Source of the DNA: Bacteroidales bacterium 6E
GTDB lineage: Bacteria; Bacteroidota; Bacteroidia; Bacteroidales; Prolixibacteraceae
Assembly: GCA_001270045.2 (NCBI GenBank)
Contig: DF970666.1
Span: 197,197 to 261,196, forward strand
Direction of reading: 5' to 3'
Length of the DNA stretch: 64,000 bases
Part shown: piece by piece, positions 1 through 64,000 of the stretch
Layout of the letters: each line of letters begins with the position of its first letter
Numbering within the stretch: the first letter of the stretch is position 1
Translations under genes and position numbers: made by a program
Notes under the pieces: generated by a model
Told to the model about the DNA's origin: nothing
Seen by the model: only the letters and a program-made list of their open reading frames with translations
Databases searched by the model: none

Positions 1-12
1 TTTTAGTGGACA

Positions 13-696
13 CTACTGATGATTTATATAAACTATCAAGATTAAAGTAACTAAGAAAAAGAATATGTATGTCCGAAATTTCTTTTTAAATATATGATTT
101 TTGTAATATATTGCAAATAAAGATAATACCGAAATAATAACTGTCCTGTTGAAAGTAATTAACAACCCAAATAGTAATATAGAAATTAACAAATAATGTA
201 TTGATTTATTTTCAAAAACATTATACCTGGTAAGAATTATTATGCTTAGAAACATTTTTAGGGCTATTACGCTTGTATTTGAACTTAATCCGTAAGGTCG
301 AGAGTCATACAACAAATCACTTTCTCTAAATTCCTGATACAAGGATTGAAAAAATGTATTAATGCCTAAACTAAATTGAATAAATGTGATTACCGTTTCA
401 ATAATTGTTAGAATTACTAAGAATCGTAAGAATTTGTCATTTGCAGATTTTGAAATATAATACATTATTAACATCAATCCTGTCTCAGGCATAATATTAA
501 AATAATTATTTGCTTTTTCATAGCCAACGAGTTTGTTTATAAACGAAAGAGAAATTATCGATAATATTATTACAATATTTATATTGATTTTTTCTTTAAG
601 AACAAATTTTTCCTTCTTTATAAAGAAAAATGAAATGTACCCAAGGCTTACTGGGATATATGCTATTGTTGCTAAATATATTAAAATTGCAGCCAA
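13..696 (-). CDS. O-antigen polymerase (Wzy)-like membrane protein, short
   Basis: The 227-residue product is almost entirely hydrophobic, with about six predicted membrane segments. An RPYGLSS stretch near residue 133 resembles the loop before the large periplasmic loop of Wzy/O-antigen ligase proteins. Such proteins usually have about 400 residues, so this one is roughly half length. It ends at a TAG 13 bases from the window edge and may be frameshifted or truncated there. The first codon is TTG; no better ATG lies nearby. As the last gene seen in a minus-strand glycan cluster after a flippase and glycosyltransferase, a polymerase role fits. That role is inferred from topology and context, not from a catalytic motif. 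Confidence 0.5.
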   Translation of the reverse strand: MAAILIYLATIAYIPVSLGYISFFFIKKEKFVLKEKININIVIILSIISLSFINKLVGYEKANNYFNIMPETGLMLIMYYISKSANDKFLRFLVILTIIETVITFIQFSLGINTFFQSLYQEFRESDLLYDSRPYGLSSNTSVIALKMFLSIIILTRYNVFENKSIHYLLISILLFGLLITFNRTVIISVLSLFAIYYKNHIFKKKFRTYIFFFLVTLILIVYINHQ

Positions 697-1144
697 TTGT
701 ATTCGAGAATTTAATTGTTAGATTTCTGTATTGTCCACAAAAATTTCTTACATGTTCAATAATTAGCCTAAATTGTGTGGTTATATTCTAAATACTAAAT
801 CGATGATTATTTCGGTGATATTTATCTATTAGTATCTAAAAAATATTTGAAAGATGTTGTATTGAGCAATATATATTAAAATACAGTTTGTTTTCATATG
901 ATTACCTGTCCTATTTGTCACTTATTCGTTGGGGTCTTTGGTTGAAAAAGTCTCGGATCCCTGCAGAAAATAACTATAACTTAAATTCATAAATCAATTG
1001 CGGATACAGATTAAAACGGTTAGCCTAATTCTTAAATGTTTCTTTTTTTCTATTGTTTTTTTTCAATCTTCGCATAGAATCCGGCTGTATCCTTATTGTC
1101 TTTTATCTCAAATAAATTTAAGTGGGTTTTGAAAGCTTATTCGG
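697..1144. other. AT-rich spacer, no gene seen
   Basis: About 450 bases of very AT-rich DNA separate the Wzy-like gene from the upstream glycosyltransferase. I see no credible coding frame, RNA gene or strong hairpin. A gap this size inside an otherwise compact minus-strand cluster could hold an internal promoter or decayed coding sequence. Confidence 0.5.
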
Positions 1145-2503
1145 CTATCTAATATTTGGGTATTTTTTAAATTCCAGTAGCTCTCTCCAATTGGCAATAT
1201 TTGTTGGTGAAAAGAAATTGTCATATTCTTTGGGCTGAAATTTTAATATCTCTATTGTTAATTTAGAATTTGGATATAGTAATTTTACGATTCCCTTTTC
1301 AATTAAATCTTCAAAATATGTAAATGTCGGAGCTTTAATAATAAATGCTTTACATTTTCTATCTAAGCCTTCATAAATTGCAGTTGAACTAACCCCAAAA
1401 ATATACTCGGATTCCTCCAATAGTTCATTTAAAGGAATTTCATTAGTTATTACTTCAATTTCTTTAGCTTCATTCAGCTCTCGTAATTTACTATACTTAT
1501 ATTGCCAATCAGAATATTCACTAGGGTGAAGTTTGTAATATGTTTTGTATCCTATGTTATTCAGAAAGTTAATATTTGTAGTTAAAAATTCTAATAAGTA
1601 ACTTGTTGCATTTGGTTGATTTAATAAAGTAATTGTTTTTCTTTTAGGACATTCGCTTTGATTTGCGTAGGTGTTGTTTCCTGTTACCAATAGTTTTGTA
1701 CCAATTGGAAAATTAGCTTTGTTTTTCCAATAATCTGAGAATAGTAATAATCCGTCAGAATAAAATCCATCACGTTTTAAATCAGGAAATTGATAGGCTA
1801 AATGCAAATTGTTGATAACGCCATGTTGAATTTCATAAATTTCGATTCTGTTAAAAATTGCAGAAGCGACTAAAGGAGTAAGATATGTGCCTGATACAAA
1901 AAAAACTTTATGAGGTTTTTGTATTTTTAGAATAATATTGAAAATATTAAACCAAAGGGCATATTCTAGTTTATACCTCTTAAATTCGTTAATGAATTTG
2001 GGAGGTGCATTTAACTCATCCATAAATGAAATAATTGATTGCGGTGACTTTGTAAATCGAGATATAAGAAAACTTAGTATCTTTAAAATAACTTTTAGAT
2101 AGTCTAAATAAATAGGCCCCTTTTCGAAAACAAAATTATCGCTAAGGGATAATTCGATGTAATCGTTCTTAATTATTTCCTTTAGATCTTTTGTGTATAT
2201 TTCCTGTTTGTTGACATATCTTTGACTAGAAAAAATTAAAAATCTTTTATTTTGTGGAAACCAAAGCGTAAATAATCTTGAATAATATAATAACACGAGA
2301 AATCTTTTGATGCTATTTAGAATTTTGGTTTTTTTAAAACCAATTCGCTTTTGTGTATTGTCAAGGAACTCTCTATATCCAAAGTAAAAATACATTCTAT
2401 AAAATGGCCATATTGGATATTCATCTTTATATTTTATATTAAATAAGCCGTGTTTTCTTTCTGCTTTAATAATAGAATCTACTATTTCTCTTATTTGAGA
2501 CAT
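1145..2503 (-). CDS. sialyltransferase-like GT-B glycosyltransferase
   Basis: The 452-residue protein lacks a signal peptide and is probably a cytoplasmic or membrane-associated glycosyltransferase. Residues 324-329 read KLHPSE and residues 370-375 GVSSTA. These resemble the HP and SS/T motifs that bind the CMP moiety in bacterial sialyltransferases and polysialyltransferases. An EIQHGV stretch at 224-229 is common in capsule-type GT-B enzymes. The neighbouring NeuB and CMP-sugar synthetase genes strengthen the idea of a nonulosonic acid donor. Acceptor and linkage cannot be told from sequence. Capsule transferases of the KpsS or CDP-glycerol type share the QHG and HP features and are an alternative. 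Confidence 0.55.
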   Translation of the reverse strand: MSQIREIVDSIIKAERKHGLFNIKYKDEYPIWPFYRMYFYFGYREFLDNTQKRIGFKKTKILNSIKRFLVLLYYSRLFTLWFPQNKRFLIFSSQRYVNKQEIYTKDLKEIIKNDYIELSLSDNFVFEKGPIYLDYLKVILKILSFLISRFTKSPQSIISFMDELNAPPKFINEFKRYKLEYALWFNIFNIILKIQKPHKVFFVSGTYLTPLVASAIFNRIEIYEIQHGVINNLHLAYQFPDLKRDGFYSDGLLLFSDYWKNKANFPIGTKLLVTGNNTYANQSECPKRKTITLLNQPNATSYLLEFLTTNINFLNNIGYKTYYKLHPSEYSDWQYKYSKLRELNEAKEIEVITNEIPLNELLEESEYIFGVSSTAIYEGLDRKCKAFIIKAPTFTYFEDLIEKGIVKLLYPNSKLTIEILKFQPKEYDNFFSPTNIANWRELLEFKKYPNIR

Positions 2504-2720
2504 ATATGCTTAATCATTAAATTGTTAAAAGAGATAGTTCTTTGATGCCTCTGAAGACCTGTAGTTTTAGTTACAGTGATTAATTCGGAGAATAATCGAA
2601 GAAATATATTCTTGGAATCAGCACAACTTCATAAATAGTTAACCGCCATTTAAGAGTGTTTGACATAGGAGAGAAAAAGTGGAATAAAATATAACTCAGA
2701 ATTGAGTTGTTTCCATCTAT
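2504..2720. other. short AT-rich spacer
   Basis: This 217-base gap between flippase and glycosyltransferase holds no supported gene. It is AT-rich like its flanks. Confidence 0.4.
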
Positions 2721-4169
2721 CTAAATATTAATGAATTTTGGATTTTTTATTATCCTTATTGCTAATTTAATAGTTCTTTTTATTCCGTTTACATTTAATG
2801 CCAAAAAAAGAAATATCGGAATTAAATAATATATGACGCGTAACTTGAGAAAAGTTAGAATTAAGCTTAAACAAAATGGTATTAATATTCTCAATGGAAA
2901 TATATCATTAAAGGTTGTAATAATATCATTTTTCAAATTCAATTGACGTCTGCCATAAAAGCCAATTACTAATACATAAATAAAGTATGTTGCCATTGTG
3001 GCAAGTATAACATATTGAAAAGCGACCTTAAAATATGTAACAAAAGTTGTCGCTATGATAATATTTAAAATTAGTGCGATAAATGCAATAAGTCCAATAA
3101 GCCTCTCTTTTCCTCGAGCTAATAGTAGGCCTTGGTAACCAAAAGAATTTGTATAAAGCACTACCGAAAGAGCTGTAAAATTAAATACTGATGAAGATTG
3201 TGCATATGATGGAAAGAAAATTAATAAAACAGGAAATGTGATTATAATCAAATGAATTAGAAGATGGGACATGGATACATAGACATCCCTTACTTCAAAA
3301 AGAATTTCACTTATAAGTTTATTATCATAACTTGCGAAGCGATGAAGTAATTTGGGAAATATCAAAAATGATATGGAATTCAATAACAATAATACTACAT
3401 TGGCTAATGAATAGGAAAAGGTAAAATATCCGAATTCTCTTATATCATAGTAACCACTTATGAATGATTTTGTTGTCAGTAGGATCAGATAAAAGGATGT
3501 ATTATATACAAATAAATGCCATCCTTTCAACTGAATATTTTTGATAATGTCCCAATTGAATAGTGGCTTAATCTTTATTGGAGACTGGATAATGAAAATT
3601 AAAAAAGATGCAATGAAAGCACTACAATTTGCCAAAACCATTGCCCAAAGCAGTTGTTCTCCTTTAAGGAAAGGGATAAAAAACAATACGAATATTGGAT
3701 ACAGAGACTGATTTAGTGCTATTGCATAGATCTTACCAAATACCCTATATATATTGGAATATAAGGTATTGATATGAGATAAAATAGCGATAATGGCAAT
3801 TGGCATTGCAAAAGCTTGGAATTCGTATTTATTTCCCAGACTTATGAGGCCTAAATTGATAAAAGTAAAAAAGATGAATACACCAATGGATAATCCTAAT
3901 ACCATTGATAATCCATTCCCGATTATCTTTCGTATATACTCCTCATCATTCTTATTTACTGATATGATTACATTCACTGAATGAGAGATACCTAAATTTA
4001 TTTGCCCCGCATATCCAATTACAAGATTTATAAATCCCCATATTCCCAAATAGAACGGACCAAGAAATGCCGCAATAAACAGTGAATTAATAAACTGAAT
4101 AAAATATGTACCATAACGGCTGAGTACATATACTATTGCGGGATTTTTTAAAACGTTAAGCTTTTTCAA
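2721..4169 (-). CDS. polysaccharide flippase, Wzx/MOP superfamily
   Basis: The 482-residue protein has about twelve evenly spaced hydrophobic segments and an N-terminal pattern (SRYGTYFIQFINSLFIAAFL) typical of Wzx-type flippases. These move undecaprenyl-linked repeat units across the inner membrane. Length matches the family. The first codon appears to be TTG, with no ATG until well inside the first helix. It lies between sugar-activation genes and the transferase/polymerase genes, the usual order in a Wzx/Wzy locus. Substrate is inferred from neighbours to contain a nonulosonic acid. Confidence 0.8.
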   Translation of the reverse strand: MKKLNVLKNPAIVYVLSRYGTYFIQFINSLFIAAFLGPFYLGIWGFINLVIGYAGQINLGISHSVNVIISVNKNDEEYIRKIIGNGLSMVLGLSIGVFIFFTFINLGLISLGNKYEFQAFAMPIAIIAILSHINTLYSNIYRVFGKIYAIALNQSLYPIFVLFFIPFLKGEQLLWAMVLANCSAFIASFLIFIIQSPIKIKPLFNWDIIKNIQLKGWHLFVYNTSFYLILLTTKSFISGYYDIREFGYFTFSYSLANVVLLLLNSISFLIFPKLLHRFASYDNKLISEILFEVRDVYVSMSHLLIHLIIITFPVLLIFFPSYAQSSSVFNFTALSVVLYTNSFGYQGLLLARGKERLIGLIAFIALILNIIIATTFVTYFKVAFQYVILATMATYFIYVLVIGFYGRRQLNLKNDIITTFNDIFPLRILIPFCLSLILTFLKLRVIYYLIPIFLFLALNVNGIKRTIKLAIRIIKNPKFINI

Positions 4170-4274
4170 TTAATATAATAATTAACAGAATACTGTAGAT
4201 GATCCCATAGGTTGTTGATGACTTATTCAATTCGAATACGAGTAATTAGTAGAATCCAAATAAGAATTAGCTTT

Positions 4275-5365
<1,091 letters not shown>

Positions 5366-6379
5366 TCATTTTGTGGAACATCTCTCTTTAGGGTTTTACC
5401 GATAACCTTATCTTTCTCGGACCACTTAAAACCGTCACCAGGACTTAATAAATGGATGTCATCAGCACTAATTATTTCGCCCTTAAACATTTGTCTTTTT
5501 GTTGCTATTGATCTTTCAAGCTTGTTTTTTGCAATACTAACACTGTCATCAATATAGAGATCTTCGATCCCCATCCATCTTTCAGCAATTCGAATATCCC
5601 TGATCATACGATTTACGCCATCAGGACCCAAAGATCCTGCCTGGTCAGTACCTTTCATTCTGCGATCTATTGTTACGTGCTTTTCAATAATTTCAGCCCC
5701 CATTCCAACTGCTATTGAAGGAGCGGATATTCCAATTGTATGATCTGAAAAGCCTATTGTATATTGCCCATAATTCTTTTTTAAATAAGTTATGGTTCTA
5801 AGGTTTAAATTGTCGGGGTGGGTAGGATATTGGGATACACAATGGAGGATTGAAATATTCGAATGATACTTTGTAATTACATTTATTGCCTCATCTAATT
5901 CGACTCTTCCCGCCATTCCGGTAGAGAGAATTATTGGAATTTTTGTTTCTGCCATTGACTCAATTAGAGGAAGATTTGTTAAATCTCGACTAGCGACCTT
6001 CAACCTGTCAGGAGTAAATAACTTAAGGACACTCAAACATGCAATACCACAAAGTGTATCAACAAAGTCTAAACCATGTTGTTTGGCATGTTTGTATACC
6101 TCAAAGTGCTCCTCGTCTGATAATTCTAGATATTCTCTATGTTCACCATAAGTCCTCCCAAATGAATTGGGATTATCATATAGCCTTACCATTTGCGATG
6201 CAGATAACTCAGCCTTCAAATCTCTTTTCGTCAGTTTAACGGCGTCCATTGGTTTTAGGTCTAATCCAAATACTTCCTCCTTAACCGGTCGGGAGACTAA
6301 TTCAACTAATAATTTTGCTATATCGACAGAACCATTATGGTTTTGCCCAATTTCACCAATTATATAAGTATGTTGCATA

Positions 6380-7132
6380 TTATTTTTTATTAGAATTGAT
6401 TTGATTTTTCATTTCATCTATTAGCAAATGATTACTTTTAATATAAGCTAATATTTTCTCAACTGTAATAGAAGTATTATTGGAATATAATTCAGAATAT
6501 ATCAATTTTGCTGTTTGAAAGTCTCGATCAGTATCTACAGTCAACCGCAAAAAATCCTCATTTTCAATCCATTTCGGGATATGTTCAAAATGTAATTCAA
6601 AATGCTCTTGATATGTGTAAATAAAATTGGTCACATGCTCCTGGAATAGCTTTTCTTCAGTCATCTTTGCTATTCTTTTTAGAGTAGAAAGCTTAATCCC
6701 TTCAGCCCAGAAGCCGTAATGGGTTTTGATTGTTGGAGTATTATCCTCTAATGAATAACACCAATAATCCACATCTGTATTTTTAAATTCAGTAATTTGA
6801 TAATCAAGTGCATCCATGTCAAGAAATGGATTATCAGCGCAAATTCTTATTATTTTGTCAAACCCAAATATTTCTGCTGCTTTTATAAACCTATCCAAAA
6901 CATTATCCATGCTTCCTCTATATACTTTAACATAGTGTCTATTTGCAATCTCCTCAAGTACATCATCGGAAGGGTTTACTGTTGTGGCTAGAACAATTGG
7001 TACACCCAGCTTTGCATTTTTCAGTCTGCCTAAAATGAGTTCGAATATTCCAATTTCTCCCCAAAAAGGAATTATCATTTTTTGAATTAGACGAGTCGAT
7101 CCTGTTCTTGCTTGTATAATTATTCCTATCAT
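6380..7132 (-). CDS. SpsF-like cytidylyltransferase (CMP-sugar synthetase family)
   Basis: The 250-residue protein begins with IIIQARTGSTRL, the nucleotide-binding motif of the SpsF/NeuA/KdsB cytidylyltransferase family. The usual LPGK that follows is altered to LIQK. An RICADNPFLD stretch near residue 95 carries the metal-binding Asp region. It would activate the NeuB product as a CMP-sugar for transfer. The pairing with a NeuB/SpsE homologue two bases downstream supports this. SpsF proteins are less well characterised than NeuA, so the exact sugar is open. This is the first gene of the AT-rich block. Confidence 0.75.
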   Translation of the reverse strand: MIGIIIQARTGSTRLIQKMIIPFWGEIGIFELILGRLKNAKLGVPIVLATTVNPSDDVLEEIANRHYVKVYRGSMDNVLDRFIKAAEIFGFDKIIRICADNPFLDMDALDYQITEFKNTDVDYWCYSLEDNTPTIKTHYGFWAEGIKLSTLKRIAKMTEEKLFQEHVTNFIYTYQEHFELHFEHIPKWIENEDFLRLTVDTDRDFQTAKLIYSELYSNNTSITVEKILAYIKSNHLLIDEMKNQINSNKK

Positions 7133-7294
7133 CTTAACATACTATATTGTTAAACCACTTTAAAAAACTCATTAATTGCTATTTACATGTTATAGAAATT
7201 AAATAATTATATTCTTGTTGCAAAATTAAACATTGGTCATAATATAATGTTAATTTATTGTGAATGAATATAATACCTTCTTGAATCCACATAT

Positions 7295-8605
7295 CTACAA
7301 TTTGTAAACTTTCTCACCCCCCTCTTTTACCATATTCCTCAAATCCACAATCATTTGGGCATGCTGCTGAATATATTCCACATCATAAATACTGTGATTG
7401 GTGGTTAGCACAACAACATCAGCTTCTTTAAGCGTTTTGGCAGTTAATGGAACTGATTGGTATTTGTGCCCATGATGGGTAGTTACGTGTGGTATATGGG
7501 GGTCATTATAACTCACTATTCCTCCTTTGTGAGCAACAGTATCCATAATTTCCAAGGCAGGGGATTCCCTTTCGTCATCAATATTGGGTTTATAGGCCAC
7601 GCCCAGGAAAAGCAGATTGCTGCCATTGACCGCTTTTTTGTGTCGGTTCAGGGCGGCTGCAATCTTGATATACATGTAATGCGGCATCCGCATATTAATG
7701 TGTCCGGCAGCATGGATCATACTGAGGTCGAAATTGTATTTCTTGGCAATATGTTCCAAATAGAATGGATCCAACGGGATGCAATGCCCTCCAATGCCCG
7801 GTCCGGGATAGAATGCCTGAAATCCGAATGGTTTGGTTTTGGCCGCCTCGATCACTTCCCAGATATTGATGTCCATCTTTCCAGCCAGCAATGCCAATTC
7901 GTTGATCAGGCTGATGTTGACCAACCGGTAGGTGTTCTCCAGGATCTTCACCATTTCAGCTACACGTGGTGAGCTTACCAGATGGAGGTGGTCAATAGCC
8001 TTGGAATAAATCTGCTGTCCGATTTCCAGTCCGTCGGGTGTCATGGCTCCCATCACCTTTGGTGTGTTCTTGGTATAGAATGTGGCATTACCCGGGTCGA
8101 CACGTTCGGGGGAATAAGCCAACCAGAAATCCTCTCCGTGTTTTAATCCTGATTCCCTTTCTATGATAGGCAACATGAAATCCTCGGTAGTGGTAGGGTA
8201 GGTTGTACTCTCCAAACTGATAAAGGTGCCCGGTTTCATGTACTTCCCAATATCGATACATGCTGATTCAATATAGCTCATATCGGGTTTCTTGAAGATA
8301 TCGAGGGGAGTGGGTACACATATCAAAAGGGCATCACATTCGCTCATCCTTGAAATGTCGGTGGTTGCCTGAAGCTTTACCTGGTCAACCACTTCACGAA
8401 GAACGGCATCACGTATATCCTTGATGTAGTTTTCGCCATGGTTAATCTTATCAACCTTAGCCTGTGACTTGTCAAAGCCTATCACTTCAACTCCTGCCTG
8501 GGCAAAGTTGACGGCTAACGGGAGGCCTACGTATCCAAGTCCGATCACCCCGACAACTTCTTGCCCGGCAGCAATCTTATCTAATATTTGTTGTTTGTAA
8601 CTCAT
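7295..8605 (-). CDS. UDP-N-acetylglucosamine 6-dehydrogenase type nucleotide-sugar dehydrogenase
   Basis: The protein oxidises the C6 hydroxyl of a UDP-HexNAc to a carboxylate using NAD+. The Rossmann motif GVIGLGYVGLP is near the N-terminus, LESTTYPTTTE follows, and the active-site Cys lies in GPGIGGHCIPLDP near residue 275. These patterns match the WbpA/WecC/TviB branch rather than UDP-glucose dehydrogenase. I place the start at the ATG at 8605 (MSYKQQ), because the longer frame begins with TTG five codons upstream. Base composition is higher than in the genes downstream, so it may belong to the older part of the glycan locus. Confidence 0.85.
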   Translation of the reverse strand: MSYKQQILDKIAAGQEVVGVIGLGYVGLPLAVNFAQAGVEVIGFDKSQAKVDKINHGENYIKDIRDAVLREVVDQVKLQATTDISRMSECDALLICVPTPLDIFKKPDMSYIESACIDIGKYMKPGTFISLESTTYPTTTEDFMLPIIERESGLKHGEDFWLAYSPERVDPGNATFYTKNTPKVMGAMTPDGLEIGQQIYSKAIDHLHLVSSPRVAEMVKILENTYRLVNISLINELALLAGKMDINIWEVIEAAKTKPFGFQAFYPGPGIGGHCIPLDPFYLEHIAKKYNFDLSMIHAAGHINMRMPHYMYIKIAAALNRHKKAVNGSNLLFLGVAYKPNIDDERESPALEIMDTVAHKGGIVSYNDPHIPHVTTHHGHKYQSVPLTAKTLKEADVVVLTTNHSIYDVEYIQQHAQMIVDLRNMVKEGGEKVYKL

Positions 8606-8620
8606 TGTAATGTTTTTCAA

Positions 8621-8843
8621 TGTGGTAATATGGTTTCTAACGTTCTAAATTTTTCTTTTTTTGTGTATCTTGAATTGGTGCGAGTTGCGAGATGCGTGTT
8701 ACGGGGTAGCCTTCGGATGTAAATGTCTAATTTCCAATTATTATATCTTAGCTTCGTTTGTAAATTCCTTGCAAACCTCACTTCTCATTTATCACTTTTC
8801 ACTTCTCCCTCTTCACTTTTCACTTTTCGTTCTTCACTCCTAA
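8621..8843. repeat. TC-rich simple repeat and degenerate heptamer spacer
   Basis: Positions 8680-8710 hold the degenerate tgcgNgt heptamer motif seen elsewhere in the window. Positions 8780-8845 are a pyrimidine-rich array of units like TCACTTTTCAC and TTCGTTCTTCAC. A second TC-rich array of the same kind lies at 13672-13730. No gene is supported. Confidence 0.6.
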
Positions 8844-9398
8844 CTAGGTGCTCCAAACCAACAGCGCTTTCTCAACCTTCCCATCCTCTTCTCCCGGTGC
8901 GACAATGGCATAATTGATCCGGAATGAAACATTCTCCTCGGCTTTGTGTACCAACTTACGGATATAATCCTGGTCGAAATCGGTTCCTACAAGCAACAGG
9001 TCGAGGAGTTTACCGGGCTTGCCTTTGGCGAAGTCGCCCGTGATATAGGCTCTCTCAAGGTTGCCAATGTGGGAGACCACCTCATTGATGAGCTGGTCGA
9101 TGCCGACATATTTCAATAAGAGTTTGTGTATATCGGTGAAAAAGGGATGTTTCGTATTGGCCTGGTACATCTTCTTGTTTCCCTCCGAAAAGGAGGTCAA
9201 CAGCCCCGCCTGCTCAAACCTGTTTAGCTCGAGCCGTATGGCATTCGACGATTCTTCAAATTCGGATTCCAATCCCCGTAAATAGGCAAAAGTGGCACTA
9301 TTTAAGAAGAACTTTACGAGGAGTTTGATGCGGGTTTGGGAAGTGATTAAGCTTTCGAGCAAGATAGGGTTTTGATGGCTTCGCCGGGTCAGTCCCAT
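8844..9398 (-). CDS. winged-helix regulator with nucleotidyltransferase-like tail
   Basis: The protein has about 184 residues from the ATG at 9398; the longer frame starts with TTG. Residues 15-75 look like a winged helix-turn-helix (SQTRIKLLVKFFLN through LNRFEQAGLLTSF). The C-terminal half, with a GDFAKGKPGKLLDLLLVG stretch, resembles minimal nucleotidyltransferase-type domains found in similar Bacteroidota regulators. It sits beside two nucleotide-sugar dehydrogenases and may regulate the glycan locus, but no target site is visible. Function is assigned from fold features only. Confidence 0.55.
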   Translation of the reverse strand: MGLTRRSHQNPILLESLITSQTRIKLLVKFFLNSATFAYLRGLESEFEESSNAIRLELNRFEQAGLLTSFSEGNKKMYQANTKHPFFTDIHKLLLKYVGIDQLINEVVSHIGNLERAYITGDFAKGKPGKLLDLLLVGTDFDQDYIRKLVHKAEENVSFRINYAIVAPGEEDGKVEKALLVWST

Positions 9399-9590
9399 AT
9401 TAACATGGGCTAACAAAGACTAAGTGTGTTGATACGAGTAGCAAATTTACTCAATTTCCTATAGGGTGTTCTCTCAGGGATTATAATTTTATCCCGATTT
9501 TGATTTTTTTACATTTGGTATACATTTAGCGATCCCGATAAAAAAGTCAGAAATGGGATTTATCGGATTTAAGGATTAATAGGATTTGTC

Positions 9591-9640
9591 CCTAATCCTT
9601 TAATCCAATAAATCCCACAAATCCTAGTTCAGACAGTTTT
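9591..9640. repeat. intergenic repeat copy A, left of GxxExxY gene
   Basis: On the minus strand this reads GTCTGAACTAGGATTTGTGG and continues with GGATT-type units. It closely matches 10069-10146 on the other side of the GxxExxY gene. The TGA inside it is the stop codon of that gene. Nearby, 9555-9625 also contains inverted GGATT / AATCC units. Confidence 0.7.
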
Positions 9641-10012
9641 CGGATAATGCAAATTGATCACCCTTTTAAACTCCAAACTTTTACCTCCGAAGTTGATAAG
9701 GAGTCCGATGGGCAGGTTGTAAGCCTGGCAGTAATTCATAGCCTGTGCCAGATGAACGTCTTCTAATTGGGTCAGTGCTTTCAATTCAACCATGATGGCT
9801 TCTTCCACAAAGAAATCAACCCTTCGGGTACCGATGTCATGACCTTCGTAGAATATTCTCATCTCGAATTCTCTCTTGAAGTCCAATCCTTGTGACGCCA
9901 ATTCAATGGCAAGTGCCCTTTGATAAATGACTTCCTGAAAGCCATTCCCCAAAACAGAATGAACCTTCATGGCACACCCAATAATCTTGTGCGTCAACCT
10001 CTCATGTAACAT
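9629..10012 (-). CDS. GxxExxY family protein
   Basis: The 127-residue protein carries the family signature as LGNGFQEVIYQRAL near residues 21-34. A later MVELKAL stretch resembles the catalytic strand of the PD-(D/E)xK nuclease fold proposed for this family. Biological role is unknown; members often appear as solitary, mobile-looking genes. Here it lies alone between repeat copies, and its terminal TGA is supplied by the repeat. That suggests insertion as a cassette between the ugd-like gene and the regulator. Confidence 0.8.
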   Translation of the reverse strand: MLHERLTHKIIGCAMKVHSVLGNGFQEVIYQRALAIELASQGLDFKREFEMRIFYEGHDIGTRRVDFFVEEAIMVELKALTQLEDVHLAQAMNYCQAYNLPIGLLINFGGKSLEFKRVINLHYPKTV

Positions 10013-10068
10013 CCTTTTTCCCGCTTATAGTTATTTACAGAATCTAAAATCCTCATGTAGTGATTATG

Positions 10069-10146
10069 GTAATCCTTTAATCCTAAAAATCCCACGAATC
10101 CCATTTCAGACATTTTAGCCTCCCACAAATCCCAGTTCAGACACCT
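10069..10146. repeat. intergenic repeat copies B and B', right of GxxExxY gene
   Basis: Positions 10069-10117 match copy A at 9591-9640 at most bases. A shorter third copy, 10119-10146, follows at once. The minus-strand GTCTGAACTGGGATTTGTGG in the third copy contains the TGA stop of the UDP-glucose dehydrogenase gene. Confidence 0.7.
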
Positions 10147-11597
10147 TTCCCTATGCCCCGATAAACAAAACCAATCTCTTTCATCATATTCTGATCAAGG
10201 ATGTTGCGCCCATCAAACACAAAGGCGGGTTTCAGCATGTGGTTGTAGATGGTGGACCAGTCGTAGGTTTTGAATTCGTCCCATTCGGTGAGGATGGCAA
10301 TGGCGTGGGCTTTGTCAGTGGCGGCTGTGGGGTGGGGGTGTACCTTCACCAATTCCCGAATCTCTTCCGGGGTGAGGGGTTCGCTGGAAGGGCAGCTGTC
10401 TGGGCTTCCGGCCACGGGTCTGCGGTGGTGCTGCAGGTATTCCAGGTCGGCGTAAATCTGTTCGGCAGTTACCCTCGGATCGTAAACGTGGATCTCGGCG
10501 CGGTCGTGTAGCAGCTCGTCGGCCACATAAATGGCGGCACTCTCGCGGGTGTCGTTGGTGTCTTTCTTGAACGCCCAGCCCAGAAAGGCAATCTTCTTGC
10601 CCGACACGGTATTGAACAGGGTGTCGATGATCTGCTTGGCAAAGCGGTGTTTCTGGTAGTCGTTGAGCTTCACCACCTGCTCCCAATAGTCGGCTACCTC
10701 GGGCAGGTTAAAGTGGCGGCAAAGGTACACCAGGTTGAGGATGTCTTTCTGGAAACAGGAGCCCCCAAAGCCTACCGATGATTTCAGGAACTTCGGCCCG
10801 ATGCGGCTGTCCATGCCTATGGCACGTGCCACCTCGTCGACATCGGCCCCGGTGCGTTCGCAGAGGGCCGAAATGGCGTTGATGGATGATACACGTTGTG
10901 CCAGGAAGGCATTGGCGGTTAGCTTGCTCAGTTCGCTGCTCCAGAGCCGGGTGGTAAGGATCCGCTCACGCGGAATCCAGTGGGCATAGATGTCGGCCAG
11001 TGCCTGTTCGGCCACCTTGCCCAATTCGTCGTCCTCGCTGCCAATCAGCACCCGGTCGGCCTCGAGCAAGTCGGTGATGGCGGTCCCTTCGGCCAGGAAC
11101 TCGGGATTGGAGAGCACCCTGAAACGGTAGGGGGTATCGTAGGCTTCGAGTATGCGTCGGATCGACTCGGCGGTGCGTACCGGGAGGGTCGACTTCTCGA
11201 CGATGATTTTGTCACTGTTGGCGGTCTCGGCAATCTGTCGGGCACACAGCTCCACAAATTTCAGGTCGGCTGCCATTCCCTTTCCCACGCCGTAGGTTTT
11301 GGTAGGGGTATTTACGGAGATGAAAATCATCTGTGCTTCCCGGATGGCGCCCTCCACGTCGGTCGAGAAGAAGAGGTTACGGCCCCGGGCTTCAGCCACC
11401 ACCTCGGGCAGTCCGGGTTCATATACCGGCAGCTTCAAGAGGTCTTCGTCGTTCCAGGCCGCAATCCGCTGTGGATTGATATCTACTACGTTTACTTTAA
11501 TGTGTGGACACTGCTGTGCGATCACCGCCATGGTGGGACCACCAACGTATCCGGCCCCGATGCAGGCTATGTGGGTGATTTTTGAAGGAAAGGACAT
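10137..11597 (-). CDS. ugd: UDP-glucose 6-dehydrogenase
   Basis: The enzyme makes UDP-glucuronate from UDP-glucose with two NAD+. The start is placed at the ATG at 11597 (MSFPSKITH), since the frame extends upstream only through a TTG. The Rossmann motif [12 protein letters not shown] is at the N-terminus, VEKSTLPV follows, and the catalytic Cys is in [12 protein letters not shown]-terminal [12 protein letters not shown] stretch binds UDP. The SCFQKD form and the length near 485 residues match the longer, eukaryote-like UGDH type found in many Bacteroidota. Its stop codon lies within an intergenic repeat. Confidence 0.92.
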
Positions 11598-11624
11598 GAG
11601 AAAATTTTTTAGTGATGGAGGCAA

Positions 11625-11895
11625 AAATAGTTAAAAAAACGTTGCGCGATGCGTGTTGCGGGTTGCGAGGTCTGAAACGGTGCGGGTTGCGAGTTACGAG
11701 ATGCGGGGTTCGCTTCGCGAAGTATCCCTGCGGACCTAAGTGCCACGGATTTCAAGGATTAACCCAGAATTTTTTCGTCATTTTTACCGACTAATTAACT
11801 GTCAAAAACTATGTCCGCAGGCAATCCCGCAGGCTACCCCGCATCACGCAACCCGTAACCCGCAACGTTTTTGGCATCCCGCATCCCGCAACTTT
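11625..11895. repeat. degenerate tgcgNgt heptamer arrays
   Basis: Two arrays (11640-11735 and 11826-11893) consist of variants of TGCGGGT, TGCGAGT and TGCGTGT in opposite orientations, separated by about 90 bases. Together they can fold as a loose inverted repeat between ugd and the Wzi-like gene. Related arrays occur near 15765, 23486, 37225, 41428 and 42040. Confidence 0.65.
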
Positions 11896-13308
11896 TTAAA
11901 ACGTCACCCCCAGCGAGAACACCGAATACACCTTGTTATAGTACTGCCCGGGTTTCAGGTCGCCCTGGTCCCACGAGACGGCGATTTTGCCCATGACGGG
12001 GGTACTGGGAAAGAAGAACGAGAGTTCGGTAAAGGTGTAGAGTTGTTCGCGCACGGGATCATAGTCGGCACCATACCTGCCGTGGTGGTATGATTTGGTG
12101 ACGATGGTTTTCCAATTGAGGATGTCATGGAACAGGGTGCCTTGCAGTCCGGCGCTGAAGGCCATGATCCGGTTGTTCTCGAGTCCGAAGGCCACGTCGT
12201 CTTCAGTGATCAGCAGTGGCTGGAACATAGGCGATCCTATCATGAAACCCCTGTGGGAGAATGACCGGTAGATGCCATGGTTGAAATAGTTGTCGCGTCC
12301 GTTCCTGTGACGGTATACCCCGGTTTCCTTGTCGAGGTCCTCGCCACTTTGGTGCTTGGTGTACATGAATTCAAGCAGGATCCTTTTGAACAAGGGATGG
12401 TCGTCGTAATCGAGGGCCAGCGAATAAAGATTGTCGGGGTAATTGACGAACACCATGCCCGAGAAATCCTCGAACGGATGCACCAAACGGGCTTCCATCA
12501 CCTTGTTTTTGAACTGCTTCCGGTAGGTGAAGATGTTTTGTCCAAGCTGGTTGCCGCTGACATTCTCCTGGTCCATCACTGTGGCATCTTTCCCTCCCGG
12601 CAGCGAGAATACCGACCGAACGTAATCCATCGGCTTCTGGGGTAAGTCCCCGATTGCCCTGGATGTACCACCCCACATGGCATAGTGATCGATTCCGGCG
12701 GTGAATTCGCCCCTGTAGTAATTGCCCCACCTGAAGTGGAGGTTTTTATGGTGGATTTTGGCATGTCGTACAAAGTTATGGTCGCCCATCAATCCCTCTT
12801 CCCAGAGTCCCGAGACCCGGAGGTTCTTCTTCCCTAGTGGGATAAAACCGTTGGTACCCACCCGTGCCCTGAAATAGGGCTGCGAATTGCGTGTCGACAG
12901 GAAATTACCGTTGGTCATCGACAGGTTACCCTGGATCAGGGAATCGGCAAACCAGCCGGCCGTTGCGGCGAACTTTTTGGTTTCGACTCCCGCAAACAGT
13001 TCGAGGAACTTGATGGTCTTCTCGTCGGGATTTCTTTTGTGGTACATACGAAAGCCCCCCTTAAGGGCCGTGTTGCTGTTGGGAAGCTGCCATTTGCCGT
13101 CGGCATACAGGTTGATGGCCACCATGTTCCCGGTGGTATCCTTGATTTGTCCAAACTGGTTAGCCCAAATGTAATAGGGGATGTGGGGGTATTTTCCGGC
13201 ATAGGAGTGCAGGAACAATTCAACATTGGTTTCCTGGCTGCTTGTTGAAAGTTGCATCAACAAGCCAACTAAAGCCAAAAGGCTTACCCGAAGATTTTTT
13301 AAATTCAT
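11896..13308 (-). CDS. Wzi-like capsule assembly outer-membrane protein
   Basis: The 470-residue protein has a signal peptide (hydrophobic residues 6-20, then STSSQ). Many aromatic-rich, alternating segments and a C-terminal SVFSLGVTF ending in Phe are typical of outer-membrane beta-barrels. Internal features such as GGTSRAIGDLP and NVSGNQLGQN resemble Bacteroidota proteins assigned to the Wzi capsule-assembly family, which anchor or assemble capsule at the surface. The location beside nucleotide-sugar dehydrogenases fits a capsule or exopolysaccharide role. The family call is from pattern recognition and needs a profile match. Confidence 0.65.
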   Translation of the reverse strand: MNLKNLRVSLLALVGLLMQLSTSSQETNVELFLHSYAGKYPHIPYYIWANQFGQIKDTTGNMVAINLYADGKWQLPNSNTALKGGFRMYHKRNPDEKTIKFLELFAGVETKKFAATAGWFADSLIQGNLSMTNGNFLSTRNSQPYFRARVGTNGFIPLGKKNLRVSGLWEEGLMGDHNFVRHAKIHHKNLHFRWGNYYRGEFTAGIDHYAMWGGTSRAIGDLPQKPMDYVRSVFSLPGGKDATVMDQENVSGNQLGQNIFTYRKQFKNKVMEARLVHPFEDFSGMVFVNYPDNLYSLALDYDDHPLFKRILLEFMYTKHQSGEDLDKETGVYRHRNGRDNYFNHGIYRSFSHRGFMIGSPMFQPLLITEDDVAFGLENNRIMAFSAGLQGTLFHDILNWKTIVTKSYHHGRYGADYDPVREQLYTFTELSFFFPSTPVMGKIAVSWDQGDLKPGQYYNKVYSVFSLGVTF

Positions 13309-13397
13309 GGATTGTGTTTAAAAGCGTCAAAAATAATAACATTTCTCTCCACTCTTAAACAGAGGTTTTTTGAATTTATTGCCTGCGGGGCTGATGT

Positions 13398-13434
13398 GGT
13401 TTTGAGGGGTTGCCGTCGGCAACCCCTCAAAACC
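13398..13434. repeat. perfect 17-bp hairpin, loop GTC
   Basis: Left arm GGTTTTGAGGGGTTGCC pairs fully with its complement around a GTC loop. It lacks a clear T-tract, so terminator function for either flank is uncertain. It belongs to the family with a GSC-NNN-GSC core. Confidence 0.8.
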
Positions 13435-13444
13435 CATATAAAGA

Positions 13445-13473
13445 CAAATAGCCGGCCGCCGGCCGGCTATTTG
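13445..13473. repeat. perfect 13-bp hairpin, loop GCC
   Basis: CAAATAGCCGGCC pairs exactly with its complement around GCC. It lies eleven bases from the previous hairpin and has an unrelated outer stem but the same kind of core. Confidence 0.8.
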
Positions 13474-13732
13474 CATTAAGGCGGCCTTAGATCTGTCCTA
13501 AGTTATGCTTTGGTTAAGTATGAACCAAAGTAATGGTTTTACCATAGTTTCTCCAGTCTTTTACCATAGTTTTATTATTTTTACATGGCAAAACAATGGT
13601 AAAAGGTTGGTAAAAGATTGGGAATACCAATAACCGGGTCTGGATTCACCCTTATCCCGTTTATACCATCACTTTACACTGTTCGTTTTTCACTATTAAC
13701 TTTTCGTTCTTCACTCTTAACTTTTAGTTTTT

Positions 13733-14344
13733 ATGGCAAAAATCAAACAAGGAATCCTGGAAGGGATTTCAGGAAAACTGGGTCCCATCGTGGTGGTTAA
13801 CAACGGCGAGTCGGCCCATATTCGCATGGCACCCACGTATACCGAAGAGTCGTGGTCGGAGAAGCAGGTAAGCCTCCGGAACCGTTTCAAGGAGGTAAGC
13901 CGGTTTGTCCAACAGTACAAAAAATCCATGATCTGGCAAATCTGGAAGCTGGCCCCGGGAAAGGGTGGCGGTTACCACAAGTTTCTGGGGGCAAACATCC
14001 AGGCTTTCGACCTCGATGGTACCGTGAAGGAATGGTCGCTGATCCGCTTTTCGGAAGGGATATTACCCGCTCCGTTCCTGGTGCTGGCCGAAAGGCAATC
14101 GGGGGAAATCAGGATCACCTGGAAGAACGAGGCCAGCCAATCCCGTATCCGTGATAATGACCAACTGTGGTACATGGCTGTTGCCGAAGGAAAGTTTACC
14201 GGTCCTTTCAAAACCGAAATCACCCGTGGCGTGATGGAAGGCGTAATCCCTGATCCTGACGGTAACATCACCGGAATATATGTGTTCTTCGCTGCCCGGG
14301 ATGAAAATACGTTTTCGCCCGACCGGTATGTGGTTGTTATTTAA
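13733..14344 (+). CDS. DUF6266 family protein
   Basis: The 203-residue protein begins MAKIKQGILEGISGKLGPIV, the hallmark N-terminus of DUF6266, a Bacteroidota family of unknown function. The body has alternating beta-rich segments and no signal peptide or membrane helix. Some family members sit near mobile or phage-like loci, but here the neighbours are glycan genes and repeats. It stands alone: a TC-rich array precedes it, and a hairpin plus a GATGTCATCC repeat follow. No function can be assigned. Confidence 0.75.
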   Translation: MAKIKQGILEGISGKLGPIVVVNNGESAHIRMAPTYTEESWSEKQVSLRNRFKEVSRFVQQYKKSMIWQIWKLAPGKGGGYHKFLGANIQAFDLDGTVKEWSLIRFSEGILPAPFLVLAERQSGEIRITWKNEASQSRIRDNDQLWYMAVAEGKFTGPFKTEITRGVMEGVIPDPDGNITGIYVFFAARDENTFSPDRYVVVI

Positions 14345-14351
14345 TGTGTAG

Positions 14352-14372
14352 AGACGCCCGACCCGGGCGTCT
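14352..14372. terminator. 9-bp hairpin, loop ACC, after DUF6266 gene
   Basis: AGACGCCCG pairs with CGGGCGTCT around ACC, eight bases after the DUF6266 stop. A short T stretch is not evident, so termination is plausible but unproven. Confidence 0.5.
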
Positions 14373-14377
14373 TAATG

Positions 14378-14444
14378 GGATGACATCCTTTCGTTGCATC
14401 CCTTTTCGGAGAGGATGTCATCCCTTCGAGAGGATGTCATCCCT
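14378..14444. repeat. GATGTCATCC repeat R1
   Basis: GGGATGACATCC, then the spacer TCGTTGCATCCCTTTTCGG, then two consecutive right arms GAGGATGTCATCCCTT. Orientation is forward, as judged by the spacer motif TCGTTGCAT. Confidence 0.8.
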
Positions 14445-14623
14445 TCCATACGTTGGTCGGAAAAAACACCACGTTCATGGTAAACTCTTACGCTTATATT
14501 AATTGCTTCTTAAAAATCAGCGGAATATGTTTCATTTCGATTCGAAATTAGTAAATTTGCGCTTGGACTTTTGGGATGAAAGCTTATGTGTGACTACCAA
14601 AATACATCTTTATATCTTAACCC

Positions 14624-15760
14624 ATGGACACAATATTGATATTGACTTCTGCTATATTGGCCTTTGTGCTGACCTATATATCCATTCCACCTATCATCAG
14701 GGTATCAAAAGCAAAACATCTGTTCGACGAAATCAATAAACGAAAAGTCCATAAATCACAAATCCCCTCTCTTGGCGGTGTCGCCATTTTTATTGGTTTG
14801 GTTATCAGTTTGCTGCTGACAATCAATGGCTTTGACTTTCTGAAAATGAAATACCTGTTGGCCGGTGTGATCATGGTTTTCTTTATCGGGTTGAAAGACG
14901 ACATCATGGTGATCTCGGCCCACAAGAAACTTCTCGTCCAGATCACCGCAGCCCTGATCATTACGGTTTTGGGAGGTTATCGTTTTACGAATCTTCACGG
15001 GATGTTTGGCATCCATGATTTGGGTTATACGTGGAGCGTACTGATTTCGGTATTCGCCATTGTGGGCATAACAAACGCCTATAACCTGATTGACGGTATT
15101 GACGGACTGGCATCGGGTGTGGCCATGGTGGCTGCCCTGACTTTTGGTACCTGGTTCCTGGTGGCAGGCCATCCTGAGTATGCCGTGCTTTCATATGCCC
15201 TGACGGGAAGCTTGCTGGCATTTATCCGATATAATGTCTTCGGTAAGGAATATAAACTTTTTATGGGCGATACCGGTTCGCTGATCATTGGATTGGTGAT
15301 TTCGGCCCTGGTGATCCGCTTCAATGAGGTGAATATACTGTATAACGGTCCTCATGATATAGTCGCGGCCCCAGTGGTTTCCCTGGCTGTCATCATCGTG
15401 CCGGTCATTGATACCATCCGGGTGTTCACGGTTCGCATCCTTCGCGGAAAATCACCTTTTTCGCCCGACAAGAACCATGTGCACCACTGGCTGCTTGATC
15501 TCTACAAAAACCACATCAAGGTGACTTCCACGATAGTGGTCGTCAATATTTTGCTGATCCTTGCCGGGTTGGCCATCTGCAAGATCGGGGTGAATATCAA
15601 TGTCAAGTTTGCCCTGCTCTTTATCCTGGGTATCATGGTTGCCCTGATCCCCAAATCATTGCTGATTTATCGCGATAAAAAGAACGGGATCCCCCAGCCT
15701 CAGGCCCCGGTTATCAAGAAGCCCCGGATGGAGTTTAGTGCCGTTGAGGAGGTGAGGTAG
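14624..15760 (+). CDS. WecA/TagO-like undecaprenyl-phosphate sugar-1-phosphate transferase
   Basis: The 378-residue membrane protein belongs to the MraY/WecA family, which starts lipid-linked glycans by moving HexNAc-1-phosphate from UDP to undecaprenyl phosphate. About ten or eleven hydrophobic segments are visible. Key cytoplasmic motifs are GLKDDIMV (Asp pair), NAYNLIDGIDGLA, LFMGDTGSL and DKNHVHH, which match the family's metal and substrate sites. It is probably the initiating transferase for the O-antigen or capsule made by the nearby cluster, though it is in the opposite orientation and not co-transcribed with it. Confidence 0.88.
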   Translation: MDTILILTSAILAFVLTYISIPPIIRVSKAKHLFDEINKRKVHKSQIPSLGGVAIFIGLVISLLLTINGFDFLKMKYLLAGVIMVFFIGLKDDIMVISAHKKLLVQITAALIITVLGGYRFTNLHGMFGIHDLGYTWSVLISVFAIVGITNAYNLIDGIDGLASGVAMVAALTFGTWFLVAGHPEYAVLSYALTGSLLAFIRYNVFGKEYKLFMGDTGSLIIGLVISALVIRFNEVNILYNGPHDIVAAPVVSLAVIIVPVIDTIRVFTVRILRGKSPFSPDKNHVHHWLLDLYKNHIKVTSTIVVVNILLILAGLAICKIGVNINVKFALLFILGIMVALIPKSLLIYRDKKNGIPQPQAPVIKKPRMEFSAVEEVR

Positions 15761-16148
15761 AAAAAACGTTGCGGGTTGCGAGTTGCATGATGCGGGTTGC
15801 GCTTCGCGACGTAGGCCTGCGGGGATGGGGTTCACCACAGATTGCGCGGATGAACACAGAGAGATAATTCCCAGATATCCCAAACATTATAATATTACAC
15901 GGATTGGTTTTCAGGGTTGCCTGCGGCAACCCCGAAAACATAGTGGGGTGGGGATGCACCGTTTTTACAATCATTCCACCCCGATGGGGTTTTTATCCTT
16001 TTCCAATGGATGGAATTCTTACTACCCCTCGTTGCTCCCGACAATTGTCGTGGACGAGGGGTAGGAGCGGGCGCAGCCGTCGAATAATTTTATACGGGCC
16101 GCAGGCATAGCAGTATATGTTGCTAGTGGATTGTGAGAATAAAACCCT
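15761..16148. repeat. mosaic repeat block (families F2 and F3) in 388-base gap
   Basis: The block starts with tgcgNgt heptamers (15765-15815). It continues with the element beginning TTCACCACAGATT (15830-15900), a hairpin, and the GGTGGGGTGGGGATGCACC-type segment with CCACCCCGATGGGG (15942-15990). It ends with an inverted pair built on CCCCTCGTTGCTCCCGAC (16022-16062). No gene is supported. Similar mosaics lie at 23570, 26090 and 28088. Confidence 0.75.
15907..15939. repeat. hairpin inside mosaic repeat, loop TGC
   Basis: A 15-bp stem with one mismatch, core GCC-TGC-GGC and flanking GTTTTC/GAAAAC. It is nearly identical to the hairpins at 26115 and 28162. Confidence 0.75.
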
Positions 16149-17714
16149 TTATTTATTGAAAATCTCCCGATACCGGGTTTCTATCTGGTTGATTTCGGCT
16201 TCGGTAAGAGCCCCAAATTCATTTTCCCTGGCACGTTTCGAGAGTATGCCCTTATTCTGGTCCAGGAACCTGACCAGAAGGGCGACCATTTTATCGGGCA
16301 TTTCAAATTCGTCATCCACAAAGCGTTTAAATTCATCGTATTGGGCAAAGTAGGCAACTTCGGCCGGAATGATGTTTTCGATGGTGTCGACAACACAATC
16401 ATACAGGAATTCGGCCTGAAGTGTGGCATCGAAATATCGGTAATAATCAATGGTTTCGCTAATGACTTCTATGTTATGGTCTTTCGTTTCCTTCCATTCA
16501 ATAAAGTTAAGAAGCGGATGGGAAAAGTGTTCCAACACCACCCGATAGTTGTCGATATGGTTAAGGATGGACGCGGATACCGGGAAAATGATGCCTGGCT
16601 GCGAGAATTGTTTTTTCGCTAAAGTATGATGAATCAGGTACCGGTGAATTCTTCCGTTCCCATCCTCAAACGGATGGATGAAGACAAACCCAAACGCAAT
16701 GATGGCAGCTGCCAGTACGGCATCAAACGCATTTTCGGCCAGCAGGTTGTTGGTTTTTATCAAACCATTCACCAGTGATTCAAGATCCTGCCATTTTGCC
16801 GAGATGTGCTCGGGCAGAGGTTCTCCCGTGGTTCGGTCGTATTCCCCTACAAAGCCCCCTTTCCTGCGAAATCCCATCTCAATAAACCGGGTATTTTCGA
16901 TGACGGTTTGCTGTAGCCTGATCAGTTCCCCGATGCTCAGATTTTTGGTTCCGGCTTGACCGATAGCCTGTCCCCAACGCACGGCACGTCCGCCTTTTGG
17001 GGTTTCCCCTTCAATCGTGAACGATGCTTTTGAATCTTTCAGCATGAGAAATGAAGATGCACGCTGCAGGATATCTTTGTGGATTTCGTTGAGGTATAAT
17101 TTGTTTTTTTCGGAAAAGCGGGACTCGATATAATGTTCGAGTTTCAGGGTTTTCCTGATAAGCGGACAAAATTCGGGTGTGCCCGGAAGATTGTTGATGA
17201 CCAGATGCCGGGATGATTTTTCGCCTTCTATGGCATATTGCAGCTTATCGTCGAGCAACGGGATGTAGCTTTTTCGGGTAAGGTCTTTTTTTCCTGCCAG
17301 TTTTTCACCCGAAATCCATTCAACCAGGAACCAGATTCTCCGGCTGTATTGTCCGGTTGGTTCAATATGGCAAAGATCGGTCAGTTGTTTCGTCGAATAG
17401 TGTAGGGTGAGTTTTCGATAAACCAGAAGATTTACACCTTCATATTTCAGGGCAAAAACCAGATGTTTGTATAATGCCTCAATTTCGGTCATATCCTGGT
17501 TATCTTCAGGTAAATAGGATTTGGGCAGGATCTTCCAGTCATCCGTTTGGTAATTCTTGTTCCGGGTGCAGACAAGCGTGATCTGGTTTGGAATGGGCAC
17601 TTGCAGACCCAACTTATCAATGATGGCTGAATATCCAACGATATGTCCTTCTTCGGGGCATTGCTTTCCGTGAAAAATGAGTGTTGCCTGAGAAAAATGG
17701 GTGTAATTATTCAT
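16149..17714 (-). CDS. Fic family protein (class II, self-inhibited type)
   Basis: The 521-residue protein has a canonical Fic motif HPFEDGNGRIHR at residues 347-358. His347 would be the catalytic base for moving AMP (or another nucleotide moiety) to a target hydroxyl. An SFTIEG stretch at 231-236 fits the (S/T)xxxE(G/N) inhibitory helix and lies before the Fic core, which defines class II. The N-terminal 200 residues are not recognised. The C-terminal part, which includes LTEAEINQIETRYREIF, may be a small helical or winged domain. Targets are unknown. It begins the toxin-rich island and is followed upstream by repeat R2. Confidence 0.85.
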   Translation of the reverse strand: MNNYTHFSQATLIFHGKQCPEEGHIVGYSAIIDKLGLQVPIPNQITLVCTRNKNYQTDDWKILPKSYLPEDNQDMTEIEALYKHLVFALKYEGVNLLVYRKLTLHYSTKQLTDLCHIEPTGQYSRRIWFLVEWISGEKLAGKKDLTRKSYIPLLDDKLQYAIEGEKSSRHLVINNLPGTPEFCPLIRKTLKLEHYIESRFSEKNKLYLNEIHKDILQRASSFLMLKDSKASFTIEGETPKGGRAVRWGQAIGQAGTKNLSIGELIRLQQTVIENTRFIEMGFRRKGGFVGEYDRTTGEPLPEHISAKWQDLESLVNGLIKTNNLLAENAFDAVLAAAIIAFGFVFIHPFEDGNGRIHRYLIHHTLAKKQFSQPGIIFPVSASILNHIDNYRVVLEHFSHPLLNFIEWKETKDHNIEVISETIDYYRYFDATLQAEFLYDCVVDTIENIIPAEVAYFAQYDEFKRFVDDEFEMPDKMVALLVRFLDQNKGILSKRARENEFGALTEAEINQIETRYREIFNK

Positions 17715-17779
17715 TGGCCAATAAATCTGAGTGCAATTTATGGAAAATCCGGGGGTAATGCAAGAATTATGAGTGCAAA

Positions 17780-17866
17780 AAGGATGACATCTTTTTACGA
17801 TGACGAATGCAACGAGAAGATGTCATCTTTTTCGCAGAGGTCCTCAACGAGAAGATGTCATCCTTT
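17780..17866. repeat. GATGTCATCC repeat R2
   Basis: One AGGATGACATCTTTTT arm, the reverse spacer TACGATGACGAATGCAACGA, then GAAGATGTCATC arms at about 17816 and 17851. It is reverse-oriented and fills the gap between the Fic gene start and the SEC-C gene stop. Confidence 0.8.
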
Positions 17867-17871
17867 GGTTT

Positions 17872-19065
17872 TCAATTCCCGCAACAGTGCTTATACTTGC
17901 GGCCGCTGCCGCAGAAACAGGGGTCGTTTCGCCCGATTTTTTTGTGGGGCTGCCCGGGTGGGTTGGGACTGCCGGTGATGTTCGGGTCAAGGGGGAACTG
18001 CACAACCCGGCCTTCCTTATCGGGTTGGCCTGAAGGTTTTGGATAGACAAACGGGGTTTTGGGCAATGGCATGAGATTCGGTTTCTCGTATTTCTCGAAT
18101 ACCTCGCGGGAGGTATTGCCTTTCAGGATCCAGCGGGGGAGATGGTTGGTGTACTCCATGAAGGCCTTGATAAATTTCTGCACATCCTTTTTTTCGAAGG
18201 TAATGGATTCAATGATTGACGATAGGACATCGGAAACGTGGAGATCGTTGTTCAACATCATCCAGACATCGCGGAGCTTATATTGGGCATCCTCATCTGA
18301 ACCCATGTATATTCTGAGCATTTTCCTGAATTCCGCTGTGCCCGGATTAACCGGTGGAATGGGAAGGTACGAATCTCCGGCAGCCATTACCTCTTCCAGG
18401 CTGAATATCTTGTGGGGGATATCCTGGCGTACACTGAATTCGTAAAACAGTTCGGGCCCGGGTTCCATGTAGGGTGATATGTACCATGAGCCATAATCCT
18501 CGAGTACGCTGCTCTGCAATTCGTAGGAGGCGTCGATGCATTTCATGACATCGTAGGTATGAAATTCGGGATCATACCTGCGGGCGATCTTCTCAAGGTC
18601 GGTAAAAGCAATCATTCCGTAGAGGTTGATCAGTCCGGTCAGCAGTTGCCTTCGCCTGAATTTGGTTGAATTCGGGTCCTGGCTGGCGATATAGGGATCG
18701 ATCCTGTTTTTCAGGCGCTCGACCAACTCAAAGCTGGGAAAAGAATGCATTTCATCATTGTCATTGTCCTTGATAAACAAAACGATGCCCATCATTTCGA
18801 GCGAGTCGCGTTTCAGGTCCCTGTTGTCGTAGGGTCTTGGTGTGGGATCGTTGACCCAGCCGCGAAGTCTCATCAGTTCGCCCCACGACAGCGCGTTGAG
18901 GACCACCAGCGGTTCCCTTAAAATCACGTCAGCCAATTTTTCGGCAAACGGTTCCTTGCGGAGGGAGGAGCTGATCTTGACATGCAGCTGTCGTGCATTA
19001 TTCACCAGGTCTTCTTTGGTGCCGCTCATGAGCATGTCCTTCAGGGAGATGATGGGTAGTTCCAT
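17872..19065 (-). CDS. SEC-C motif protein of unknown function
   Basis: The 397-residue protein ends in a SEC-C zinc-binding motif (GRNDPCFCGSGRKYKHCC), the same short module found at the end of SecA and in many unrelated proteins. The rest is soluble and mostly helical, with no recognised catalytic motif or signal peptide. A Pro-rich linker (about residues 350-375) precedes the zinc motif. Its place among toxin-antitoxin genes hints at an accessory role, but nothing in the sequence defines it. Its 3' end adjoins repeat R2. Confidence 0.7.
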   Translation of the reverse strand: MELPIISLKDMLMSGTKEDLVNNARQLHVKISSSLRKEPFAEKLADVILREPLVVLNALSWGELMRLRGWVNDPTPRPYDNRDLKRDSLEMMGIVLFIKDNDNDEMHSFPSFELVERLKNRIDPYIASQDPNSTKFRRRQLLTGLINLYGMIAFTDLEKIARRYDPEFHTYDVMKCIDASYELQSSVLEDYGSWYISPYMEPGPELFYEFSVRQDIPHKIFSLEEVMAAGDSYLPIPPVNPGTAEFRKMLRIYMGSDEDAQYKLRDVWMMLNNDLHVSDVLSSIIESITFEKKDVQKFIKAFMEYTNHLPRWILKGNTSREVFEKYEKPNLMPLPKTPFVYPKPSGQPDKEGRVVQFPLDPNITGSPNPPGQPHKKIGRNDPCFCGSGRKYKHCCGN

Positions 19066-19187
19066 GGATATAATAGTTGACGATATGTTTCAAAATTAGG
19101 ATTTTTTCAGGTGGTTTCTGTTGCTTGTGGAAATTATTTGGGGAGGTGCTTCACTTCGTTCAGTATGACAACGTCAGCACTTTACAA

Positions 19188-19227
19188 GGAGAGGGGCAAT
19201 GGCGGCTGCGCGCCATTGCCCCTCTCC
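19188..19227. repeat. perfect 17-bp hairpin, 6-base loop GCTGCG
   Basis: GGAGAGGGGCAATGGCG pairs exactly with its complement around GCTGCG. It is an exception to the usual 3-nt loop of the hairpin family in this window. Confidence 0.75.
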
Positions 19228-19372
19228 CCCTACTTATAACGCCATGCCTGTCATCCTGAGTGCAGCGAAGGACCTCAGCCCATCACTCTCCCCCTACTTA
19301 TAACGCCATACCAGTCATCCTGAACGTAGTGAAGGAATACATATATAGCTAAACCAATAATATATTCTTTAA

Positions 19373-19404
19373 TTTGCGATATAATATAGAAATATCTATA
19401 TTTA
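19373..19404 (+). promoter_or_regulatory. hipBA promoter with overlapping inverted repeat
   Basis: TTTG (19373-19376) and TATATTTA (19397-19404) are 20 bases apart, close to the Bacteroidota -33/-7 pattern. The inverted repeat ATATAG-N6-CTATAT (19384-19401) covers the -7 element and could be the operator for HipB autoregulation. The ATG follows 22 bases later. Confidence 0.5.
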
Positions 19405-19426
19405 CATCAAAGAAATATTTCATGTC

Positions 19427-19714
19427 ATGGACATTGATCTGTATGAAAAATCGGGGACGGAAATCATCCGTGAGTTGGGGAAGCGGTATGGGATATATCG
19501 CAGGAAAATGGGGATAACCCAGCGGGAAGTGGCCGAGCGTTCGGGTTTGAGCGTATTCACCATCAGTTCGTTCGAGAATGGCTCATCAACAGGCATTACC
19601 CTGGCATCGTTGGTCAAACTGCTCCGGGCAATCGGGTTCCTGGAGGAGATCGGAAAATTGCTTCCCGACTTGCCTGAAAGTCCGCGCAGCCTGTTCATGA
19701 AACAAAACCGATAG
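19427..19714 (+). CDS. hipB: HipB-like XRE-family antitoxin/regulator
   Basis: The 95-residue protein is a helix-turn-helix DNA-binding protein; REVAERSGLSVFTISSFENG spans the recognition helices (about residues 33-52). By homology to HipB it would bind and neutralise the HipA kinase and repress the operon. It starts about 20 bases after a putative promoter with an inverted-repeat operator. The stop lies five bases before hipA, so the pair is co-transcribed in the usual antitoxin-first order. Confidence 0.82.
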   Translation: MDIDLYEKSGTEIIRELGKRYGIYRRKMGITQREVAERSGLSVFTISSFENGSSTGITLASLVKLLRAIGFLEEIGKLLPDLPESPRSLFMKQNR

Positions 19715-19719
19715 CTGCC

Positions 19720-20976
19720 ATGGAAACCAATGTCGTCAAAGTAAAAATATGGGATCTGGATCTAGGGTATCTCTCGTGGCAGAAATCATCGGGGGTGGCC
19801 ATTTTTGAGTATGATCCGGAATTTCTTGAAATGGGTTTGGATCCCGCGCCGCTGACCATGTCGGTGAATTCGCCCCGCAGCAGGTCGAAGTTGCCCTGGA
19901 CGGGAATGAAGGAGAAAATTTATCAGGGACTTCCGCCCATGATTGCCGATTCGTTGCCTGACCAGTGGGGGAATACGCTCTTCGGGGCATGGCTGGCCGA
20001 ACAGCGCATTTCGGTAAAGAATGTCACGCCAGTTGACCACCTTGCATTTATCGGGAGCCGGGCCATTGGGGCCCTCGAATTCGAACCGGCCATCCCACTG
20101 GGCGACGATACGGCCTTTTCGGTGGATGTCAGGAAGTTGTACGACTTTTCACGGCAGGTCATCAACGACCGGCCGTCGATTACGATGAGCCAGGAGAACT
20201 CGATACTGTGGCAGGACCTTGTGAAAATCAGTTCCTCGCCCGGAGGAAAACGGCCCAAGGCCATCGTGGCCCTTAACCATGCCACAGGAGAGGTCATATC
20301 GGGCCAGGGGAGAATTCCGGAGGGATTCAGGCACTATATTCTGAAGTATGACGATGGACAGGGCTTTCCCTATGCGCGGCTTGAGTATGTCTGGTACAGG
20401 ATGGCGTGTGCCGCCGGGATTCAGATGATGCCCTCGGAGCTGCGAACTTACGGAAATGTAATCCACTTCCTGACCGAGCGGTTCGACCGAAAGGAAAACA
20501 ACAAGATACATACCCAGACCCTGGCCGCCATGTCGCCTTACAGCGAAGCGTATGAGGATATATTTGTGGTATTGCGGCGGCTTCGGATGCCTTGGGAAGA
20601 CCATCGGCAACAGTTCCTTCGGATGGTGTTTAACGTGCTGTCGGGGAATGTCGACGATCATTCGAAGAACGTCTCGTTTTGCATGGACCGGCAGGGAGTT
20701 TGGAGGCTGAGTCCTGCATATGACCTGACTTTCAGTGTGGATCTTACTGCCACGGCCTATGTAAACCGGCATTCGATGACCATCAGGGGCAAGACTGACG
20801 GGATTTCCATTACAGACCTGGAGAAAGTCGGGGTCGAAAACGATATCCAGGATGTACGCTCACTTATCCAACAGGTAACAGATGCCGTATCGCGGTTTGG
20901 TGAATTTGCCCGGGAGGCGGAAGTTCCCGAAGGATATGTGGAGGCCATTTTGACCGGATCCCTTAAATTATCCTAA
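19720..20976 (+). CDS. hipA: HipA-family serine/threonine kinase toxin
   Basis: The 418-residue protein has the HipA architecture: an N-terminal subdomain (to about residue 110), then a kinase-like C-terminal domain. Visible motifs are SSPGGKRPK (172-180, the P-loop region holding the regulatory Ser), LKYDD (208-212), NVDDHSKN (310-317; catalytic Asp312 and Asn317) and YDLTF with metal-binding Asp335. E. coli HipA phosphorylates glutamyl-tRNA synthetase and causes growth arrest. The target here is not known. All catalytic residues appear present, so it is likely active. hipB precedes it. Confidence 0.88.
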   Translation: METNVVKVKIWDLDLGYLSWQKSSGVAIFEYDPEFLEMGLDPAPLTMSVNSPRSRSKLPWTGMKEKIYQGLPPMIADSLPDQWGNTLFGAWLAEQRISVKNVTPVDHLAFIGSRAIGALEFEPAIPLGDDTAFSVDVRKLYDFSRQVINDRPSITMSQENSILWQDLVKISSSPGGKRPKAIVALNHATGEVISGQGRIPEGFRHYILKYDDGQGFPYARLEYVWYRMACAAGIQMMPSELRTYGNVIHFLTERFDRKENNKIHTQTLAAMSPYSEAYEDIFVVLRRLRMPWEDHRQQFLRMVFNVLSGNVDDHSKNVSFCMDRQGVWRLSPAYDLTFSVDLTATAYVNRHSMTIRGKTDGISITDLEKVGVENDIQDVRSLIQQVTDAVSRFGEFAREAEVPEGYVEAILTGSLKLS

Positions 20977-21022
20977 CTTTGGGCTGACAGTCCAGCGTGA
21001 AAGAATAGAAAGCCATTTTGGA

Positions 21023-21904
21023 ATGAGTAACGCAAGAATATCCATCCGTTTTTTTGACGACCGCGAGGTGCGGGCCGTTTGGGACGACCAGAACGCCAGG
21101 TGGTGGTTCAGCGTGTTGGATATCGTGGCAGTGCTGACCGACCAGGACGATTACTCCAAAACCCGCAACTACTGGAAGTACCTGAAAGCCAAATTGAAAA
21201 AAGAGAACAGCGAGTTGGTTAGTGCCACTACCCAACTGAAATTGCTGGCGAGGGACGGCAAACGATATAAGACCGATATGCTCGATTACGCCGGAATCAT
21301 TGCTTTGGGCAAGGAATTTCCGGGCAAGAGGGCTAACCGGTTCATGGAATGGTTTACGTTTAGCGACGAGAGCATTGACGGGAAAAGCAAAACAAAAGCC
21401 TATGCCTTGTTTGAAAGTTCATTCATCAACAGCATCGAAGTTGGCACATCCAAAGACCTAATGCAAATTCATGCCTGGTTATTTGGCGGACTGTATGATT
21501 TTGCTGGCCAAATCAGGCAGAAAAATATCTCAAAAGGTGGTTTCCAGTTTGCCGTTTCACGCTTTTTGGGCGACACGTTGAAGCAAATCGATGCCATGCC
21601 AGAAACCACTTTCGAGGAAATCGTGAATAAATATGTCGAAATGAATATAGCCCATCCTTTCATGGAAGGAAACGGCAGAAGCGCGCGGATATGGCTTGAT
21701 TTGATTTTGAAGAAACGGCTGAAGGTATGCGTCGACTGGAGCAAAATCGGCAAACAGGAATACATGAACGCAATGATACAAAGTCCGACAGACTGTAAGG
21801 TGTTGGTCACATTGCTGAAGAATGCCCTCACCACAAAAATAAACGACCGCGAAATGTTTATGAAGGGAATCGATTATTCATATTACTTCGAGGAAAATGA
21901 ATGA
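21023..21904 (+). CDS. BRO/antirepressor N-domain fused to a Fic domain
   Basis: The 293-residue protein joins two modules. Residues 1-110 (RISIRFFDDREVRAVW, WWFSVLDIVAVLTD, LDYAGIIALGKEFPG) resemble the BRO/DinD-like domain of phage antirepressors. Residues 120-275 form a small Fic domain with HPFMEGNGRSAR at 211-222 (His211). A C-terminal SYYFEE (286-291) sits where class III Fic proteins carry the inhibitory (S/T)xxxE(G/N) motif; Glu290 is kept but the last position is Glu rather than Gly/Asn. It follows hipA by 46 bases in the same direction and may be co-transcribed. Function is likely nucleotidyl transfer, with the BRO part perhaps giving DNA or target binding. Confidence 0.78.
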   Translation: MSNARISIRFFDDREVRAVWDDQNARWWFSVLDIVAVLTDQDDYSKTRNYWKYLKAKLKKENSELVSATTQLKLLARDGKRYKTDMLDYAGIIALGKEFPGKRANRFMEWFTFSDESIDGKSKTKAYALFESSFINSIEVGTSKDLMQIHAWLFGGLYDFAGQIRQKNISKGGFQFAVSRFLGDTLKQIDAMPETTFEEIVNKYVEMNIAHPFMEGNGRSARIWLDLILKKRLKVCVDWSKIGKQEYMNAMIQSPTDCKVLVTLLKNALTTKINDREMFMKGIDYSYYFEENE

Positions 21905-21948
21905 TTGATCTGTTTTTTTCGTCCCCAAATTATTCGTAATTTGCATTA

Positions 21949-21982
21949 CGTAAGTCATTAAACAGAAACCTGTTAAAGGGAA
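21949..21982 (+). repeat. 34-bp direct repeat, copy 1
   Basis: CGTAAGTCATTAAACAGAAA followed by CCTGTTAAAGGGAA; 33 of 34 bases match copy 2 at 22235-22268. It contains a small palindrome AACAG-AAAC-CTGTT. Confidence 0.8.
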
Positions 21983-22234
21983 CTTCCCTCTGCCCCTCGT
22001 CCTCGATAGTCATCGGGAGCAACGAGGGGCCAACAAGTATGCATTTGCAATGCATAGGTCTATTTAAAAACAATTCCTAACTGGATTAGAAACAACATGT
22101 ATGGGTTACAAACCCATTGCCCATAACCCCTCGTTGCTCCCGACAGTTGTCGTAGACGAGGGGTAGGTACAGTCAGGAAGGGAAATGCCCTTTCCCTACT
22201 TGTTCCATACCAAAATTTGTTGTAACTTTCATAC

Positions 22235-22268
22235 CGTAAGTCATTCAACAGAAACCTGTTAAAGGGAA
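22235..22268 (+). repeat. 34-bp direct repeat, copy 2
   Basis: Matches copy 1 at 21949-21982 except for one A to C change. The 252 bases between the copies are flanked like an insertion target or a decayed element. Confidence 0.8.
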
Positions 22269-22350
22269 TTTTGCTGATTCGGCCGGGTTTGGTCCGGCAT
22301 GTGGGTCTGCACCATGATGCAGGCTGTTTCGTGATCTTTTGGAATGGGCC

Positions 22351-23490
22351 ATGAAAACGAATTCGAGGATCTATGTGGCCGGGCACCTGGGATTGGTGGG
22401 CTCGGCAATCTGGCGGAAGCTGGAAAGCAAGGGATATACCCACTTGATCGGTAGCTCCATCGGGGAGCTCGACCTGCTCGACCAGCCGTTGGTGGCCCGG
22501 TTCTTTGCCGAGGAGAAGCCTGAATATGTGGTGCTTGCGGCTGCCAGGGTGGGCGGAATTGTCGCCAACAATACCTACCGCGGACAGTTCATCTACGAAA
22601 ACCTCCAGATACAGAACAATATCATCCACCAGTCGTACCTCCATGGGGTGAAGAAACTGCTCTTCCTGGGCAGTACCTGCATATACCCGCGAGAGGCGCC
22701 CCAGCCGATGCCCGAGGATTGCCTTCTGACGGGCGAGCTGGAGTACACCAACGAGCCGTATGCCATTGCCAAAATCGCCGGACTGAAACTTTGTGAGAGC
22801 TACAACCTGCAATATGGCACCAACTTCATCGCGGTAATGCCCACTAACCTGTACGGCCCCCACGACAATTTCGACCTTGAGAAGTCGCATGTGCTGCCAG
22901 CCCTGATTCGCAAGATCCACCTCGGAAAGTGCCTCGAAAGCAATGATTGGAAGTCGATTCGTGAAGACCTGGACAAGCGTCCGGTCGAAGGGGTGACGGG
23001 GCAGTCGGATGACATGGATATCCTTAGGGTGCTGGAGAAATATGGTATCCTAAGGAAGCCGGGCAAGGACGGGGAGGGGGCGTGCGAAGTGGAAATCTGG
23101 GGCTCGGGCCGTCCGATGCGTGAGTTCCTGTGGAGCGATGACCTGGCCGATGCGTGTGTCTTCCTGATGGAAAACATCGATTTCAAAGACATTGCCGGAA
23201 TCCGCAAGGGGGGACGATTCAACAGCGAACCGCCTGGTGAGATACGGAATACCCATATCAACATTGGCACCGGACAGGAGACTTCGATCAGGGGACTGGC
23301 ATACCTGGTCCGCCGGACGATAGGCTTTCACGGCGACCTGATCTTTGATCCGTCGAAACCCGACGGCACCATGCGCAAACTCACCGACCCCTCGAAACTC
23401 CATGCCCTCGGCTGGCACCATACCGTTGGTATCGAGGAAGGGGTGGCGAGGCTGTATGGATGGTATGCCAAAACGGTGCGTGGTGCGTGA
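22351..23490 (+). CDS. fcl: GDP-L-fucose synthase
   Basis: The enzyme converts GDP-4-keto-6-deoxy-mannose to GDP-L-fucose (epimerase plus NADPH-dependent reductase). The start is set at the ATG at 22351, giving YVAGHLGLVGSAIWRKL as the NADPH-binding fold near the N-terminus. The SDR catalytic triad is visible as Ser in LGSTCIYP and the YAIAK Tyr/Lys. At about 379 residues it carries an insertion compared with the usual 320, as is common in Bacteroidota. The expected partner GDP-mannose dehydratase (gmd) is not in the window. It sits inside the toxin-rich island, flanked on both sides by repeats. Confidence 0.9.
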   Translation: MKTNSRIYVAGHLGLVGSAIWRKLESKGYTHLIGSSIGELDLLDQPLVARFFAEEKPEYVVLAAARVGGIVANNTYRGQFIYENLQIQNNIIHQSYLHGVKKLLFLGSTCIYPREAPQPMPEDCLLTGELEYTNEPYAIAKIAGLKLCESYNLQYGTNFIAVMPTNLYGPHDNFDLEKSHVLPALIRKIHLGKCLESNDWKSIREDLDKRPVEGVTGQSDDMDILRVLEKYGILRKPGKDGEGACEVEIWGSGRPMREFLWSDDLADACVFLMENIDFKDIAGIRKGGRFNSEPPGEIRNTHINIGTGQETSIRGLAYLVRRTIGFHGDLIFDPSKPDGTMRKLTDPSKLHALGWHHTVGIEEGVARLYGWYAKTVRGA

Positions 23491-23869
23491 TATGAAAACG
23501 TTGCGGGATGCGTGATGTGAAAACGTTGCGGGATGCGTGATACGCGTTGCGAGGTGGCCTACGGGATTGGTTCACCACGGATTACACGGATGAACACAGA
23601 TGGATAATTCCCGGATATGCCAAACTTTATAGAATTACACAGATTCATCCGACGGCTTACTTTGTTAGCCTTGGATGGCCTTGAAATCCCGAACGCGTCC
23701 CCGATGGCTCGGGGCTATCGTAGCCGGACGGGAGCGGGGATGGGGTTCACCACGGATTACACGGATGAACACAGATGGATAATTTCCGGATACCCCAAAC
23801 TTTATAGAATTACACAGATTCATCCGGTGGCTTACTTCGTTAGCCTAGGATGCCTGCGGAGATAGTATG
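23491..23869. repeat. mosaic repeats in 379-base gap: heptamers plus two F2 copies
   Basis: The heptamer family (AACGTTGCGGGATGCGTGAT twice, 23500-23560) is followed by two nearly identical F2 elements at 23570-23665 and 23746-23850. Each begins TTCACCACGGATTACACGGA and ends near the CATCCG..GGCTTACTT..GTTAGCC motif. The last bases (23866-23880) hold a partial GATGTCATCC arm. No gene is supported. Confidence 0.75.
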
Positions 23870-24328
23870 TCATCCTTTAAAAGTCGCCCCCAAAGCCCTT
23901 CTGATCTTTCTCTTAACGGTTCTTGAGTTTTTTATGCAATTTATGATTGCAACAAATTCGGGCTCCAGCAGTTTACCCACGATTTCATAATCGATTTCTT
24001 GAACAGAATAGAGATTTTTAAATTTGCATTTATCAAATAATGCAACCTGGGGCCCGTAGATGTAGGTTTCTAATGGAAATCCCCGTCCTTCATCAGTAAT
24101 GGGCTTCTGTGCTTCAAAATAGTAACAGTTGAAGTTAATATCGGGCAAATCGATGCACCCATGACTTTTCTCTATTTGAGCTGGGATATGATCTTTACTG
24201 GTAGGCAGAGTCGCAATCAATGTATTTTCCGGAGAGGTTGCAAGAACGATGAAGTATTTGTTTTTTACCTTACCACCGTCAGGAAAATAAAAAGGGGTAA
24301 AGTACAAAATGTTGCCTGGCGTGTACAT
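23870..24328 (-). CDS. probable PanT-type toxin with PemK/MazF-like fold
   Basis: The 152-residue protein begins MYTPGNILYFTPFYFPDGGK and continues with KNKYFIVLATSP and LIATLPTSKDHI. This spacing resembles the SH3-like barrel of PemK/MazF/CcdB toxins. It starts two bases after the stop of a Panacea-domain protein. Known PanAT systems pair this antitoxin with many unrelated toxins, so the gene order supports a toxin role. The C-terminal tail is basic (VKRKIRRALGATFKG). Whether it is an endoribonuclease or acts otherwise cannot be read from sequence. The 3' end abuts repeat DNA. Confidence 0.55.
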   Translation of the reverse strand: MYTPGNILYFTPFYFPDGGKVKNKYFIVLATSPENTLIATLPTSKDHIPAQIEKSHGCIDLPDINFNCYYFEAQKPITDEGRGFPLETYIYGPQVALFDKCKFKNLYSVQEIDYEIVGKLLEPEFVAIINCIKNSRTVKRKIRRALGATFKG

Positions 24329-24330
24329 TC

Positions 24331-24909
24331 CTAATCGTTGATATGGCTTATTAAGCGATTGAAGTGACTTTGTTCGGTGAAGATTTGCTTGCCTTTATCA
24401 TCCAGGTACCATGTCAGATCAATCTTTTCGTCGGAGGAATTGGTCATTTTTTCCTTGAACAATTCAAGTAATCCCTTGCTTTTCGCGATGGCATACCAAT
24501 TGGAATTTTTCTGGTGTGTTCGGTTGACCAACTCTGCCGCTGTTTTTGAACCGAAATGTTCTATGATTAGGTCGAGCATTTCAATTTCATTGTCGCTGAA
24601 TTCATCATCCGAAAACTTAATAACAGGCTTAATATAAGTGCCATCAGATTTTTTTTTGATCCTGATGTATTCTTTCAGTAAGTTTGGTTCATCTGATAAG
24701 TCAATGAATATATCACGGGCCACCGGACCTGCCTGCCATACTTCAAATTCGAGGTTCAGAAATGGCAGTTGGTATTTTTTTACATAAGTCTCCTCCAAAA
24801 GATATAATAGCTTCAATAGCTTCGTCTTTGACAGATCGGGTATTCTTTCGGCAAGATAAATAATGGCATTGCCGATTTTGTCAAGATCACTTCTGGAATA
24901 AGTTTTCAT
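24331..24909 (-). CDS. Panacea-domain (DUF4065/SocA-like) antitoxin, PanA type
   Basis: The 192-residue protein shows the Panacea/SocA-like pattern. An N-terminal helix with LSKTKLLKLLYLLEETYVKKY is followed by FEVWQAGPVARDIF (about residues 54-67), the most conserved part of the domain. Panacea proteins act as antitoxins that directly bind and neutralise diverse toxins. It lies first in a two-gene unit with a downstream small protein, the usual PanA-PanT order. The toxin partner here appears PemK-like. No operator was recognised upstream. Confidence 0.8.
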   Translation of the reverse strand: MKTYSRSDLDKIGNAIIYLAERIPDLSKTKLLKLLYLLEETYVKKYQLPFLNLEFEVWQAGPVARDIFIDLSDEPNLLKEYIRIKKKSDGTYIKPVIKFSDDEFSDNEIEMLDLIIEHFGSKTAAELVNRTHQKNSNWYAIAKSKGLLELFKEKMTNSSDEKIDLTWYLDDKGKQIFTEQSHFNRLISHIND

Positions 24910-25156
24910 GATTCAAAAATAGCAAATTTTTCCTTTTTTCAGGTCGTGCAGCCATATGTAAAAATGCCTCTTTTGATTTTGCCGGGATTGCCGTCGGCAA
25001 CCTTAGCAAAATCGGCCTGCCATATTTTCTTAATTTTCCGTAACTTTCATATAGAAAACGGAAAATCATAAGAATGTGGAGTCCGGAGACCACTAAAAAA
25101 ACGGGGCGTATTCCTATAAGCCAGATGAGGTTGACTTCAAGATAAAACTACAGAAG
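24910..25156. other. divergent spacer with imperfect hairpin
   Basis: Positions 24975-25013 contain an imperfect inverted repeat (GATTTTGC .. GCAAAATC) around GCC-GTC-GGC, which resembles the hairpin family. No gene is supported. Promoters for panA (minus) and the membrane protein (plus) should be here. Confidence 0.45.
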
Positions 25157-25567
25157 ATGAAAACAACAATCTGGATATTTCATTGGTTTCCAAGGATAAT
25201 CTGTATTCTTGCCATTCTCTTTGTCAGCATGTTCGCGGCCGATGCCTTTGCTCCCGGACTAACCATCTGGCAGCAGCTGGGGGCGTTCGTGATGCATCTG
25301 ATCCCTTCCTTCATTTTGATTGCCTTCCTGCTGGTGGCCTGGAATTGGGAGCTTGTCGGGGGAATTGTCTTTATCGTCATCGGACTGGGACTAAGCCCAT
25401 TCATATTTATGCTCAACTACAACCGAAACCATTCGGTGGGAACTAGCCTGGGTATAATCGCCATGATCACTTTCCCTTTTATAGTGGTTGGTATCCTGTT
25501 TTTGGTCAGTCACTTTTTAAAGAAGAGGGGTGGGGGATATGGGGTTGCCCACGGATTACACGGATGA
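25157..25567 (+). CDS. small four-helix membrane protein
   Basis: The 136-residue protein has four hydrophobic segments (about 10-30, 40-62, 66-82 and 94-116) and no recognised catalytic motif. It resembles small uncharacterised DUF-type membrane proteins of Bacteroidota. The last residues (YGVAHGLHG) and the TGA stop are encoded by the start of an F2 repeat (CACGGATTACACGGATGAAC), so the native C-terminus may have been replaced by the repeat. A GATGTCATCC repeat follows immediately. Function is unknown. Confidence 0.6.
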   Translation: MKTTIWIFHWFPRIICILAILFVSMFAADAFAPGLTIWQQLGAFVMHLIPSFILIAFLLVAWNWELVGGIVFIVIGLGLSPFIFMLNYNRNHSVGTSLGIIAMITFPFIVVGILFLVSHFLKKRGGGYGVAHGLHG

Positions 25568-25575
25568 ACACAGAG
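25548..25575. repeat. short F2 repeat fragment overlapping gene end
   Basis: CACGGATTACACGGATGAAC matches the 5' part of the F2 elements at 23570 and 23746. It encodes the last residues and stop of the upstream membrane protein. Confidence 0.75.
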
Positions 25576-25622
25576 GATGACATCTTTTCCGTAAATGAAT
25601 GCAACGAAAAGATGTCATCCTA
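25575..25622. repeat. GATGTCATCC repeat R3
   Basis: GAGGATGACATCTTTT, reverse spacer GTAAATGAATGCAACGA, then AAAAGATGTCATCC. A single left and right arm, the simplest form in the window. Confidence 0.8.
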
Positions 25623-25688
25623 TTGTTGATAGGAACTTTATTAGTGCTTTTCCCGAAATAACTGGCAGCTGTGGCATGGAAAAAAGGA

Positions 25689-25940
25689 TTAAATCGTCAT
25701 GTTTTTGATTTGCACCTGCATTTCCCTGAAACCGACAAAACGGTTCATCTCAGAGGCTTTTTCTTTCTCTTCTTCGATGCACATGTCAATCACTTCCTTA
25801 ATGTTGTCCAACGCCTCGTCAATGGTGGAGCCATATGAATGGCAGCCTTTGAAGACAGGGCAGCTTACAATGAAGAAATTATCCTCGTCCTGTTCAATAA
25901 GGATGGGAAGATGTAATATTTTGGTTTCGGATATTTTCAT
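25689..25940 (-). CDS. HicB-like antitoxin without visible HicA partner
   Basis: The 83-residue protein has the HicB partial RNase H-like fold: LPILIEQDEDNFFIVSCPVFKGCHSYGSTIDEALDNIKEVIDMCIEEE matches the family from strand 1 through the helix. HicB normally blocks the HicA mRNA interferase. No HicA-like frame of about 60-80 residues is found on either side: the 120 bases downstream contain only repeat R3 and spacer, and upstream is a repeat region. It is therefore an orphan or a HicB-like protein with another role. Confidence 0.75.
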   Translation of the reverse strand: MKISETKILHLPILIEQDEDNFFIVSCPVFKGCHSYGSTIDEALDNIKEVIDMCIEEEKEKASEMNRFVGFREMQVQIKNMTI

Positions 25941-26390
25941 TGTGCAATCGTTTTAAATGTCGCTGCAAAAAACATACAATCTTTAGTATAATTACAAAAG
26001 TAGATATTTATGGCTAACAAATGAAGCTGAAATTTAATGGTCATAAAGAAAATAGGGATCCCTGGGTGGGTTTCGCTATTTTCCGCCATTATTCACCACG
26101 GATTACAAGGATTGGTTTTCTGGGTTGCCTGCGGCAACCCAGAAAACAAGGTGGGGTGGGGATGCACCGTTTTTACAATCATTCCACCCCGATGGGGTTT
26201 TTTTATGATTTCCAATGGATGGTTTTTACAAATATGCCATCCCTGCGGGATTAAAACCATTTCCCATTGGAAAACAAACCCTTCAAGGCGCTAAGGGATC
26301 TTAGGACGTGCAAAAAAAATCTCGTTTACGACCCCGGATTTTTTCGGGGGTGATCAAGGCACCAGCCTCGGTTAAATTTCACTTAAAACC
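25941..26390. repeat. 450-base gap with F2 mosaic repeat
   Basis: F2-type sequence starts near 26090 (TTCACCACGGATTACAAGGA) and runs through a perfect hairpin. The GGTGGGGTGGGGATGCACCG segment follows (26149-26169), then CCACCCCGATGGGG up to about 26240. No gene is supported. 26265-26385 shows nothing clear beyond AT-rich promoter-like DNA. Confidence 0.65.
26115..26147. repeat. perfect 15-bp hairpin, loop TGC
   Basis: GTTTTCTGGGTTGCC pairs exactly with its complement around TGC. The stem is identical to that at 28162-28194, whose loop is GCA, the reverse complement. Confidence 0.85.
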
Positions 26391-26413
26391 TTGCTTATGA
26401 CATTAGAATTTAT

Positions 26414-26421
26414 TAAGTTTG
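26414..26421 (+). promoter_or_regulatory. -7 element TAAGTTTG before abiEi
   Basis: A perfect TAnnTTTG match would start transcription near 26428. This argues that translation begins at the ATG at 26475 rather than at the codons near 26391-26397. Confidence 0.4.
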
Positions 26422-26474
26422 TGTTTGCATTAGGGGTTAAAAACACACCCATATCGCAATCTTTAACTAATATT

Positions 26475-27284
26475 ATGGTGGAGCAGTACAAATATCTTGA
26501 TGCCTTTATCGATGAGCAAAGATCAAATGGCAAGTATAGTTTTACCACTTTAGGTTTGCATCGGCAACTGGGTGTTTCGGAGAATGCCTTGAAAAAGTCA
26601 TTGCAAAGACTTAAAAGCCGGAAGGCGGTGGCGATCGTTCGGCGTGGGTTTTATGTGATTGTTCCACCTGAATACAGGGTAAAAGGGATTATTCCAACCA
26701 GTTTTTATGTAAATGACCTATTGAAATTCCTGAACAGGGATTATTACGTCGGTTTGCTAAATGCGGCTGCTTATCATGGAGCGGCCCATCAGCAACCACA
26801 AAGCTTTGCGGTCATAACCGAAGGAATTTCCCTGAGGCCGATCAAAAATGAACTGGTGAGCATTGATTTCTTCATTCGAAAATCATGGGATAAGTCTGGC
26901 ATCATGAAAAGAAAAGTAGAAACCGGTTACATGAACATTTCGACGCCCGAGCTGACTGCCCTGGATTTGGTTAACTATTACTCTGAGGTGGGCGGATTTA
27001 GCCGGGTGGCAACCGTTTTGGACGAATTGCGTGAAGTAATGGACGGAGAGGTATTGGCAGTAGCTGCAAGACAGTATGACCAGGTTGTAGTTGCCCAGAG
27101 ACTGGGTTATCTGTTGGATTACCATCTTAATGATATTGAACTCAGCGATGCACTCTATCAATATCTTGAATCAATCGAGTATTATCCGGCTTTATTGCGT
27201 GCCCAAAAAGAGAAATCAGTTCACATGAAAACCGGTAATAGGTGGAAAATAGTTCCGAATATTGAAATTGAATCAGATTTATGA
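26475..27284 (+). CDS. AbiEi-type antitoxin and transcriptional regulator
   Basis: This is the antitoxin half of an AbiE type IV toxin-antitoxin pair. The N-terminal winged helix (YSFTTLGLHRQLGVSENALKKSLQRL) would bind operator DNA; the larger C-terminal part counters the toxin's effect. I chose the ATG at 26475, giving about 269 residues, since a candidate promoter at 26414 lies inside the longer frame, which opens with TTG at 26391 and has an ATG at 26397. The C-terminus overlaps the toxin start by four bases (ATGA), so the pair is translationally coupled. AbiE systems can block phage growth by abortive infection. Confidence 0.82.
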   Translation: MVEQYKYLDAFIDEQRSNGKYSFTTLGLHRQLGVSENALKKSLQRLKSRKAVAIVRRGFYVIVPPEYRVKGIIPTSFYVNDLLKFLNRDYYVGLLNAAAYHGAAHQQPQSFAVITEGISLRPIKNELVSIDFFIRKSWDKSGIMKRKVETGYMNISTPELTALDLVNYYSEVGGFSRVATVLDELREVMDGEVLAVAARQYDQVVVAQRLGYLLDYHLNDIELSDALYQYLESIEYYPALLRAQKEKSVHMKTGNRWKIVPNIEIESDL

Positions 27285-28060
27285 TTCCACAATCATACAT
27301 AACGGCATGGCAAAAGCAAGCGCCATGGCGAGAAAACTTTCAGGTAGAACAGGATTTGATCATCCAAAGATCGTTGATTGCATTATTCAGTGATGAATTC
27401 ATTAGGGATCGATTGGCATTCAGGGGAGGGACTGCCCTGCATAAGCTGTTTCTGGCCCCTGCTGCCAGATATTCAGAAGACATTGACCTGGTACAGTTGC
27501 ATGCTGAACCTTTCGGGTTAATGATTGACAAAATACGTGAACGGCTTGAATTTCTGGGTACCCCACGAATCAAACAAAAGCAACATAATAACACGATTGT
27601 GTATAGTTTCCAGTCCGAAGAAGATGTGATCATCAAGCTGAAAATTGAAATCAATACACGGGAACATTTTTCGGTTTATGGCATAAAAAGCGTTCCCTTA
27701 AAGTTGGATTCCGAATGGCATAAAGGAGAGGCAGTAGTTTCTTCATATGAATTGGAAGAATTATTGGCAACCAAGCTGAGGGCCTTATATCAGCGTAAGA
27801 AAGGGCGTGACCTGTTTGACCTTTGGTATGCCATGAAAAACACAATTGTAAATGTGGATAAGGTCATCGTGGCATTTAAATTCTATATGAAGGAGGAGGG
27901 AAACGAAGTGTCGCAAAAAGTTTTTGTCGAAAACCTGGAAAGGAAAATTGAAGATGCTGATTTCAGCAATGATATCAATCAGCTGCTTCGGCTTGGGATC
28001 CAATATGACATTCATGAAGCTTATGGTTTTGTGAAGGAGAATCTTTTAGAGAAGATATAA
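27281..28060 (+). CDS. AbiEii/AbiGii-type nucleotidyltransferase toxin
   Basis: The 259-residue protein is a DUF1814-type nucleotidyltransferase. FRGGTALHKLFLAPAARYSEDIDLVQL carries the GGT-LxK and SEDIDL motifs, with metal-binding Asp residues, at about residues 47-73. In characterised AbiEii/MenT-type toxins this fold transfers nucleotides to tRNA acceptor ends. Activity here is inferred. A conserved ELLATKLRALYQRKKGRDLFDLWYA stretch (about 152-180) also fits the family. It overlaps the antitoxin stop by four bases. F2 repeat DNA and tRNA-Pro lie downstream. Confidence 0.88.
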   Translation: MIPQSYITAWQKQAPWRENFQVEQDLIIQRSLIALFSDEFIRDRLAFRGGTALHKLFLAPAARYSEDIDLVQLHAEPFGLMIDKIRERLEFLGTPRIKQKQHNNTIVYSFQSEEDVIIKLKIEINTREHFSVYGIKSVPLKLDSEWHKGEAVVSSYELEELLATKLRALYQRKKGRDLFDLWYAMKNTIVNVDKVIVAFKFYMKEEGNEVSQKVFVENLERKIEDADFSNDINQLLRLGIQYDIHEAYGFVKENLLEKI

Positions 28061-28505
28061 ATATACATTCGCCTATTCGCTGTTTTTCACCATGGAAACA
28101 ACAGATGAACACAGAGGGATTATTCCCGGATAACCCAAACATCATGTAATTACACAGATTGGTTTTCTGGGTTGCCGCAGGCAACCCAGAAAACAAGGTG
28201 GGGTGGGGATGCACTGTTTTTACAATCATTCCACCCCGATGGGGTTTTTTATAATTTTCATTGGGTTTTTTAAAGAATCATTCCTCCCGCTCACTAACGC
28301 ATCCGGGATCGAAAACGAACCCATATATTTGTGCCATATGGCTTTACCAACGGGATTATAACCATTTTCCCATTGGAAAATGAATTGTAAGGAAAGGGCA
28401 TGCCCTTTCCGCCCTTTGCGAAAATCCAAAATGTGGAATTTTAAAATTTCCAAATGAAATCCCTTGCCTGGATTTGCCTTACGGCGAATCCTTGGGGGGT
28501 GTGTT
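28061..28505. repeat. F2 mosaic repeat in long gap before tRNA-Pro
   Basis: F2-type sequence (28088-28260) includes GATGAACACAGAGGGATTAT, a perfect hairpin, the GGTGGGGTGGGGATGCAC segment and CCACCCCGATGGGG. The remaining part, up to 28505, has short TTTCCCATTGGAAAA palindromes near 28368. Frames that appear open here have no family features and I do not call them genes. Confidence 0.65.
28162..28194. repeat. perfect 15-bp hairpin, loop GCA
   Basis: Same stem as 26115-26147 (GTTTTCTGGGTTGCC and complement) but with loop GCA instead of TGC. This looks like an inversion of the hairpin within an otherwise same-oriented repeat. Confidence 0.85.
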
Positions 28506-28721
<216 letters not shown>

Positions 28722-28904
28722 GTGTTTTCTGGTATTCCGCCACCGGAATTTCTCCCGGCTTTGGTGGTGCAAAAGTAGCATTTGAAATGATTCCGCCAAA
28801 ATATTTTTTCACCAACTTTCACCCTCCACGCTTCCATTGGTTTATTCTATTGAATGTTAGATATTATTGAATTTGTTTCATGCGTTTTATCCATGCAGGT
28901 TTCG

Positions 28905-28912
28905 TAAATTTG
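28905..28912 (+). promoter_or_regulatory. -7 element TAAATTTG before trxB
   Basis: A perfect TAnnTTTG match lies 26 bases before the trxB ATG. No good -33 TTTG lies at the usual distance, so the promoter is plausible rather than strong. Confidence 0.45.
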
Positions 28913-28938
28913 CGGCCAGAATTTAAAACCAAAAAGAT

Positions 28939-29934
28939 ATGTTTAAGTCATTACAGATTGAAGATAAACCGAACACCGCGCCCGTGGCAACCGAAGCCGA
29001 AAGGGTGAAGTGCCTGATCATCGGGTCGGGTCCTGCCGGTTATACCGCAGCCATCTATGCCGCCCGTGCCAACCTGAGTCCCGTAATGTACGAGGGCCTG
29101 CAGCCTGGTGGACAGCTGACCACCACTACCGAGGTCGAGAACTACCCTGGTTATCCTGAGGGGGTGACCGGTCCGGTGATGATGGATGATTTCAAGAAAC
29201 AGGCCGAGCGCTTCGGGACGGATGTCCGCTGGGGGCTGGCCACCAAGGTCGATTTCTCGGGTGACATCAAGAAGGTGTGGATCGATGATACCAAGCTGAT
29301 CGAGGCCGAAGCGGTGATTATCGCAACGGGTGCCACCGCCAAGTACCTGGGTCTCGAGGATGAGGCCAAATATGCCGGTGGCGGGGTGTCGGCCTGCGCT
29401 ACCTGCGACGGTTTCTTCTACCGCGGTAAGGATGTGGCCGTGGTGGGTGGTGGCGATACCGCCGCCGAAGAGGCCATGTACCTGGCCGGACTCTGCAACA
29501 AGGTGTACCTGATCGTCCGCCGCGATGAGCTGCGGGCCTCGAAGGTGATGGCCGACCGTGTCATGAAGACCCCGAACATCGAGGTGCTCTGGAAACACCA
29601 GACCAAAGGGTTGTTTGGCGACGGTGTGGTGCAGGGTGCCACCCTGGTGAAGAACAAGGGCGAAGCCAACGAGGAAGAGGTGAAGATCAAGATCGACGGT
29701 TTCTTCCTGGCCATTGGCCACAAACCGAATTCTGACATCTTTGCCGAGTATCTGGATCTCGATAACGTGGGATACATCAAGACGGTTCCGGGTACTTCGA
29801 AGACGAAGGTTCCCGGTGTGTTCGCCTGCGGCGACGTCCAGGATCCCATCTACCGCCAGGCGGTTACCGCGGCCGGTTCGGGTTGTATGGCAGCCATTGA
29901 TGCCGAGCGCTATCTATCAGAGAAACATAATTAA
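28939..29934 (+). CDS. trxB: thioredoxin-disulfide reductase
   Basis: The 331-residue flavoenzyme uses NADPH and FAD to reduce thioredoxin. It has the FAD-binding GSGPAGYTAAIYAARA near residue 29, the redox-active CATC at 153-156, and the NADPH-binding GGGDTAAEEAMYLA after it. The C-terminal FAD motif is GVFACGDVQDPIYRQ. A 25-residue N-terminal extension precedes the usual start region. A second reductase-like gene lies at 39862-40797. It is a single gene with its own promoter and a strong terminator. Confidence 0.92.
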   Translation: MFKSLQIEDKPNTAPVATEAERVKCLIIGSGPAGYTAAIYAARANLSPVMYEGLQPGGQLTTTTEVENYPGYPEGVTGPVMMDDFKKQAERFGTDVRWGLATKVDFSGDIKKVWIDDTKLIEAEAVIIATGATAKYLGLEDEAKYAGGGVSACATCDGFFYRGKDVAVVGGGDTAAEEAMYLAGLCNKVYLIVRRDELRASKVMADRVMKTPNIEVLWKHQTKGLFGDGVVQGATLVKNKGEANEEEVKIKIDGFFLAIGHKPNSDIFAEYLDLDNVGYIKTVPGTSKTKVPGVFACGDVQDPIYRQAVTAAGSGCMAAIDAERYLSEKHN

Positions 29935-29960
29935 AAAAGGCCCTTACGGGCCTTTTTTTT
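29933..29960 (+). terminator. bidirectional terminator between trxB and PLP enzyme
   Basis: AAAAAAGGCCC pairs with GGGCCTTTTTT around TTAC, with T-tracts on both strands. It can end transcription of both converging genes. Confidence 0.85.
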
Positions 29961-29998
29961 TATCTTTATTTGAAAGTGCTCGAAGAGCACTTTCACAA

Positions 29999-31258
29999 TT
30001 ATAACTGATCTACTTCGACTTTCGCCATCTCGTCGGTGTTGTAAACACCGGCTTCGAGCTTCTTCTTGATCTCCTTGAAGGCGTCGATGGTGTATTTCAC
30101 GTCGTCGAGGGTGTGGACTGCCGTTGGGATGATCCTGATGATCAGTTCGCCTTTCGGAATGACGGGATATACCACGATCGAGCAGAAGACATTGTAATTT
30201 TCCCTCAGGTCGCGGATCATGTTGGTTCCTTCCACTGGACCACCCTTCAGGTATACCGGAGTGACAGGTGAGTTGGTACGTCCGAGGTCGAAACCGGCCT
30301 CTTTCAGTCCGCCCTGAATGGCATGCACGACATCCCACAACTTGGTGCGGAGTTCGGGCTGGGTCCTGATGAGTTCGAGACGTTTCAGCGCGCCGATAAC
30401 CATGGTCATGGGCAGCGACTTGGCAAAGGTCTGCGAACGCATGTTATAACGAAGGATGTTCACGATATGGTTCGGTCCGGCGACAAACGCACCGATTCCG
30501 GCCATCGACTTGGCAAAGGTCCCGAAGAGCAGGTCGACCTCTTCGGTCACCCCGAAATGCTCGGGAGCACCGGCACCGGTGGCACCCATGGTTCCGAACC
30601 CGTGGGCATCGTCGACCAGCAGGCGGAAGCTGTATTCTTTCTTGAGGGCAGCGATTTCGTCGAGCTTGCCGAGGTCACCGGCCATGCCGAACACCCCTTC
30701 GGTGATCACCAATACCCCGCCGTTTTGCTTGTCGGCCAGCTTGGTGGCATGGTCGAGCTGCTTGCGCAGGCTATCGATGTTATTGTGCTGGAAGACAAAG
30801 CGCTTGCCCATGTGGAGGCGAACGCCGTCGAGGATGCAGGCGTGCGATTCGGAATCATACACGATCACGTCGTTACGTCCGCATACGGTATCGATGATGG
30901 AAACCATTCCCTGGTAGCCGTAGTTGAGCAGGAAGGCATCTTCCTTGCCCACGAAATCGGCCAGGTTCCGTTCCAGTTCTTCATGTTTGACGGTTTGTCC
31001 CGACATCATTCGGGCACCCATCGGGTATCCCATGCCGTACTGGGCAGCCGCTTCGGCATCGGCCTTCCTGACCTCAGGATGGTTGGCGAGTCCGAGATAA
31101 TTGTTGAGGCTCCAAACCAACATTCTCTTGCCCCTGAAATTCATGTAGGGACCAATTTCCCCCTCGAGCTTCGGAAACGCGAAATAGCCGTGGGCCATCT
31201 TCATGTAGCGGCCGATATCTCCGAGATTCCGCTCGAATTTGTCAAATATGTCTGCCAT
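29999..31258 (-). CDS. alpha-oxoamine synthase family PLP enzyme (KBL/BioF/SPT-like)
   Basis: The 419-residue enzyme belongs to the fold-type I group that condenses an amino acid with an acyl-CoA. Substrate loops are SLNNYLGLANHP and GARMMSGQT, the cofactor Asp/His set is LLVDDAHGFGTMG, and the Schiff-base Lys is in FGTFAKSMAGIG. The family includes glycine C-acetyltransferase, 8-amino-7-oxononanoate synthase and serine palmitoyltransferase. Bacteroidota make sphingolipids, so SPT is possible, but the neighbours do not decide between them. It is a single gene converging on trxB. Confidence 0.78.
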   Translation of the reverse strand: MADIFDKFERNLGDIGRYMKMAHGYFAFPKLEGEIGPYMNFRGKRMLVWSLNNYLGLANHPEVRKADAEAAAQYGMGYPMGARMMSGQTVKHEELERNLADFVGKEDAFLLNYGYQGMVSIIDTVCGRNDVIVYDSESHACILDGVRLHMGKRFVFQHNNIDSLRKQLDHATKLADKQNGGVLVITEGVFGMAGDLGKLDEIAALKKEYSFRLLVDDAHGFGTMGATGAGAPEHFGVTEEVDLLFGTFAKSMAGIGAFVAGPNHIVNILRYNMRSQTFAKSLPMTMVIGALKRLELIRTQPELRTKLWDVVHAIQGGLKEAGFDLGRTNSPVTPVYLKGGPVEGTNMIRDLRENYNVFCSIVVYPVIPKGELIIRIIPTAVHTLDDVKYTIDAFKEIKKKLEAGVYNTDEMAKVEVDQL

Positions 31259-31395
31259 AACTTGTTGTTTTGATATTTAAAACGTGCAAATGTAAACTTT
31301 TTTGGATTGATGGGGAAGGATGTTAAAAATTGATAACGAATTGTTATATGAAAACAAATTGGTTTTTCGGGCGTTAATCATATTCGCAAAAACTA

Positions 31396-31403
31396 TATCT
31401 TTG
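31396..31403 (+). promoter_or_regulatory. -7 element TATCTTTG before bamD
   Basis: The element lies only four bases before the first possible ATG at 31408. Transcription would start near or after that codon, so translation may begin at the in-frame ATG at 31414 or 31420. Confidence 0.5.
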
Positions 31404-31407
31404 CGCG

Positions 31408-32235
31408 ATGTTTATGAAAATGAGAAATATCGGTTTTGTGCTCCTGCTGGCGTCGGTTTTGCTGGCGTCGTGCGGCGATTACAACAAGGTGCTGAAGAGT
31501 TCCGACTACGAATTCAAGTTCAAGAAGGCCATTGAATATTACGAGGCCGGGGAATTCGTACGGTCGGGGACCCTCTTTCAGGAACTCATCAACATATATC
31601 GCGGTACGAGCCGTGCCGACCAGATTTACTTCTATTATGCCAAAAGCATGATGGGGCAGAGCGATTACCTGATGGCCAACCAGTATTTCAGGACTTTGCT
31701 GCGCGAACACCCGACAAGCCAGTTTGCCGAGGAGGCGCAGTTTATGGTCGGTTATGCCGCTTACCTGCAGTCGCCCAAGGTGCGACTCGACCAGGAGGTG
31801 ACCGTGAATGCCATTGATGCGCTACAGCTCTACATCAACCTCTATCCTTTCAGCGAAAGGGTTGACGAGGCCAACCGCCTGATAGACGAGCTTCGCGACA
31901 AGCTGGTCGAGAAATCTTACCTGAATGCCCGCCTTTACTACGATTTCGACAACTACAAGGCTGCCGTGGTGTCGTTGGAGAATGCCCTGAAGGAGTATCC
32001 CGACACTCGTTTTCGTGAGGAGCTGATGTACATGCTGGTGAAATCGCGCTACCTGCTGGCGGTGAACAGTGTCGAAGACAAGAAGGAACTCCGTTTGTCG
32101 AGTGCGCTGGATGAATATTTTGCGTTCGTCGACGAATTTCCGGAAACGAAATACAGAAGGGAAGTCGACAGGTACTACGAAACCCTGGCGAAACTCCTTA
32201 ATTACAATGAAGATCAAATTATTAGCAATCAATAA
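31408..32235 (+). CDS. bamD: outer-membrane assembly lipoprotein BamD
   Basis: The protein is a TPR-rich lipoprotein of the BAM complex, which inserts beta-barrels into the outer membrane. The signal peptide ends in a lipobox (LLASCG), so Cys would be lipidated. TPR-like repeats cover most of the mature part (KKAIEYYEAGEFVRSGTLFQEL, YAKSMMGQSDYLMANQYF and others). About 275 residues is normal. Because the promoter lies so close, the true start may be the third or fifth codon (also Met). It heads the operon bamD-rpoZ-coaBC-DUF4835-recN, a conserved order in Bacteroidota. Confidence 0.88.
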   Translation: MFMKMRNIGFVLLLASVLLASCGDYNKVLKSSDYEFKFKKAIEYYEAGEFVRSGTLFQELINIYRGTSRADQIYFYYAKSMMGQSDYLMANQYFRTLLREHPTSQFAEEAQFMVGYAAYLQSPKVRLDQEVTVNAIDALQLYINLYPFSERVDEANRLIDELRDKLVEKSYLNARLYYDFDNYKAAVVSLENALKEYPDTRFREELMYMLVKSRYLLAVNSVEDKKELRLSSALDEYFAFVDEFPETKYRREVDRYYETLAKLLNYNEDQIISNQ

Positions 32236-32240
32236 GGAAT

Positions 32241-32576
32241 ATGGATTATAAAAAGACAAAGGCTGCTTTGAGTACCATTCCGCGTGACCTCGACATTCTG
32301 GAAAGGGAAACCGGAAATGTATACGAAACCGTGATGGTGATGGCCAAAAGGGCCAACCAGATCTCTTCCGAGCTGAAGGAAGAGCTGAACCAGAAGCTCC
32401 AGGAATTTGCCTCGTTTACCGACAACCTCGAGGAGGTTTTCGAGAACCGCGAGCAGATTGAGATTTCAAAATTTTATGAAAGATTGCCGAAACCCTCACT
32501 GATCGCTTTCGAAGAGTGGAAAGACGGTGAAATCTACCACCGTAATCCCGCCCGCGAAAACCGCAAGAGGATCTGA
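32241..32576 (+). CDS. rpoZ: RNA polymerase omega subunit, Bacteroidota type
   Basis: The 111-residue protein matches Bacteroidota omega. GNVYETVMVMAKRANQISSELKEEL corresponds to the conserved Rpb6/omega core that clamps the beta-prime C-terminus, followed by the lineage-typical ENREQIEISKFYERLPKPS. Omega helps assemble and stabilise RNA polymerase. Its start lies five bases after the bamD stop, so it is co-transcribed. Confidence 0.85.
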   Translation: MDYKKTKAALSTIPRDLDILERETGNVYETVMVMAKRANQISSELKEELNQKLQEFASFTDNLEEVFENREQIEISKFYERLPKPSLIAFEEWKDGEIYHRNPARENRKRI

Positions 32577-32587
32577 ACCCACGGCCT

Positions 32588-33793
32588 ATGAGGCTCGAAG
32601 GTAAAAAAATAATATTGGGAATAACCGGAAGTATAGCTGCCTACAAGGCGGCTATACTTTTGCGTTTATTGACGCGCGAGGGTGCCGACGTGCGTGTGGT
32701 GATGACACCGGCCGCGAAGGAGTTCATCACCCCGGTTACCATGTCGGCATTGTCGGGCCACCCTGTGGTGTCGGAATTCTTTGCGAGCAACGACGGCACC
32801 TGGCATAGCCATGTCGACCTGGGCCTCTGGGCCGACGCCATGGTCATTGCCCCTTTGACGGCTGCCACGATGGGCAAAATGGCCCATGGAATCGCCGACA
32901 ACATGCTGGTTACCACCTATCTTTCGGCAAGGTGTCCGGTTTTCGTGGCTCCTGCCATGGACCTCGATATGTTCGGGCATCCCTCGACGCAACAGAACCT
33001 CGACATCCTGAAATCGTACGGCAACATCGTCATCGAACCCGGTGAGGGTGCCCTGGCAAGCGGACTGCATGGCAAGGGACGGATGGAAGAGCCGGAACGG
33101 ATCGTTGAGCTGCTCATCGCGTCGATCGGTTCAAAAAAAAAACTGCTGAATAAGACCTTTCTGGTCACTGCGGGGCCGACCTTCGAGAAGATCGATCCCG
33201 TGCGTTTCATCGGAAATTACTCTTCAGGCAAGATGGGCTTTGCCATCGCTTCCGAACTGGCAGAACAGGGTGCCAGGGTAATCCTGGTGACCGGCCCGAC
33301 CCACTTGTCATTGTCGCACCCCATGGTGGAGACCATCCGTGTCGAATCGGCCGGGGAGATGCTCGAGGCTTGCGTCGAACATTTCGGAACCTGCGACGGT
33401 GCCGTAATGAGTGCTGCCGTGGCCGATTTCACGCCAGCCCATCCCGCTTCGCAAAAGACCAAGAGGGGCAGGGATAACTGGTCGCTCGAGCTCAAACCCA
33501 CCACCGATATTGCGGCTGCCCTTGGGGCTTCGAAACGGGAAGGCCAGGTGCTGGTCGGATTTGCCCTCGAGACCCATGATGAGCTTGCGAATGCCCGGAA
33601 GAAACTGGCCAAAAAGAACCTCGACCTGATCGTGCTCAACTCGCTGAACGATCCGGGGGCCGGCTTCGGGACCGATACGAACAAGGTAACCATCCTCGAC
33701 AGATACAATAATTCCGAAGAATTCGAGTTAAAAAGTAAGGCCTCGGTGGCGGCAGATATTGTTGAAAAAATCATTACTTTCACCGGAGCCTGA
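32588..33793 (+). CDS. coaBC: bifunctional phosphopantothenoylcysteine decarboxylase/synthetase
   Basis: This fusion carries out two steps of coenzyme A synthesis. The N-terminal CoaC flavoprotein domain (to about residue 180) has GITGSIAAYKA, the catalytic HVDLGLWAD His region and an APAMDLDMF stretch. The C-terminal CoaB domain couples cysteine to phosphopantothenate using CTP and carries TAGPTFEKIDPVRFIGNYSSGKMG. About 401 residues is typical. It follows rpoZ by eleven bases in the same operon. Confidence 0.92.
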   Translation: MRLEGKKIILGITGSIAAYKAAILLRLLTREGADVRVVMTPAAKEFITPVTMSALSGHPVVSEFFASNDGTWHSHVDLGLWADAMVIAPLTAATMGKMAHGIADNMLVTTYLSARCPVFVAPAMDLDMFGHPSTQQNLDILKSYGNIVIEPGEGALASGLHGKGRMEEPERIVELLIASIGSKKKLLNKTFLVTAGPTFEKIDPVRFIGNYSSGKMGFAIASELAEQGARVILVTGPTHLSLSHPMVETIRVESAGEMLEACVEHFGTCDGAVMSAAVADFTPAHPASQKTKRGRDNWSLELKPTTDIAAALGASKREGQVLVGFALETHDELANARKKLAKKNLDLIVLNSLNDPGAGFGTDTNKVTILDRYNNSEEFELKSKASVAADIVEKIITFTGA

Positions 33794-33830
33794 AAAGTAA
33801 ACAATTCAGAACCCACGGAGGAATTTAACG

Positions 33831-34739
33831 ATGAAACAGCTTCTTTTCCTGATCATTACCATATTGCTCTTTCCGGTAGCCACCATGGCGCAGGAGTTCA
33901 GGTGCAACATCAGCATCAGCCATGAGCGGATACAGGCGGCCAATCGGAACCTTTTCCGCACCATGCAGGCCGACCTGTACGAGTTCATGAACAACCGCCG
34001 GTGGACCGAGCATACCTATACCCAGAACGAACGGATCGAGTGCAATATTTTCATCCGGCTCGAGGAGCAGGTGTCGGTCGACGAGTTCAAGGGTAGCATC
34101 CAGATACAGGCCAAGCGTCCGGTTTACAACTCTTCATACGAAACCACCATCCTGAATATCAAGGATAATGATTTCCACTGCAAGTATGTTGAATTTCAAC
34201 CGATCGAGTTCAATGAGACCAACAACACCGATAACCTCACCAATATCATCGCTTACTATGCCTATGTGATCCTCGGTTTCGACTACGACACCTTTTCGCG
34301 TGAGGGGGGAACGCCCTATTTTGAGAAGGCACAGGCTATCGTGAACAACTCGCAGAACGCCCGCGAGAAGGGGTGGAAGGCTTTCGAAAGCGAACGCAAC
34401 CGGTACTGGCTGATGGAGAACCTCATGAACCGTTCCTATTCGTCGATGCGCGAAACCTATTATACCTATCACCGGCAGGGCCTCGACATGATGTCGGAGC
34501 GGACCGAAGAGGGCAGGGCAGCCATTGCCGAGTCGCTGAAGGGAGTGCAGACCGTCTTCCGCAGGCGTCCGTCGACCTACATCCTGCAGGTCTTTTTCGA
34601 CGCCAAGGCCGACGAGCTGGTCAACATCTTCTCGAAGTCGTACCCCGACGAGCGGAACCGTGTGATGGCCATCCTCAACGAGGTAGATCCCTCGAACGGC
34701 AGCAAATACAAGAAAATTACCGAATCAGAGAGCTTCTAA
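33831..34739 (+). CDS. DUF4835 family exported protein
   Basis: The 302-residue protein has a clear signal peptide (hydrophobic residues 3-15, cleavage after MAQ). Its body is typical of DUF4835, for example FRCNISISHERIQ at the start and FNETNNTDNLTNIIAYYAYVILGFDYDTFS in the middle. This Bacteroidota family usually lies between coaBC and recN, as here. Location suggests the periplasm or outer membrane. The function is unknown, although its conserved placement beside bamD suggests an envelope role. Confidence 0.82.
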   Translation: MKQLLFLIITILLFPVATMAQEFRCNISISHERIQAANRNLFRTMQADLYEFMNNRRWTEHTYTQNERIECNIFIRLEEQVSVDEFKGSIQIQAKRPVYNSSYETTILNIKDNDFHCKYVEFQPIEFNETNNTDNLTNIIAYYAYVILGFDYDTFSREGGTPYFEKAQAIVNNSQNAREKGWKAFESERNRYWLMENLMNRSYSSMRETYYTYHRQGLDMMSERTEEGRAAIAESLKGVQTVFRRRPSTYILQVFFDAKADELVNIFSKSYPDERNRVMAILNEVDPSNGSKYKKITESESF

Positions 34740-34750
34740 ACCACGGACCG

Positions 34751-36433
34751 ATGCTTTCCCGACTAACCATTTCCAACTATGCCCTCATTGATGAACTGAC
34801 CGTCGGCTTTGAGTCAGGACTGAACATCATCACGGGCGAAACCGGGGCTGGTAAGTCGATCATCCTGGGGGCGTTATCGCTGATCCTGGGTGCCCGTGCC
34901 GATACGGGGAGCCTTCGCCATCCCGACCGGAAATGCATTGTGGAAGGCGCCTTTAAGGTCGACGGCCTCCGGCTGGAATCCTTCTTCACCGAAAACGACC
35001 TCGATTACGATACCGTTACCATTGTAAGGCGCGAAATCCTGCCATCGGGCAAGTCGCGTGCCTTTATCAACGATACGCCTGTCAATCTGCCCCTGCTGAG
35101 GGAGTTGTCGCTGCGGCTCATCGACATCCATTCGCAACACCAGAACCTTGAACTTTCGGGACAGAAATTCCAGCTGCAGCTGGTCGACCTGGTCGCCGGG
35201 AGCGAGCCGCAACTGAATGGGTATCGTGCACTTTATGACGAAACCACCACGCTTGCACGGAAACTGGAAGAGTTGCGTGAAGCCGCAAGAACGGCCCGTG
35301 CTGAGCTTGATTACCATGAATTTCAGTATAACCAGCTCGAAGAGGCCCGTTTGAAGGCCGGTGAGCAGGAAGAGCTGGAGGAAGAGCGCGATCGGCTGTT
35401 GCATGCCGGCGAGATCAAGGAGGGATTTTCACAGGTGGCCGACCTTCTCGATGGCGACCATTTTCCAGTATTGCAGCAGGTAAAGGAATCGGTGCGGAAC
35501 CTCGACAAGATCAGGGGGTTCCTGAAGGAGGCCGCGGAGCTGCATGGACGGCTCGAAAGCACCTACCTCGAACTGAAAGACATTGCCGCCGAGGTGTCGC
35601 ACAATGCCGAAAACATTGAATTTCAGCCTGCACGTTTACAGGCGGTGAGCGATAGGCTCGACCTGGTCTATACCCTGCAGCAAAAGCACCAGGTGGCTAC
35701 GGTTGAAGAGCTGCTGGCATTGCAGGATGAGCTGGGAAGGAAAATTGCGGCAGTGACCGGACATGAAGAAGAGATTGCCCGTCTGGAGAAAGCCCATGCC
35801 GCAGCTTTGCAGTCGATGAAGGCAGAGGCCGATAAGCTCACCAAGCTCCGAAAGAGCGTCTTCCCCGAAATCGGGAAAAAGGTGGACGAAGTGCTGGTGC
35901 AACTGGGAATTCCCCATGCCGTGTTTAAGGTGGAACACCAAAGTGCTGCGAATTATGGCCCGACAGGCAACGACATGGTGCAATTTCACTTTTCGGCCAA
36001 CAAGAACGGCACCCCTGACGAGATTTCAAGAATTGCCTCCGGAGGGGAGATCTCGCGTGTAATGCTGGCACTCAAGACCTTGATCTCGGGATCGAGGATG
36101 CTGCCCACCATCATCTTCGACGAGATTGACACCGGCGTGTCGGGTGAGGTGGCCCTGAAAATGGGTACTATCCTGAAGAAACTCTCGGAAGGCATGCAGG
36201 TCATCAATATCACCCATTTGCCGCAGATAGCAGGCAAGGGCGACCACCACTACAAAGTATACAAACAGGAAACCGCCACCGCCTCGATCACCTCTATCAG
36301 GAAGCTCACCGCCGCTGAGCGTATCGAAGAACTCGCCGTCATGGTTGGTGGCGACAACCCTTCGGACATCGCCCGCAAAGCCGCCTTAGAGCTTTTGGAG
36401 GTGGCTTCGCCACCTCCAAAAGCAAATAAGTAA
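34751..36433 (+). CDS. recN: DNA repair ATPase RecN
   Basis: RecN is an SMC-like ATPase for double-strand-break repair. The start is placed at the ATG at 34751 (MLSRLTISNYALIDEL), giving 560 residues, the normal length. An upstream open extension only overlaps the DUF4835 gene and is not credible. Walker A is GETGAGKS near the N-terminus, a long coiled coil occupies the middle, and the C-terminal ATPase half has ASGGEISRVMLALK and IFDEIDTGVSGE. The last 13 or so codons (LLEVASPPPKANK) are encoded within a perfect hairpin, so the tail may have been altered by hairpin formation. Confidence 0.93.
   Translation: MLSRLTISNYALIDELTVGFESGLNIITGETGAGKSIILGALSLILGARADTGSLRHPDRKCIVEGAFKVDGLRLESFFTENDLDYDTVTIVRREILPSGKSRAFINDTPVNLPLLRELSLRLIDIHSQHQNLELSGQKFQLQLVDLVAGSEPQLNGYRALYDETTTLARKLEELREAARTARAELDYHEFQYNQLEEARLKAGEQEELEEERDRLLHAGEIKEGFSQVADLLDGDHFPVLQQVKESVRNLDKIRGFLKEAAELHGRLESTYLELKDIAAEVSHNAENIEFQPARLQAVSDRLDLVYTLQQKHQVATVEELLALQDELGRKIAAVTGHEEEIARLEKAHAAALQSMKAEADKLTKLRKSVFPEIGKKVDEVLVQLGIPHAVFKVEHQSAANYGPTGNDMVQFHFSANKNGTPDEISRIASGGEISRVMLALKTLISGSRMLPTIIFDEIDTGVSGEVALKMGTILKKLSEGMQVINITHLPQIAGKGDHHYKVYKQETATASITSIRKLTAAERIEELAVMVGGDNPSDIARKAALELLEVASPPPKANK
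36391..36423. repeat. perfect 15-bp hairpin, loop TTC, inside recN 3' end
   Basis: GCTTTTGGAGGTGGC pairs exactly with its complement around TTC and lies within the last codons of recN. It belongs to the GSC-NNN-GSC core family. Confidence 0.85.
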
Positions 36434-36466
36434 AACAGGTGGCCAACGGCCACCTGTTTTACTTAT
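36426..36466. terminator. perfect 19-bp hairpin, loop AAC, between recN and Crp gene
   Basis: ATAAGTAAAACAGGTGGCC pairs exactly with its complement. The stem contains the TAA stop of recN and, on the other strand, the TAA stop of the convergent regulator gene. It is likely a shared terminator and is three bases from another hairpin. Confidence 0.8.
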
Positions 36467-37143
36467 CCTTTGAGGCTGATCTCAGTCAACATCCTAAGAT
36501 CATTGATGATAACTTCTTTCCCTGAAAGGGAAAGAATCCCCTCCTTCTCGAACTCCTTCAAAAACTTGATGGTGCTTTCGGCCGAGATACTGGCAAAATC
36601 GCCAATATCCTGACGGGTAAGGTGCTGGAAGACCTCCTCTTCGAGGAAATCAGGCTGAGAGAGGTAGAGGAGAGCAGAGGCGAGTTTTCCGCGCATCTGC
36701 TTATATGACAAATTCTTGATGATCTCGAGCAGGTAGGCCTCATGCCGGAAGTTTTTGGCCGTGATGCGCATGGCGAAGTTGGTGTTCTCGCGCAGCAAAT
36801 TCTGCAACGCCTCCTTATCGATCATGCTCACCGTCGAGTTCTTGACCGCCACGGCCGAATATCCGTACACCGTTTCACCGAAAAGGGTGGGGAAAGCCAG
36901 AAAGTCGCCCCGTCGTGCCAAACGGATATTGATCTGCTTGTTGAAGCCAGTCTGCAGGTAAAGTTTGACCAGTCCGTCGATCACATAGATGACGTGTGTG
37001 GCGAAGGCCCCCTGCTTCAGCAGGTTCTCGCCCTTCTGGTACACCAGCTGGGTACGTTTCTCATCGATCAGCTTCAGCTCCTCGGGATATAACTCCGTAA
37101 AGCAATCCGGTGAATTGGCAATTAGCCAGGATTTTGTGTCCAT
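36463..37143 (-). CDS. Crp/Fnr-family transcription regulator
   Basis: The 226-residue protein has an N-terminal cyclic-nucleotide-binding-type beta-roll (EKGENLLKQGAFATHVIYVIDGLVKLYLQ), a long dimer helix and a C-terminal HTH (LTRQDIGDFASISAESTIKFLKEFEKEG). No Fnr-type Cys cluster is seen, so it probably does not hold an iron-sulfur cluster. The ligand is unknown. It is the last gene of a minus-strand group rich in thiol-redox genes. The tandem palindromes at 41355-41390 upstream of that group are plausible binding sites. Whether it is on the same transcript is uncertain because a hairpin precedes it. Confidence 0.82.
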   Translation of the reverse strand: MDTKSWLIANSPDCFTELYPEELKLIDEKRTQLVYQKGENLLKQGAFATHVIYVIDGLVKLYLQTGFNKQINIRLARRGDFLAFPTLFGETVYGYSAVAVKNSTVSMIDKEALQNLLRENTNFAMRITAKNFRHEAYLLEIIKNLSYKQMRGKLASALLYLSQPDFLEEEVFQHLTRQDIGDFASISAESTIKFLKEFEKEGILSLSGKEVIINDLRMLTEISLKG

Positions 37144-37181
37144 AATTGTTCAATTGTGGACACAAAGGTAGTATTTTGGGC

Positions 37182-37208
37182 GGTTTAGCCGGCGCAGCCG
37201 GCTAAACC
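37182..37208. repeat. perfect 12-bp hairpin, loop GCA
   Basis: GGTTTAGCCGGC pairs exactly with its complement around GCA, between the Crp gene and the DUF1847 gene. A short tgcgNgt heptamer array follows at 37225-37268. Confidence 0.8.
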
Positions 37209-37269
37209 TTAATGGCGAAGCAAAAGCCCGCAGGCCACCTCGCATCACGTAACCCGCCTCTCGCAACGT

Positions 37270-37695
37270 TTATTTCCTTTCTTTAACGATAAGTGTAGTT
37301 GTCGGCACTTTGCTCAGTGCATTGAAAACCATGTCGTGGCCCAGACAGAGGCCCAGCACGATGTTCAGTTGGGTGCCGGCTTCGGCCAGGAATTGTGCCT
37401 GTCCGGCCGGATTGCAGATGGTGCCTTTGCCTTCCTCCACAAGATCGGCGGCCGGCACATGGCCGTATTTGCAGTGCACCCTCGCCACCTTGAATCCGGC
37501 CTGGGTAAACTCCAGTTCCAGTGCCTCGGCCTCGCGGGTGAAAGAGGTGCAATGGGCGATGCCAATGGTTAGCAGGTCGGCTCGACGGGCATACTCCAGC
37601 AACTCCTGCACACGGCTCTTTCGCATCCGGCGGATGGCCTCCGCATGCGTCATTATACGGAGATTCTCAGGGGAGTATAAGGCTTTATGAGACAT
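37270..37695 (-). CDS. DUF1847-like protein
   Basis: The 141-residue protein resembles the C-terminal part of DUF1847 metal-binding proteins. Features are HCTSFTREAEALE, VHCKYGHVPAADLV, TICNPAGQAQFLA and GLCLGHDMVFNA, with five Cys residues and several His that could bind metal. The N-terminal Cys cluster found in longer relatives is absent, so it is either a short form or truncated. It lies downstream of a thioredoxin in the thiol-redox group. The function of the family is unknown. Confidence 0.6.
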   Translation of the reverse strand: MSHKALYSPENLRIMTHAEAIRRMRKSRVQELLEYARRADLLTIGIAHCTSFTREAEALELEFTQAGFKVARVHCKYGHVPAADLVEEGKGTICNPAGQAQFLAEAGTQLNIVLGLCLGHDMVFNALSKVPTTTLIVKERK

Positions 37696-37750
37696 GGTTC
37701 AAAGGTAAATAATTCAAAAGAGACAGGGCGGCGCAGTCGACCTTTCTCTT

Positions 37751-38176
37751 TTAAGAAACCTCGGCGATTTCGGCAAGCAAGGCCTTTTTGGGCTTCACCC
37801 CGACAATGCGCTTCACTTCCTTGCCGTTCTTAAACAGGATCAAGGTAGGGATGTTGCGTACCTTGAATTTGGCGGCCAGTGTTTGTTGCTGGTCGACGTT
37901 TACCTTGCCGATACGCACCTTGCCGGCTTGCTCTTCGGCAATCTCGTTCAGGATCGGGGCGACCATCTTGCAAGGGCCACACCATGGTGCCCAGAAATCG
38001 ACAAGGATGATGCCCCCTGCCGTATGTTGCTTAAAGTTATTTTGAGTCAGGTTCCTGACATTAGGATGATCGGCTACCGGAGGGGCTTTTTGCAGCTTGC
38101 GATACGACCAGGCAATCCAGCCAATAAAGGCGATGGCTGCTGCAACGACTATTAGAATGATGGTGGTGGTGCTCAT
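37751..38176 (-). CDS. membrane-anchored thioredoxin
   Basis: The 141-residue protein starts with a hydrophobic helix (residues 5-24) that would anchor it in the inner membrane or act as an uncleaved signal. A full thioredoxin domain follows, with active site WCGPC (Cys66 and Cys69) and the cis-Pro in RNIPTLILFKNGK. It probably reduces disulfides outside the cytoplasm or at the membrane face; the orientation is not certain. It sits between OsmC and DUF1847 genes in the thiol-redox cluster. Two reductases in the window are possible partners. Confidence 0.85.
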   Translation of the reverse strand: MSTTTIILIVVAAAIAFIGWIAWSYRKLQKAPPVADHPNVRNLTQNNFKQHTAGGIILVDFWAPWCGPCKMVAPILNEIAEEQAGKVRIGKVNVDQQQTLAAKFKVRNIPTLILFKNGKEVKRIVGVKPKKALLAEIAEVS

Positions 38177-38190
38177 GATTTTTTTTATTT

Positions 38191-38213
38191 CAAGCTGGCC
38201 GCAGGCCAGCTTG
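38191..38213. repeat. perfect 10-bp hairpin, loop GCA
   Basis: CAAGCTGGCC pairs exactly with its complement around GCA, just upstream of the thioredoxin start and before repeat R4. Confidence 0.75.
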
Positions 38214-38231
38214 GTAAAATTAATTGTTTAA

Positions 38232-38330
38232 TCGGATGACATCTTTCCAAATTTATCGGATGACATCTTTTTCGTTGCATCCGTCTACGTAGAAGATGTC
38301 ATCCGTTTAAAAGATGTCATCCGTTTAATC
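38232..38330. repeat. GATGTCATCC repeat R4, double-armed
   Basis: Two left arms (TCGGATGACATCTTT at 38232 and 38256), the forward spacer TTCGTTGCATCCGTCTACGT, and two right arms (AAGATGTCATCCGTTTAA). The TTAA at its right end gives the TAA stop of the OsmC gene on the minus strand. Confidence 0.85.
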
Positions 38331-38744
38331 TACTATCCTTATTTCCGAGGTGATTCCCATGGCTTTTCGATACGATACGCTTACGCCGCAGTAGCGCTCT
38401 TCGGAGAGGTTGATGGCCTTTTCGAGCTTGTCCATGGGGAGGTCCTTGCCCTTGAACTCATAAATCACGTGCATCTTCTCGAAATGTTTTGGATGCTCTT
38501 CGGTGAGGTCACCGACCACGCGGACTGCAAAGCCCTCGACTTCAACACGCATCTTTTTGAGGATGGAGATCACGTCCATTCCTGTACATCCGGCCAGTGC
38601 CACCATCATCAGGGGCTTCGGACGGGGACCCCGGTTTTCGCCTCCTACAGCATCCGCTGCATCAAGGAGAATTTCGTGTCCGTTGACTTCGGCCTTGAAG
38701 GCCATGTTCTCGAGCCAGTCAACCTTTATCTCTTCTCTTGCCAT
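38325..38744 (-). CDS. OsmC-family peroxidase-like protein
   Basis: The 139-residue protein is an OsmC/Ohr-type thiol protein: GPRPKPLMMVALAGCTGMDVISILKKMR carries the first conserved Cys region (about residues 41-68), and a second Cys lies in EERYCGVSVSYRKA near the C-terminus. Such proteins reduce organic hydroperoxides with lipoyl or small-thiol partners. It is part of the thiol-redox cluster. Its stop codon derives from the edge of repeat R4, so the last residues could have been changed by repeat insertion. Confidence 0.83.
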   Translation of the reverse strand: MAREEIKVDWLENMAFKAEVNGHEILLDAADAVGGENRGPRPKPLMMVALAGCTGMDVISILKKMRVEVEGFAVRVVGDLTEEHPKHFEKMHVIYEFKGKDLPMDKLEKAINLSEERYCGVSVSYRKAMGITSEIRIVD

Positions 38745-38761
38745 AAATATCTTGTTTTTAA

Positions 38762-39715
38762 TTATTTATCTTCATCTACACAGATCTCTCCCTTTCGCAC
38801 CTGCAATATGGTTTTCCAGGTAACTCCGGCTATTACGATGGCCGATATTGCCGCCAAAACAAATGCCATCACCCTGAAAAACTGGAAGTGTGTCTGGTGA
38901 AATGCCATTACCGACGCCAGCGTGGCAGCGGTCAGGGGGAAAGTGAATGCCCACCACGACAGGTAGAAGGTGAGCTTGTAAAAATTCTTTCTCAGGAACA
39001 ACAGCAATGCCAGGAAGAAATAGGTCAGCATCAGCATGAACTGAGCAAACAGGTCGAAGCTCTGCGCGATTTTCATGTAGGCTATGAACCCGACAGCCGG
39101 AGGGGCTATCAGGATAAACAGCGTGGGCATGAATTTCTGGGGCATTTGGTGGTGAAATACCGCCCTGTTCAGGAATATGGTAAAAAGCACCAGCCAGAAG
39201 AAGAAGCCGACCGAGAAATAGAAATAGTTAAACATGGCCGGCATGAATTCAACGCCTGCCACCGGTATGATGATGTTACCCACCACGGGGATAAACCACG
39301 CCGGGTTCATGGTATGGATCTCAAAGTTGTGCTGGATCCAGAAGCTGATGGTATGGAGCATAAGGTAGGTGTGCAACACCATGCCCATCCACCACAGCAC
39401 CTTGGCCACCTGGGGCATAAACTCCATATAATTGGTTGCCAGCAGCAACAGTGAAATGGAGACCGCCGAAAAGAAGTTGACCCTGATCCGGTGGGTAAAA
39501 TCAACCTTCACCTGTGCGGGATAGCGGATCGCCTTACGAAGGTAGGTCACCGTAAACAGCAGGAACAGTGCCGATACGAAAAACAGGTTCACGCGGAAAA
39601 ATATTTCCGGCAACACGCCCATCTGGAAAAACCGCTGAAACACAAGTGTGAGTCCCGACAGTCCCATGACGATCGCATAGGTGGTTATCGGAAAGTACTG
39701 CAAAGGATGCTTCAT
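38762..39715 (-). CDS. SLAC1/TDT-family anion channel-like membrane protein
   Basis: The 317-residue protein has about ten hydrophobic segments arranged as in the tellurite-resistance/dicarboxylate transporter (TehA, SLAC1) family. HPLQYFPITTYAIVMGLSGLTL opens the first helix. The central FNYFYFSVGFFFWLVLFTIFLNRAVFHHQMPQKFMPTLFILIAPPAVG is typical of the family. Substrates in this family include nitrate, chloride, malate and sulfite. It lies between OsmC and a thioredoxin reductase, which may point to export of a redox-related anion; this is inference. Confidence 0.75.
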   Translation of the reverse strand: MKHPLQYFPITTYAIVMGLSGLTLVFQRFFQMGVLPEIFFRVNLFFVSALFLLFTVTYLRKAIRYPAQVKVDFTHRIRVNFFSAVSISLLLLATNYMEFMPQVAKVLWWMGMVLHTYLMLHTISFWIQHNFEIHTMNPAWFIPVVGNIIIPVAGVEFMPAMFNYFYFSVGFFFWLVLFTIFLNRAVFHHQMPQKFMPTLFILIAPPAVGFIAYMKIAQSFDLFAQFMLMLTYFFLALLLFLRKNFYKLTFYLSWWAFTFPLTAATLASVMAFHQTHFQFFRVMAFVLAAISAIVIAGVTWKTILQVRKGEICVDEDK

Positions 39716-39861
39716 ATCTTCATTTCATTTTATTGACTTGCCAGGTATCCGAAGAAAAGAGCTGTTGATCAGTCCTTCTCCCGTTTGCATAAGTGAACCC
39801 CGGCATAGTACGTAACATCCCGGGAGCCTCAGCCAAAGTAACTGAAAAGATCCGAAAAAGT

Positions 39862-40797
39862 TCAGGAAACCTCGCTCGTCCTGATAAATTCGGCGGCACT
39901 CAATGCGGCGATGGTTCCATCGGCCACGGCGGTGGTCACCTGGCGGAAACGCTTGGTGATGCTGTCGCCGGCTGCAAATACGCCCGGGATAGAGGTCTTC
40001 ATGAGGGGGTCGACCACAATTTCGCCCCTTTCGTTCATGGGCACGGTTCCCTGCAGCGATTCGGTATTGGGAAGGTAACCAATAAAGACAAACACCCCGT
40101 CGGTTTTCATTTCGGAGCGTTCACCGGTTTTCAGGTTCTCGATCACCACCGATTCGACATTCTCGTTTCCTTTCACTTCGCGAAGTTCCGACTCCATTAC
40201 GAAACTGATTTTCGGATTCTCCTTAGCCTCTTTGATGGCATGGGCGAATGCCTGGAAATGGTCAAACTGGTGTACAATGGTCACCTTGGTGGCATATTTG
40301 GTCAGCGAAACAGCCTCCTCGAGGGCAGAGTTTCCGCCACCCACCACGACCAGCTCCTTGCCGGTAAAGAAGTCACCGTCGCAAGTCGCGCAGTAAGAAA
40401 TACCTTTTCCCTTGAAAGCATCTTCGCCGGGAATTCCCAGCGGACGGGGCCTGCCCCCTGGGGCGACGATCACGGTCTTCGCCTTGAACGTGCGTCCGTC
40501 TTCCAGTTCCACCTCCTTGACGTTGCCTTCGAAACCATAGCGCGAAACTTTTACGTTCGACTTGATGGCGCAGCCAAAGTCCCTGGCTTGCTTCTTCATG
40601 ATATTGGCCAGCGCATATCCGCTGATGTTTTCCACACCCGGGTAATTGGCGATTTCGTGGGTCAGCACCATTTGTCCGCCCACCGCACCCTCATTAAGGA
40701 TCAATGTATTGAGTTTTGCACGTGACGAATAGATGCCGGCTGTCAGTCCGGCCGCCCCGGCACCCAAAATCATCACATCATACATATCTTTTGACAT
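39862..40797 (-). CDS. second thioredoxin-disulfide reductase
   Basis: The 311-residue flavoprotein has the full TrxB layout: FAD motif LGAGAAGLTAGIYSSRA near residue 11, active site CATC at 136-139, NADPH motif GGGNSALEEAVSL, and GVFAAGDSITKRFRQ near the end. It differs enough from the gene at 28939 to be a paralogue with its own partner. It follows a thioredoxin-like gene with an unusual active site, so those two may work together. It is part of the minus-strand redox cluster. Confidence 0.88.
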   Translation of the reverse strand: MSKDMYDVMILGAGAAGLTAGIYSSRAKLNTLILNEGAVGGQMVLTHEIANYPGVENISGYALANIMKKQARDFGCAIKSNVKVSRYGFEGNVKEVELEDGRTFKAKTVIVAPGGRPRPLGIPGEDAFKGKGISYCATCDGDFFTGKELVVVGGGNSALEEAVSLTKYATKVTIVHQFDHFQAFAHAIKEAKENPKISFVMESELREVKGNENVESVVIENLKTGERSEMKTDGVFVFIGYLPNTESLQGTVPMNERGEIVVDPLMKTSIPGVFAAGDSITKRFRQVTTAVADGTIAALSAAEFIRTSEVS

Positions 40798-40891
40798 CGT
40801 TTCTGTTCTCCTTTAGCGTTTCTGGTTGTTTAAAAAACAAAAGCACGGGGCGGAATCCTTCGGAAACCTGCCGCCGTGCCATTGTTACAGA

Positions 40892-41245
40892 TTAGTTTTT
40901 TCCGAAGTTTTCGTCCAGGATGTTGGTCACCTGTTTGAAATTCTGGATACTAGAGGTGGCTTTTACCACTTTGCCATTCTTATAGTACATGGTAAAGGGA
41001 AGTCCCATGAATCCGCGGCATTCCGGGGCATTCCGGATTACGCCGGCCTCAGGACTGTCGAAAGCCATCACGGCAAACTTGACGTTGGTATATTCATCCT
41101 CAATCTCTTCCATCACTTCGTACACGGGGATACACATGGGTCCCATGCGGCCGCAGCATACCATGACGTTTTCGTTTTCTTCCAGAAGTTTCTGAAGATC
41201 GGCAGCGGTTTCAACCTCCTGCAGATTGGTCTGTAACATTTTCAT
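40892..41245 (-). CDS. thioredoxin-fold protein with altered active site (GPMC)
   Basis: The start is placed at the ATG at 41245 (MKMLQTNLQEV), giving 117 residues; the frame upstream is open but covers the promoter. The fold is thioredoxin-like, with cis-Pro in MGLPFTMYYKNGK (Pro83) and a central helix EVMEEIEDEY. Where thioredoxin has CGPC, this has GPMC: the second Cys (38) is kept, the nucleophilic Cys is Gly35. Two adjacent Cys (30-31) lie upstream and another is at 76. It is the first gene of the redox cluster, with a good promoter. It could be a thiol-binding or sensor protein instead of a classic reductant. Confidence 0.72.
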   Translation of the reverse strand: MKMLQTNLQEVETAADLQKLLEENENVMVCCGRMGPMCIPVYEVMEEIEDEYTNVKFAVMAFDSPEAGVIRNAPECRGFMGLPFTMYYKNGKVVKATSSIQNFKQVTNILDENFGKN

Positions 41246-41313
41246 AATCAATTTTTTTTTTAATATATAATTCGATGGTTTTTTTCTGCCTGACATGATC
41301 AGGATTTCGATGG

Positions 41314-41321
41314 CAAAGATA
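41314..41321 (-). promoter_or_regulatory. -7 promoter element of the redox cluster
   Basis: On the minus strand TATCTTTG matches TAnnTTTG exactly; a weak -33 (TCTG) lies 20 bases before it. The predicted start is near 41308, about 63 bases before the ATG. Confidence 0.55.
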
Positions 41322-41354
41322 CGGGATGCTGGCGTTACCACCAGATTTTGGAGG

Positions 41355-41390
41355 CTGTCATATGACAGGTTTTGGGCTATCATATGATAG
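41355..41390. promoter_or_regulatory. tandem 14-bp palindromes, likely operators
   Basis: CTGTCATATGACAG (41355-41368) and CTATCATATGATAG (41377-41390) are perfect palindromes with centres 22 bases apart, two helical turns. They sit about 53 and 75 bases upstream of the predicted start. This position and form suit activation by a Crp/Fnr-type dimer. Confidence 0.65.
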
Positions 41391-41427
41391 TGACTGCCCT
41401 TCGTTGCAGATTGCAGATTTGAAGGTG

Positions 41428-41490
41428 CGAGTTACGGGGTGCGTGAAAACGTTGCGCGGTGCGAGTTGCGGGTTGGCCTGCGGACATGGG
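41428..41490. repeat. tgcgNgt heptamer array
   Basis: Degenerate units such as GCGAGTTGCGGGTTG beside the redox-cluster control region. Same family as 11640 and 15765. Confidence 0.55.
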
Positions 41491-41553
41491 CTGCGCGAGA
41501 TTTTATCCTGAGAATTAACTGCGCAAAAGGACTTGCTGATAGTTATGGATTGA

Positions 41554-41919
41554 TTAGGTTCGCCAGTTGGTTTGTACAAACTTGATATATGCATTGATCT
41601 TTGATCCTAACCTATTGTATTCCATTTCAATATTTTGCATGTCTTCTCTGAGTTCAGGATACAGTGTAGCAATCTTTTGCAGGTGATTCAGTGTTTCGTC
41701 GGTGCTACTATGTGAATATATTAGAAAACGGATATATTCGGCTTTATACATCCTTCGGCCGTAACCTTCTACGATATTGGTGACAATTGAATCTGCTGAT
41801 CTTCGAATCTGACTGCCAAGTTCAAAAAGCTCATGTTTGGGCAACATCATCGATAATGGATGAACCTTGAAAAACAATTCTAAACTCAATTTGTAGATAT
41901 CCAAATCCCGATAATTCAT
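41554..41919 (-). CDS. four-helix bundle protein (S23/IVS type)
   Basis: The 121-residue protein from the ATG at 41919 starts MNYRDLDIYKLSLELFFKVH and continues with FELGSQIRRSADSIVTNIVEGYGRRM. This is the signature of the four-helix bundle family first found encoded in 23S rRNA intervening sequences. Members occur widely as single genes, and their cellular role is not established. It lies alone between repeat arrays, like the GxxExxY gene at 9629, and both families behave as small solitary insertions. Confidence 0.85.
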   Translation of the reverse strand: MNYRDLDIYKLSLELFFKVHPLSMMLPKHELFELGSQIRRSADSIVTNIVEGYGRRMYKAEYIRFLIYSHSSTDETLNHLQKIATLYPELREDMQNIEMEYNRLGSKINAYIKFVQTNWRT

Positions 41920-42159
41920 CACACATCATTTTGAGCAAATGTAATATATTATCGGTTTTCAATCAAGTCCTGTAAACAGAATATCCTGATAAGTTCATTG
42001 GTATTTTACAAAGTAATCCCCGAAGGTCTTTGTTGTGAATTTCACGTCCGCAGACCACAGGCACAGCCTGATGTCCGCAGGTTAACTCGCAACCCGCAAC
42101 TCGCTACCCCGCATCGCGCAACTCGCATCTCGCACCGTTTTTCCGCACCCCGAACCGTT
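41920..42159. repeat. spacer with heptamer array
   Basis: The right half (42040-42145) is a dense array of CGCAACTCGC and CGCAACCCGC units in the inverse orientation to 41428. The four-helix gene is thus bracketed by inverted heptamer arrays. Confidence 0.6.
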
Positions 42160-43350
42160 TTACAATTCCGTCCTTCTCATCATCTCCAAACACATCCGGC
42201 CGTTGTGGTACGGACATTTCCAGGGGGAGACCTTGGCCATGGGTTGGACGGTGTAGTCGGGATTCAGCAGGCCGAACCATTCGCCGTTTTTGGAATCGAC
42301 CACGTATTGTCTGATAAAGCTCCAGGCCTGGTCTGACCAAGTCTTGAACCGCACGTCGCCAGTGAGCTGCCAGGCATTGTAAAACCCTACCACCGCCTCG
42401 GCTTGCGGCCACCAGTGGAAGTCCTTATCCCAATGGTTGCCGTCCGATTCATTGTATAGCCCGCCTTTCGGGTCGAGGGCTTTCCTGCCCACCGCTTCGG
42501 CCATTTTGATTACCAGTGGTCGCAGTTCGGCCATGATCTTTTCGTCGTGGATGACCTCGGCGGCTTCCCAGAGCAGCCATGAACCTTCAATGTCGTGGCC
42601 ATAGGAGATGGCCGTGGTTTTCGCGTTCCACTCCATGTCGAAAAACATGTGGAAATGGTGGTTTTCGGGATTGATGATGTATTTTGTGAACAAGTCGAGC
42701 ACATGGACGATCTTCTCCCTGACATCCTCCTGGTGGCATATCCGATAGAGGTTGGTATAAGCCTCGAGTACGTGGAGGTGGGTGTTCATCGACTTTCTTA
42801 CATCTTTGCCGGCCGGGGTGATGAAGTCGGGGGCCGGATCCTTCCAGTTGGCCGCCGAGGCTTCAAGGTAACCTCCGTTTTTGGGAAGGAAAGCATGCTT
42901 TTCGAGCAGGTGAAAGAGGGTTACTGCCAGTTGCCGGGCCTCCTTGTTGTTGAAGATCCGGGAATATTCGGCAAAAGCATATATGGCAAATGCCTGTGCA
43001 TAAAACTGTTTGCTGGTGTTGGTCGGTTTGCCGTCAGGAGTGACCTCCCAAAAGACGCCCCCGTTTTCGTCGTCCCAGAAATGATGGGTCAGAATCCGGA
43101 AAGCCTCGTCGGCCATCTTCTGGTAGACGGCATTGGGCAATTCCTTGTAAGCGGCAGAGAAGGTCCACAGGATCCGGGTCATCATCACCACGCCCTGGGG
43201 CGCGTCGGGATGGGCATTTTCATTGGCGTCGATCAGTCCAAAGAAAGTCTGGCGCTGTGGATCATATACCTTCCGGATCCAGTAATTCAGGATATTGTCG
43301 GTCAATTCGTTGCTGAACTGTTTGATGGTTTCGTTGTCGGTTGTCATCAT
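42160..43350 (-). CDS. AGE-family epimerase, cellobiose/mannobiose 2-epimerase type
   Basis: The 396-residue cytoplasmic enzyme belongs to the N-acylglucosamine 2-epimerase superfamily with an (alpha/alpha)6 barrel. His-rich motifs such as NTHLHVLEAYTNLY, SYGHDIEGSWLLWEAA and FHWWPQAEAVVGF carry the catalytic His pair. In Bacteroides a related enzyme converts mannobiose to mannosylglucose, which GH130 phosphorylase then splits. The GH130 gene two genes upstream on the same strand strongly supports this pathway. The start is one of two adjacent Met codons. Confidence 0.85.
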   Translation of the reverse strand: MMTTDNETIKQFSNELTDNILNYWIRKVYDPQRQTFFGLIDANENAHPDAPQGVVMMTRILWTFSAAYKELPNAVYQKMADEAFRILTHHFWDDENGGVFWEVTPDGKPTNTSKQFYAQAFAIYAFAEYSRIFNNKEARQLAVTLFHLLEKHAFLPKNGGYLEASAANWKDPAPDFITPAGKDVRKSMNTHLHVLEAYTNLYRICHQEDVREKIVHVLDLFTKYIINPENHHFHMFFDMEWNAKTTAISYGHDIEGSWLLWEAAEVIHDEKIMAELRPLVIKMAEAVGRKALDPKGGLYNESDGNHWDKDFHWWPQAEAVVGFYNAWQLTGDVRFKTWSDQAWSFIRQYVVDSKNGEWFGLLNPDYTVQPMAKVSPWKCPYHNGRMCLEMMRRTEL

Positions 43351-43417
43351 GTGAAAAGAAATATGGGTATAGTCTTTGGAAGTTTATTCAATTTGAAAGG
43401 TCGGCCATGATGGTGTT

Positions 43418-44416
43418 TTATCTCTCAAATCCGGGGTCTCGTCCGGGGAAAACGATGCCCGTTTCGCGACGGATGCGGTCGAGCGTTTCCATCATGTCGA
43501 GCGTAAAATCGAGAGGCATCCAGTCGCTCTCGATCTTGCCCTGATCGAGGCAAGACATGACATGTGCGGCCTCGTGGTGATAGCCGAGTCCGGGTTCCTC
43601 AAAGCTGAAGGTTTCCTCGTGTCCTCCCTCCTTCCAAACCGTCACGGTAGTGGGTGCCATCCATCGTCGGGCCATCCGGATGGAGCCGGTTTCACAATTG
43701 TATTCGGTGGTCACGAAGGAGTTGGTGGCAAAACTCGAGAAGAGCGAAGCGAGTTCGCCACCGGGATACTGGAAGATCATGGCGATGCTTTCCTCGGCCC
43801 TCGTGTCGGCAAAAGTGGCCAATGCCTTGATACGTTTGGGTTTTCCCAGCACCGACAGGGCGGCAAACACCGGGTAGATGCCGATGTCGAGCAACGAACC
43901 TCCCCCCAGGCTCAGGTTATACAGCCGTTTTACGGGATCCTTCGGTGCCCTGAAGGCGAAGTCGGAACGTACGATCTTCAGGTCGCCCAACTCGCCCGAT
44001 TTAAGGATTTCAAGTGTCTTCAGGAAGGAAGGCTGGAAGCGGGTCCAGAATGCTTCCATCAGGAAGATGCTTTTGTCACGTGCGGTTTTCACCATCTCTT
44101 GTGCCTCAGTCAATGTAAGGGCGAAGGCCTTTTCGTTCAGTACTGCCTTTCCGGCGTTGAGGCACAACAGCACGTGCTCGTGGTGGTGGGAGTGGGGTGT
44201 GGCCACATACACCGCGTCAACGGCGGGATCGGCGACCATCTCTTCGTAGCTGCCATAGGCTTTCTCGAATCCAAATTCGGCCGCGAATTCTTTGGCCCGT
44301 GAAAGGTCGCGGGCAGCCGCGGCGTAAAGTCGGGCATTCGGCAACAGTTTCAGGTCGCTGCTGAATTTGCGGGCTATTTTACCGCAGCCCAGAATGGCCC
44401 AGTTGTATGTCTTCAT
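43418..44416 (-). CDS. Gfo/Idh/MocA-family oxidoreductase
   Basis: The 332-residue protein has an N-terminal NAD(P)-binding fold ([17 protein letters not shown]) and the family motif [15 protein letters not shown], close to the usual EKP region. A C-terminal sheet follows, with the [14 protein letters not shown] substrate motif. It likely oxidises or reduces a sugar or cyclitol. It overlaps the end of the GH130 gene by four bases and precedes the epimerase gene, so it is part of the beta-mannoside operon. Its exact substrate in this pathway is unclear. Confidence 0.82.
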
Positions 44417-45594
44417 AATGAAAGGTTTTTGTCGATGAGTGATTGGATGGTTGCCACGCTGGCGGCCGAGCGAAGGCCGTCTTCGGGCGTGTTCATGCAG
44501 TAGTCGACCAGCTTGTCGACCGTCGAGGTGGCCACGTGCATGCGGGTATCCGACGATCCGTAATAGATATGTACATTTCCTTTTTCATCACAGATCCAGC
44601 CGTTGGAGAAAAGTACGTTGGAAACGTCACCGATGCGTTCGTCACCCTCAGGAGCCATGAAATAGCCTCCCGGACGGGCAATGACCTCGGTGGGGTCGTC
44701 GAGACTGGTCATGAACATATAGAGCACGTAACGCAGTCCGGCGGCACAATTGCGCACCCCATGGGCCAGGTGAAGCCATCCTGCAGTGGTCTTGATGGGA
44801 GCGGGGCCCTGCCCGTTCTTCAGTTCCTTGATGGTGTGGTACACCTTCTCCTCGATGATCTTTTCCTCGAAAGCCTCGGCCTGGGTGATGTCGTCGACGA
44901 GTGCCCAGCCGATGCCGCCACCGCCTCCCACTTCGATGAAGCCATCCTGCGGACGGGTGTAGAAGGCATATTTTCCTCCGACAAATTCGGGGTGTAGAAC
45001 CAGGTTGCGTTGTTGCCCGTGATGCGAGATGAAATCGGGGAGACGCTCCCAGTCGACCAGGTTTTTGGTGCGGACAATACCGCCGCTGGCCGTGGCCATG
45101 GACGTGTCACCCGCCGGTGCGGAAGGATCCTTGCGTTCGGCACAGAAGATGCCGTAAATCCAGCCATCCTCGTGGGCAACCAGGCGCATGTCATAGACGT
45201 TGGTATCGGGGTCATCGGTCTCGGGAAGCGTCACGGGACGGTCCCAGAACCTGAATTGGTCAACACCCGTTGGGCTCTCGGCCAGGGCAAAGAATGATTT
45301 GCGGTCCCAGCCCTCGACACGGACCATCAGGAGGTAGCGACCGTCGATATAAAGGGCCCCGCTGTTGAAGGTGGCATTGATGCCGATCCGCTGCATCAGG
45401 TAGGGATTCGACTCATAGTTCAGGTCGTACCGCCAGTGAAGTGGGGCATGGGCTGCCGTCAATACCGGGCGTTTCCATCGGTGATAAATCCCGTTGTATC
45501 CTTTTTTGACCTTCTTGTTGGGTTTGGCAAGAAGTGCTTCATGCTCTTTGACAAGCAATTTCCATCTTTTCCTGAACTCTTTCTTGGTCTTCAT
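44413..45594 (-). CDS. GH130 4-O-beta-D-mannosyl-D-glucose phosphorylase
   Basis: The start is set at the ATG at 45594 ([11 protein letters not shown]), giving 393 residues. The five-bladed propeller has family features including [26 protein letters not shown], then [25 protein letters not shown] with the catalytic Asp region, and [17 protein letters not shown]. The enzyme would split mannosyl-glucose with phosphate into mannose-1-phosphate and glucose. The following oxidoreductase and AGE epimerase lie in the same operon and match the known beta-mannan route of Bacteroides. Confidence 0.9.
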
Positions 45595-45792
45595 ATCTTC
45601 ATTTTTTAGAATTGACAATTTGGGTTGCCCTTTGGAATCATTCATTGTGGTGAATCCTGTGCCAGGATGGCGACATAACTTTCATTTGGCCGCAACAAAT
45701 CGTCCCGATAGGCAACTGTCGGGATCAGAATGGTTCCAGACTATCCAAAGATAGACAACCTTGTGAATTCAAAAAGAGGAAGAGGGGATAAA

Positions 45793-46257
45793 TCAGGCTT
45801 TTTCGGGGAACATTTCTTTTAGTTTTTGCTCACGGAAAGCAAAGATGGATTTCACTTTACGGTCGACGAAAAGCCAGGATGCCAACCGGCCGATGAATCC
45901 CATGCCGACGTTGTAATGCAGTATGTCGGTCATTTCGACACCTCCGGGCACTTCGCGGAAATGGTGTTCGTGGTGCCACATTCGATATGGGCCTATGCGC
46001 TGCTCATCGACGAAGTTGAATGGCTCGCGGATGTGGGTGATCTCGGTGACCCAGTTCATGGGAATTTTCAGGAAAGGAGACACCTTGTAGGTGATCATCA
46101 ATCCCTCGTACATTTTCTCGGGCACATTTGATGTGATCACGAAGGTCATGTCGTTGGGGGTGATCTCGTTCAGGTTTCGTGGCGATGAAAAGAAATCCCA
46201 GACTTCCGCCATGGTTAAGGGCAATATTTGATGGGTAGTAAGTGATTTGGTGGACAT
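45793..46257 (-). CDS. SRPBCC (START-like) ligand-binding family protein
   Basis: The start is taken at the ATG at 46257 (MSTKSLTTHQILPL), giving 154 residues. The pattern of a first strand, TMAEVWDFFSSPRNLNEITP, then VTEITHIREPFNFVDEQRIGPYRMWHHEHHFREVPGGVEMTDILHY is typical of the SRPBCC/polyketide-cyclase-like fold with a hydrophobic pocket. Such proteins often bind lipids or aromatic ligands. No catalytic residue can be assigned. It is a single gene divergent from the YfcC-type carrier, with a long hairpin between. Confidence 0.75.
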   Translation of the reverse strand: MSTKSLTTHQILPLTMAEVWDFFSSPRNLNEITPNDMTFVITSNVPEKMYEGLMITYKVSPFLKIPMNWVTEITHIREPFNFVDEQRIGPYRMWHHEHHFREVPGGVEMTDILHYNVGMGFIGRLASWLFVDRKVKSIFAFREQKLKEMFPEKA

Positions 46258-46349
46258 GGTGTTTAATGTTTTTATTAAAAACATTAAACAGATACGATTG
46301 TTCACTGGCAATTGCCCATTGCCAGCGAATGCCTTATATTGGATTTTGG

Positions 46350-46388
46350 AGGTTTCCGTAGACGGCCTTTGGCCGTCTACGGAAACCT
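46350..46388. repeat. perfect 18-bp hairpin, loop TTT
   Basis: AGGTTTCCGTAGACGGCC pairs exactly with its complement in the 5' region between divergent genes. It is too near both starts to be a terminator, so a regulatory or structural role is possible. Confidence 0.8.
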
Positions 46389-46435
46389 GCCGTTTAGTTT
46401 TTTTATAGATTTGTGGAAATCACAAATCCATAAAA

Positions 46436-48037
46436 ATGGCCAAAACGAAGAAATTCCCCCATACCTATGTCATAGTCTTCTACATAATCATGATGGCGGC
46501 GGCCATGACCTGGTTTGTCCCGGGTGGCGAGTACGAACGGGAAGTGGTGGAGGTACAGGGGACTTCGCGCGAGGTGATCCGCAGTGACAGCTTCACGTTT
46601 ACGGAGAACCATCCGCAAACCTGGCAGGTGTTCTCTGCCATCTTTGACGGGTTTGTCGATAAGGCCGACATCATCGTGTTTATCCTGATGATAGGCGGGG
46701 CTTTCTGGATCATGAACGAGTCGAAGGCCATTGATGTGGGCATTTATGCCTTCCTGAAAAAGGCCCGGTCGCTTGAAAGGTACCATTGGCTGAAAAAACT
46801 GGGCGTCGAGAATATCATCATTGTGCTGATCATGCTGATGTTCAGTGTTTTTGGTGCCACCTTCGGGATGAGTGAGGAGACCATCGCTTTCGTGATCATA
46901 TTTGTACCGCTGTCCATTGGCATGGGATACGACTCCATTGTGGGTGTCAGCATGTGTTTCGTGGCCGCCGCCCTTGGATTTGCCGGGGCATTGCTGAATC
47001 CGTTTACCATCGGGATTGCCCAGGGATTGTCGCACCTGCCCCTGTTTTCGGGCATCGAGTACAGGTTCTTTTCCTGGATCATGATTAACCTGTTTGGAAT
47101 AGGTTACATTCTCTACTATATGCGGAGGATCAGGAAGAATCCAAAGAAATCCCCGGTTTATGAGGAAGACGAATACTGGCGCCAGCTGCATGCCGAATCG
47201 TCGGCCACGGTCGACTACCAGAAGCCTCGTTCAGCCTGGGTGATGACGGGTATGCTTACGCTGGTGTTCGTCTGGTATGCCATCACGATGCCGATGACCG
47301 AGATGAAGATCGGGCTTTCTTCGGCGGTTTTACCTGTAATGCCTGTGCTTGCGGTGGCTTTCATCGTGACCAGCCTGCTGGCCATGCGAAAATCGGTCCA
47401 TTTCCTGATCCTGAATATGCTGGCGTTTACCATCCTGATGTTGATTGTCGGTGTGATGGGCTATGGCTGGTACGTGATGGAGATCGCCACCCTGTTCATG
47501 GCATTGGGGATCTTCACGGGGATTGCTATGGGATATTCGCCCAACACGATCACCAAATTGTTTCTCGAAGGGGTGAAGGACATCCTGCCGGCGGCCCTTG
47601 TGGTCGGACTGGCAGGGGGGATCATCATCATCCTGACCCGCGGACAGATCATGGATACCTTATTATATTATGCGTCGGGGGCAATGGACGGCATGGGGAA
47701 AATCGGGACGGTAGGGGCCATGTATGTGATCCAGACCGGCATCAACATATTCATTCCGTCGGGGTCGGCCAAGGCAGCCCTGACCATGCCCATTATGTCG
47801 CAGTTTTCCGACCTGGTAGGGCTTTCGCGTCAAGCCACGGTGATGGCTTTCCAGTTCGGCGATGGGTTCACCAACATGATCACGCCCACTTCAGGGGTCC
47901 TGATCGGGGTTCTGGGAGTTGCCCGCATACCTTTCAGCAAATGGGTGAAATGGGTAACCCCGTTGATGATCATCCTGGGAATCCTGGGATTCCTTTTGTT
48001 GATCCCCACGGTTACCATGAAACTAAACGGGTTTTAA
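46436..48037 (+). CDS. YfcC-family (C4-dicarboxylate/basic amino acid-type) membrane carrier
   Basis: The 533-residue protein has about twelve to fourteen hydrophobic segments. Family features include TWFVPGGEYER near the N-terminus, FGMSEETIAFVIIFVPL and the C-terminal INIFIPSGSAKAALTMPIMSQFSDLVGLSRQ, typical of YfcC/DcuC-superfamily carriers. Substrates proposed for this group include dicarboxylates and basic amino acids; the sequence does not decide. It is a single gene preceded by an 18-bp hairpin and followed by another hairpin. Confidence 0.82.
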   Translation: MAKTKKFPHTYVIVFYIIMMAAAMTWFVPGGEYEREVVEVQGTSREVIRSDSFTFTENHPQTWQVFSAIFDGFVDKADIIVFILMIGGAFWIMNESKAIDVGIYAFLKKARSLERYHWLKKLGVENIIIVLIMLMFSVFGATFGMSEETIAFVIIFVPLSIGMGYDSIVGVSMCFVAAALGFAGALLNPFTIGIAQGLSHLPLFSGIEYRFFSWIMINLFGIGYILYYMRRIRKNPKKSPVYEEDEYWRQLHAESSATVDYQKPRSAWVMTGMLTLVFVWYAITMPMTEMKIGLSSAVLPVMPVLAVAFIVTSLLAMRKSVHFLILNMLAFTILMLIVGVMGYGWYVMEIATLFMALGIFTGIAMGYSPNTITKLFLEGVKDILPAALVVGLAGGIIIILTRGQIMDTLLYYASGAMDGMGKIGTVGAMYVIQTGINIFIPSGSAKAALTMPIMSQFSDLVGLSRQATVMAFQFGDGFTNMITPTSGVLIGVLGVARIPFSKWVKWVTPLMIILGILGFLLLIPTVTMKLNGF

Positions 48038-48042
48038 CGTAG

Positions 48043-48061
48043 GGGTTGGCAGCGCCAACCC
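48043..48061. terminator. 8-bp hairpin after YfcC-type gene
   Basis: GGGTTGGC-AGC-GCCAACCC, preceded by GTAG, five bases after the stop codon. It lacks a strong T-tract. Confidence 0.5.
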
Positions 48062-48085
48062 TCATTTGAGAATGCTGGTCGCAAT

Positions 48086-48136
48086 GAAAGATGTCATCTT
48101 TTTCGATGCATTCGTCAACGAAAAGATGACATCTTA
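48086..48136. repeat. GATGTCATCC repeat R5
   Basis: AAGATGTCATCTTTTTCG, forward spacer ATGCATTCGTCAA, then CGAAAAGATGACATCTT. The arms are inverted relative to R1-R4, but the spacer keeps the GCATTCGT core. Confidence 0.8.
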
Positions 48137-48162
48137 TAGACCCTTGCGTGCCTGAAAATGTC

Positions 48163-48636
48163 TTACCTCAGGAAGGATGAATACATCCACACCAGCTTTT
48201 CCTGTTCACGGATGTAGTCACTCATCAGGGCGTTGGTCCCTTCGTCGTTGGCATCGCCCGACAGGTCGAGGAGTTCGCGCTGCATGACCAGCAAGGTCTT
48301 GAAAGCCTCGAGGATGGCCTCGACTGCCTTTCTGCCTTCGGTGACTTTTTCACTCTCCTGGATGGTTGATATTTTCCGATATTCCGAGAAACTGTGGTGC
48401 GGGGTATGGCCCAGGGTGAGGACACGCTCGGCCACCTCGTCGATCTTTGTGAAAAGGTCGTTGTACAACTCCTCGAACTTCAGGTGCAGTTCAAAGAATT
48501 TCTCTCCCTTGATGTTCCAATGGTAGCCACGGACATTCTGGTAAAAGATGGAATAATTGGCCAGCAATACATTGAGTTTGCCGGCAAGATTTTCTGATTT
48601 TTGTACGTCAAGACCAATTGAATTTATGTTTTTCAT
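48163..48636 (-). CDS. dps: Dps-family ferritin-like DNA-protection protein
   Basis: The 157-residue protein forms the four-helix Dps fold. The ferroxidase residues appear in NVRGYHWNIKGEKFFELHLKFEELYNDLFTKIDEVAERVL (His about 39, later His and Asp/Glu). Dps oxidises ferrous iron with hydrogen peroxide, stores it and can coat DNA. It fits the oxidative-stress theme of the neighbouring redox cluster but is a single gene. Its upstream region holds several small hairpins; no operator was recognised. Confidence 0.9.
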   Translation of the reverse strand: MKNINSIGLDVQKSENLAGKLNVLLANYSIFYQNVRGYHWNIKGEKFFELHLKFEELYNDLFTKIDEVAERVLTLGHTPHHSFSEYRKISTIQESEKVTEGRKAVEAILEAFKTLLVMQRELLDLSGDANDEGTNALMSDYIREQEKLVWMYSSFLR

Positions 48637-48696
48637 GATTGTTGAATTTTGTTTTTGTTTATATTATTATAACAAAACATTCAACAAAATGTTCAT

Positions 48697-48725
48697 GATT
48701 ATGGTTGGCTGTGCCAACCATAATC
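48697..48725. repeat. perfect 13-bp hairpin, loop TGT
   Basis: GATTATGGTTGGC pairs exactly with its complement, upstream of dps. Two smaller relatives follow at 48745-48761 (GCAGGCC-TGC-GGCCTGC) and 48809-48827 (GGGTTGGC-TGC-GCCAACCC, preceded by GTAG). Confidence 0.75.
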
Positions 48726-48885
48726 CCTGTGAATGCACAGGCACGCAGGCCTGCGGCCTGCATACCTGATGTTAACATGATTGTTCATTTTCCAAATGGT
48801 GTTCGTAGGGGTTGGCTGCGCCAACCCTATTACCATATGTTTTATGGTTTACCAAAATGCACCCCGGAATCCTATTGTTATGAAT

Positions 48886-48926
48886 GTTTTACTGGATGCC
48901 GGTCGCAGACCGGCATCCAGTAAAAC
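48886..48926 (-). terminator. perfect 19-bp hairpin, loop GCA, after symporter gene
   Basis: GTTTTACTGGATGCCGGTC pairs exactly with its complement and begins two bases after the symporter stop on the minus strand. Four T residues close the 3' arm, so it likely ends transcription. Confidence 0.75.
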
Positions 48927-48927
48927 C

Positions 48928-50757
48928 CTATTTATCTGGTAATTTGTCCCACCAGGTCCTCTTGAGGACAATGGCGGAGATCACGACGATGATGGAGCTG
49001 ATCCAGATGGGTACGGATTTCTGGAGGACAATGTAAATTGGCAGGGCAATCAGGGCGGTTTGGGCAATGGTGCCCATCAGCACGTTGAACATGTCGATGC
49101 CGAAGTTCTTGTTGGGCTTGAAGCCTGGGTTCTCGGCCAGTACCTTCATACGAATCGGTTTCCAGAATCCCCATGGATTGACGGTCGAGTAGAACGATTT
49201 CAGGGTGGCTTCATCGGTAGGCTTCGACAGGAACGTGCCTGCCAGCGCACCCGCCAGCGAGATCAGCAGGATCCACGGGAAGTACCAGAGATCGAGCGTA
49301 TCCTTGAACAGGTAAGGAAAGATCAGGGCCGGGATGATACCTGCCACCATACCCCAGAAATAGCCGTAGCCGTTGAACCTCCACCAGTACCATTTCAGGA
49401 CGTTCGAGATTACGTAACTTCCATAAAGCGCCGAGACAATCCATTGCAGCACACTGTTGACGTCCTGGGCGAAAATGCCGAAGATGATGCTGATGATCAC
49501 CACGATGATCCCGCTGGAATAGTTGAGGTTACGGATCTGTTTTTCGTTGGCGTCGGGCCTGAAATATTTCAGGTAGATATCGTTGACAATATATGCCTGA
49601 GCGGCATTCAGGGTTCCGGCAAAAGTACTGTTAAACGCTGCGAGGAGTCCGGCCAGCAGCAAGCCCATGAGTCCGACCGGCACAAACTGGCTGATGGCTG
49701 ACGGCAGGATCTGCTCGAAGTCGATACGCCCCGCCACCACCAGGTGCAGTTGGTCGTAATAGATCAGGGCCAGGACCGCAAAGCCGGCAATCATGAAATA
49801 GCGTACAGGCATTAACACCACCGAAACAAAGCCACTCATCTTGGCAGCCTCTTTGGGCGATTTGGTGGCCAAAACTTTCTGCATGTCGTAATTGGGTGCC
49901 GGTCCCGCAAGGGATAGAAGTATACCTTTAAATACCATCATCCAGAAGAAAATGGTGAATAGGGAGTAGCCGTCGCTTGCAATCTTGTCGTTCACCTCAT
50001 TGATGATCCCGCGCCAGTCGAGGTCATCGAGCTTCCATCCGAAGAAAGGGGTGTGCCATCCTTCGGGAACATTGAGTGTATTGGCTGCCAGTGCTTTCAT
50101 GGCAATGATGCCAATGACGATGGCAGCTACCGTCATGATCAAAAATTGAAGTACGTCTGCCCAAACGATACTGGTCATGCCTCCCAGGATGGCATAAAAA
50201 ACCGCAAACATGGTGAAGGCGATCCCATACAAATGGGGCACATAAGTTTCTGGGACATCAAAGGGGATGAATGGAGCCACACTTTCCCAGGGGATGAAGA
50301 TCATCATGAATTTTCCAAGCCCAATAAAACCGTATGCCAGAAAGCCCAGACAGTTGATCAGGGCGAATATGACAATGATGCCATGCGACAACTGGCTGTC
50401 CTTTTTTCGGCCGAAGCGGGTAAGCATCCATTCGGCCCCCGTGGTGACGTTTGACCGGCGGAGCCATATGCTGAGGAAAACCATCAGGAAGATCTGGTTA
50501 AAGACGGGCCAGAGCCATGGGATCCAAATGCTTTTGAGTCCGTATACAAAGAGGAGCGTCACCAGCCACATAGTCCCAGAGATGTCGAACATACCGGATG
50601 CATTGGAAATACCCAGCATATACCAGGGCAACGTATTTCCACCCAGAAGGTAGTTGGATTTGCTTTTCTGGGCTTGCTTTTTCAGGATGATGCCAATAAA
50701 TACCGTGGAAAACAGGTAGACAAGGATGATGGCGATATCCAGACCGGTCAGCTTCAT
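48928..50757 (-). CDS. sodium:solute symporter (SSS family)
   Basis: The protein has about 609 residues from the ATG at 50757 (MKLTGLDIAIIL); a start at 50772 is also possible. About fourteen hydrophobic segments follow the SSS layout, including LLGGNTLPWYMLGISNASGMFDISGTMW (the Na+/substrate region of helix 1-2) and LLLAGLLAAFNSTFAGTLNAAQAYIVNDIY, the helix 8 family signature. Substrates in this family are sugars, amino acids or vitamins. The nearby GH130/AGE operon and secreted glycosidases make a sugar plausible. It lies alone on its strand. Confidence 0.87.
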   Translation of the reverse strand: MKLTGLDIAIILVYLFSTVFIGIILKKQAQKSKSNYLLGGNTLPWYMLGISNASGMFDISGTMWLVTLLFVYGLKSIWIPWLWPVFNQIFLMVFLSIWLRRSNVTTGAEWMLTRFGRKKDSQLSHGIIVIFALINCLGFLAYGFIGLGKFMMIFIPWESVAPFIPFDVPETYVPHLYGIAFTMFAVFYAILGGMTSIVWADVLQFLIMTVAAIVIGIIAMKALAANTLNVPEGWHTPFFGWKLDDLDWRGIINEVNDKIASDGYSLFTIFFWMMVFKGILLSLAGPAPNYDMQKVLATKSPKEAAKMSGFVSVVLMPVRYFMIAGFAVLALIYYDQLHLVVAGRIDFEQILPSAISQFVPVGLMGLLLAGLLAAFNSTFAGTLNAAQAYIVNDIYLKYFRPDANEKQIRNLNYSSGIIVVIISIIFGIFAQDVNSVLQWIVSALYGSYVISNVLKWYWWRFNGYGYFWGMVAGIIPALIFPYLFKDTLDLWYFPWILLISLAGALAGTFLSKPTDEATLKSFYSTVNPWGFWKPIRMKVLAENPGFKPNKNFGIDMFNVLMGTIAQTALIALPIYIVLQKSVPIWISSIIVVISAIVLKRTWWDKLPDK

Positions 50758-50826
50758 ATACTGGGAATGCATTATTGATTTGTCGGGAGCAAGGATACAA
50801 ATTATTACTATTTTTTGCAAGGGCAG

Positions 50827-50858
50827 TTTTGGTGGCTTGCGCCAGCAAGCCACTAAAA
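50827..50858. repeat. 14-bp hairpin with one G-T pair
   Basis: TTTTGGTGGCTTGC pairs with GCAAGCCACTAAAA around a four-base loop, upstream of the symporter gene. Confidence 0.65.
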
Positions 50859-50953
50859 TAAATAAAGATCGATAAAGTCGGTGCTGCCGACATTATCGTC
50901 TTTCATGTTTATGTCAAAGGCAAGGTGGAACAGCCGCATTTCATCAGATTTTT

Positions 50954-50961
50954 ATAAATTT
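50954..50961 (+). promoter_or_regulatory. -7 element TAAATTTG before GH20-like gene
   Basis: Perfect TAnnTTTG match 20 bases before the ATG at 50982, implying a very short leader. Confidence 0.45.
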
Positions 50962-50981
50962 GATGAAAAAAATTGAAACCT

Positions 50982-52049
50982 ATGAAAAAACTGTCTTACC
51001 TATTTATGTTGATGTTGGCGGTAAGCATGACCGCCGCCGCCGTGGATTTTCCCATGAAGGGTTTGTGTGTGGCGGCTCCTGCCAAGGCTGACGTGGATGA
51101 ATTCGTTACGCTTATTGACACAAAACTGGCTCCCGCTGGTGTCAATACCCTGATCCTAAGGGTTGACTTCGGTTATGAGTTTAAGTCGAGACCCGAACTC
51201 AGGGATCCCAATCCGCTTTCAGAAGCAGATGTCAAGAAGCTGGTGGCCGTGTGCAAAAAACACAACATCCGGTTGGTACCGCAGATTAACCTGCTGGGAC
51301 ATCAGTCGTGGTCGACAAACATTGGCAAATTATTGGAAGTATACCCCCAATTCGACGAAACTCCCGGGATCAACATGCCTGAAGAGTATAAGTGGCCCAA
51401 CCCTGATGGATTGTACTGTAAAAGTTATTGTCCGTTGCACCCGGAGGTCCATGAAGTCGTCTTTGATCTTGTTGATGAGATAGTGAAGGTGTTTGAGACC
51501 GACGCATTTCATGCCGGCATGGATGAGGTGTTTTACATTGCGCATCCCGACTGCCCACGATGCAGTGGCCATGATCCTTCGGTGCTTTTTGCCGGGGAGG
51601 TCACCAAAATCCGCAATCATCTGGCCGAATCGGGTGCTGAGCTCTGGATCTGGGGCGATCGCCTGATCGACGGCAAAACCACCGGTATTGGCTTGTGGGA
51701 GGGCAGTTATAACCATACACACCGCGCCATCGACATGATTCCCAAGGATGTCCTGATTTGCGACTGGCACTATGAACGCGCCCATCCGACGCCGGTACTG
51801 TTTGCATCCAAAGGTCTCAATGTGGTTGCGTGTCCTTGGAACAAACCTGCCGTTGCAGAAGCCCAGGTGGACATGATGGAAATGTTGCGTGCCAACGCCC
51901 CCCAGATCATGAAGGATCGCTATGCCGGCATCATCCATACATACTGGAGTGGAGCCCGTGGCTTTATGGACGGAATGCTGGAGAAGACTGAACGTGGCAA
52001 GAACGATCCCTCCGTACAGACATTCAAGGCGTTGATTGCCAAGTGGTAA
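50982..52049 (+). CDS. secreted GH20-like glycoside hydrolase
   Basis: The start is set at the ATG at 50982 (MKKLSYLFMLMLAVSMTAAA), giving 355 residues with a signal peptide of about 20 residues. The barrel carries NIRLVPQINLLGHQSW and FHAGMDEVFYIAHPDCPRC; the Asp-Glu pair in GMDE matches the catalytic pair of GH20 beta-hexosaminidases. It lacks the extra N-terminal domain typical of full GH20 enzymes, so it is a short family 20-type protein whose substrate is unproven. It is followed by repeat R6 and a GH5 gene. Confidence 0.72.
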   Translation: MKKLSYLFMLMLAVSMTAAAVDFPMKGLCVAAPAKADVDEFVTLIDTKLAPAGVNTLILRVDFGYEFKSRPELRDPNPLSEADVKKLVAVCKKHNIRLVPQINLLGHQSWSTNIGKLLEVYPQFDETPGINMPEEYKWPNPDGLYCKSYCPLHPEVHEVVFDLVDEIVKVFETDAFHAGMDEVFYIAHPDCPRCSGHDPSVLFAGEVTKIRNHLAESGAELWIWGDRLIDGKTTGIGLWEGSYNHTHRAIDMIPKDVLICDWHYERAHPTPVLFASKGLNVVACPWNKPAVAEAQVDMMEMLRANAPQIMKDRYAGIIHTYWSGARGFMDGMLEKTERGKNDPSVQTFKALIAKW

Positions 52050-52051
52050 AT

Positions 52052-52124
52052 TAAAAGGATGACATCTTTTAAAAGGATGACATCTTTTTGTTGACAGACG
52101 CATCGTAAAAGATGTCATCCTGTA
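52052..52124. repeat. GATGTCATCC repeat R6
   Basis: Two left arms AAAAGGATGACATCTTTT (52054 and 52070), reverse spacer TTGTTGACAGACGCATCGTA, and one right arm AAAAGATGTCATCCTG. It fills most of the gap between the GH20-like and GH5 genes. Confidence 0.82.
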
Positions 52125-52141
52125 AAGAAGAACAACAAATC

Positions 52142-53155
52142 ATGAAAATAGCATATTTATTTATCATTGCCTGTGTCTTCATGCTGACAGGCTTCCATTC
52201 AACAGCCCTTTCAGGAAATCTGGATCGCATCAGCGTAAAGGGAAAAGATTTTGTGAATTCAAAAAATGAGGTGGTCAGGTTTACGGGCGTCAGCTTTTCC
52301 GATCCGGCCAAACTGAGTCGCGACGGCCATTGGAACCTGCGGTTCTTTGAAGAGGCCAAAAACTGGGGCTGCAATGTCGTACGTTTTCCGGTGCATCCGG
52401 CCGAATGGAGAAGGCTTGGTGCAGCTGCCTATCTGGATATGCTCGACAAGGGCGTGAAGTGGGCCGGAGAACTGGGAATGTATGTCGTGATCGACTGGCA
52501 TTCGATAGGGAACCTGAAGGACGAAAAATTCCAGAGCCACAATTATGATACGACGCTTCCTGAAACGGTATCTTTCTGGGAGCAGATTGCCCGCCGATAT
52601 AAAGGCAATGCGACTGTTGCCTTCTATGAATTGTACAATGAGCCTACCGACAGCAACAAGAGTCTTGGCGAATTGACCTGGACTACCTGGAAGCCCATCA
52701 TGGAAGAGTTGATCGACAAGGTGAATGCCATCGACGACCAGAAAGTATATCTCGTGGCCGGAATGGATTGGGCATATCTTTTGGATGAAGTGCTCCAAAA
52801 ACCAGTTAACCGTAAGAATGTGGCGTATGTGACGCATCCCTATCCCCAGAAAAGGAACCAGCCCTGGGAGCCTCAATGGGAAAAAGACTGGGGGAAGGTG
52901 GCCGAAAGTTATCCGATCATGGCTACCGAATTCGGGTTTGTCGCCAAGGGCGACCGGGGAGAACATATTCCCTGTATCGGCGATGAAACCTACGGCGAAG
53001 CCATCATCAAGTATTTTAATTCCAAGGGGATATCCTATACCGTCTGGGTTTTCGATCCCCATTGGGCACCTGCTCTGTTTGAGAATTATGACTTTGAACC
53101 CACCCGTCAGGGAAGGTTTTTCAAGAAAGTGCTGACAGGGGAGTTGACATTTTAA
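52142..53155 (+). CDS. secreted GH5-family endoglycanase
   Basis: The start is the ATG at 52142 (MKIAYLFIIACVFMLTGFHS), giving 337 residues with a signal peptide. The (beta/alpha)8 barrel carries GVSFSDPAKLSRDG, the acid/base Glu in ELYNEPT near residue 173, and the nucleophile Glu in MATEFGF near residue 263. Family GH5 includes cellulases and mannanases; the nearby mannobiose pathway makes a beta-mannanase or glucanase plausible. It may share a transcript with the GH20-like gene despite repeat R6 between them. Confidence 0.87.
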   Translation: MKIAYLFIIACVFMLTGFHSTALSGNLDRISVKGKDFVNSKNEVVRFTGVSFSDPAKLSRDGHWNLRFFEEAKNWGCNVVRFPVHPAEWRRLGAAAYLDMLDKGVKWAGELGMYVVIDWHSIGNLKDEKFQSHNYDTTLPETVSFWEQIARRYKGNATVAFYELYNEPTDSNKSLGELTWTTWKPIMEELIDKVNAIDDQKVYLVAGMDWAYLLDEVLQKPVNRKNVAYVTHPYPQKRNQPWEPQWEKDWGKVAESYPIMATEFGFVAKGDRGEHIPCIGDETYGEAIIKYFNSKGISYTVWVFDPHWAPALFENYDFEPTRQGRFFKKVLTGELTF

Positions 53156-53179
53156 AGATTAATGCTAAATAATTGAATC

Positions 53180-53240
53180 TTTGGCAAAAAAGTTTTAGAC
53201 ACGTTTGATTGTTCAGGAAAAAAGTATTTATTTTGCGTTC
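53180..53240 (+). promoter_or_regulatory. likely rpmB operon promoter region
   Basis: A TTTG near 53201 is followed about 20 bases later by TTATTTTG, an imperfect Bacteroidota -33/-7 pair about 45 bases before rpmB. Confidence 0.35.
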
Positions 53241-53281
53241 CGTTTCGAAAGCGTAAGTTATAGTAAAAAAGATAAAAAGAA

Positions 53282-53524
53282 ATGTCGAGAATTTGTCAGA
53301 TAACCGGAAAGAGAGCCATGGTGGGAAACAATGTTTCACACTCGAAAAGGCGCACCAAAAGAAAGTTCGACGTAAACCTGTTCAACAAGAAATTTTATTT
53401 GCCAGATGAAGACCGTTGGGTTACACTTACCGTTTCAGCTGCAGGTTTAAGAACAATCAACAAAGTGGGCATCCATAATGCAATCCAGAAAGCCCAGGTG
53501 AATGGAATTATTGGTAACGTTTAA
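53282..53524 (+). CDS. rpmB: 50S ribosomal protein L28
   Basis: The 80-residue protein begins [20 protein letters not shown] and has [14 protein letters not shown], the typical L28 pattern. It is a component of the large ribosomal subunit. It starts an operon with rpmG, DUF4295 and ftsY, an arrangement common in Bacteroidota. Confidence 0.95.
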
Positions 53525-53535
53525 TTTGTAGAGAA

Positions 53536-53724
53536 ATGGCTAAGAAAGCAAAAGGTAACAGGGTGCAGGTAATTATGGAATGTACCGAGCACAAAGCAAG
53601 CGGAATGCCGGGAACCTCAAGGTACATCACCGTCAAAAACCGCAAGAACACTACCGAACGTCTGGAGTTGAAAAAATACAACCCCATTCTGAAGAAAGTA
53701 ACCGTACATAAAGAAATTAAATAA
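53536..53724 (+). CDS. rpmG: 50S ribosomal protein L33
   Basis: The 62-residue protein has [20 protein letters not shown] and [23 protein letters not shown], the L33 core. The Cys in this form (MECTEHK) is single, so it is a zinc-independent type. It lies eleven bases after rpmB. Confidence 0.95.
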
Positions 53725-53733
53725 TATTTAACC

Positions 53734-53886
53734 ATGGCAAAGAAAACAGTTGCAACCCTGCAGAAAGGGTCGGGAAAAGGTTTCTCAAAGGTGGTAAAGA
53801 TGGTCAAATCGGAAAAAACCGGTGCCTACACTTTTAAGGAAGAGATCATTGCCAATGAAGAGGTAGCTAATCACTTCAAGAAATAA
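53734..53886 (+). CDS. DUF4295 small basic protein
   Basis: This 50-residue, Lys-rich protein (MAKKTVATLQKGSGKGFSKV to ANHFKK) starts nine bases after rpmG. It matches the Bacteroidota family DUF4295, which is nearly always found in the rpmB-rpmG neighbourhood. That placement and its basic nature suggest a ribosome-associated role, but none is proven. The terminator after it separates it from ftsY only partly, since ftsY follows by about 120 bases. Confidence 0.88.
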   Translation: MAKKTVATLQKGSGKGFSKVVKMVKSEKTGAYTFKEEIIANEEVANHFKK

Positions 53887-53903
53887 TTGCGCAATGAAAT
53901 GCG

Positions 53904-53942
53904 TGAAAGAGCTTTCATCAGACCGGTGAAAGCTTTTTTGTT
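53904..53942 (+). terminator. terminator after DUF4295 gene
   Basis: GCTTTCA pairs with TGAAAGC around TCAGACCGG, followed by six T residues. It could attenuate transcription into ftsY. Confidence 0.7.
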
Positions 53943-54004
53943 TCTGTAAAACGGGGTTATCTCCACTGTTTTTTATATTTTCGGCCACACGTAATCAACT
54001 AATT

Positions 54005-54955
54005 ATGGGCATTTTCGGATTTTTTGGCAAAGAAAAGAAAGAGGACCTGAACAAAGGGCTCGAGAAAACACGGGAAAGTGTTTTCTCGAAGCTGAGCAGG
54101 GCCATCGTGGGTAAGTCGAAGGTTGATGACGAAGTGCTCGACAACCTTGAAGAGGTGCTGATCACCTCTGACGTGGGTGTGGAAACTACCCTGAAAATCA
54201 TTCAGCGCATCGAGGAAAGGGTGTCGAAGGATAAATACCTGGGAACCGCTGAATTAAACAAGATACTCAGGGAAGAGATCGTTGCATTGCTGGAAGAGAA
54301 TAACTCGGCCGATGTATCCGACTTCGACCTTCCCGAGAGGAATGAACCATACGTGATCATGGTGGTGGGCGTCAACGGCGTTGGCAAGACTACCACCATC
54401 GGGAAGCTGGCCTATAATTTCAAGAAGGCCGGTAAGTCAGTGCTTTTGGGTGCTGCTGATACCTTCAGGGCAGCCGCAATTGACCAGCTTCAGATATGGG
54501 CCGACAGGGTGGATGTTCCGCTTGTGCGTCAGAAGATGGGTGCCGACCCTGCCTCGGTGGCATACGATACCGTGGCTTCCGCCAAAGCGACAGGCGCCGA
54601 TGTCGTGATTATCGATACGGCAGGTCGTCTGCATAACAAAATAAACCTGATGAATGAGCTTTCGAAAATCAAGAAAGTGATGCAAAAGGTGATCCCAGAT
54701 GCACCTCACGAGGTACTACTGATCCTCGACGGGTCGACCGGACAAAATGCCTTTGAACAGGCCAAGCAATTTACCAAGGCTACCGATGTGACTGCCCTGG
54801 CGCTCACCAAACTGGACGGTACCGCAAAGGGAGGTGTTGTGATCGGGATTTCCGACCAGTTCAAAATTCCGGTGAAGTACATTGGAATCGGTGAAAAACT
54901 GACTGATTTGCAAATCTTTAACAGGAAGGAATTTGTTGATTCCCTGTTTAGTTAG
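54005..54955 (+). CDS. ftsY: signal recognition particle receptor FtsY
   Basis: The 316-residue GTPase docks SRP-ribosome complexes at the inner membrane. It has an N-domain of helices, then the G-domain with GVNGVGKTTTIGKLAYNFKKAG (G1), DTFRAAAIDQLQIWADR (the SRP-type insertion), DTAGRLHNK and TKLDGTAKGG. The acidic A-domain of E. coli FtsY is absent, which is normal in Bacteroidota. It follows the ribosomal-protein genes. Confidence 0.94.
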   Translation: MGIFGFFGKEKKEDLNKGLEKTRESVFSKLSRAIVGKSKVDDEVLDNLEEVLITSDVGVETTLKIIQRIEERVSKDKYLGTAELNKILREEIVALLEENNSADVSDFDLPERNEPYVIMVVGVNGVGKTTTIGKLAYNFKKAGKSVLLGAADTFRAAAIDQLQIWADRVDVPLVRQKMGADPASVAYDTVASAKATGADVVIIDTAGRLHNKINLMNELSKIKKVMQKVIPDAPHEVLLILDGSTGQNAFEQAKQFTKATDVTALALTKLDGTAKGGVVIGISDQFKIPVKYIGIGEKLTDLQIFNRKEFVDSLFS

Positions 54956-54973
54956 ACTTTATATTCACTACCT

Positions 54974-55657
54974 ATGCTTTCGGAACTGAAAAAGGCGGTA
55001 TATCTGGCCAACATGCAACTCGTTTATCATGAGCTGGTCATTTTTACGTGGGGAAATGTCAGTGGTATCGACCGTGAAAAGGGATTGGTGGTCATCAAGC
55101 CCAGCGGGGTTGACTATGATGCCATGACCGCCGATGACATGGTAGTAACCGACCTGGAAGGTAATGTGGTGGATGGATACCTGAAGCCATCGAGTGATAC
55201 GCCTACACATATTGAACTTTACAAGGCATTTCCTGCCATCGGCGGGATTGTACATACCCATTCTCACTGGGCAACTGCATGGGCCCAGGCCGGAAGACCG
55301 ATCCCTGCCCTGGGCACTACACACGCAGATTATTTTTATGGCGATGTTCCATGTACCCGCCCCCTGACAAAGGAGGAAGTGGAGAGCGCCTATGAGGCGG
55401 AAACGGGAAAAGTTATTGTTGAAACTTTCAGGAACCTTGATCCGCTGGCGATTCCGGGCGTGATTGTAGCCAACCATGCACCCTTTACGTGGGGAGGGAA
55501 TCCCGCAAAAGCGGTACACAATGCACGGGTATTGGAGGAAGTCGCCAAGATGGCCTTCCATACGCTTCAGTTAAACCCTCAGGCTTCCCTGGATTCTTTT
55601 TTGCTGGATAAACATTATATGAGGAAGCACGGAAAGGACGCTTATTACGGTCAGTAA
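54974..55657 (+). CDS. araD: L-ribulose-5-phosphate 4-epimerase
   Basis: The 227-residue class II aldolase-fold enzyme converts L-ribulose-5-phosphate to D-xylulose-5-phosphate in arabinose catabolism. Features are [22 protein letters not shown], the zinc-binding [12 protein letters not shown] near residue 95 and NHAPFTWG near residue 171. Length matches AraD. No other arabinose gene is next to it, so it acts with distant genes. A strong terminator follows. Confidence 0.88.
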
Positions 55658-55697
55658 GGACAATCCGGCCCAATAGCCGGTACCATACCATATTCAA

Positions 55698-55746
55698 GAG
55701 CCTTGTCAGGTGGCCTGATCGCCATCAGACAAGGCTCTCGTTTTTA
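55698..55746 (+). terminator. terminator after araD
   Basis: GAGCCTTGTC (from 55699) pairs with GACAAGGCTC (to 55738) around a 20-base interior; a run of five T residues follows. Confidence 0.75.
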
Positions 55747-55784
55747 ACGCATTTCAAGTATCAATGAATATATTAAAATTAATT

Positions 55785-55827
55785 AAATATACGAATTACG
55801 TATAAAAATATAAATATCGTATATTTG
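55785..55827 (+). promoter_or_regulatory. TetR-gene promoter with palindromic operators
   Basis: A perfect -7 element TATATTTG (55820-55827) lies within an inverted pair AAATATACGA (55785-55794) and TCGTATATTT (55817-55826). A 15-base palindrome ATACG-AATTA-CGTAT (55789-55803) lies at its left. This suits autorepression by the TetR protein. Confidence 0.6.
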
Positions 55828-55847
55828 TATCGTTATCGTAAAGCGTC

Positions 55848-56444
55848 ATGGAAAACATCAGTCATAACAAAAAGTACAAAGCCCTCATGGAAACAGGCCG
55901 GAGGTTGTTCTGGAAGCACGGGTTTCGCAGGGTATCTGTAGAGGAGGTCTGCGAAGAGGCTAAAGTCAGCAAGATGACCTTCTACAAGTATTTCCCCAAC
56001 AAGTTCGAATTGGCCAAGGCTGTATTTATGGAGGTGGTCGGGAAGGGAGTGACCGATTTTAAGTCGATCATGGCTGCTGATCTTCCGGTAGGCGAAAAAA
56101 TGCATCGTTTGATATTAACAAAGGTAGAAGGCACCAATGAAGTCAGCCGTGAGTTCCTGGCCGATTTTTACCTGGGAGCCGAACCTGAACTCAAGGAGTT
56201 TGTGGAGAAAACAACCACGGAAGTTTGGAACGAACTGATCAAGGATTACAGGAAAGCACAGGAGGAGGGGATGTTGCGAAACGATTTTAAGCCGGAGCTG
56301 TTGCTCAAGATAGCGACCAAACTGGTCGAACTCCTGAAAGACGAATCGTTACTGGCCATGTATGACACCCCGCAGGATTTGTTGCTGGAATTTACGAACC
56401 TTCTTGTATATGGGGTGGCTCCCCACTCGTCGCATGAAAAATAA
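55848..56444 (+). CDS. TetR/AcrR-family regulator
   Basis: The 198-residue protein has the N-terminal TetR helix-turn-helix FWKHGFRRVSVEEVCEEAKVSKMTFYKYFPNKFELAKAV, and a helical C-terminal ligand-binding domain with no recognised ligand. It would repress the downstream exporter operon and itself; palindromes overlap its promoter. Its end overlaps the start of the outer-membrane protein gene by eleven bases, so the genes are co-transcribed. Confidence 0.88.
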   Translation: MENISHNKKYKALMETGRRLFWKHGFRRVSVEEVCEEAKVSKMTFYKYFPNKFELAKAVFMEVVGKGVTDFKSIMAADLPVGEKMHRLILTKVEGTNEVSREFLADFYLGAEPELKEFVEKTTTEVWNELIKDYRKAQEEGMLRNDFKPELLLKIATKLVELLKDESLLAMYDTPQDLLLEFTNLLVYGVAPHSSHEK

Positions 56445-57585
56445 TGGAATCATAGTTGTTTTAATGATCGCATTGTTGCTGTCATTTATGCCTTGCCATG
56501 GAGATACCCTGACCTGGCAGGGACAGTTTTCGGCGATGACTCAATATGGCCACCAAGCCGAATATCCTTTTCGGTTGGGTGGTAACCTGATACCCCAGGT
56601 CAATGCCGGCATAGAATTATCCAATGAAACCCTGCTCGATTTCGAGGGTTCGGTCCATATTACCGGTAGTGGCTCGTTTACTGGTGCGGCACCCAATGAT
56701 TATTATGGGAAGGTGAAGCCATACCGTCTTTGGGGCCGCTATTCGGGACGACAGTTCGAGGTAAGGGGCGGACTGCAGAAGATCAATTTCGGCCCGGCCA
56801 TGATGTTGCGTCCCCTGATGTGGTTCGACCAGATCGACCCCCGCGATCCGCTTCAGCTTACTGAAGGGGTTTGGGGAGTGTTGGGCAGATATTACCTGTT
56901 GAATAACGCCAACCTATGGGCTTGGGTACTCTATGGAAATGAGGGACAACGTGCCTGGGACACCGGAAAGCCCGCAAGCGGATCGCCTGAATGGGGTGGC
57001 CGCGTCCAATGGCCTATTCCACGCGGTGAAGCTGCCTTGACGAGTCATTTCAGGAAAGTGGATGGTGCCAGCCATTATTATCCGCTGGATCCTGAAGCCG
57101 TTTCAGGCAAGGTAAGTGAACAGCGGTGGGCCCTCGATGGCCGTTGGGATGTGCTTGTCGGATTATGGTTTGAGGCAGTCTGGATTCATAAGGCTGACGG
57201 TCCCGACCTTATGCGAAACCACCAGATGCTCACAGTGGGAGCCGATTACACCTTCGGGGTCGGCAACGGCCTGCATGTGGTGGGTGAACATTTTGTCACC
57301 GGATTCGGAAGCGAATCATTTGTGCTCGGCAAAGATCCGCTGTCCTTTTCCGCTTTATCCCTGTCTTATCCTGTCAGTCTGGTGCATAACGTCAGTGCCA
57401 TTGTTTATTACGACTGGAAAAACAACGATCGCTACCAGTTCGTCAACTGGAGGATGGACCTTAAGCATTTCGATCTCTACCTGATGGGTTATGTCAATCC
57501 CGAGGGAACCATCCTGCCACAGCAACGTTCGGCAAACACCATGGGAGGCAAAGGTGCCTTGGCCATGATTGTCATCAATTTTTAA
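56434..57585 (+). CDS. exported outer-membrane beta-barrel-like protein
   Basis: The start is placed at the ATG at 56434 (MKNNGIIVVLMIALLLSF), giving 383 residues with a signal peptide (cleavage after CHGD region). The rest has alternating, aromatic-rich strands and a C-terminal GKGALAMIVINF ending in Phe, typical of barrels. A GRYSGRQFEVRGGLQKINFGPAMMLRPLMWFDQIDPRDP segment is characteristic of some Bacteroidota outer-membrane proteins of unknown role. In this operon it could be the outer-membrane exit for the ABC system. No family name can be given with confidence. Confidence 0.6.
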   Translation: MKNNGIIVVLMIALLLSFMPCHGDTLTWQGQFSAMTQYGHQAEYPFRLGGNLIPQVNAGIELSNETLLDFEGSVHITGSGSFTGAAPNDYYGKVKPYRLWGRYSGRQFEVRGGLQKINFGPAMMLRPLMWFDQIDPRDPLQLTEGVWGVLGRYYLLNNANLWAWVLYGNEGQRAWDTGKPASGSPEWGGRVQWPIPRGEAALTSHFRKVDGASHYYPLDPEAVSGKVSEQRWALDGRWDVLVGLWFEAVWIHKADGPDLMRNHQMLTVGADYTFGVGNGLHVVGEHFVTGFGSESFVLGKDPLSFSALSLSYPVSLVHNVSAIVYYDWKNNDRYQFVNWRMDLKHFDLYLMGYVNPEGTILPQQRSANTMGGKGALAMIVINF

Positions 57586-57609
57586 ACATGCAACCAAAAA
57601 TCAAATCAT

Positions 57610-58326
57610 ATGGAAAATTCTGTCATCATCTCCATTGAAAAGCTGGTCAAGCAATTCCCGATGGGACAGGGGGTATTTACGGCCCTGAATGAGATTGACC
57701 TGACCGTTCAAAAGGGCGAGTTCTCGGGATTGATTGGTCCCAGCGGTTCGGGAAAGACCACCCTGCTCAATATTGTTGGATCGCTGGATGCCCCCACCAG
57801 GGGAGAGGCTACCGTTCTGGGCCAGCCTATCAGCAAGCTGGGGCCGCGTGAGGCTGCCCGGCTCCGCAAGGAGAACCTGGGCTTCATTTTTCAAAGCTAT
57901 AATCTGCTTCAGGTACACACCGTTTACGAGAATGTGGAGTTTCCTTTATTGTTGCTGAATATACAGGCAGCCGAACGGAGGAAGATGGTGATGGACGCCC
58001 TGGAATGGGTCGGCCTGACCAGCAAGGAGAAGTCGAAACCCCCGCAGCTGAGCGGAGGTGAATGCCAACGGGTGGCCATAGCCCGTGCCATGGTAAAGAG
58101 GCCCTCCCTGGTATTGGCTGATGAACCGACTGCCAACCTGGATGCCGCGAATTCACATCATATATTGCAGACCATGGTGAAACTCAATGAAGAACTGGGA
58201 ACCACTTTCCTCTTTGCCACCCACGATGAGAAAGTGATCAGTTACCTCCGAAGGAAAATCTACCTGCTCGACGGGAAGATCGATAAAATAGAACATGTTG
58301 CCGTAAATGATACTGTACCATCATGA
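57610..58326 (+). CDS. LolD/MacB-type ABC transporter ATPase
   Basis: The 238-residue ATPase has Walker A GPSGSGKTT near residue 43, signature LSGGECQRVAIARAM, Walker B LVLADEPTANLD and the H-loop in FATHDEK. It fits the LolD/MacB class that drives FtsX-like permeases and releases substrates from the outer leaflet of the inner membrane. It overlaps the first permease by four bases. Confidence 0.9.
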   Translation: MENSVIISIEKLVKQFPMGQGVFTALNEIDLTVQKGEFSGLIGPSGSGKTTLLNIVGSLDAPTRGEATVLGQPISKLGPREAARLRKENLGFIFQSYNLLQVHTVYENVEFPLLLLNIQAAERRKMVMDALEWVGLTSKEKSKPPQLSGGECQRVAIARAMVKRPSLVLADEPTANLDAANSHHILQTMVKLNEELGTTFLFATHDEKVISYLRRKIYLLDGKIDKIEHVAVNDTVPS

Positions 58327-59498
58327 GACTGGCCATTCAACTCGCATACAGAAATCTCATCGGTGCCGGCCTGCGGACCTGGCTCAATGTGATTGTCCTC
58401 TCGTTTTCGTTTGTGGTGATCATCTGGCTGAAAGGAATCATGGCCGGATGGGATCATCAGGCCAAAAACGACATGACCCGCTGGGAAATTGGCGGAGGCC
58501 AGTATTGGCATCAAGCTTATGACCCATTTGATCCCATGACCCTGGAAGACAGCCATGCCCCGATTCCGTCAGCACTTTCGTCCGAAATAGCTAACGATGA
58601 AGCTGAACCCATCCTGATGGTGCAGGGGACGATCTACCCGAAAGGAAGGATGCAGAGCGTCATCATACGGGGTATCAGACCCGGTCAGACTCTTTTGGAC
58701 GTGCCGACCCAATCATTGGATACACTGACTGAGGTAATTCCGGCTGTAATCGGATCGGTGATGGCCCGGACTTCCCGTTTGGAGAAGGGCGACTATGCCG
58801 TACTGCGCTGGAGGGATGTCAATGGAACCTTTGATGCCGCCGAGGTATTGATAGCCGACATCTTTGCATCCAATGTTCCATCGGCCGAAGCCGGACAGAT
58901 TTATATCCCGCTGGAAAAACTCAGGTCGATGACCTCCCTGCAGGGCCAGGCCACCCTGGTGACCTTCCGCGATCCGGAGCCGGAAAGGGAAGCGATTCCC
59001 GGATGGACATTAAAGACCAAAGCCGAACTGACGAAACAGATCGATGAGCTGATCAAGACTAAAACAACAGCACAATCCATCTTCTATTTTATATTGCTGT
59101 TGCTGGCCATGCTTGCTATATTTGATACACAGGTGCTCTCCATCTTCAGGAGGCAGAAGGAAATCGGCACATACATTGCGCTGGGTTATACCCGCCAGCA
59201 AGTGGTCGGGCTTTTTACGGTCGAAGGAACCATGCATGCCGCCCTGGCAGCGGTCATGGCAACCGCCTATGGATTGCCGTTCCTGCTGTGGCAGGCTAAG
59301 GTAGGCTGGACCATGCCCATGGATACCAGCCAGTTTGGTATGGCCATCGCACAGACTCTCTTTCCCGTATACACGGTAGGACTGGTTGTAACAACCGTGC
59401 TGATCATAACCCTGACTACCGCCATTGTCAGTTACTGGCCGTCGAGAAAAATTGCGAAAATGAATCCAACAGAAGCATTAAGGGGGAAATTGCAATGA
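58323..59498 (+). CDS. FtsX-like ABC permease 1
   Basis: The 391-residue protein has one N-terminal helix (LNVIVLSFSFVVIIWL), a long periplasmic domain and three C-terminal helices starting near FYFILLLLAMLAIFDT, with the FRRQKEIGTYIALGYTRQQV coupling motif. This is the LolC/E or MacB permease type. It overlaps the ATPase upstream and the second permease downstream by four bases each (ATGA), so the three form one translational unit. Confidence 0.87.
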   Translation: MRLAIQLAYRNLIGAGLRTWLNVIVLSFSFVVIIWLKGIMAGWDHQAKNDMTRWEIGGGQYWHQAYDPFDPMTLEDSHAPIPSALSSEIANDEAEPILMVQGTIYPKGRMQSVIIRGIRPGQTLLDVPTQSLDTLTEVIPAVIGSVMARTSRLEKGDYAVLRWRDVNGTFDAAEVLIADIFASNVPSAEAGQIYIPLEKLRSMTSLQGQATLVTFRDPEPEREAIPGWTLKTKAELTKQIDELIKTKTTAQSIFYFILLLLAMLAIFDTQVLSIFRRQKEIGTYIALGYTRQQVVGLFTVEGTMHAALAAVMATAYGLPFLLWQAKVGWTMPMDTSQFGMAIAQTLFPVYTVGLVVTTVLIITLTTAIVSYWPSRKIAKMNPTEALRGKLQ

Positions 59499-60769
59499 TC
59501 AGGTTTTTAATAAAAGGACTTATCAGGGATAAAAGCCGGAGTGCATTACCCATTATCGTGGTTGCCATAGGTGTGATGCTGACGGTTTTTATGCATGCCT
59601 ACATCGCGGGTATCATGGGTGACACCATTGAGATGAACGCCCGTTTTTCGGAGGGACACATGAAGGTGACTACCCGTGCCTATGCCGCTGAAATTGACCA
59701 GGTGCCCAATGATTTGGCGATACTGGAAGCTGATGGGCTTGTATCCAAGCTGGAGAATCAATTTGCCGGGGTAAGCTGGGCTTCGAGGATCAAATTTGGC
59801 GGCCTGATAGACGCTCCCGATGAAAATGGTGAAACCAAGGCGCAAGGCCCTGCCATGGGGATCGGGATTGACCTGCTATCGACCGAAAGCGAAGAGCCTG
59901 CCCGGCTGAACCTTACTAAATCACTGGTGCGCGGACAAATGCCACGGCAATCGGGTGAAGTGCTGATCAGTGACCACTTCGCTACCAAATTAGGTGTCAA
60001 CATCGGTGATCCAGTGACCCTGATTGGTTCGACCATGGAGGGAGGCATGTCGATGTATAACTTTACAGTTGCCGGAACCCTGTCGTTTGGGATGGAAGCC
60101 ATGGATAGGGGTACCATCATTGCCGACCTGACGGATGTTGGAAAGGCCCTTCAGATGGAAGGTGCGGCCGGTGAGATTCTGGGATTCCTTCCTGATGGAT
60201 TTTATGACCACGAAGAAGCCGTGAAAATGGCAGAGGCATTCAATGCCGGTTATTCCGGTGACCAGGATGAGTATGCCCCTCAAATGGTGGCGCTGGGCCA
60301 ACAGGAGAAAATGTCCTTTTATGTCGAGTTGTCGGAGGTATGGCTATACTACATTTCACTCATTTTTATCATAGCCATGTCACTTGTTCTGTGGAATGCC
60401 GGATTGCTGGGCGGACTGCGCCGTTATGGTGAAGTCGGGATAAGACTGGCGATGGGTGAGGAGAAACGACATGTATATGTTACCATGATCTGGGAATCGG
60501 TATTTATCGGCCTGGCCGGATCGGTGGTTGGTACGGGTATTGGATTGTTCTGCGCATGGTTGTTGCAGAAATACGGTCTGGATATATCCGGGATGATGGA
60601 GGGGTCGTCGGTAATGATGCCTTCGGTGATCAGGGCTCGTATTACACCACCTGATTTATGGCTGGGATTTTTTCCCGGACTGTTATCGACCGTGATCGGC
60701 ACGATGTTGTCGGGGATTGGCATCTTTAAACGTCAGACCGCCCGGTTGTTCAAGGAACTGGAAGCTTAA
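59495..60769 (+). CDS. FtsX-like ABC permease 2
   Basis: The 424-residue protein repeats the LolC/E-like layout: an N-terminal helix (SALPIIVVAIGVMLTVFMH), a long periplasmic domain, and a C-terminal helix set with GLRRYGEVGIRLAMGEEKRHVY as the coupling helix. With permease 1 it would form a heterodimer with the ATPase. It likely moves a lipophilic or lipidated substrate to a periplasmic carrier, which the LolA-like gene after it could provide. Confidence 0.87.
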   Translation: MIRFLIKGLIRDKSRSALPIIVVAIGVMLTVFMHAYIAGIMGDTIEMNARFSEGHMKVTTRAYAAEIDQVPNDLAILEADGLVSKLENQFAGVSWASRIKFGGLIDAPDENGETKAQGPAMGIGIDLLSTESEEPARLNLTKSLVRGQMPRQSGEVLISDHFATKLGVNIGDPVTLIGSTMEGGMSMYNFTVAGTLSFGMEAMDRGTIIADLTDVGKALQMEGAAGEILGFLPDGFYDHEEAVKMAEAFNAGYSGDQDEYAPQMVALGQQEKMSFYVELSEVWLYYISLIFIIAMSLVLWNAGLLGGLRRYGEVGIRLAMGEEKRHVYVTMIWESVFIGLAGSVVGTGIGLFCAWLLQKYGLDISGMMEGSSVMMPSVIRARITPPDLWLGFFPGLLSTVIGTMLSGIGIFKRQTARLFKELEA

Positions 60770-60829
60770 GGCATGATCCTTGCAATTGGTGAATTGACCT
60801 ATATATTAACAATACTCAAATAATCATCT

Positions 60830-61573
60830 ATGAAAATCAAAACCATATATCTGCTGGCCTGGTTGCTGACACTTCCCTTTGCCAACCTCAAGGCACAGGA
60901 TGCCAATGCCATCCTGGACCGTGTCGATAAGAACATGTCGTCGGATAACAGGATCATGGAATCCTCGATGACCATCCATGGCAAAAGAAGCAGTCGTACA
61001 GTTACCTCCAAATCCTGGGGTGTGGGGACAACGAAGGCTTTCACCGAGTATCTTTCGCCCGCATCGGAAAAGGGAACCAAAATGCTGAAGCTCGAGGGTC
61101 AGTTGTGGATCTATTCCCCTTCGACTGACCGGATCATCCAGATTTCGGGACATATGCTGCGGCAGTCGGTGATGGGTAGTGACCTGTCATATGAAGACAT
61201 GATGGACGACCGAAAGCTGACTGATGTTTACGATGCGCGGATGATCGGGGAGGAGAAGGTCGGTGACCGAAAAACGGTTATCCTGGAGCTGAAGGCCAAG
61301 GTAAGTGATGTAGCCTATCATTCACAAAAACTCTGGGTGGATGCAGAGCGATATGTCCCTTTGAAGCAGGACATGTTTGCACGGAGCGGACAATTGCTGA
61401 AACGTACCGAAATGAGTGACGTGAGGCAAGTAAATGGTCGCTGGTTCCCGTTTACAGCAATGTATCGCGACATGCTGAAGCAGGGTGGCGGGACCGAGTT
61501 TAAGATCACCGACATTCGCTTTGACCAGCAAATACCAGATTATTTATTTACCAAGGCATCACTTAAAAAATAA
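60830..61573 (+). CDS. LolA-like outer membrane lipoprotein-sorting family protein
   Basis: The 247-residue protein has a signal peptide (hydrophobic residues 5-18, then LKAQ). Its repeated beta-strand pattern (SSMTIHGKRSSRTVTSKSWGVG, KMLKLEGQLWIYSPSTDRIIQI, LWVDAERYVPLKQDMF) belongs to the LolA/LppX-like group. Members bind acyl chains in a half-barrel and shuttle lipids or lipoproteins through the periplasm. It closes the TetR-controlled operon with the ABC transporter, suggesting it accepts the exported substrate. Confidence 0.78.
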   Translation: MKIKTIYLLAWLLTLPFANLKAQDANAILDRVDKNMSSDNRIMESSMTIHGKRSSRTVTSKSWGVGTTKAFTEYLSPASEKGTKMLKLEGQLWIYSPSTDRIIQISGHMLRQSVMGSDLSYEDMMDDRKLTDVYDARMIGEEKVGDRKTVILELKAKVSDVAYHSQKLWVDAERYVPLKQDMFARSGQLLKRTEMSDVRQVNGRWFPFTAMYRDMLKQGGGTEFKITDIRFDQQIPDYLFTKASLKK

Positions 61574-61657
61574 TCATACAGGGCTGTATCACAAGTCAGA
61601 TAATCCATTGGAAAATTGAATTGTAGATACGGTTTGTGACAGGCATGCAAATGAAAA

Positions 61658-61737
61658 GAGGCTGCACCAAACATATGGGACAGCCTCTTTACAGGATGGA
61701 CACCCGGCAGCTTTGAACAGCGCCGGGTGTCCGTTTT
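61658..61737 (+). terminator. paired terminators between LolA-like gene and galM
   Basis: AGAGGCTG pairs with CAGCCTCT (61658-61688). GGACACCCGGC pairs with GCCGGGTGTCC, followed by GTTTTT (61698-61737). The second probably also ends galM transcription on the other strand. Confidence 0.75.
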
Positions 61738-61742
61738 TAAAG

Positions 61743-62792
61743 CTATTCAGATAACATCATTTTGTAGATGGTCTGCTCGTGGTATTTTTGTCCGGGCTTC
61801 AACACCACCGACGGAAATTCGGGATGGTTGATCGAGTCGGGATAATGTTGCGTTTCCAGGGCAACGCCCGAATAGCTGCCAAATCGCTTTTCGCCATTGA
61901 TGGTCAGTTCAGGAATCCAATATCCGGTATACAGTTGTATCCCCGGTTGGGTGGTATAGACCTCCACCTGTCGTTTGCTGGACGGTTCACGGAGACATCC
62001 CGCAAACATCAGCCGGCCGGAAATATTGTCGAGGACATAGTTCAGGTCATATCCGGTAGGAAGTTGTCCCATGTCCCTGCCAATTGCCTTGAACTGCCTG
62101 AAATTGAAAGGAGTGTCGACCACCGGCAAGATCTCTCCGGTCGGAATCATGTCGTCAAGTTCGGTCATGGTGGTAGCCGGAATCAAAAGCTCATGGTTAA
62201 GAATGTTTTCCTTGCCGCCGGTCAGGTTAAAATAACTGTGGTTGGTCAGGTTCACGATGGTAGTCTGGTCGGTATGTGCATTGTAGTCGATCACCAGCTC
62301 ATTGTCGTTGTTCAGCGAGTAGAGGCAGGTCACCTCTAGTTTACCGGGGTAATTCTCCTCACAGTCTGGACTTTCAAGAGATAGTAACACCCCGACTTTC
62401 CCTTCCGTTTCGAGGGTTTCGGCACTCCATAAACGCTTGTCAAAGCCTACCAGTCCGCCATGAAGGTGGTTTGGACCATTATTGACCGCCAGCTGGTAAC
62501 CTTTTCCCTCAAGGGTAAATTTACCTTTGGCGATCCGGTTGGCCACGCGTCCGCAAACCGCTCCAAAATAAGGATAATTGGAAACGTAAGGCTCAGACAG
62601 GTAGCCTTCAAGGCTGTCGAACCCACATACAATGTTCTCAAAATTTCCCTCCTTGTCGGGCGCCATGACGGAAGTGATAATTGCACCATAGTTTGTAATG
62701 GAGATCTTTATGCCGTTTTTGTTTTGCAGGGTGAACAGGAAAACATCGCTGCCGTCGGCCAGTTTTCCAAAATGCTCTTTTTGAATGTTCAT
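61743..62792 (-). CDS. galM: aldose 1-epimerase (mutarotase)
   Basis: The 349-residue enzyme interconverts alpha and beta anomers of galactose and other sugars. Motifs are NGIKISITNYGAIITSVMAPDKEG, GRVANRIAKGKFTLEG, NGPNHLHGG with one catalytic His, TNHSYFNLTG with the second His, and the C-terminal GVALETQHYPDSINHPEFPS with the catalytic Glu. It is divergent from galK, with a 360-base intergenic region between them that can coordinate galactose use. Confidence 0.93.
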   Translation of the reverse strand: MNIQKEHFGKLADGSDVFLFTLQNKNGIKISITNYGAIITSVMAPDKEGNFENIVCGFDSLEGYLSEPYVSNYPYFGAVCGRVANRIAKGKFTLEGKGYQLAVNNGPNHLHGGLVGFDKRLWSAETLETEGKVGVLLSLESPDCEENYPGKLEVTCLYSLNNDNELVIDYNAHTDQTTIVNLTNHSYFNLTGGKENILNHELLIPATTMTELDDMIPTGEILPVVDTPFNFRQFKAIGRDMGQLPTGYDLNYVLDNISGRLMFAGCLREPSSKRQVEVYTTQPGIQLYTGYWIPELTINGEKRFGSYSGVALETQHYPDSINHPEFPSVVLKPGQKYHEQTIYKMMLSE

Positions 62793-63152
62793 ATGTTTAA
62801 TTATAATATTGAAAATTGGATATCCAAAATATTAAAATCCTTCAAATAACCTGATCCATAATGTGTTATTGTCTGCGTGTCAGCCAAAATCACTACAGGT
62901 TGTCCAGAATGATAGAAAACTGTTTCTGAAAATCATTATTTGTCAGAGTTTTGGAGACATGAGAACCTATGTGTCAAAAAACGTTAAAATCAGCCTGTTT
63001 GTGCCACCAAATGCGTCATTTTTTCCCGATTTGTTTGCGTTTTTCTGCAAATTGCCTGACTCCAAAAGTTTAAAGGTAGAAAAAAGTTCTATTTTTGTTG
63101 TCAACCGAAAAAAAAGTAAAAATTCATCAATAACAAATCATTAAAATCAACC
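62793..63152. other. 360-base divergent galM-galK control region
   Basis: No gene is supported; a frame at 62863-63144 shows no family features. It contains promoters for both genes. A good -7 TATTTTTG lies at 63090-63097 for galK. AT-rich galM promoter sequence lies near 62835-62800 on the minus strand. No clear repressor site was recognised. Confidence 0.55.
63090..63097 (+). promoter_or_regulatory. -7 element TATTTTTG before galK
   Basis: Exact TAnnTTTG match 55 bases before the galK ATG; the -33 region is weak. Confidence 0.45.
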
Positions 63153-64000
63153 ATGATTACTTTATCCGAGTTAAAACAAAAATTCGTTGAAAAATATGGT
63201 GAGGGTGACTTTCACGGTTATTTTTCACCCGGCAGGGTAAACCTGATCGGTGAGCACACCGATTATAACGGCGGATTCGTTTTCCCATGCGCACTTAGCT
63301 TTGGTGCCTATTGCATGATCCGCAGGACAGACCGGAAGTCCGTCAGGTTTGCGTCACTTAACCTTCCGTTTGAAACCGAGGTGTCGGTCGACGACCTCAA
63401 CAAGCCTGTAGGCAAGGAATGGGTGAATTATCCCATTGGTGTTTTTGCCCAGTTTTTGAAAAAGGGCATCAAATTTGAGCAGGGGGCCGACATCCTGATT
63501 TATGGGGATGTCCCTAACGGTGCAGGACTTTCTTCGTCTGCCGCACTTGAAATGGTGACCGCCATGGCCATCAATGAGACATGGGGTTTTGGACTTGAAC
63601 GACTTGAGCTGGTGAAAATGAGCCAGAAAGCCGAACATGAGTTTGCCGGCGTGATGTGCGGAATCATGGACCAGTTTGCATCGGGAATGGGCAAGGCCAA
63701 CCATGCCATTTTCCTGAATTGTGACACTTTGGATTATGACCTGGTACCAGTTGAACTCGACGGCATCAAGATCGTGATCAGCAACACCAATAGTCCGCAT
63801 AAACTTGACTCAGGAATGTATAACCAAAGGGTATCTGAATGCCACGCAGCCGTTGATGCCATCAGCAAGGTTAGACCCATCAAGGTTTTGGCCGAGGTGA
63901 GCTGGGACGAATTCAAGAAGTTGGAAGGCCAGATTGAAGATGAAACCGCCAGGAAACGCGCCCGCCACGTGATCAGCGAAATTGCACGTACCGAACAGGC
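63153..64000 (+). CDS. galK: galactokinase, 5' part (runs off the window)
   Basis: The enzyme phosphorylates galactose to galactose-1-phosphate with ATP. About 282 codons are visible, out of roughly 385 expected. The galactokinase signature GRVNLIGEHTDYNGG is near residue 27, the GHMP motif GDVPNGAGLSSSAALE follows near residue 117, and the MDQFASGMG catalytic region is present. The frame remains open at the window end. The start is ATG at 63153 (MITLSELKQKF). It is divergent from galM. Confidence 0.93.
   Translation, partial: MITLSELKQKFVEKYGEGDFHGYFSPGRVNLIGEHTDYNGGFVFPCALSFGAYCMIRRTDRKSVRFASLNLPFETEVSVDDLNKPVGKEWVNYPIGVFAQFLKKGIKFEQGADILIYGDVPNGAGLSSSAALEMVTAMAINETWGFGLERLELVKMSQKAEHEFAGVMCGIMDQFASGMGKANHAIFLNCDTLDYDLVPVELDGIKIVISNTNSPHKLDSGMYNQRVSECHAAVDAISKVRPIKVLAEVSWDEFKKLEGQIEDETARKRARHVISEIARTEQ

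What the first reader, a model, noticed from the sequence alone, without database searches (positions are those of the whole stretch)
14378..52124. Directional dispersed repeat built from GATGTCATCC arms
Six full copies (14378, 17780, 25575, 38232, 48086, 52052) and a fragment at 23866 share arms AAGATGTCATCC / GGATGACATCTT around a spacer. The spacer keeps TTCGTTGCATYCGT and gives the element a direction: R1, R4 and R5 forward, R2, R3 and R6 reverse. Arm number varies from one to two per side, as if units are gained and lost. All lie just after genes; R4 gives the OsmC stop codon. This looks like a REP- or MITE-like family mobilised in trans.
Basis: partly seen in the sequence, partly recalled or inferred. 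Interest (0 to 1): 0.72.

Follow-up and report, generated by a model that had tools for sequence, protein, structure and literature searches.

The report
Jumping-gene palindromes with their own enzyme
The scattered repeats are real, and they are small mobile palindromes (a REP/REPIN family) very probably spread by a REP-type tyrosine transposase whose gene, elsewhere in the same genome, is bracketed by the same palindromes; the same short DNA word is paired with related transposases in distant bacterial groups.

Summary
Six window copies exist at the stated places. The host genome carries 123 arm pairs (reversed control 0). The unit is a 9-nt odd palindrome, GATG-A/T-CATC, mostly in inverted pairs about 35 nt apart (or 18-26) around a loosely conserved spacer. 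Fold and covariation support one long hairpin.

Contig C7 of the same genome encodes a 200-aa RAYT flanked on both sides by four-arm elements. Its predicted fold matches TnpA-REP best (PDB 4er8, E 3e-8). The congener G002 carries the same locus, cut by a contig end. Of 77 RAYT-like loci inspected, 8 had GATGWCATC on both sides and 1 on its only assembled side, across Bacteroidota, Ignavibacteria and Neomarinimicrobiota. Some other RAYTs carry other palindromes. Among 36 genomes not chosen by the element, all 4 with such a RAYT have dispersed pairs, against 1 of 32 others.

It is a GTAG-less REP/REPIN family with a RAYT lacking the printed WQ motif: a new variant of a known kind. Movement itself was not shown. 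Fifteen of 21 genomes found by the element gave no arm-flanked RAYT; one with 145 pairs gave no RAYT match.

The parts
14378..14442 (+). R1: three arms (GGATGACATCCT, AGGATGTCATCC twice) with spacer TTTCGTTGCATCCCTTTTCGGAG; 34 nt after ORF 13733-14344(+)
   Evidence: ssDNA fold z -5.3
17780..17865 (-). R2: three arms, two different spacers sharing the middle arm; 9 nt from the 3' end of ORF 17872-19065(-)
   Evidence: fold z -3.9
23864..23875 (+). Degenerate single arm AGTATGTCATCC
   Evidence: 2 mismatches; this class also arises by chance
25573..25622 (-). R3: two-arm hairpin element, 8 nt after the DUF7670 ORF (25157-25567 +); absent beside the matching right flank in G002
   Evidence: fold z -7.1
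38234..38322 (+). R4: four arms (two per side), between thioredoxin and OsmC genes; OsmC stop codon 2 nt outside the outer arm
   Evidence: fold z -9.35
48088..48135 (+). R5: two-arm element with arm centres T then A, between convergent DcuC-type carrier and ferritin-like genes; no arm pair near the DcuC homologues of G001 and G003 (G001 has one isolated GATGTCATC about 0.8 kb downstream)
   Evidence: fold z -6.1
52053..52122 (+). R6: three arms, 8 nt after the GH20 ORF 50973-52049(+); spacer TTTGTTGACAGACGCATCGT is in forward, not reverse, orientation
   Evidence: fold z -5.6

Best explanation
The repeats are a REP/REPIN family: pairs of short directional palindromes (GATG-A/T-CATC plus flanking bases) that can fold into one long hairpin in single-stranded DNA. 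Their probable mover is the RAYT (TnpA-REP-like HUH/tyrosine endonuclease) encoded on contig C7, whose gene is bracketed by the same elements. The enzyme would bind the palindrome pair in exposed single-stranded DNA, cut with its tyrosine, and paste copies elsewhere; copies that land just behind genes survive best. Units are then gained and lost. Shown here: the repeat family, its hairpin potential, the linkage to RAYT genes in several phyla, the co-occurrence, the gene-end bias, and unit-number differences between homologous sites. Inferred: binding, cleavage chemistry, single-stranded substrate, copying, and survival as the cause of the gene-end bias.
For: Linkage: RAYT ORF L051:2392-2994(-), with four-arm elements 147 nt and 53 nt away; G002 holds the left element and a RAYT 90% identical over residues 53-198, cut by the contig end. 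Of 48 RAYT-like loci, 6 have arms on both sides and 1 on its only assembled side. Of 29 further loci from 393 genomes of the order, 2 have GATGWCATC and 1 has GATGSCATC on both sides. Co-occurrence: 4 of 4 genomes against 1 of 32. Within the genus, covariance-model matches number 137 in G000 and 31 in G002 (both strands), and 0 in the other five. Enzyme: NCBIfam REP_Tyr_transpos E 1.6e-12 (47.5 bits, below its cut-off of 80); AlphaFold model pLDDT 93; best PDB fold 4er8, the REP-associated tyrosine transposase bound to a REP hairpin; H61, H63 and Y136 invariant in 17 of 17 aligned proteins. Hairpin: two variable arm positions pair across arms in 110 of 130 cases, shuffles mean 77.5, maximum 93 in 5000. 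Place: 26 of 57 elements within 40 nt of a gene 3' end and 2 of 57 within 40 nt of a 5' end; random intergenic placement gives 10% for the 3' test. Unit gain or loss: paralogous C2 sites differ by a 24-nt arm-bearing segment; the C24:430002 site has 4 arms in G000 and 2 in G002.
Against: No clean single-insertion empty/filled pair was obtained: flanks in relatives are too diverged or rearranged. Of the 21 genomes found through the element itself, 6 gave an arm-flanked RAYT (one of them, G002, on one side only); 15 did not, and three of these (G154 with 145 pairs, G156 with 1, G158 with 2) have no RAYT match at E 0.001. G503 has 3 pairs although the RAYT locus read there carries another word. 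The window holds no RAYT. Pfam Y1_Tnp is weak (E 0.12). Shared descent of copies also makes arm positions covary. The elements beside the G000 RAYT use 18-nt spacing, whereas most dispersed copies use about 35 nt. In the wider tree the GATG-flanked RAYTs are not one supported group.
Confidence: 0.85

Rival explanations
1. The arms are binding sites for a conserved host DNA-binding protein (nucleoid, regulator or terminator factor), kept in place by selection; the RAYT association is incidental.
For: The 9-nt word is the same in Bacteroidota, Ignavibacteria and Neomarinimicrobiota while spacers differ, also between copies of one genome (the scan itself asked for fixed arms). Copies sit at gene ends. 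Several element-rich genomes have no arm-flanked RAYT found.
Against: Two of 140 genomes of the family carry the exact pattern; RAYT genes themselves are bracketed by the word in several phyla; other RAYTs have other words in the same layout.
Confidence: 0.07
2. They are transcription terminators or mRNA 3'-end stabilisers that arose repeatedly.
For: Strong hairpins next to gene 3' ends; copies in the Cytophagales genome bin6 extend a longer stem unique to each copy.
Against: Stem sequence would not need to be fixed; the word is fixed. Presence is patchy between species of one genus. This may still be a secondary effect of mobile copies.
Confidence: 0.04
3. MITEs moved by a classical (DDE) transposase with these arms as terminal repeats.
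For: Inverted arms around a spacer.
Against: The arms flank HUH-type RAYT genes; arms also occur in threes and in arrays of up to 15. DDE transposases were not searched for.
Confidence: 0.04

Closest known systems
REP/REPIN-RAYT (TnpA-REP) systems, canonical GTAG type (PMC3733652: abstract, section 16 and passages read; PMC6006769: abstract, sections 12 and 15 and passages read)
   Same: Short palindromes in inverted pairs, many copies behind genes, RAYT gene flanked by the same palindromes on both sides, one RAYT match in G000, patchy distribution, TnpA-REP fold.
   Different: No GT[AG]G tag (19 of 57 elements hold GTRG or CYAC within 12 nt, 33.5 expected from random placement); the unit is a 9-nt odd palindrome; no W stands in the column that phmmer aligns, weakly, with a W of 4er8.
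TnpAY1 subclass 2.6 (Bertels group 5), Bacteroidetes, with atypical GTAG-less flanking structures (PMC6006769, sections 12 and 15)
   Same: Bacteroidetes, REPs without GT[AG]G, copies elsewhere in the genome, Y---NP motif.
   Different: Printed key motifs NH[LIV]H, WQ and YIH[QN]NP are not matched: the 7 arm-flanked rows have NHFH, no WQ, and Y[TI]H[YSH]NP in 6 of 7. HuH-Y gap 59-76 aa by my measure against a printed median of 82. The supplementary REP table could not be read. (NHFH does fit the printed subclass 2.4, but its WQ and YIxNNP do not.)
TIRYT / TIRtrons (PMC3733652, section 16)
   Same: Tyrosine transposase flanked by repeats unrelated to GTAG REPs, some self-complementary and repeated in the genome.
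   Different: Printed shared TIR motif GGGGWSAS, not the word here; PMC6006769 places most in subclass 2.1 with C-terminal HTH-like domains. Pfam showed no HTH domain in the RAYT here.

Membership tests
RAYT / TnpA-REP (class 2 TnpAY1) | HuH motif and catalytic tyrosine in Y---NP context | tested here: met
   NHFH and YTHYNP in the G000 RAYT; H61, H63, Y136, N140 invariant in 17 of 17. L164 and L175 have NA in place of NP
RAYT / TnpA-REP (class 2 TnpAY1) | TnpA-REP fold | tested here: met
   best PDB match of the predicted model is 4er8, E 3.1e-8, TM 0.56/0.66, rmsd 4.9
RAYT / TnpA-REP (class 2 TnpAY1) | NCBIfam equivalog NF047646 above cut-off | tested here: not met
   47.5 bits against cut-off 80, E 1.6e-12
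REPtron | RAYT gene flanked by the repeat that is dispersed in the genome | tested here: met
REP, GTAG superfamily | GT[AG]G tag at the foot of the hairpin | tested here: not met
   19 of 57 elements with GTRG/CYAC within 12 nt against 33.5 expected
REPIN | two REPs in inverted orientation joined by a spacer, folding as one hairpin | tested here: met
   18 of 75 long-spaced pairs are in direct orientation
TnpAY1 subclass 2.6 | key motifs NH[LIV]H, WQ, YIH[QN]NP | tested here: not met
   against Table 1 of PMC6006769
RAYT activity | cuts and joins its cognate REP as single-stranded DNA | not testable with these tools
   needs protein work

The most novel reading that the evidence does not exclude
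This branch of RAYTs reads a small code. Each enzyme pairs with a 9-nt odd palindrome of fixed layout (four bases, one centre base that gives direction, four complementary bases) set as inverted pairs. Related enzymes have switched words: GATG-A/T-CATC, GATG-C/G-CATC, GATA-C/G-TATC, GAGC-G/C-GCTC, GAAC-G/C-GTTC, with TTTG, CCTG and TCTG words in other lines. The GATG word would then be an old enzyme-DNA pairing kept across several phyla.
Probability: 0.4. Interest if true: 0.65.

Novelty: new variant of a known kind. Interest (0 to 1): 0.5.

Why it matters
It extends REP/RAYT systems with a concrete, easily searched recognition word and its enzyme in groups where REPs appear little described. 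The natural set of related enzymes with different words offers a direct way to find which residues read which bases, and so to test how RAYTs and REPs evolve together.

Tried and rejected
The other Y1 transposase of the genome (C10:36178-36522) was considered as the mover. It is an IS200/IS605-type protein (NCBIfam NF033573, 75.3 bits, cut-off 55) set among a different repeat (AACCCCGTAGGGGTGACA), so it was rejected. Rfam at gathering thresholds finds only a tRNA in the window. Searching papers for the motif strings gave 62 papers, 20 listed; by their titles none concerns bacterial repeats. Six literature searches listed no description of this motif that I could recognise; supplements were not open to me, so it may be in print there.

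Clean empty sites were sought against genus relatives. Alignments with G002 often stop at elements, but diverged intergenic DNA would also cause that, so I claim little from it. The gene calls are naive; one search repeats the test with ORFs of at least 150 aa, and the 40-nt limit there was my choice. An integron attC reading was left aside without a test. For the second tree I dropped 7 of the 36 rows (long or partial). Of 35 matches, 29 new loci were read; 5 were not fetched and 1 is the query itself. The other-word palindromes had no chance control: 13 of the 26 loci without GATGNCATC shared an odd palindrome on both sides, several of them A/T-rich words that may be chance, and 13 shared none. 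In one search the 20 genomes G140-G160 (without G146) were found through the element and are left out of the co-occurrence count.

Full report
Observation. All six copies and the fragment are in the window. Two details change: R6 is forward by its spacer, and the OsmC stop codon lies 2 nt outside the outer arm of R4. A naive gene map puts all six within 34 nt of a gene 3' end.

Genome-wide. The window lies in contig C1 of a 4.44-Mb, 99.97% complete genome. It holds 40 exact GATGACATCTTN{6,36}AAGATGTCATC pairs, 82 exact AAGATGTCATCC arms counting both strands and 123 GATGWCATC pairs; the reversed control is 0 in all three. A covariance model built from 24 units gives 137 matches on both strands, where only 150 of 3732 candidates were scored. 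I catalogued 57 elements in the fetched stretches.

Anatomy. The unit is a 9-nt odd palindrome, GATG-A/T-CATC, mostly with AA or AG before it and TT or CT after it. Of 100 successive exact-arm pairs, 72 are 34-38 nt apart and 28 are 18-26 nt apart. Of the 75 pairs that the script classes as long (26 nt or more), 46 are A-then-T, 11 T-then-A, 11 T-T and 7 A-A. Among 65 units with arms 34-37 nt apart (62 distinct), two variable arm positions pair across arms in 110 of 130 cases; shuffles give 77.5 on average and at most 93 in 5000. Shared descent also contributes to this. The centre position alone is weaker: 51 of 65 against 44.2, reached by 86 of 5000 shuffles. The six window elements fold as single-stranded DNA with z from -3.9 to -9.35, the RAYT-flanking element with -11.4. 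The spacer consensus in this genome runs from TCGTTG to TCTTCGG. GTRG or CYAC is rarer than expected near the arms (19 of 57 against 33.5).

Place. With ORFs of at least 150 aa, 26 of 57 elements lie within 40 nt of a gene 3' end, against 10% for random intergenic placement, and 2 of 57 within 40 nt of a 5' end; 4 of 57 fall inside such an ORF. The ORF map is naive.

The linked enzyme. On contig C7, ORF L051:2392-2994(-) encodes a 200-aa protein with NHFH and YTHYNP. Four-arm elements lie on both sides. NCBIfam names it REP-associated tyrosine transposase at E 1.6e-12, though below the curated cut-off; Pfam Y1_Tnp gives only E 0.12. The AlphaFold model (pLDDT 93) matches 4er8, a RAYT bound to a REP hairpin, best (E 3.1e-8). 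The congener G002, which is the record Prolixibacteraceae bacterium UBA5740, has the left element and a RAYT 90% identical over residues 53-198, cut by the contig end.

Other genomes. The exact pattern N{18,26} occurs in 2 of 140 genomes of the family. In a scan of one genome per species it occurs in 58 stretches from 21 genomes: 10 Bacteroidota, 10 Ignavibacteria-type and 1 Neomarinimicrobiota, by record titles. Spacers differ, also within genomes; the arms are alike because the scan asked for them. The RAYT protein matched in 22 of 28 handles searched; G146 is G002 again, so 21 of 27 distinct genomes. Of 48 loci read, six have arms on both sides: G000, Ignavibacteria RIFOXYB12, Ignavibacteriota IGN3, Neomarinimicrobiota NIOZ-UU87, Chitinophagaceae RH-14apr17-330 and Marinilabiliaceae N1Y90. 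One more (G002) has them on its only assembled side; L185 has one arm some 0.75 kb away on one side. In 393 genomes of the order, 32 had matches at E 1e-30; of 29 new loci read, L205 and L227 have GATGWCATC and L208 has GATGSCATC on both sides. Of the other 26, 13 share some odd palindrome on both sides and 13 share none by this test. Clear cases in the same layout are GATASTATC (L206), CCTGWCAGG (L219), TTTGWCAAA (L212) and TCTGSCAGA (L224); the close sisters L155 and L157 carry GAGCSGCTC and GAACSGTTC. No chance control was run on these words.

Tree. In the first tree (36 rows) all 7 arm-flanked rows fall in one group of 12 with support 93/93; the label needs 4 changes, 3 of 500 shuffles as low. 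In the second (58 rows, 10 labelled, L208 included) the label needs 6 changes against 9.4 for shuffles, 0 of 500 as low, starred branches force at least 3, and the former group of 12 is not held together; its bootstrap had not settled. The GATG word is clustered but is not one clade.

Co-occurrence. Of 36 genomes not chosen by the element (7 of the genus, 29 with RAYT matches), the 4 with a GATGWCATC-flanked RAYT have 123, 12, 9 and 24 pairs; of the other 32, one (G503) has 3 and 31 have none. G000 is the query genome itself, and for G225 and G374 only one of several RAYT loci was read. The counts include the pairs beside the RAYT. Against this stand 15 of 21 element-found genomes without an arm-flanked RAYT; three of them have no RAYT match at all, among them G154 with 145 pairs. 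Loss, gaps in draft assemblies or more distant RAYTs could explain them; none of these was tested.

Turnover. Paralogous sites on C2 differ by a 24-nt arm-bearing segment, and two C13 sites differ in array make-up. At C24:430002 the G002 site has 2 arms, one degenerate, against 4. R3 is absent beside the matching right flank in G002; in G002 the DUF7670 homologue loses homology at GATGC and continues into the right half of an element. At C24:425513 G002 lacks arms but keeps a spacer-like remnant. R5 and R6 have no arm pair near the homologous genes of G001 and G003, at 71-73% identity; G001 has one isolated GATGTCATC about 0.8 kb behind its DcuC homologue, and no pair anywhere. No clean one-event empty site was found.

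Comparison with what is known. Most catalogued REPs carry a GTAG or CGTC tag (PMC3733652, abstract). PMC6006769 describes a Bacteroidetes subclass, 2.6, with atypical GTAG-less flanking structures; its printed key motifs differ from the proteins here. phmmer aligns, weakly, a W of 4er8 with R120 of this RAYT, and no W stands in that column in 17 of 17 rows. I therefore place it with REP/REPIN-RAYT systems, not in subclass 2.6: a new variant of a known kind. For PMC3733652 and PMC6006769 I read the abstracts, the named sections and passages; PMC2817692 and PMC3116915 were seen in search listings only.

Verdict. The most novel open reading is a family of RAYTs with switchable 9-nt odd-palindrome words.

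Noticed in passing
G000 C10:36178-36522 (L053:2125-2628 +): A second Y1 transposase (IS200/IS605 type, NF033573 75.3 bits) lies among many copies of another repeat, AACCCCGTAGGGGTGACA: possibly a second enzyme-repeat pair in this genome.
   Followed up: partly
G000 C5:39304-39778 (L049): An array of 15 GATGWCATC-like arms with a higher-order spacing of about 101 and 75 nt and a different spacer (AACCCACAACCCCAA).
   Followed up: no
G000 C9:12500-16000 (L052): Fourteen listed model matches in 3.5 kb; four arms read there have C or G at the palindrome centre (GATGCCATC/GATGGCATC). The same centre swap flanks the RAYT of L208.
   Followed up: no
G000 C25:341058-341102 and 361397-361441 (L061, L062): Two nearly identical stretches carry the same element shortly after an ATG (MKPIIDHIQITVKD...), possibly inside a broken gene start; the stretch upstream differs in element content.
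   Followed up: partly
window 15907-15939, 26115-26147, 28162-28194: 33-nt palindromes GTTTTCTGGGTTGCC..GGCAACCCAGAAAAC, part of another dispersed repeat (I7, I9).
   Followed up: no
window 16024-16065, 21990-22029, 22126-22167: Dispersed inverted repeat CCCCTCGTTGCTCCCGACARTTGTCGTRGACGAGGGG (D19, I6, I8).
   Followed up: no
window 11634-11705, 15761-15822, 23470-23579, 41444-41477, 37224-37273: Dispersed AAAACGTTGCGGGATGCG-type repeat on both strands; near some copies lies a CACGGATTACACGGATGAACACAGA repeat.
   Followed up: no
window 52112: The longest ORF after R6 would start at an ATG inside the outer arm of R6; the downstream ATG at about 52144 may be a likelier start.
   Followed up: no
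L074, L086, L092, L105, L111, L126; also L107: In the Cytophagales genome bin6, and in L107 of another Cytophagales genome, the inverted repeat continues outside the arms with a sequence that differs from copy to copy, as if the element sat in the loop of a terminator hairpin.
   Followed up: no
L201 (G002:C32) against L060 (G000:C24): A 3.6-kb segment lying between two elements in G000 is in permuted order in G002, with a break at exactly L060:4156/4157.
   Followed up: partly
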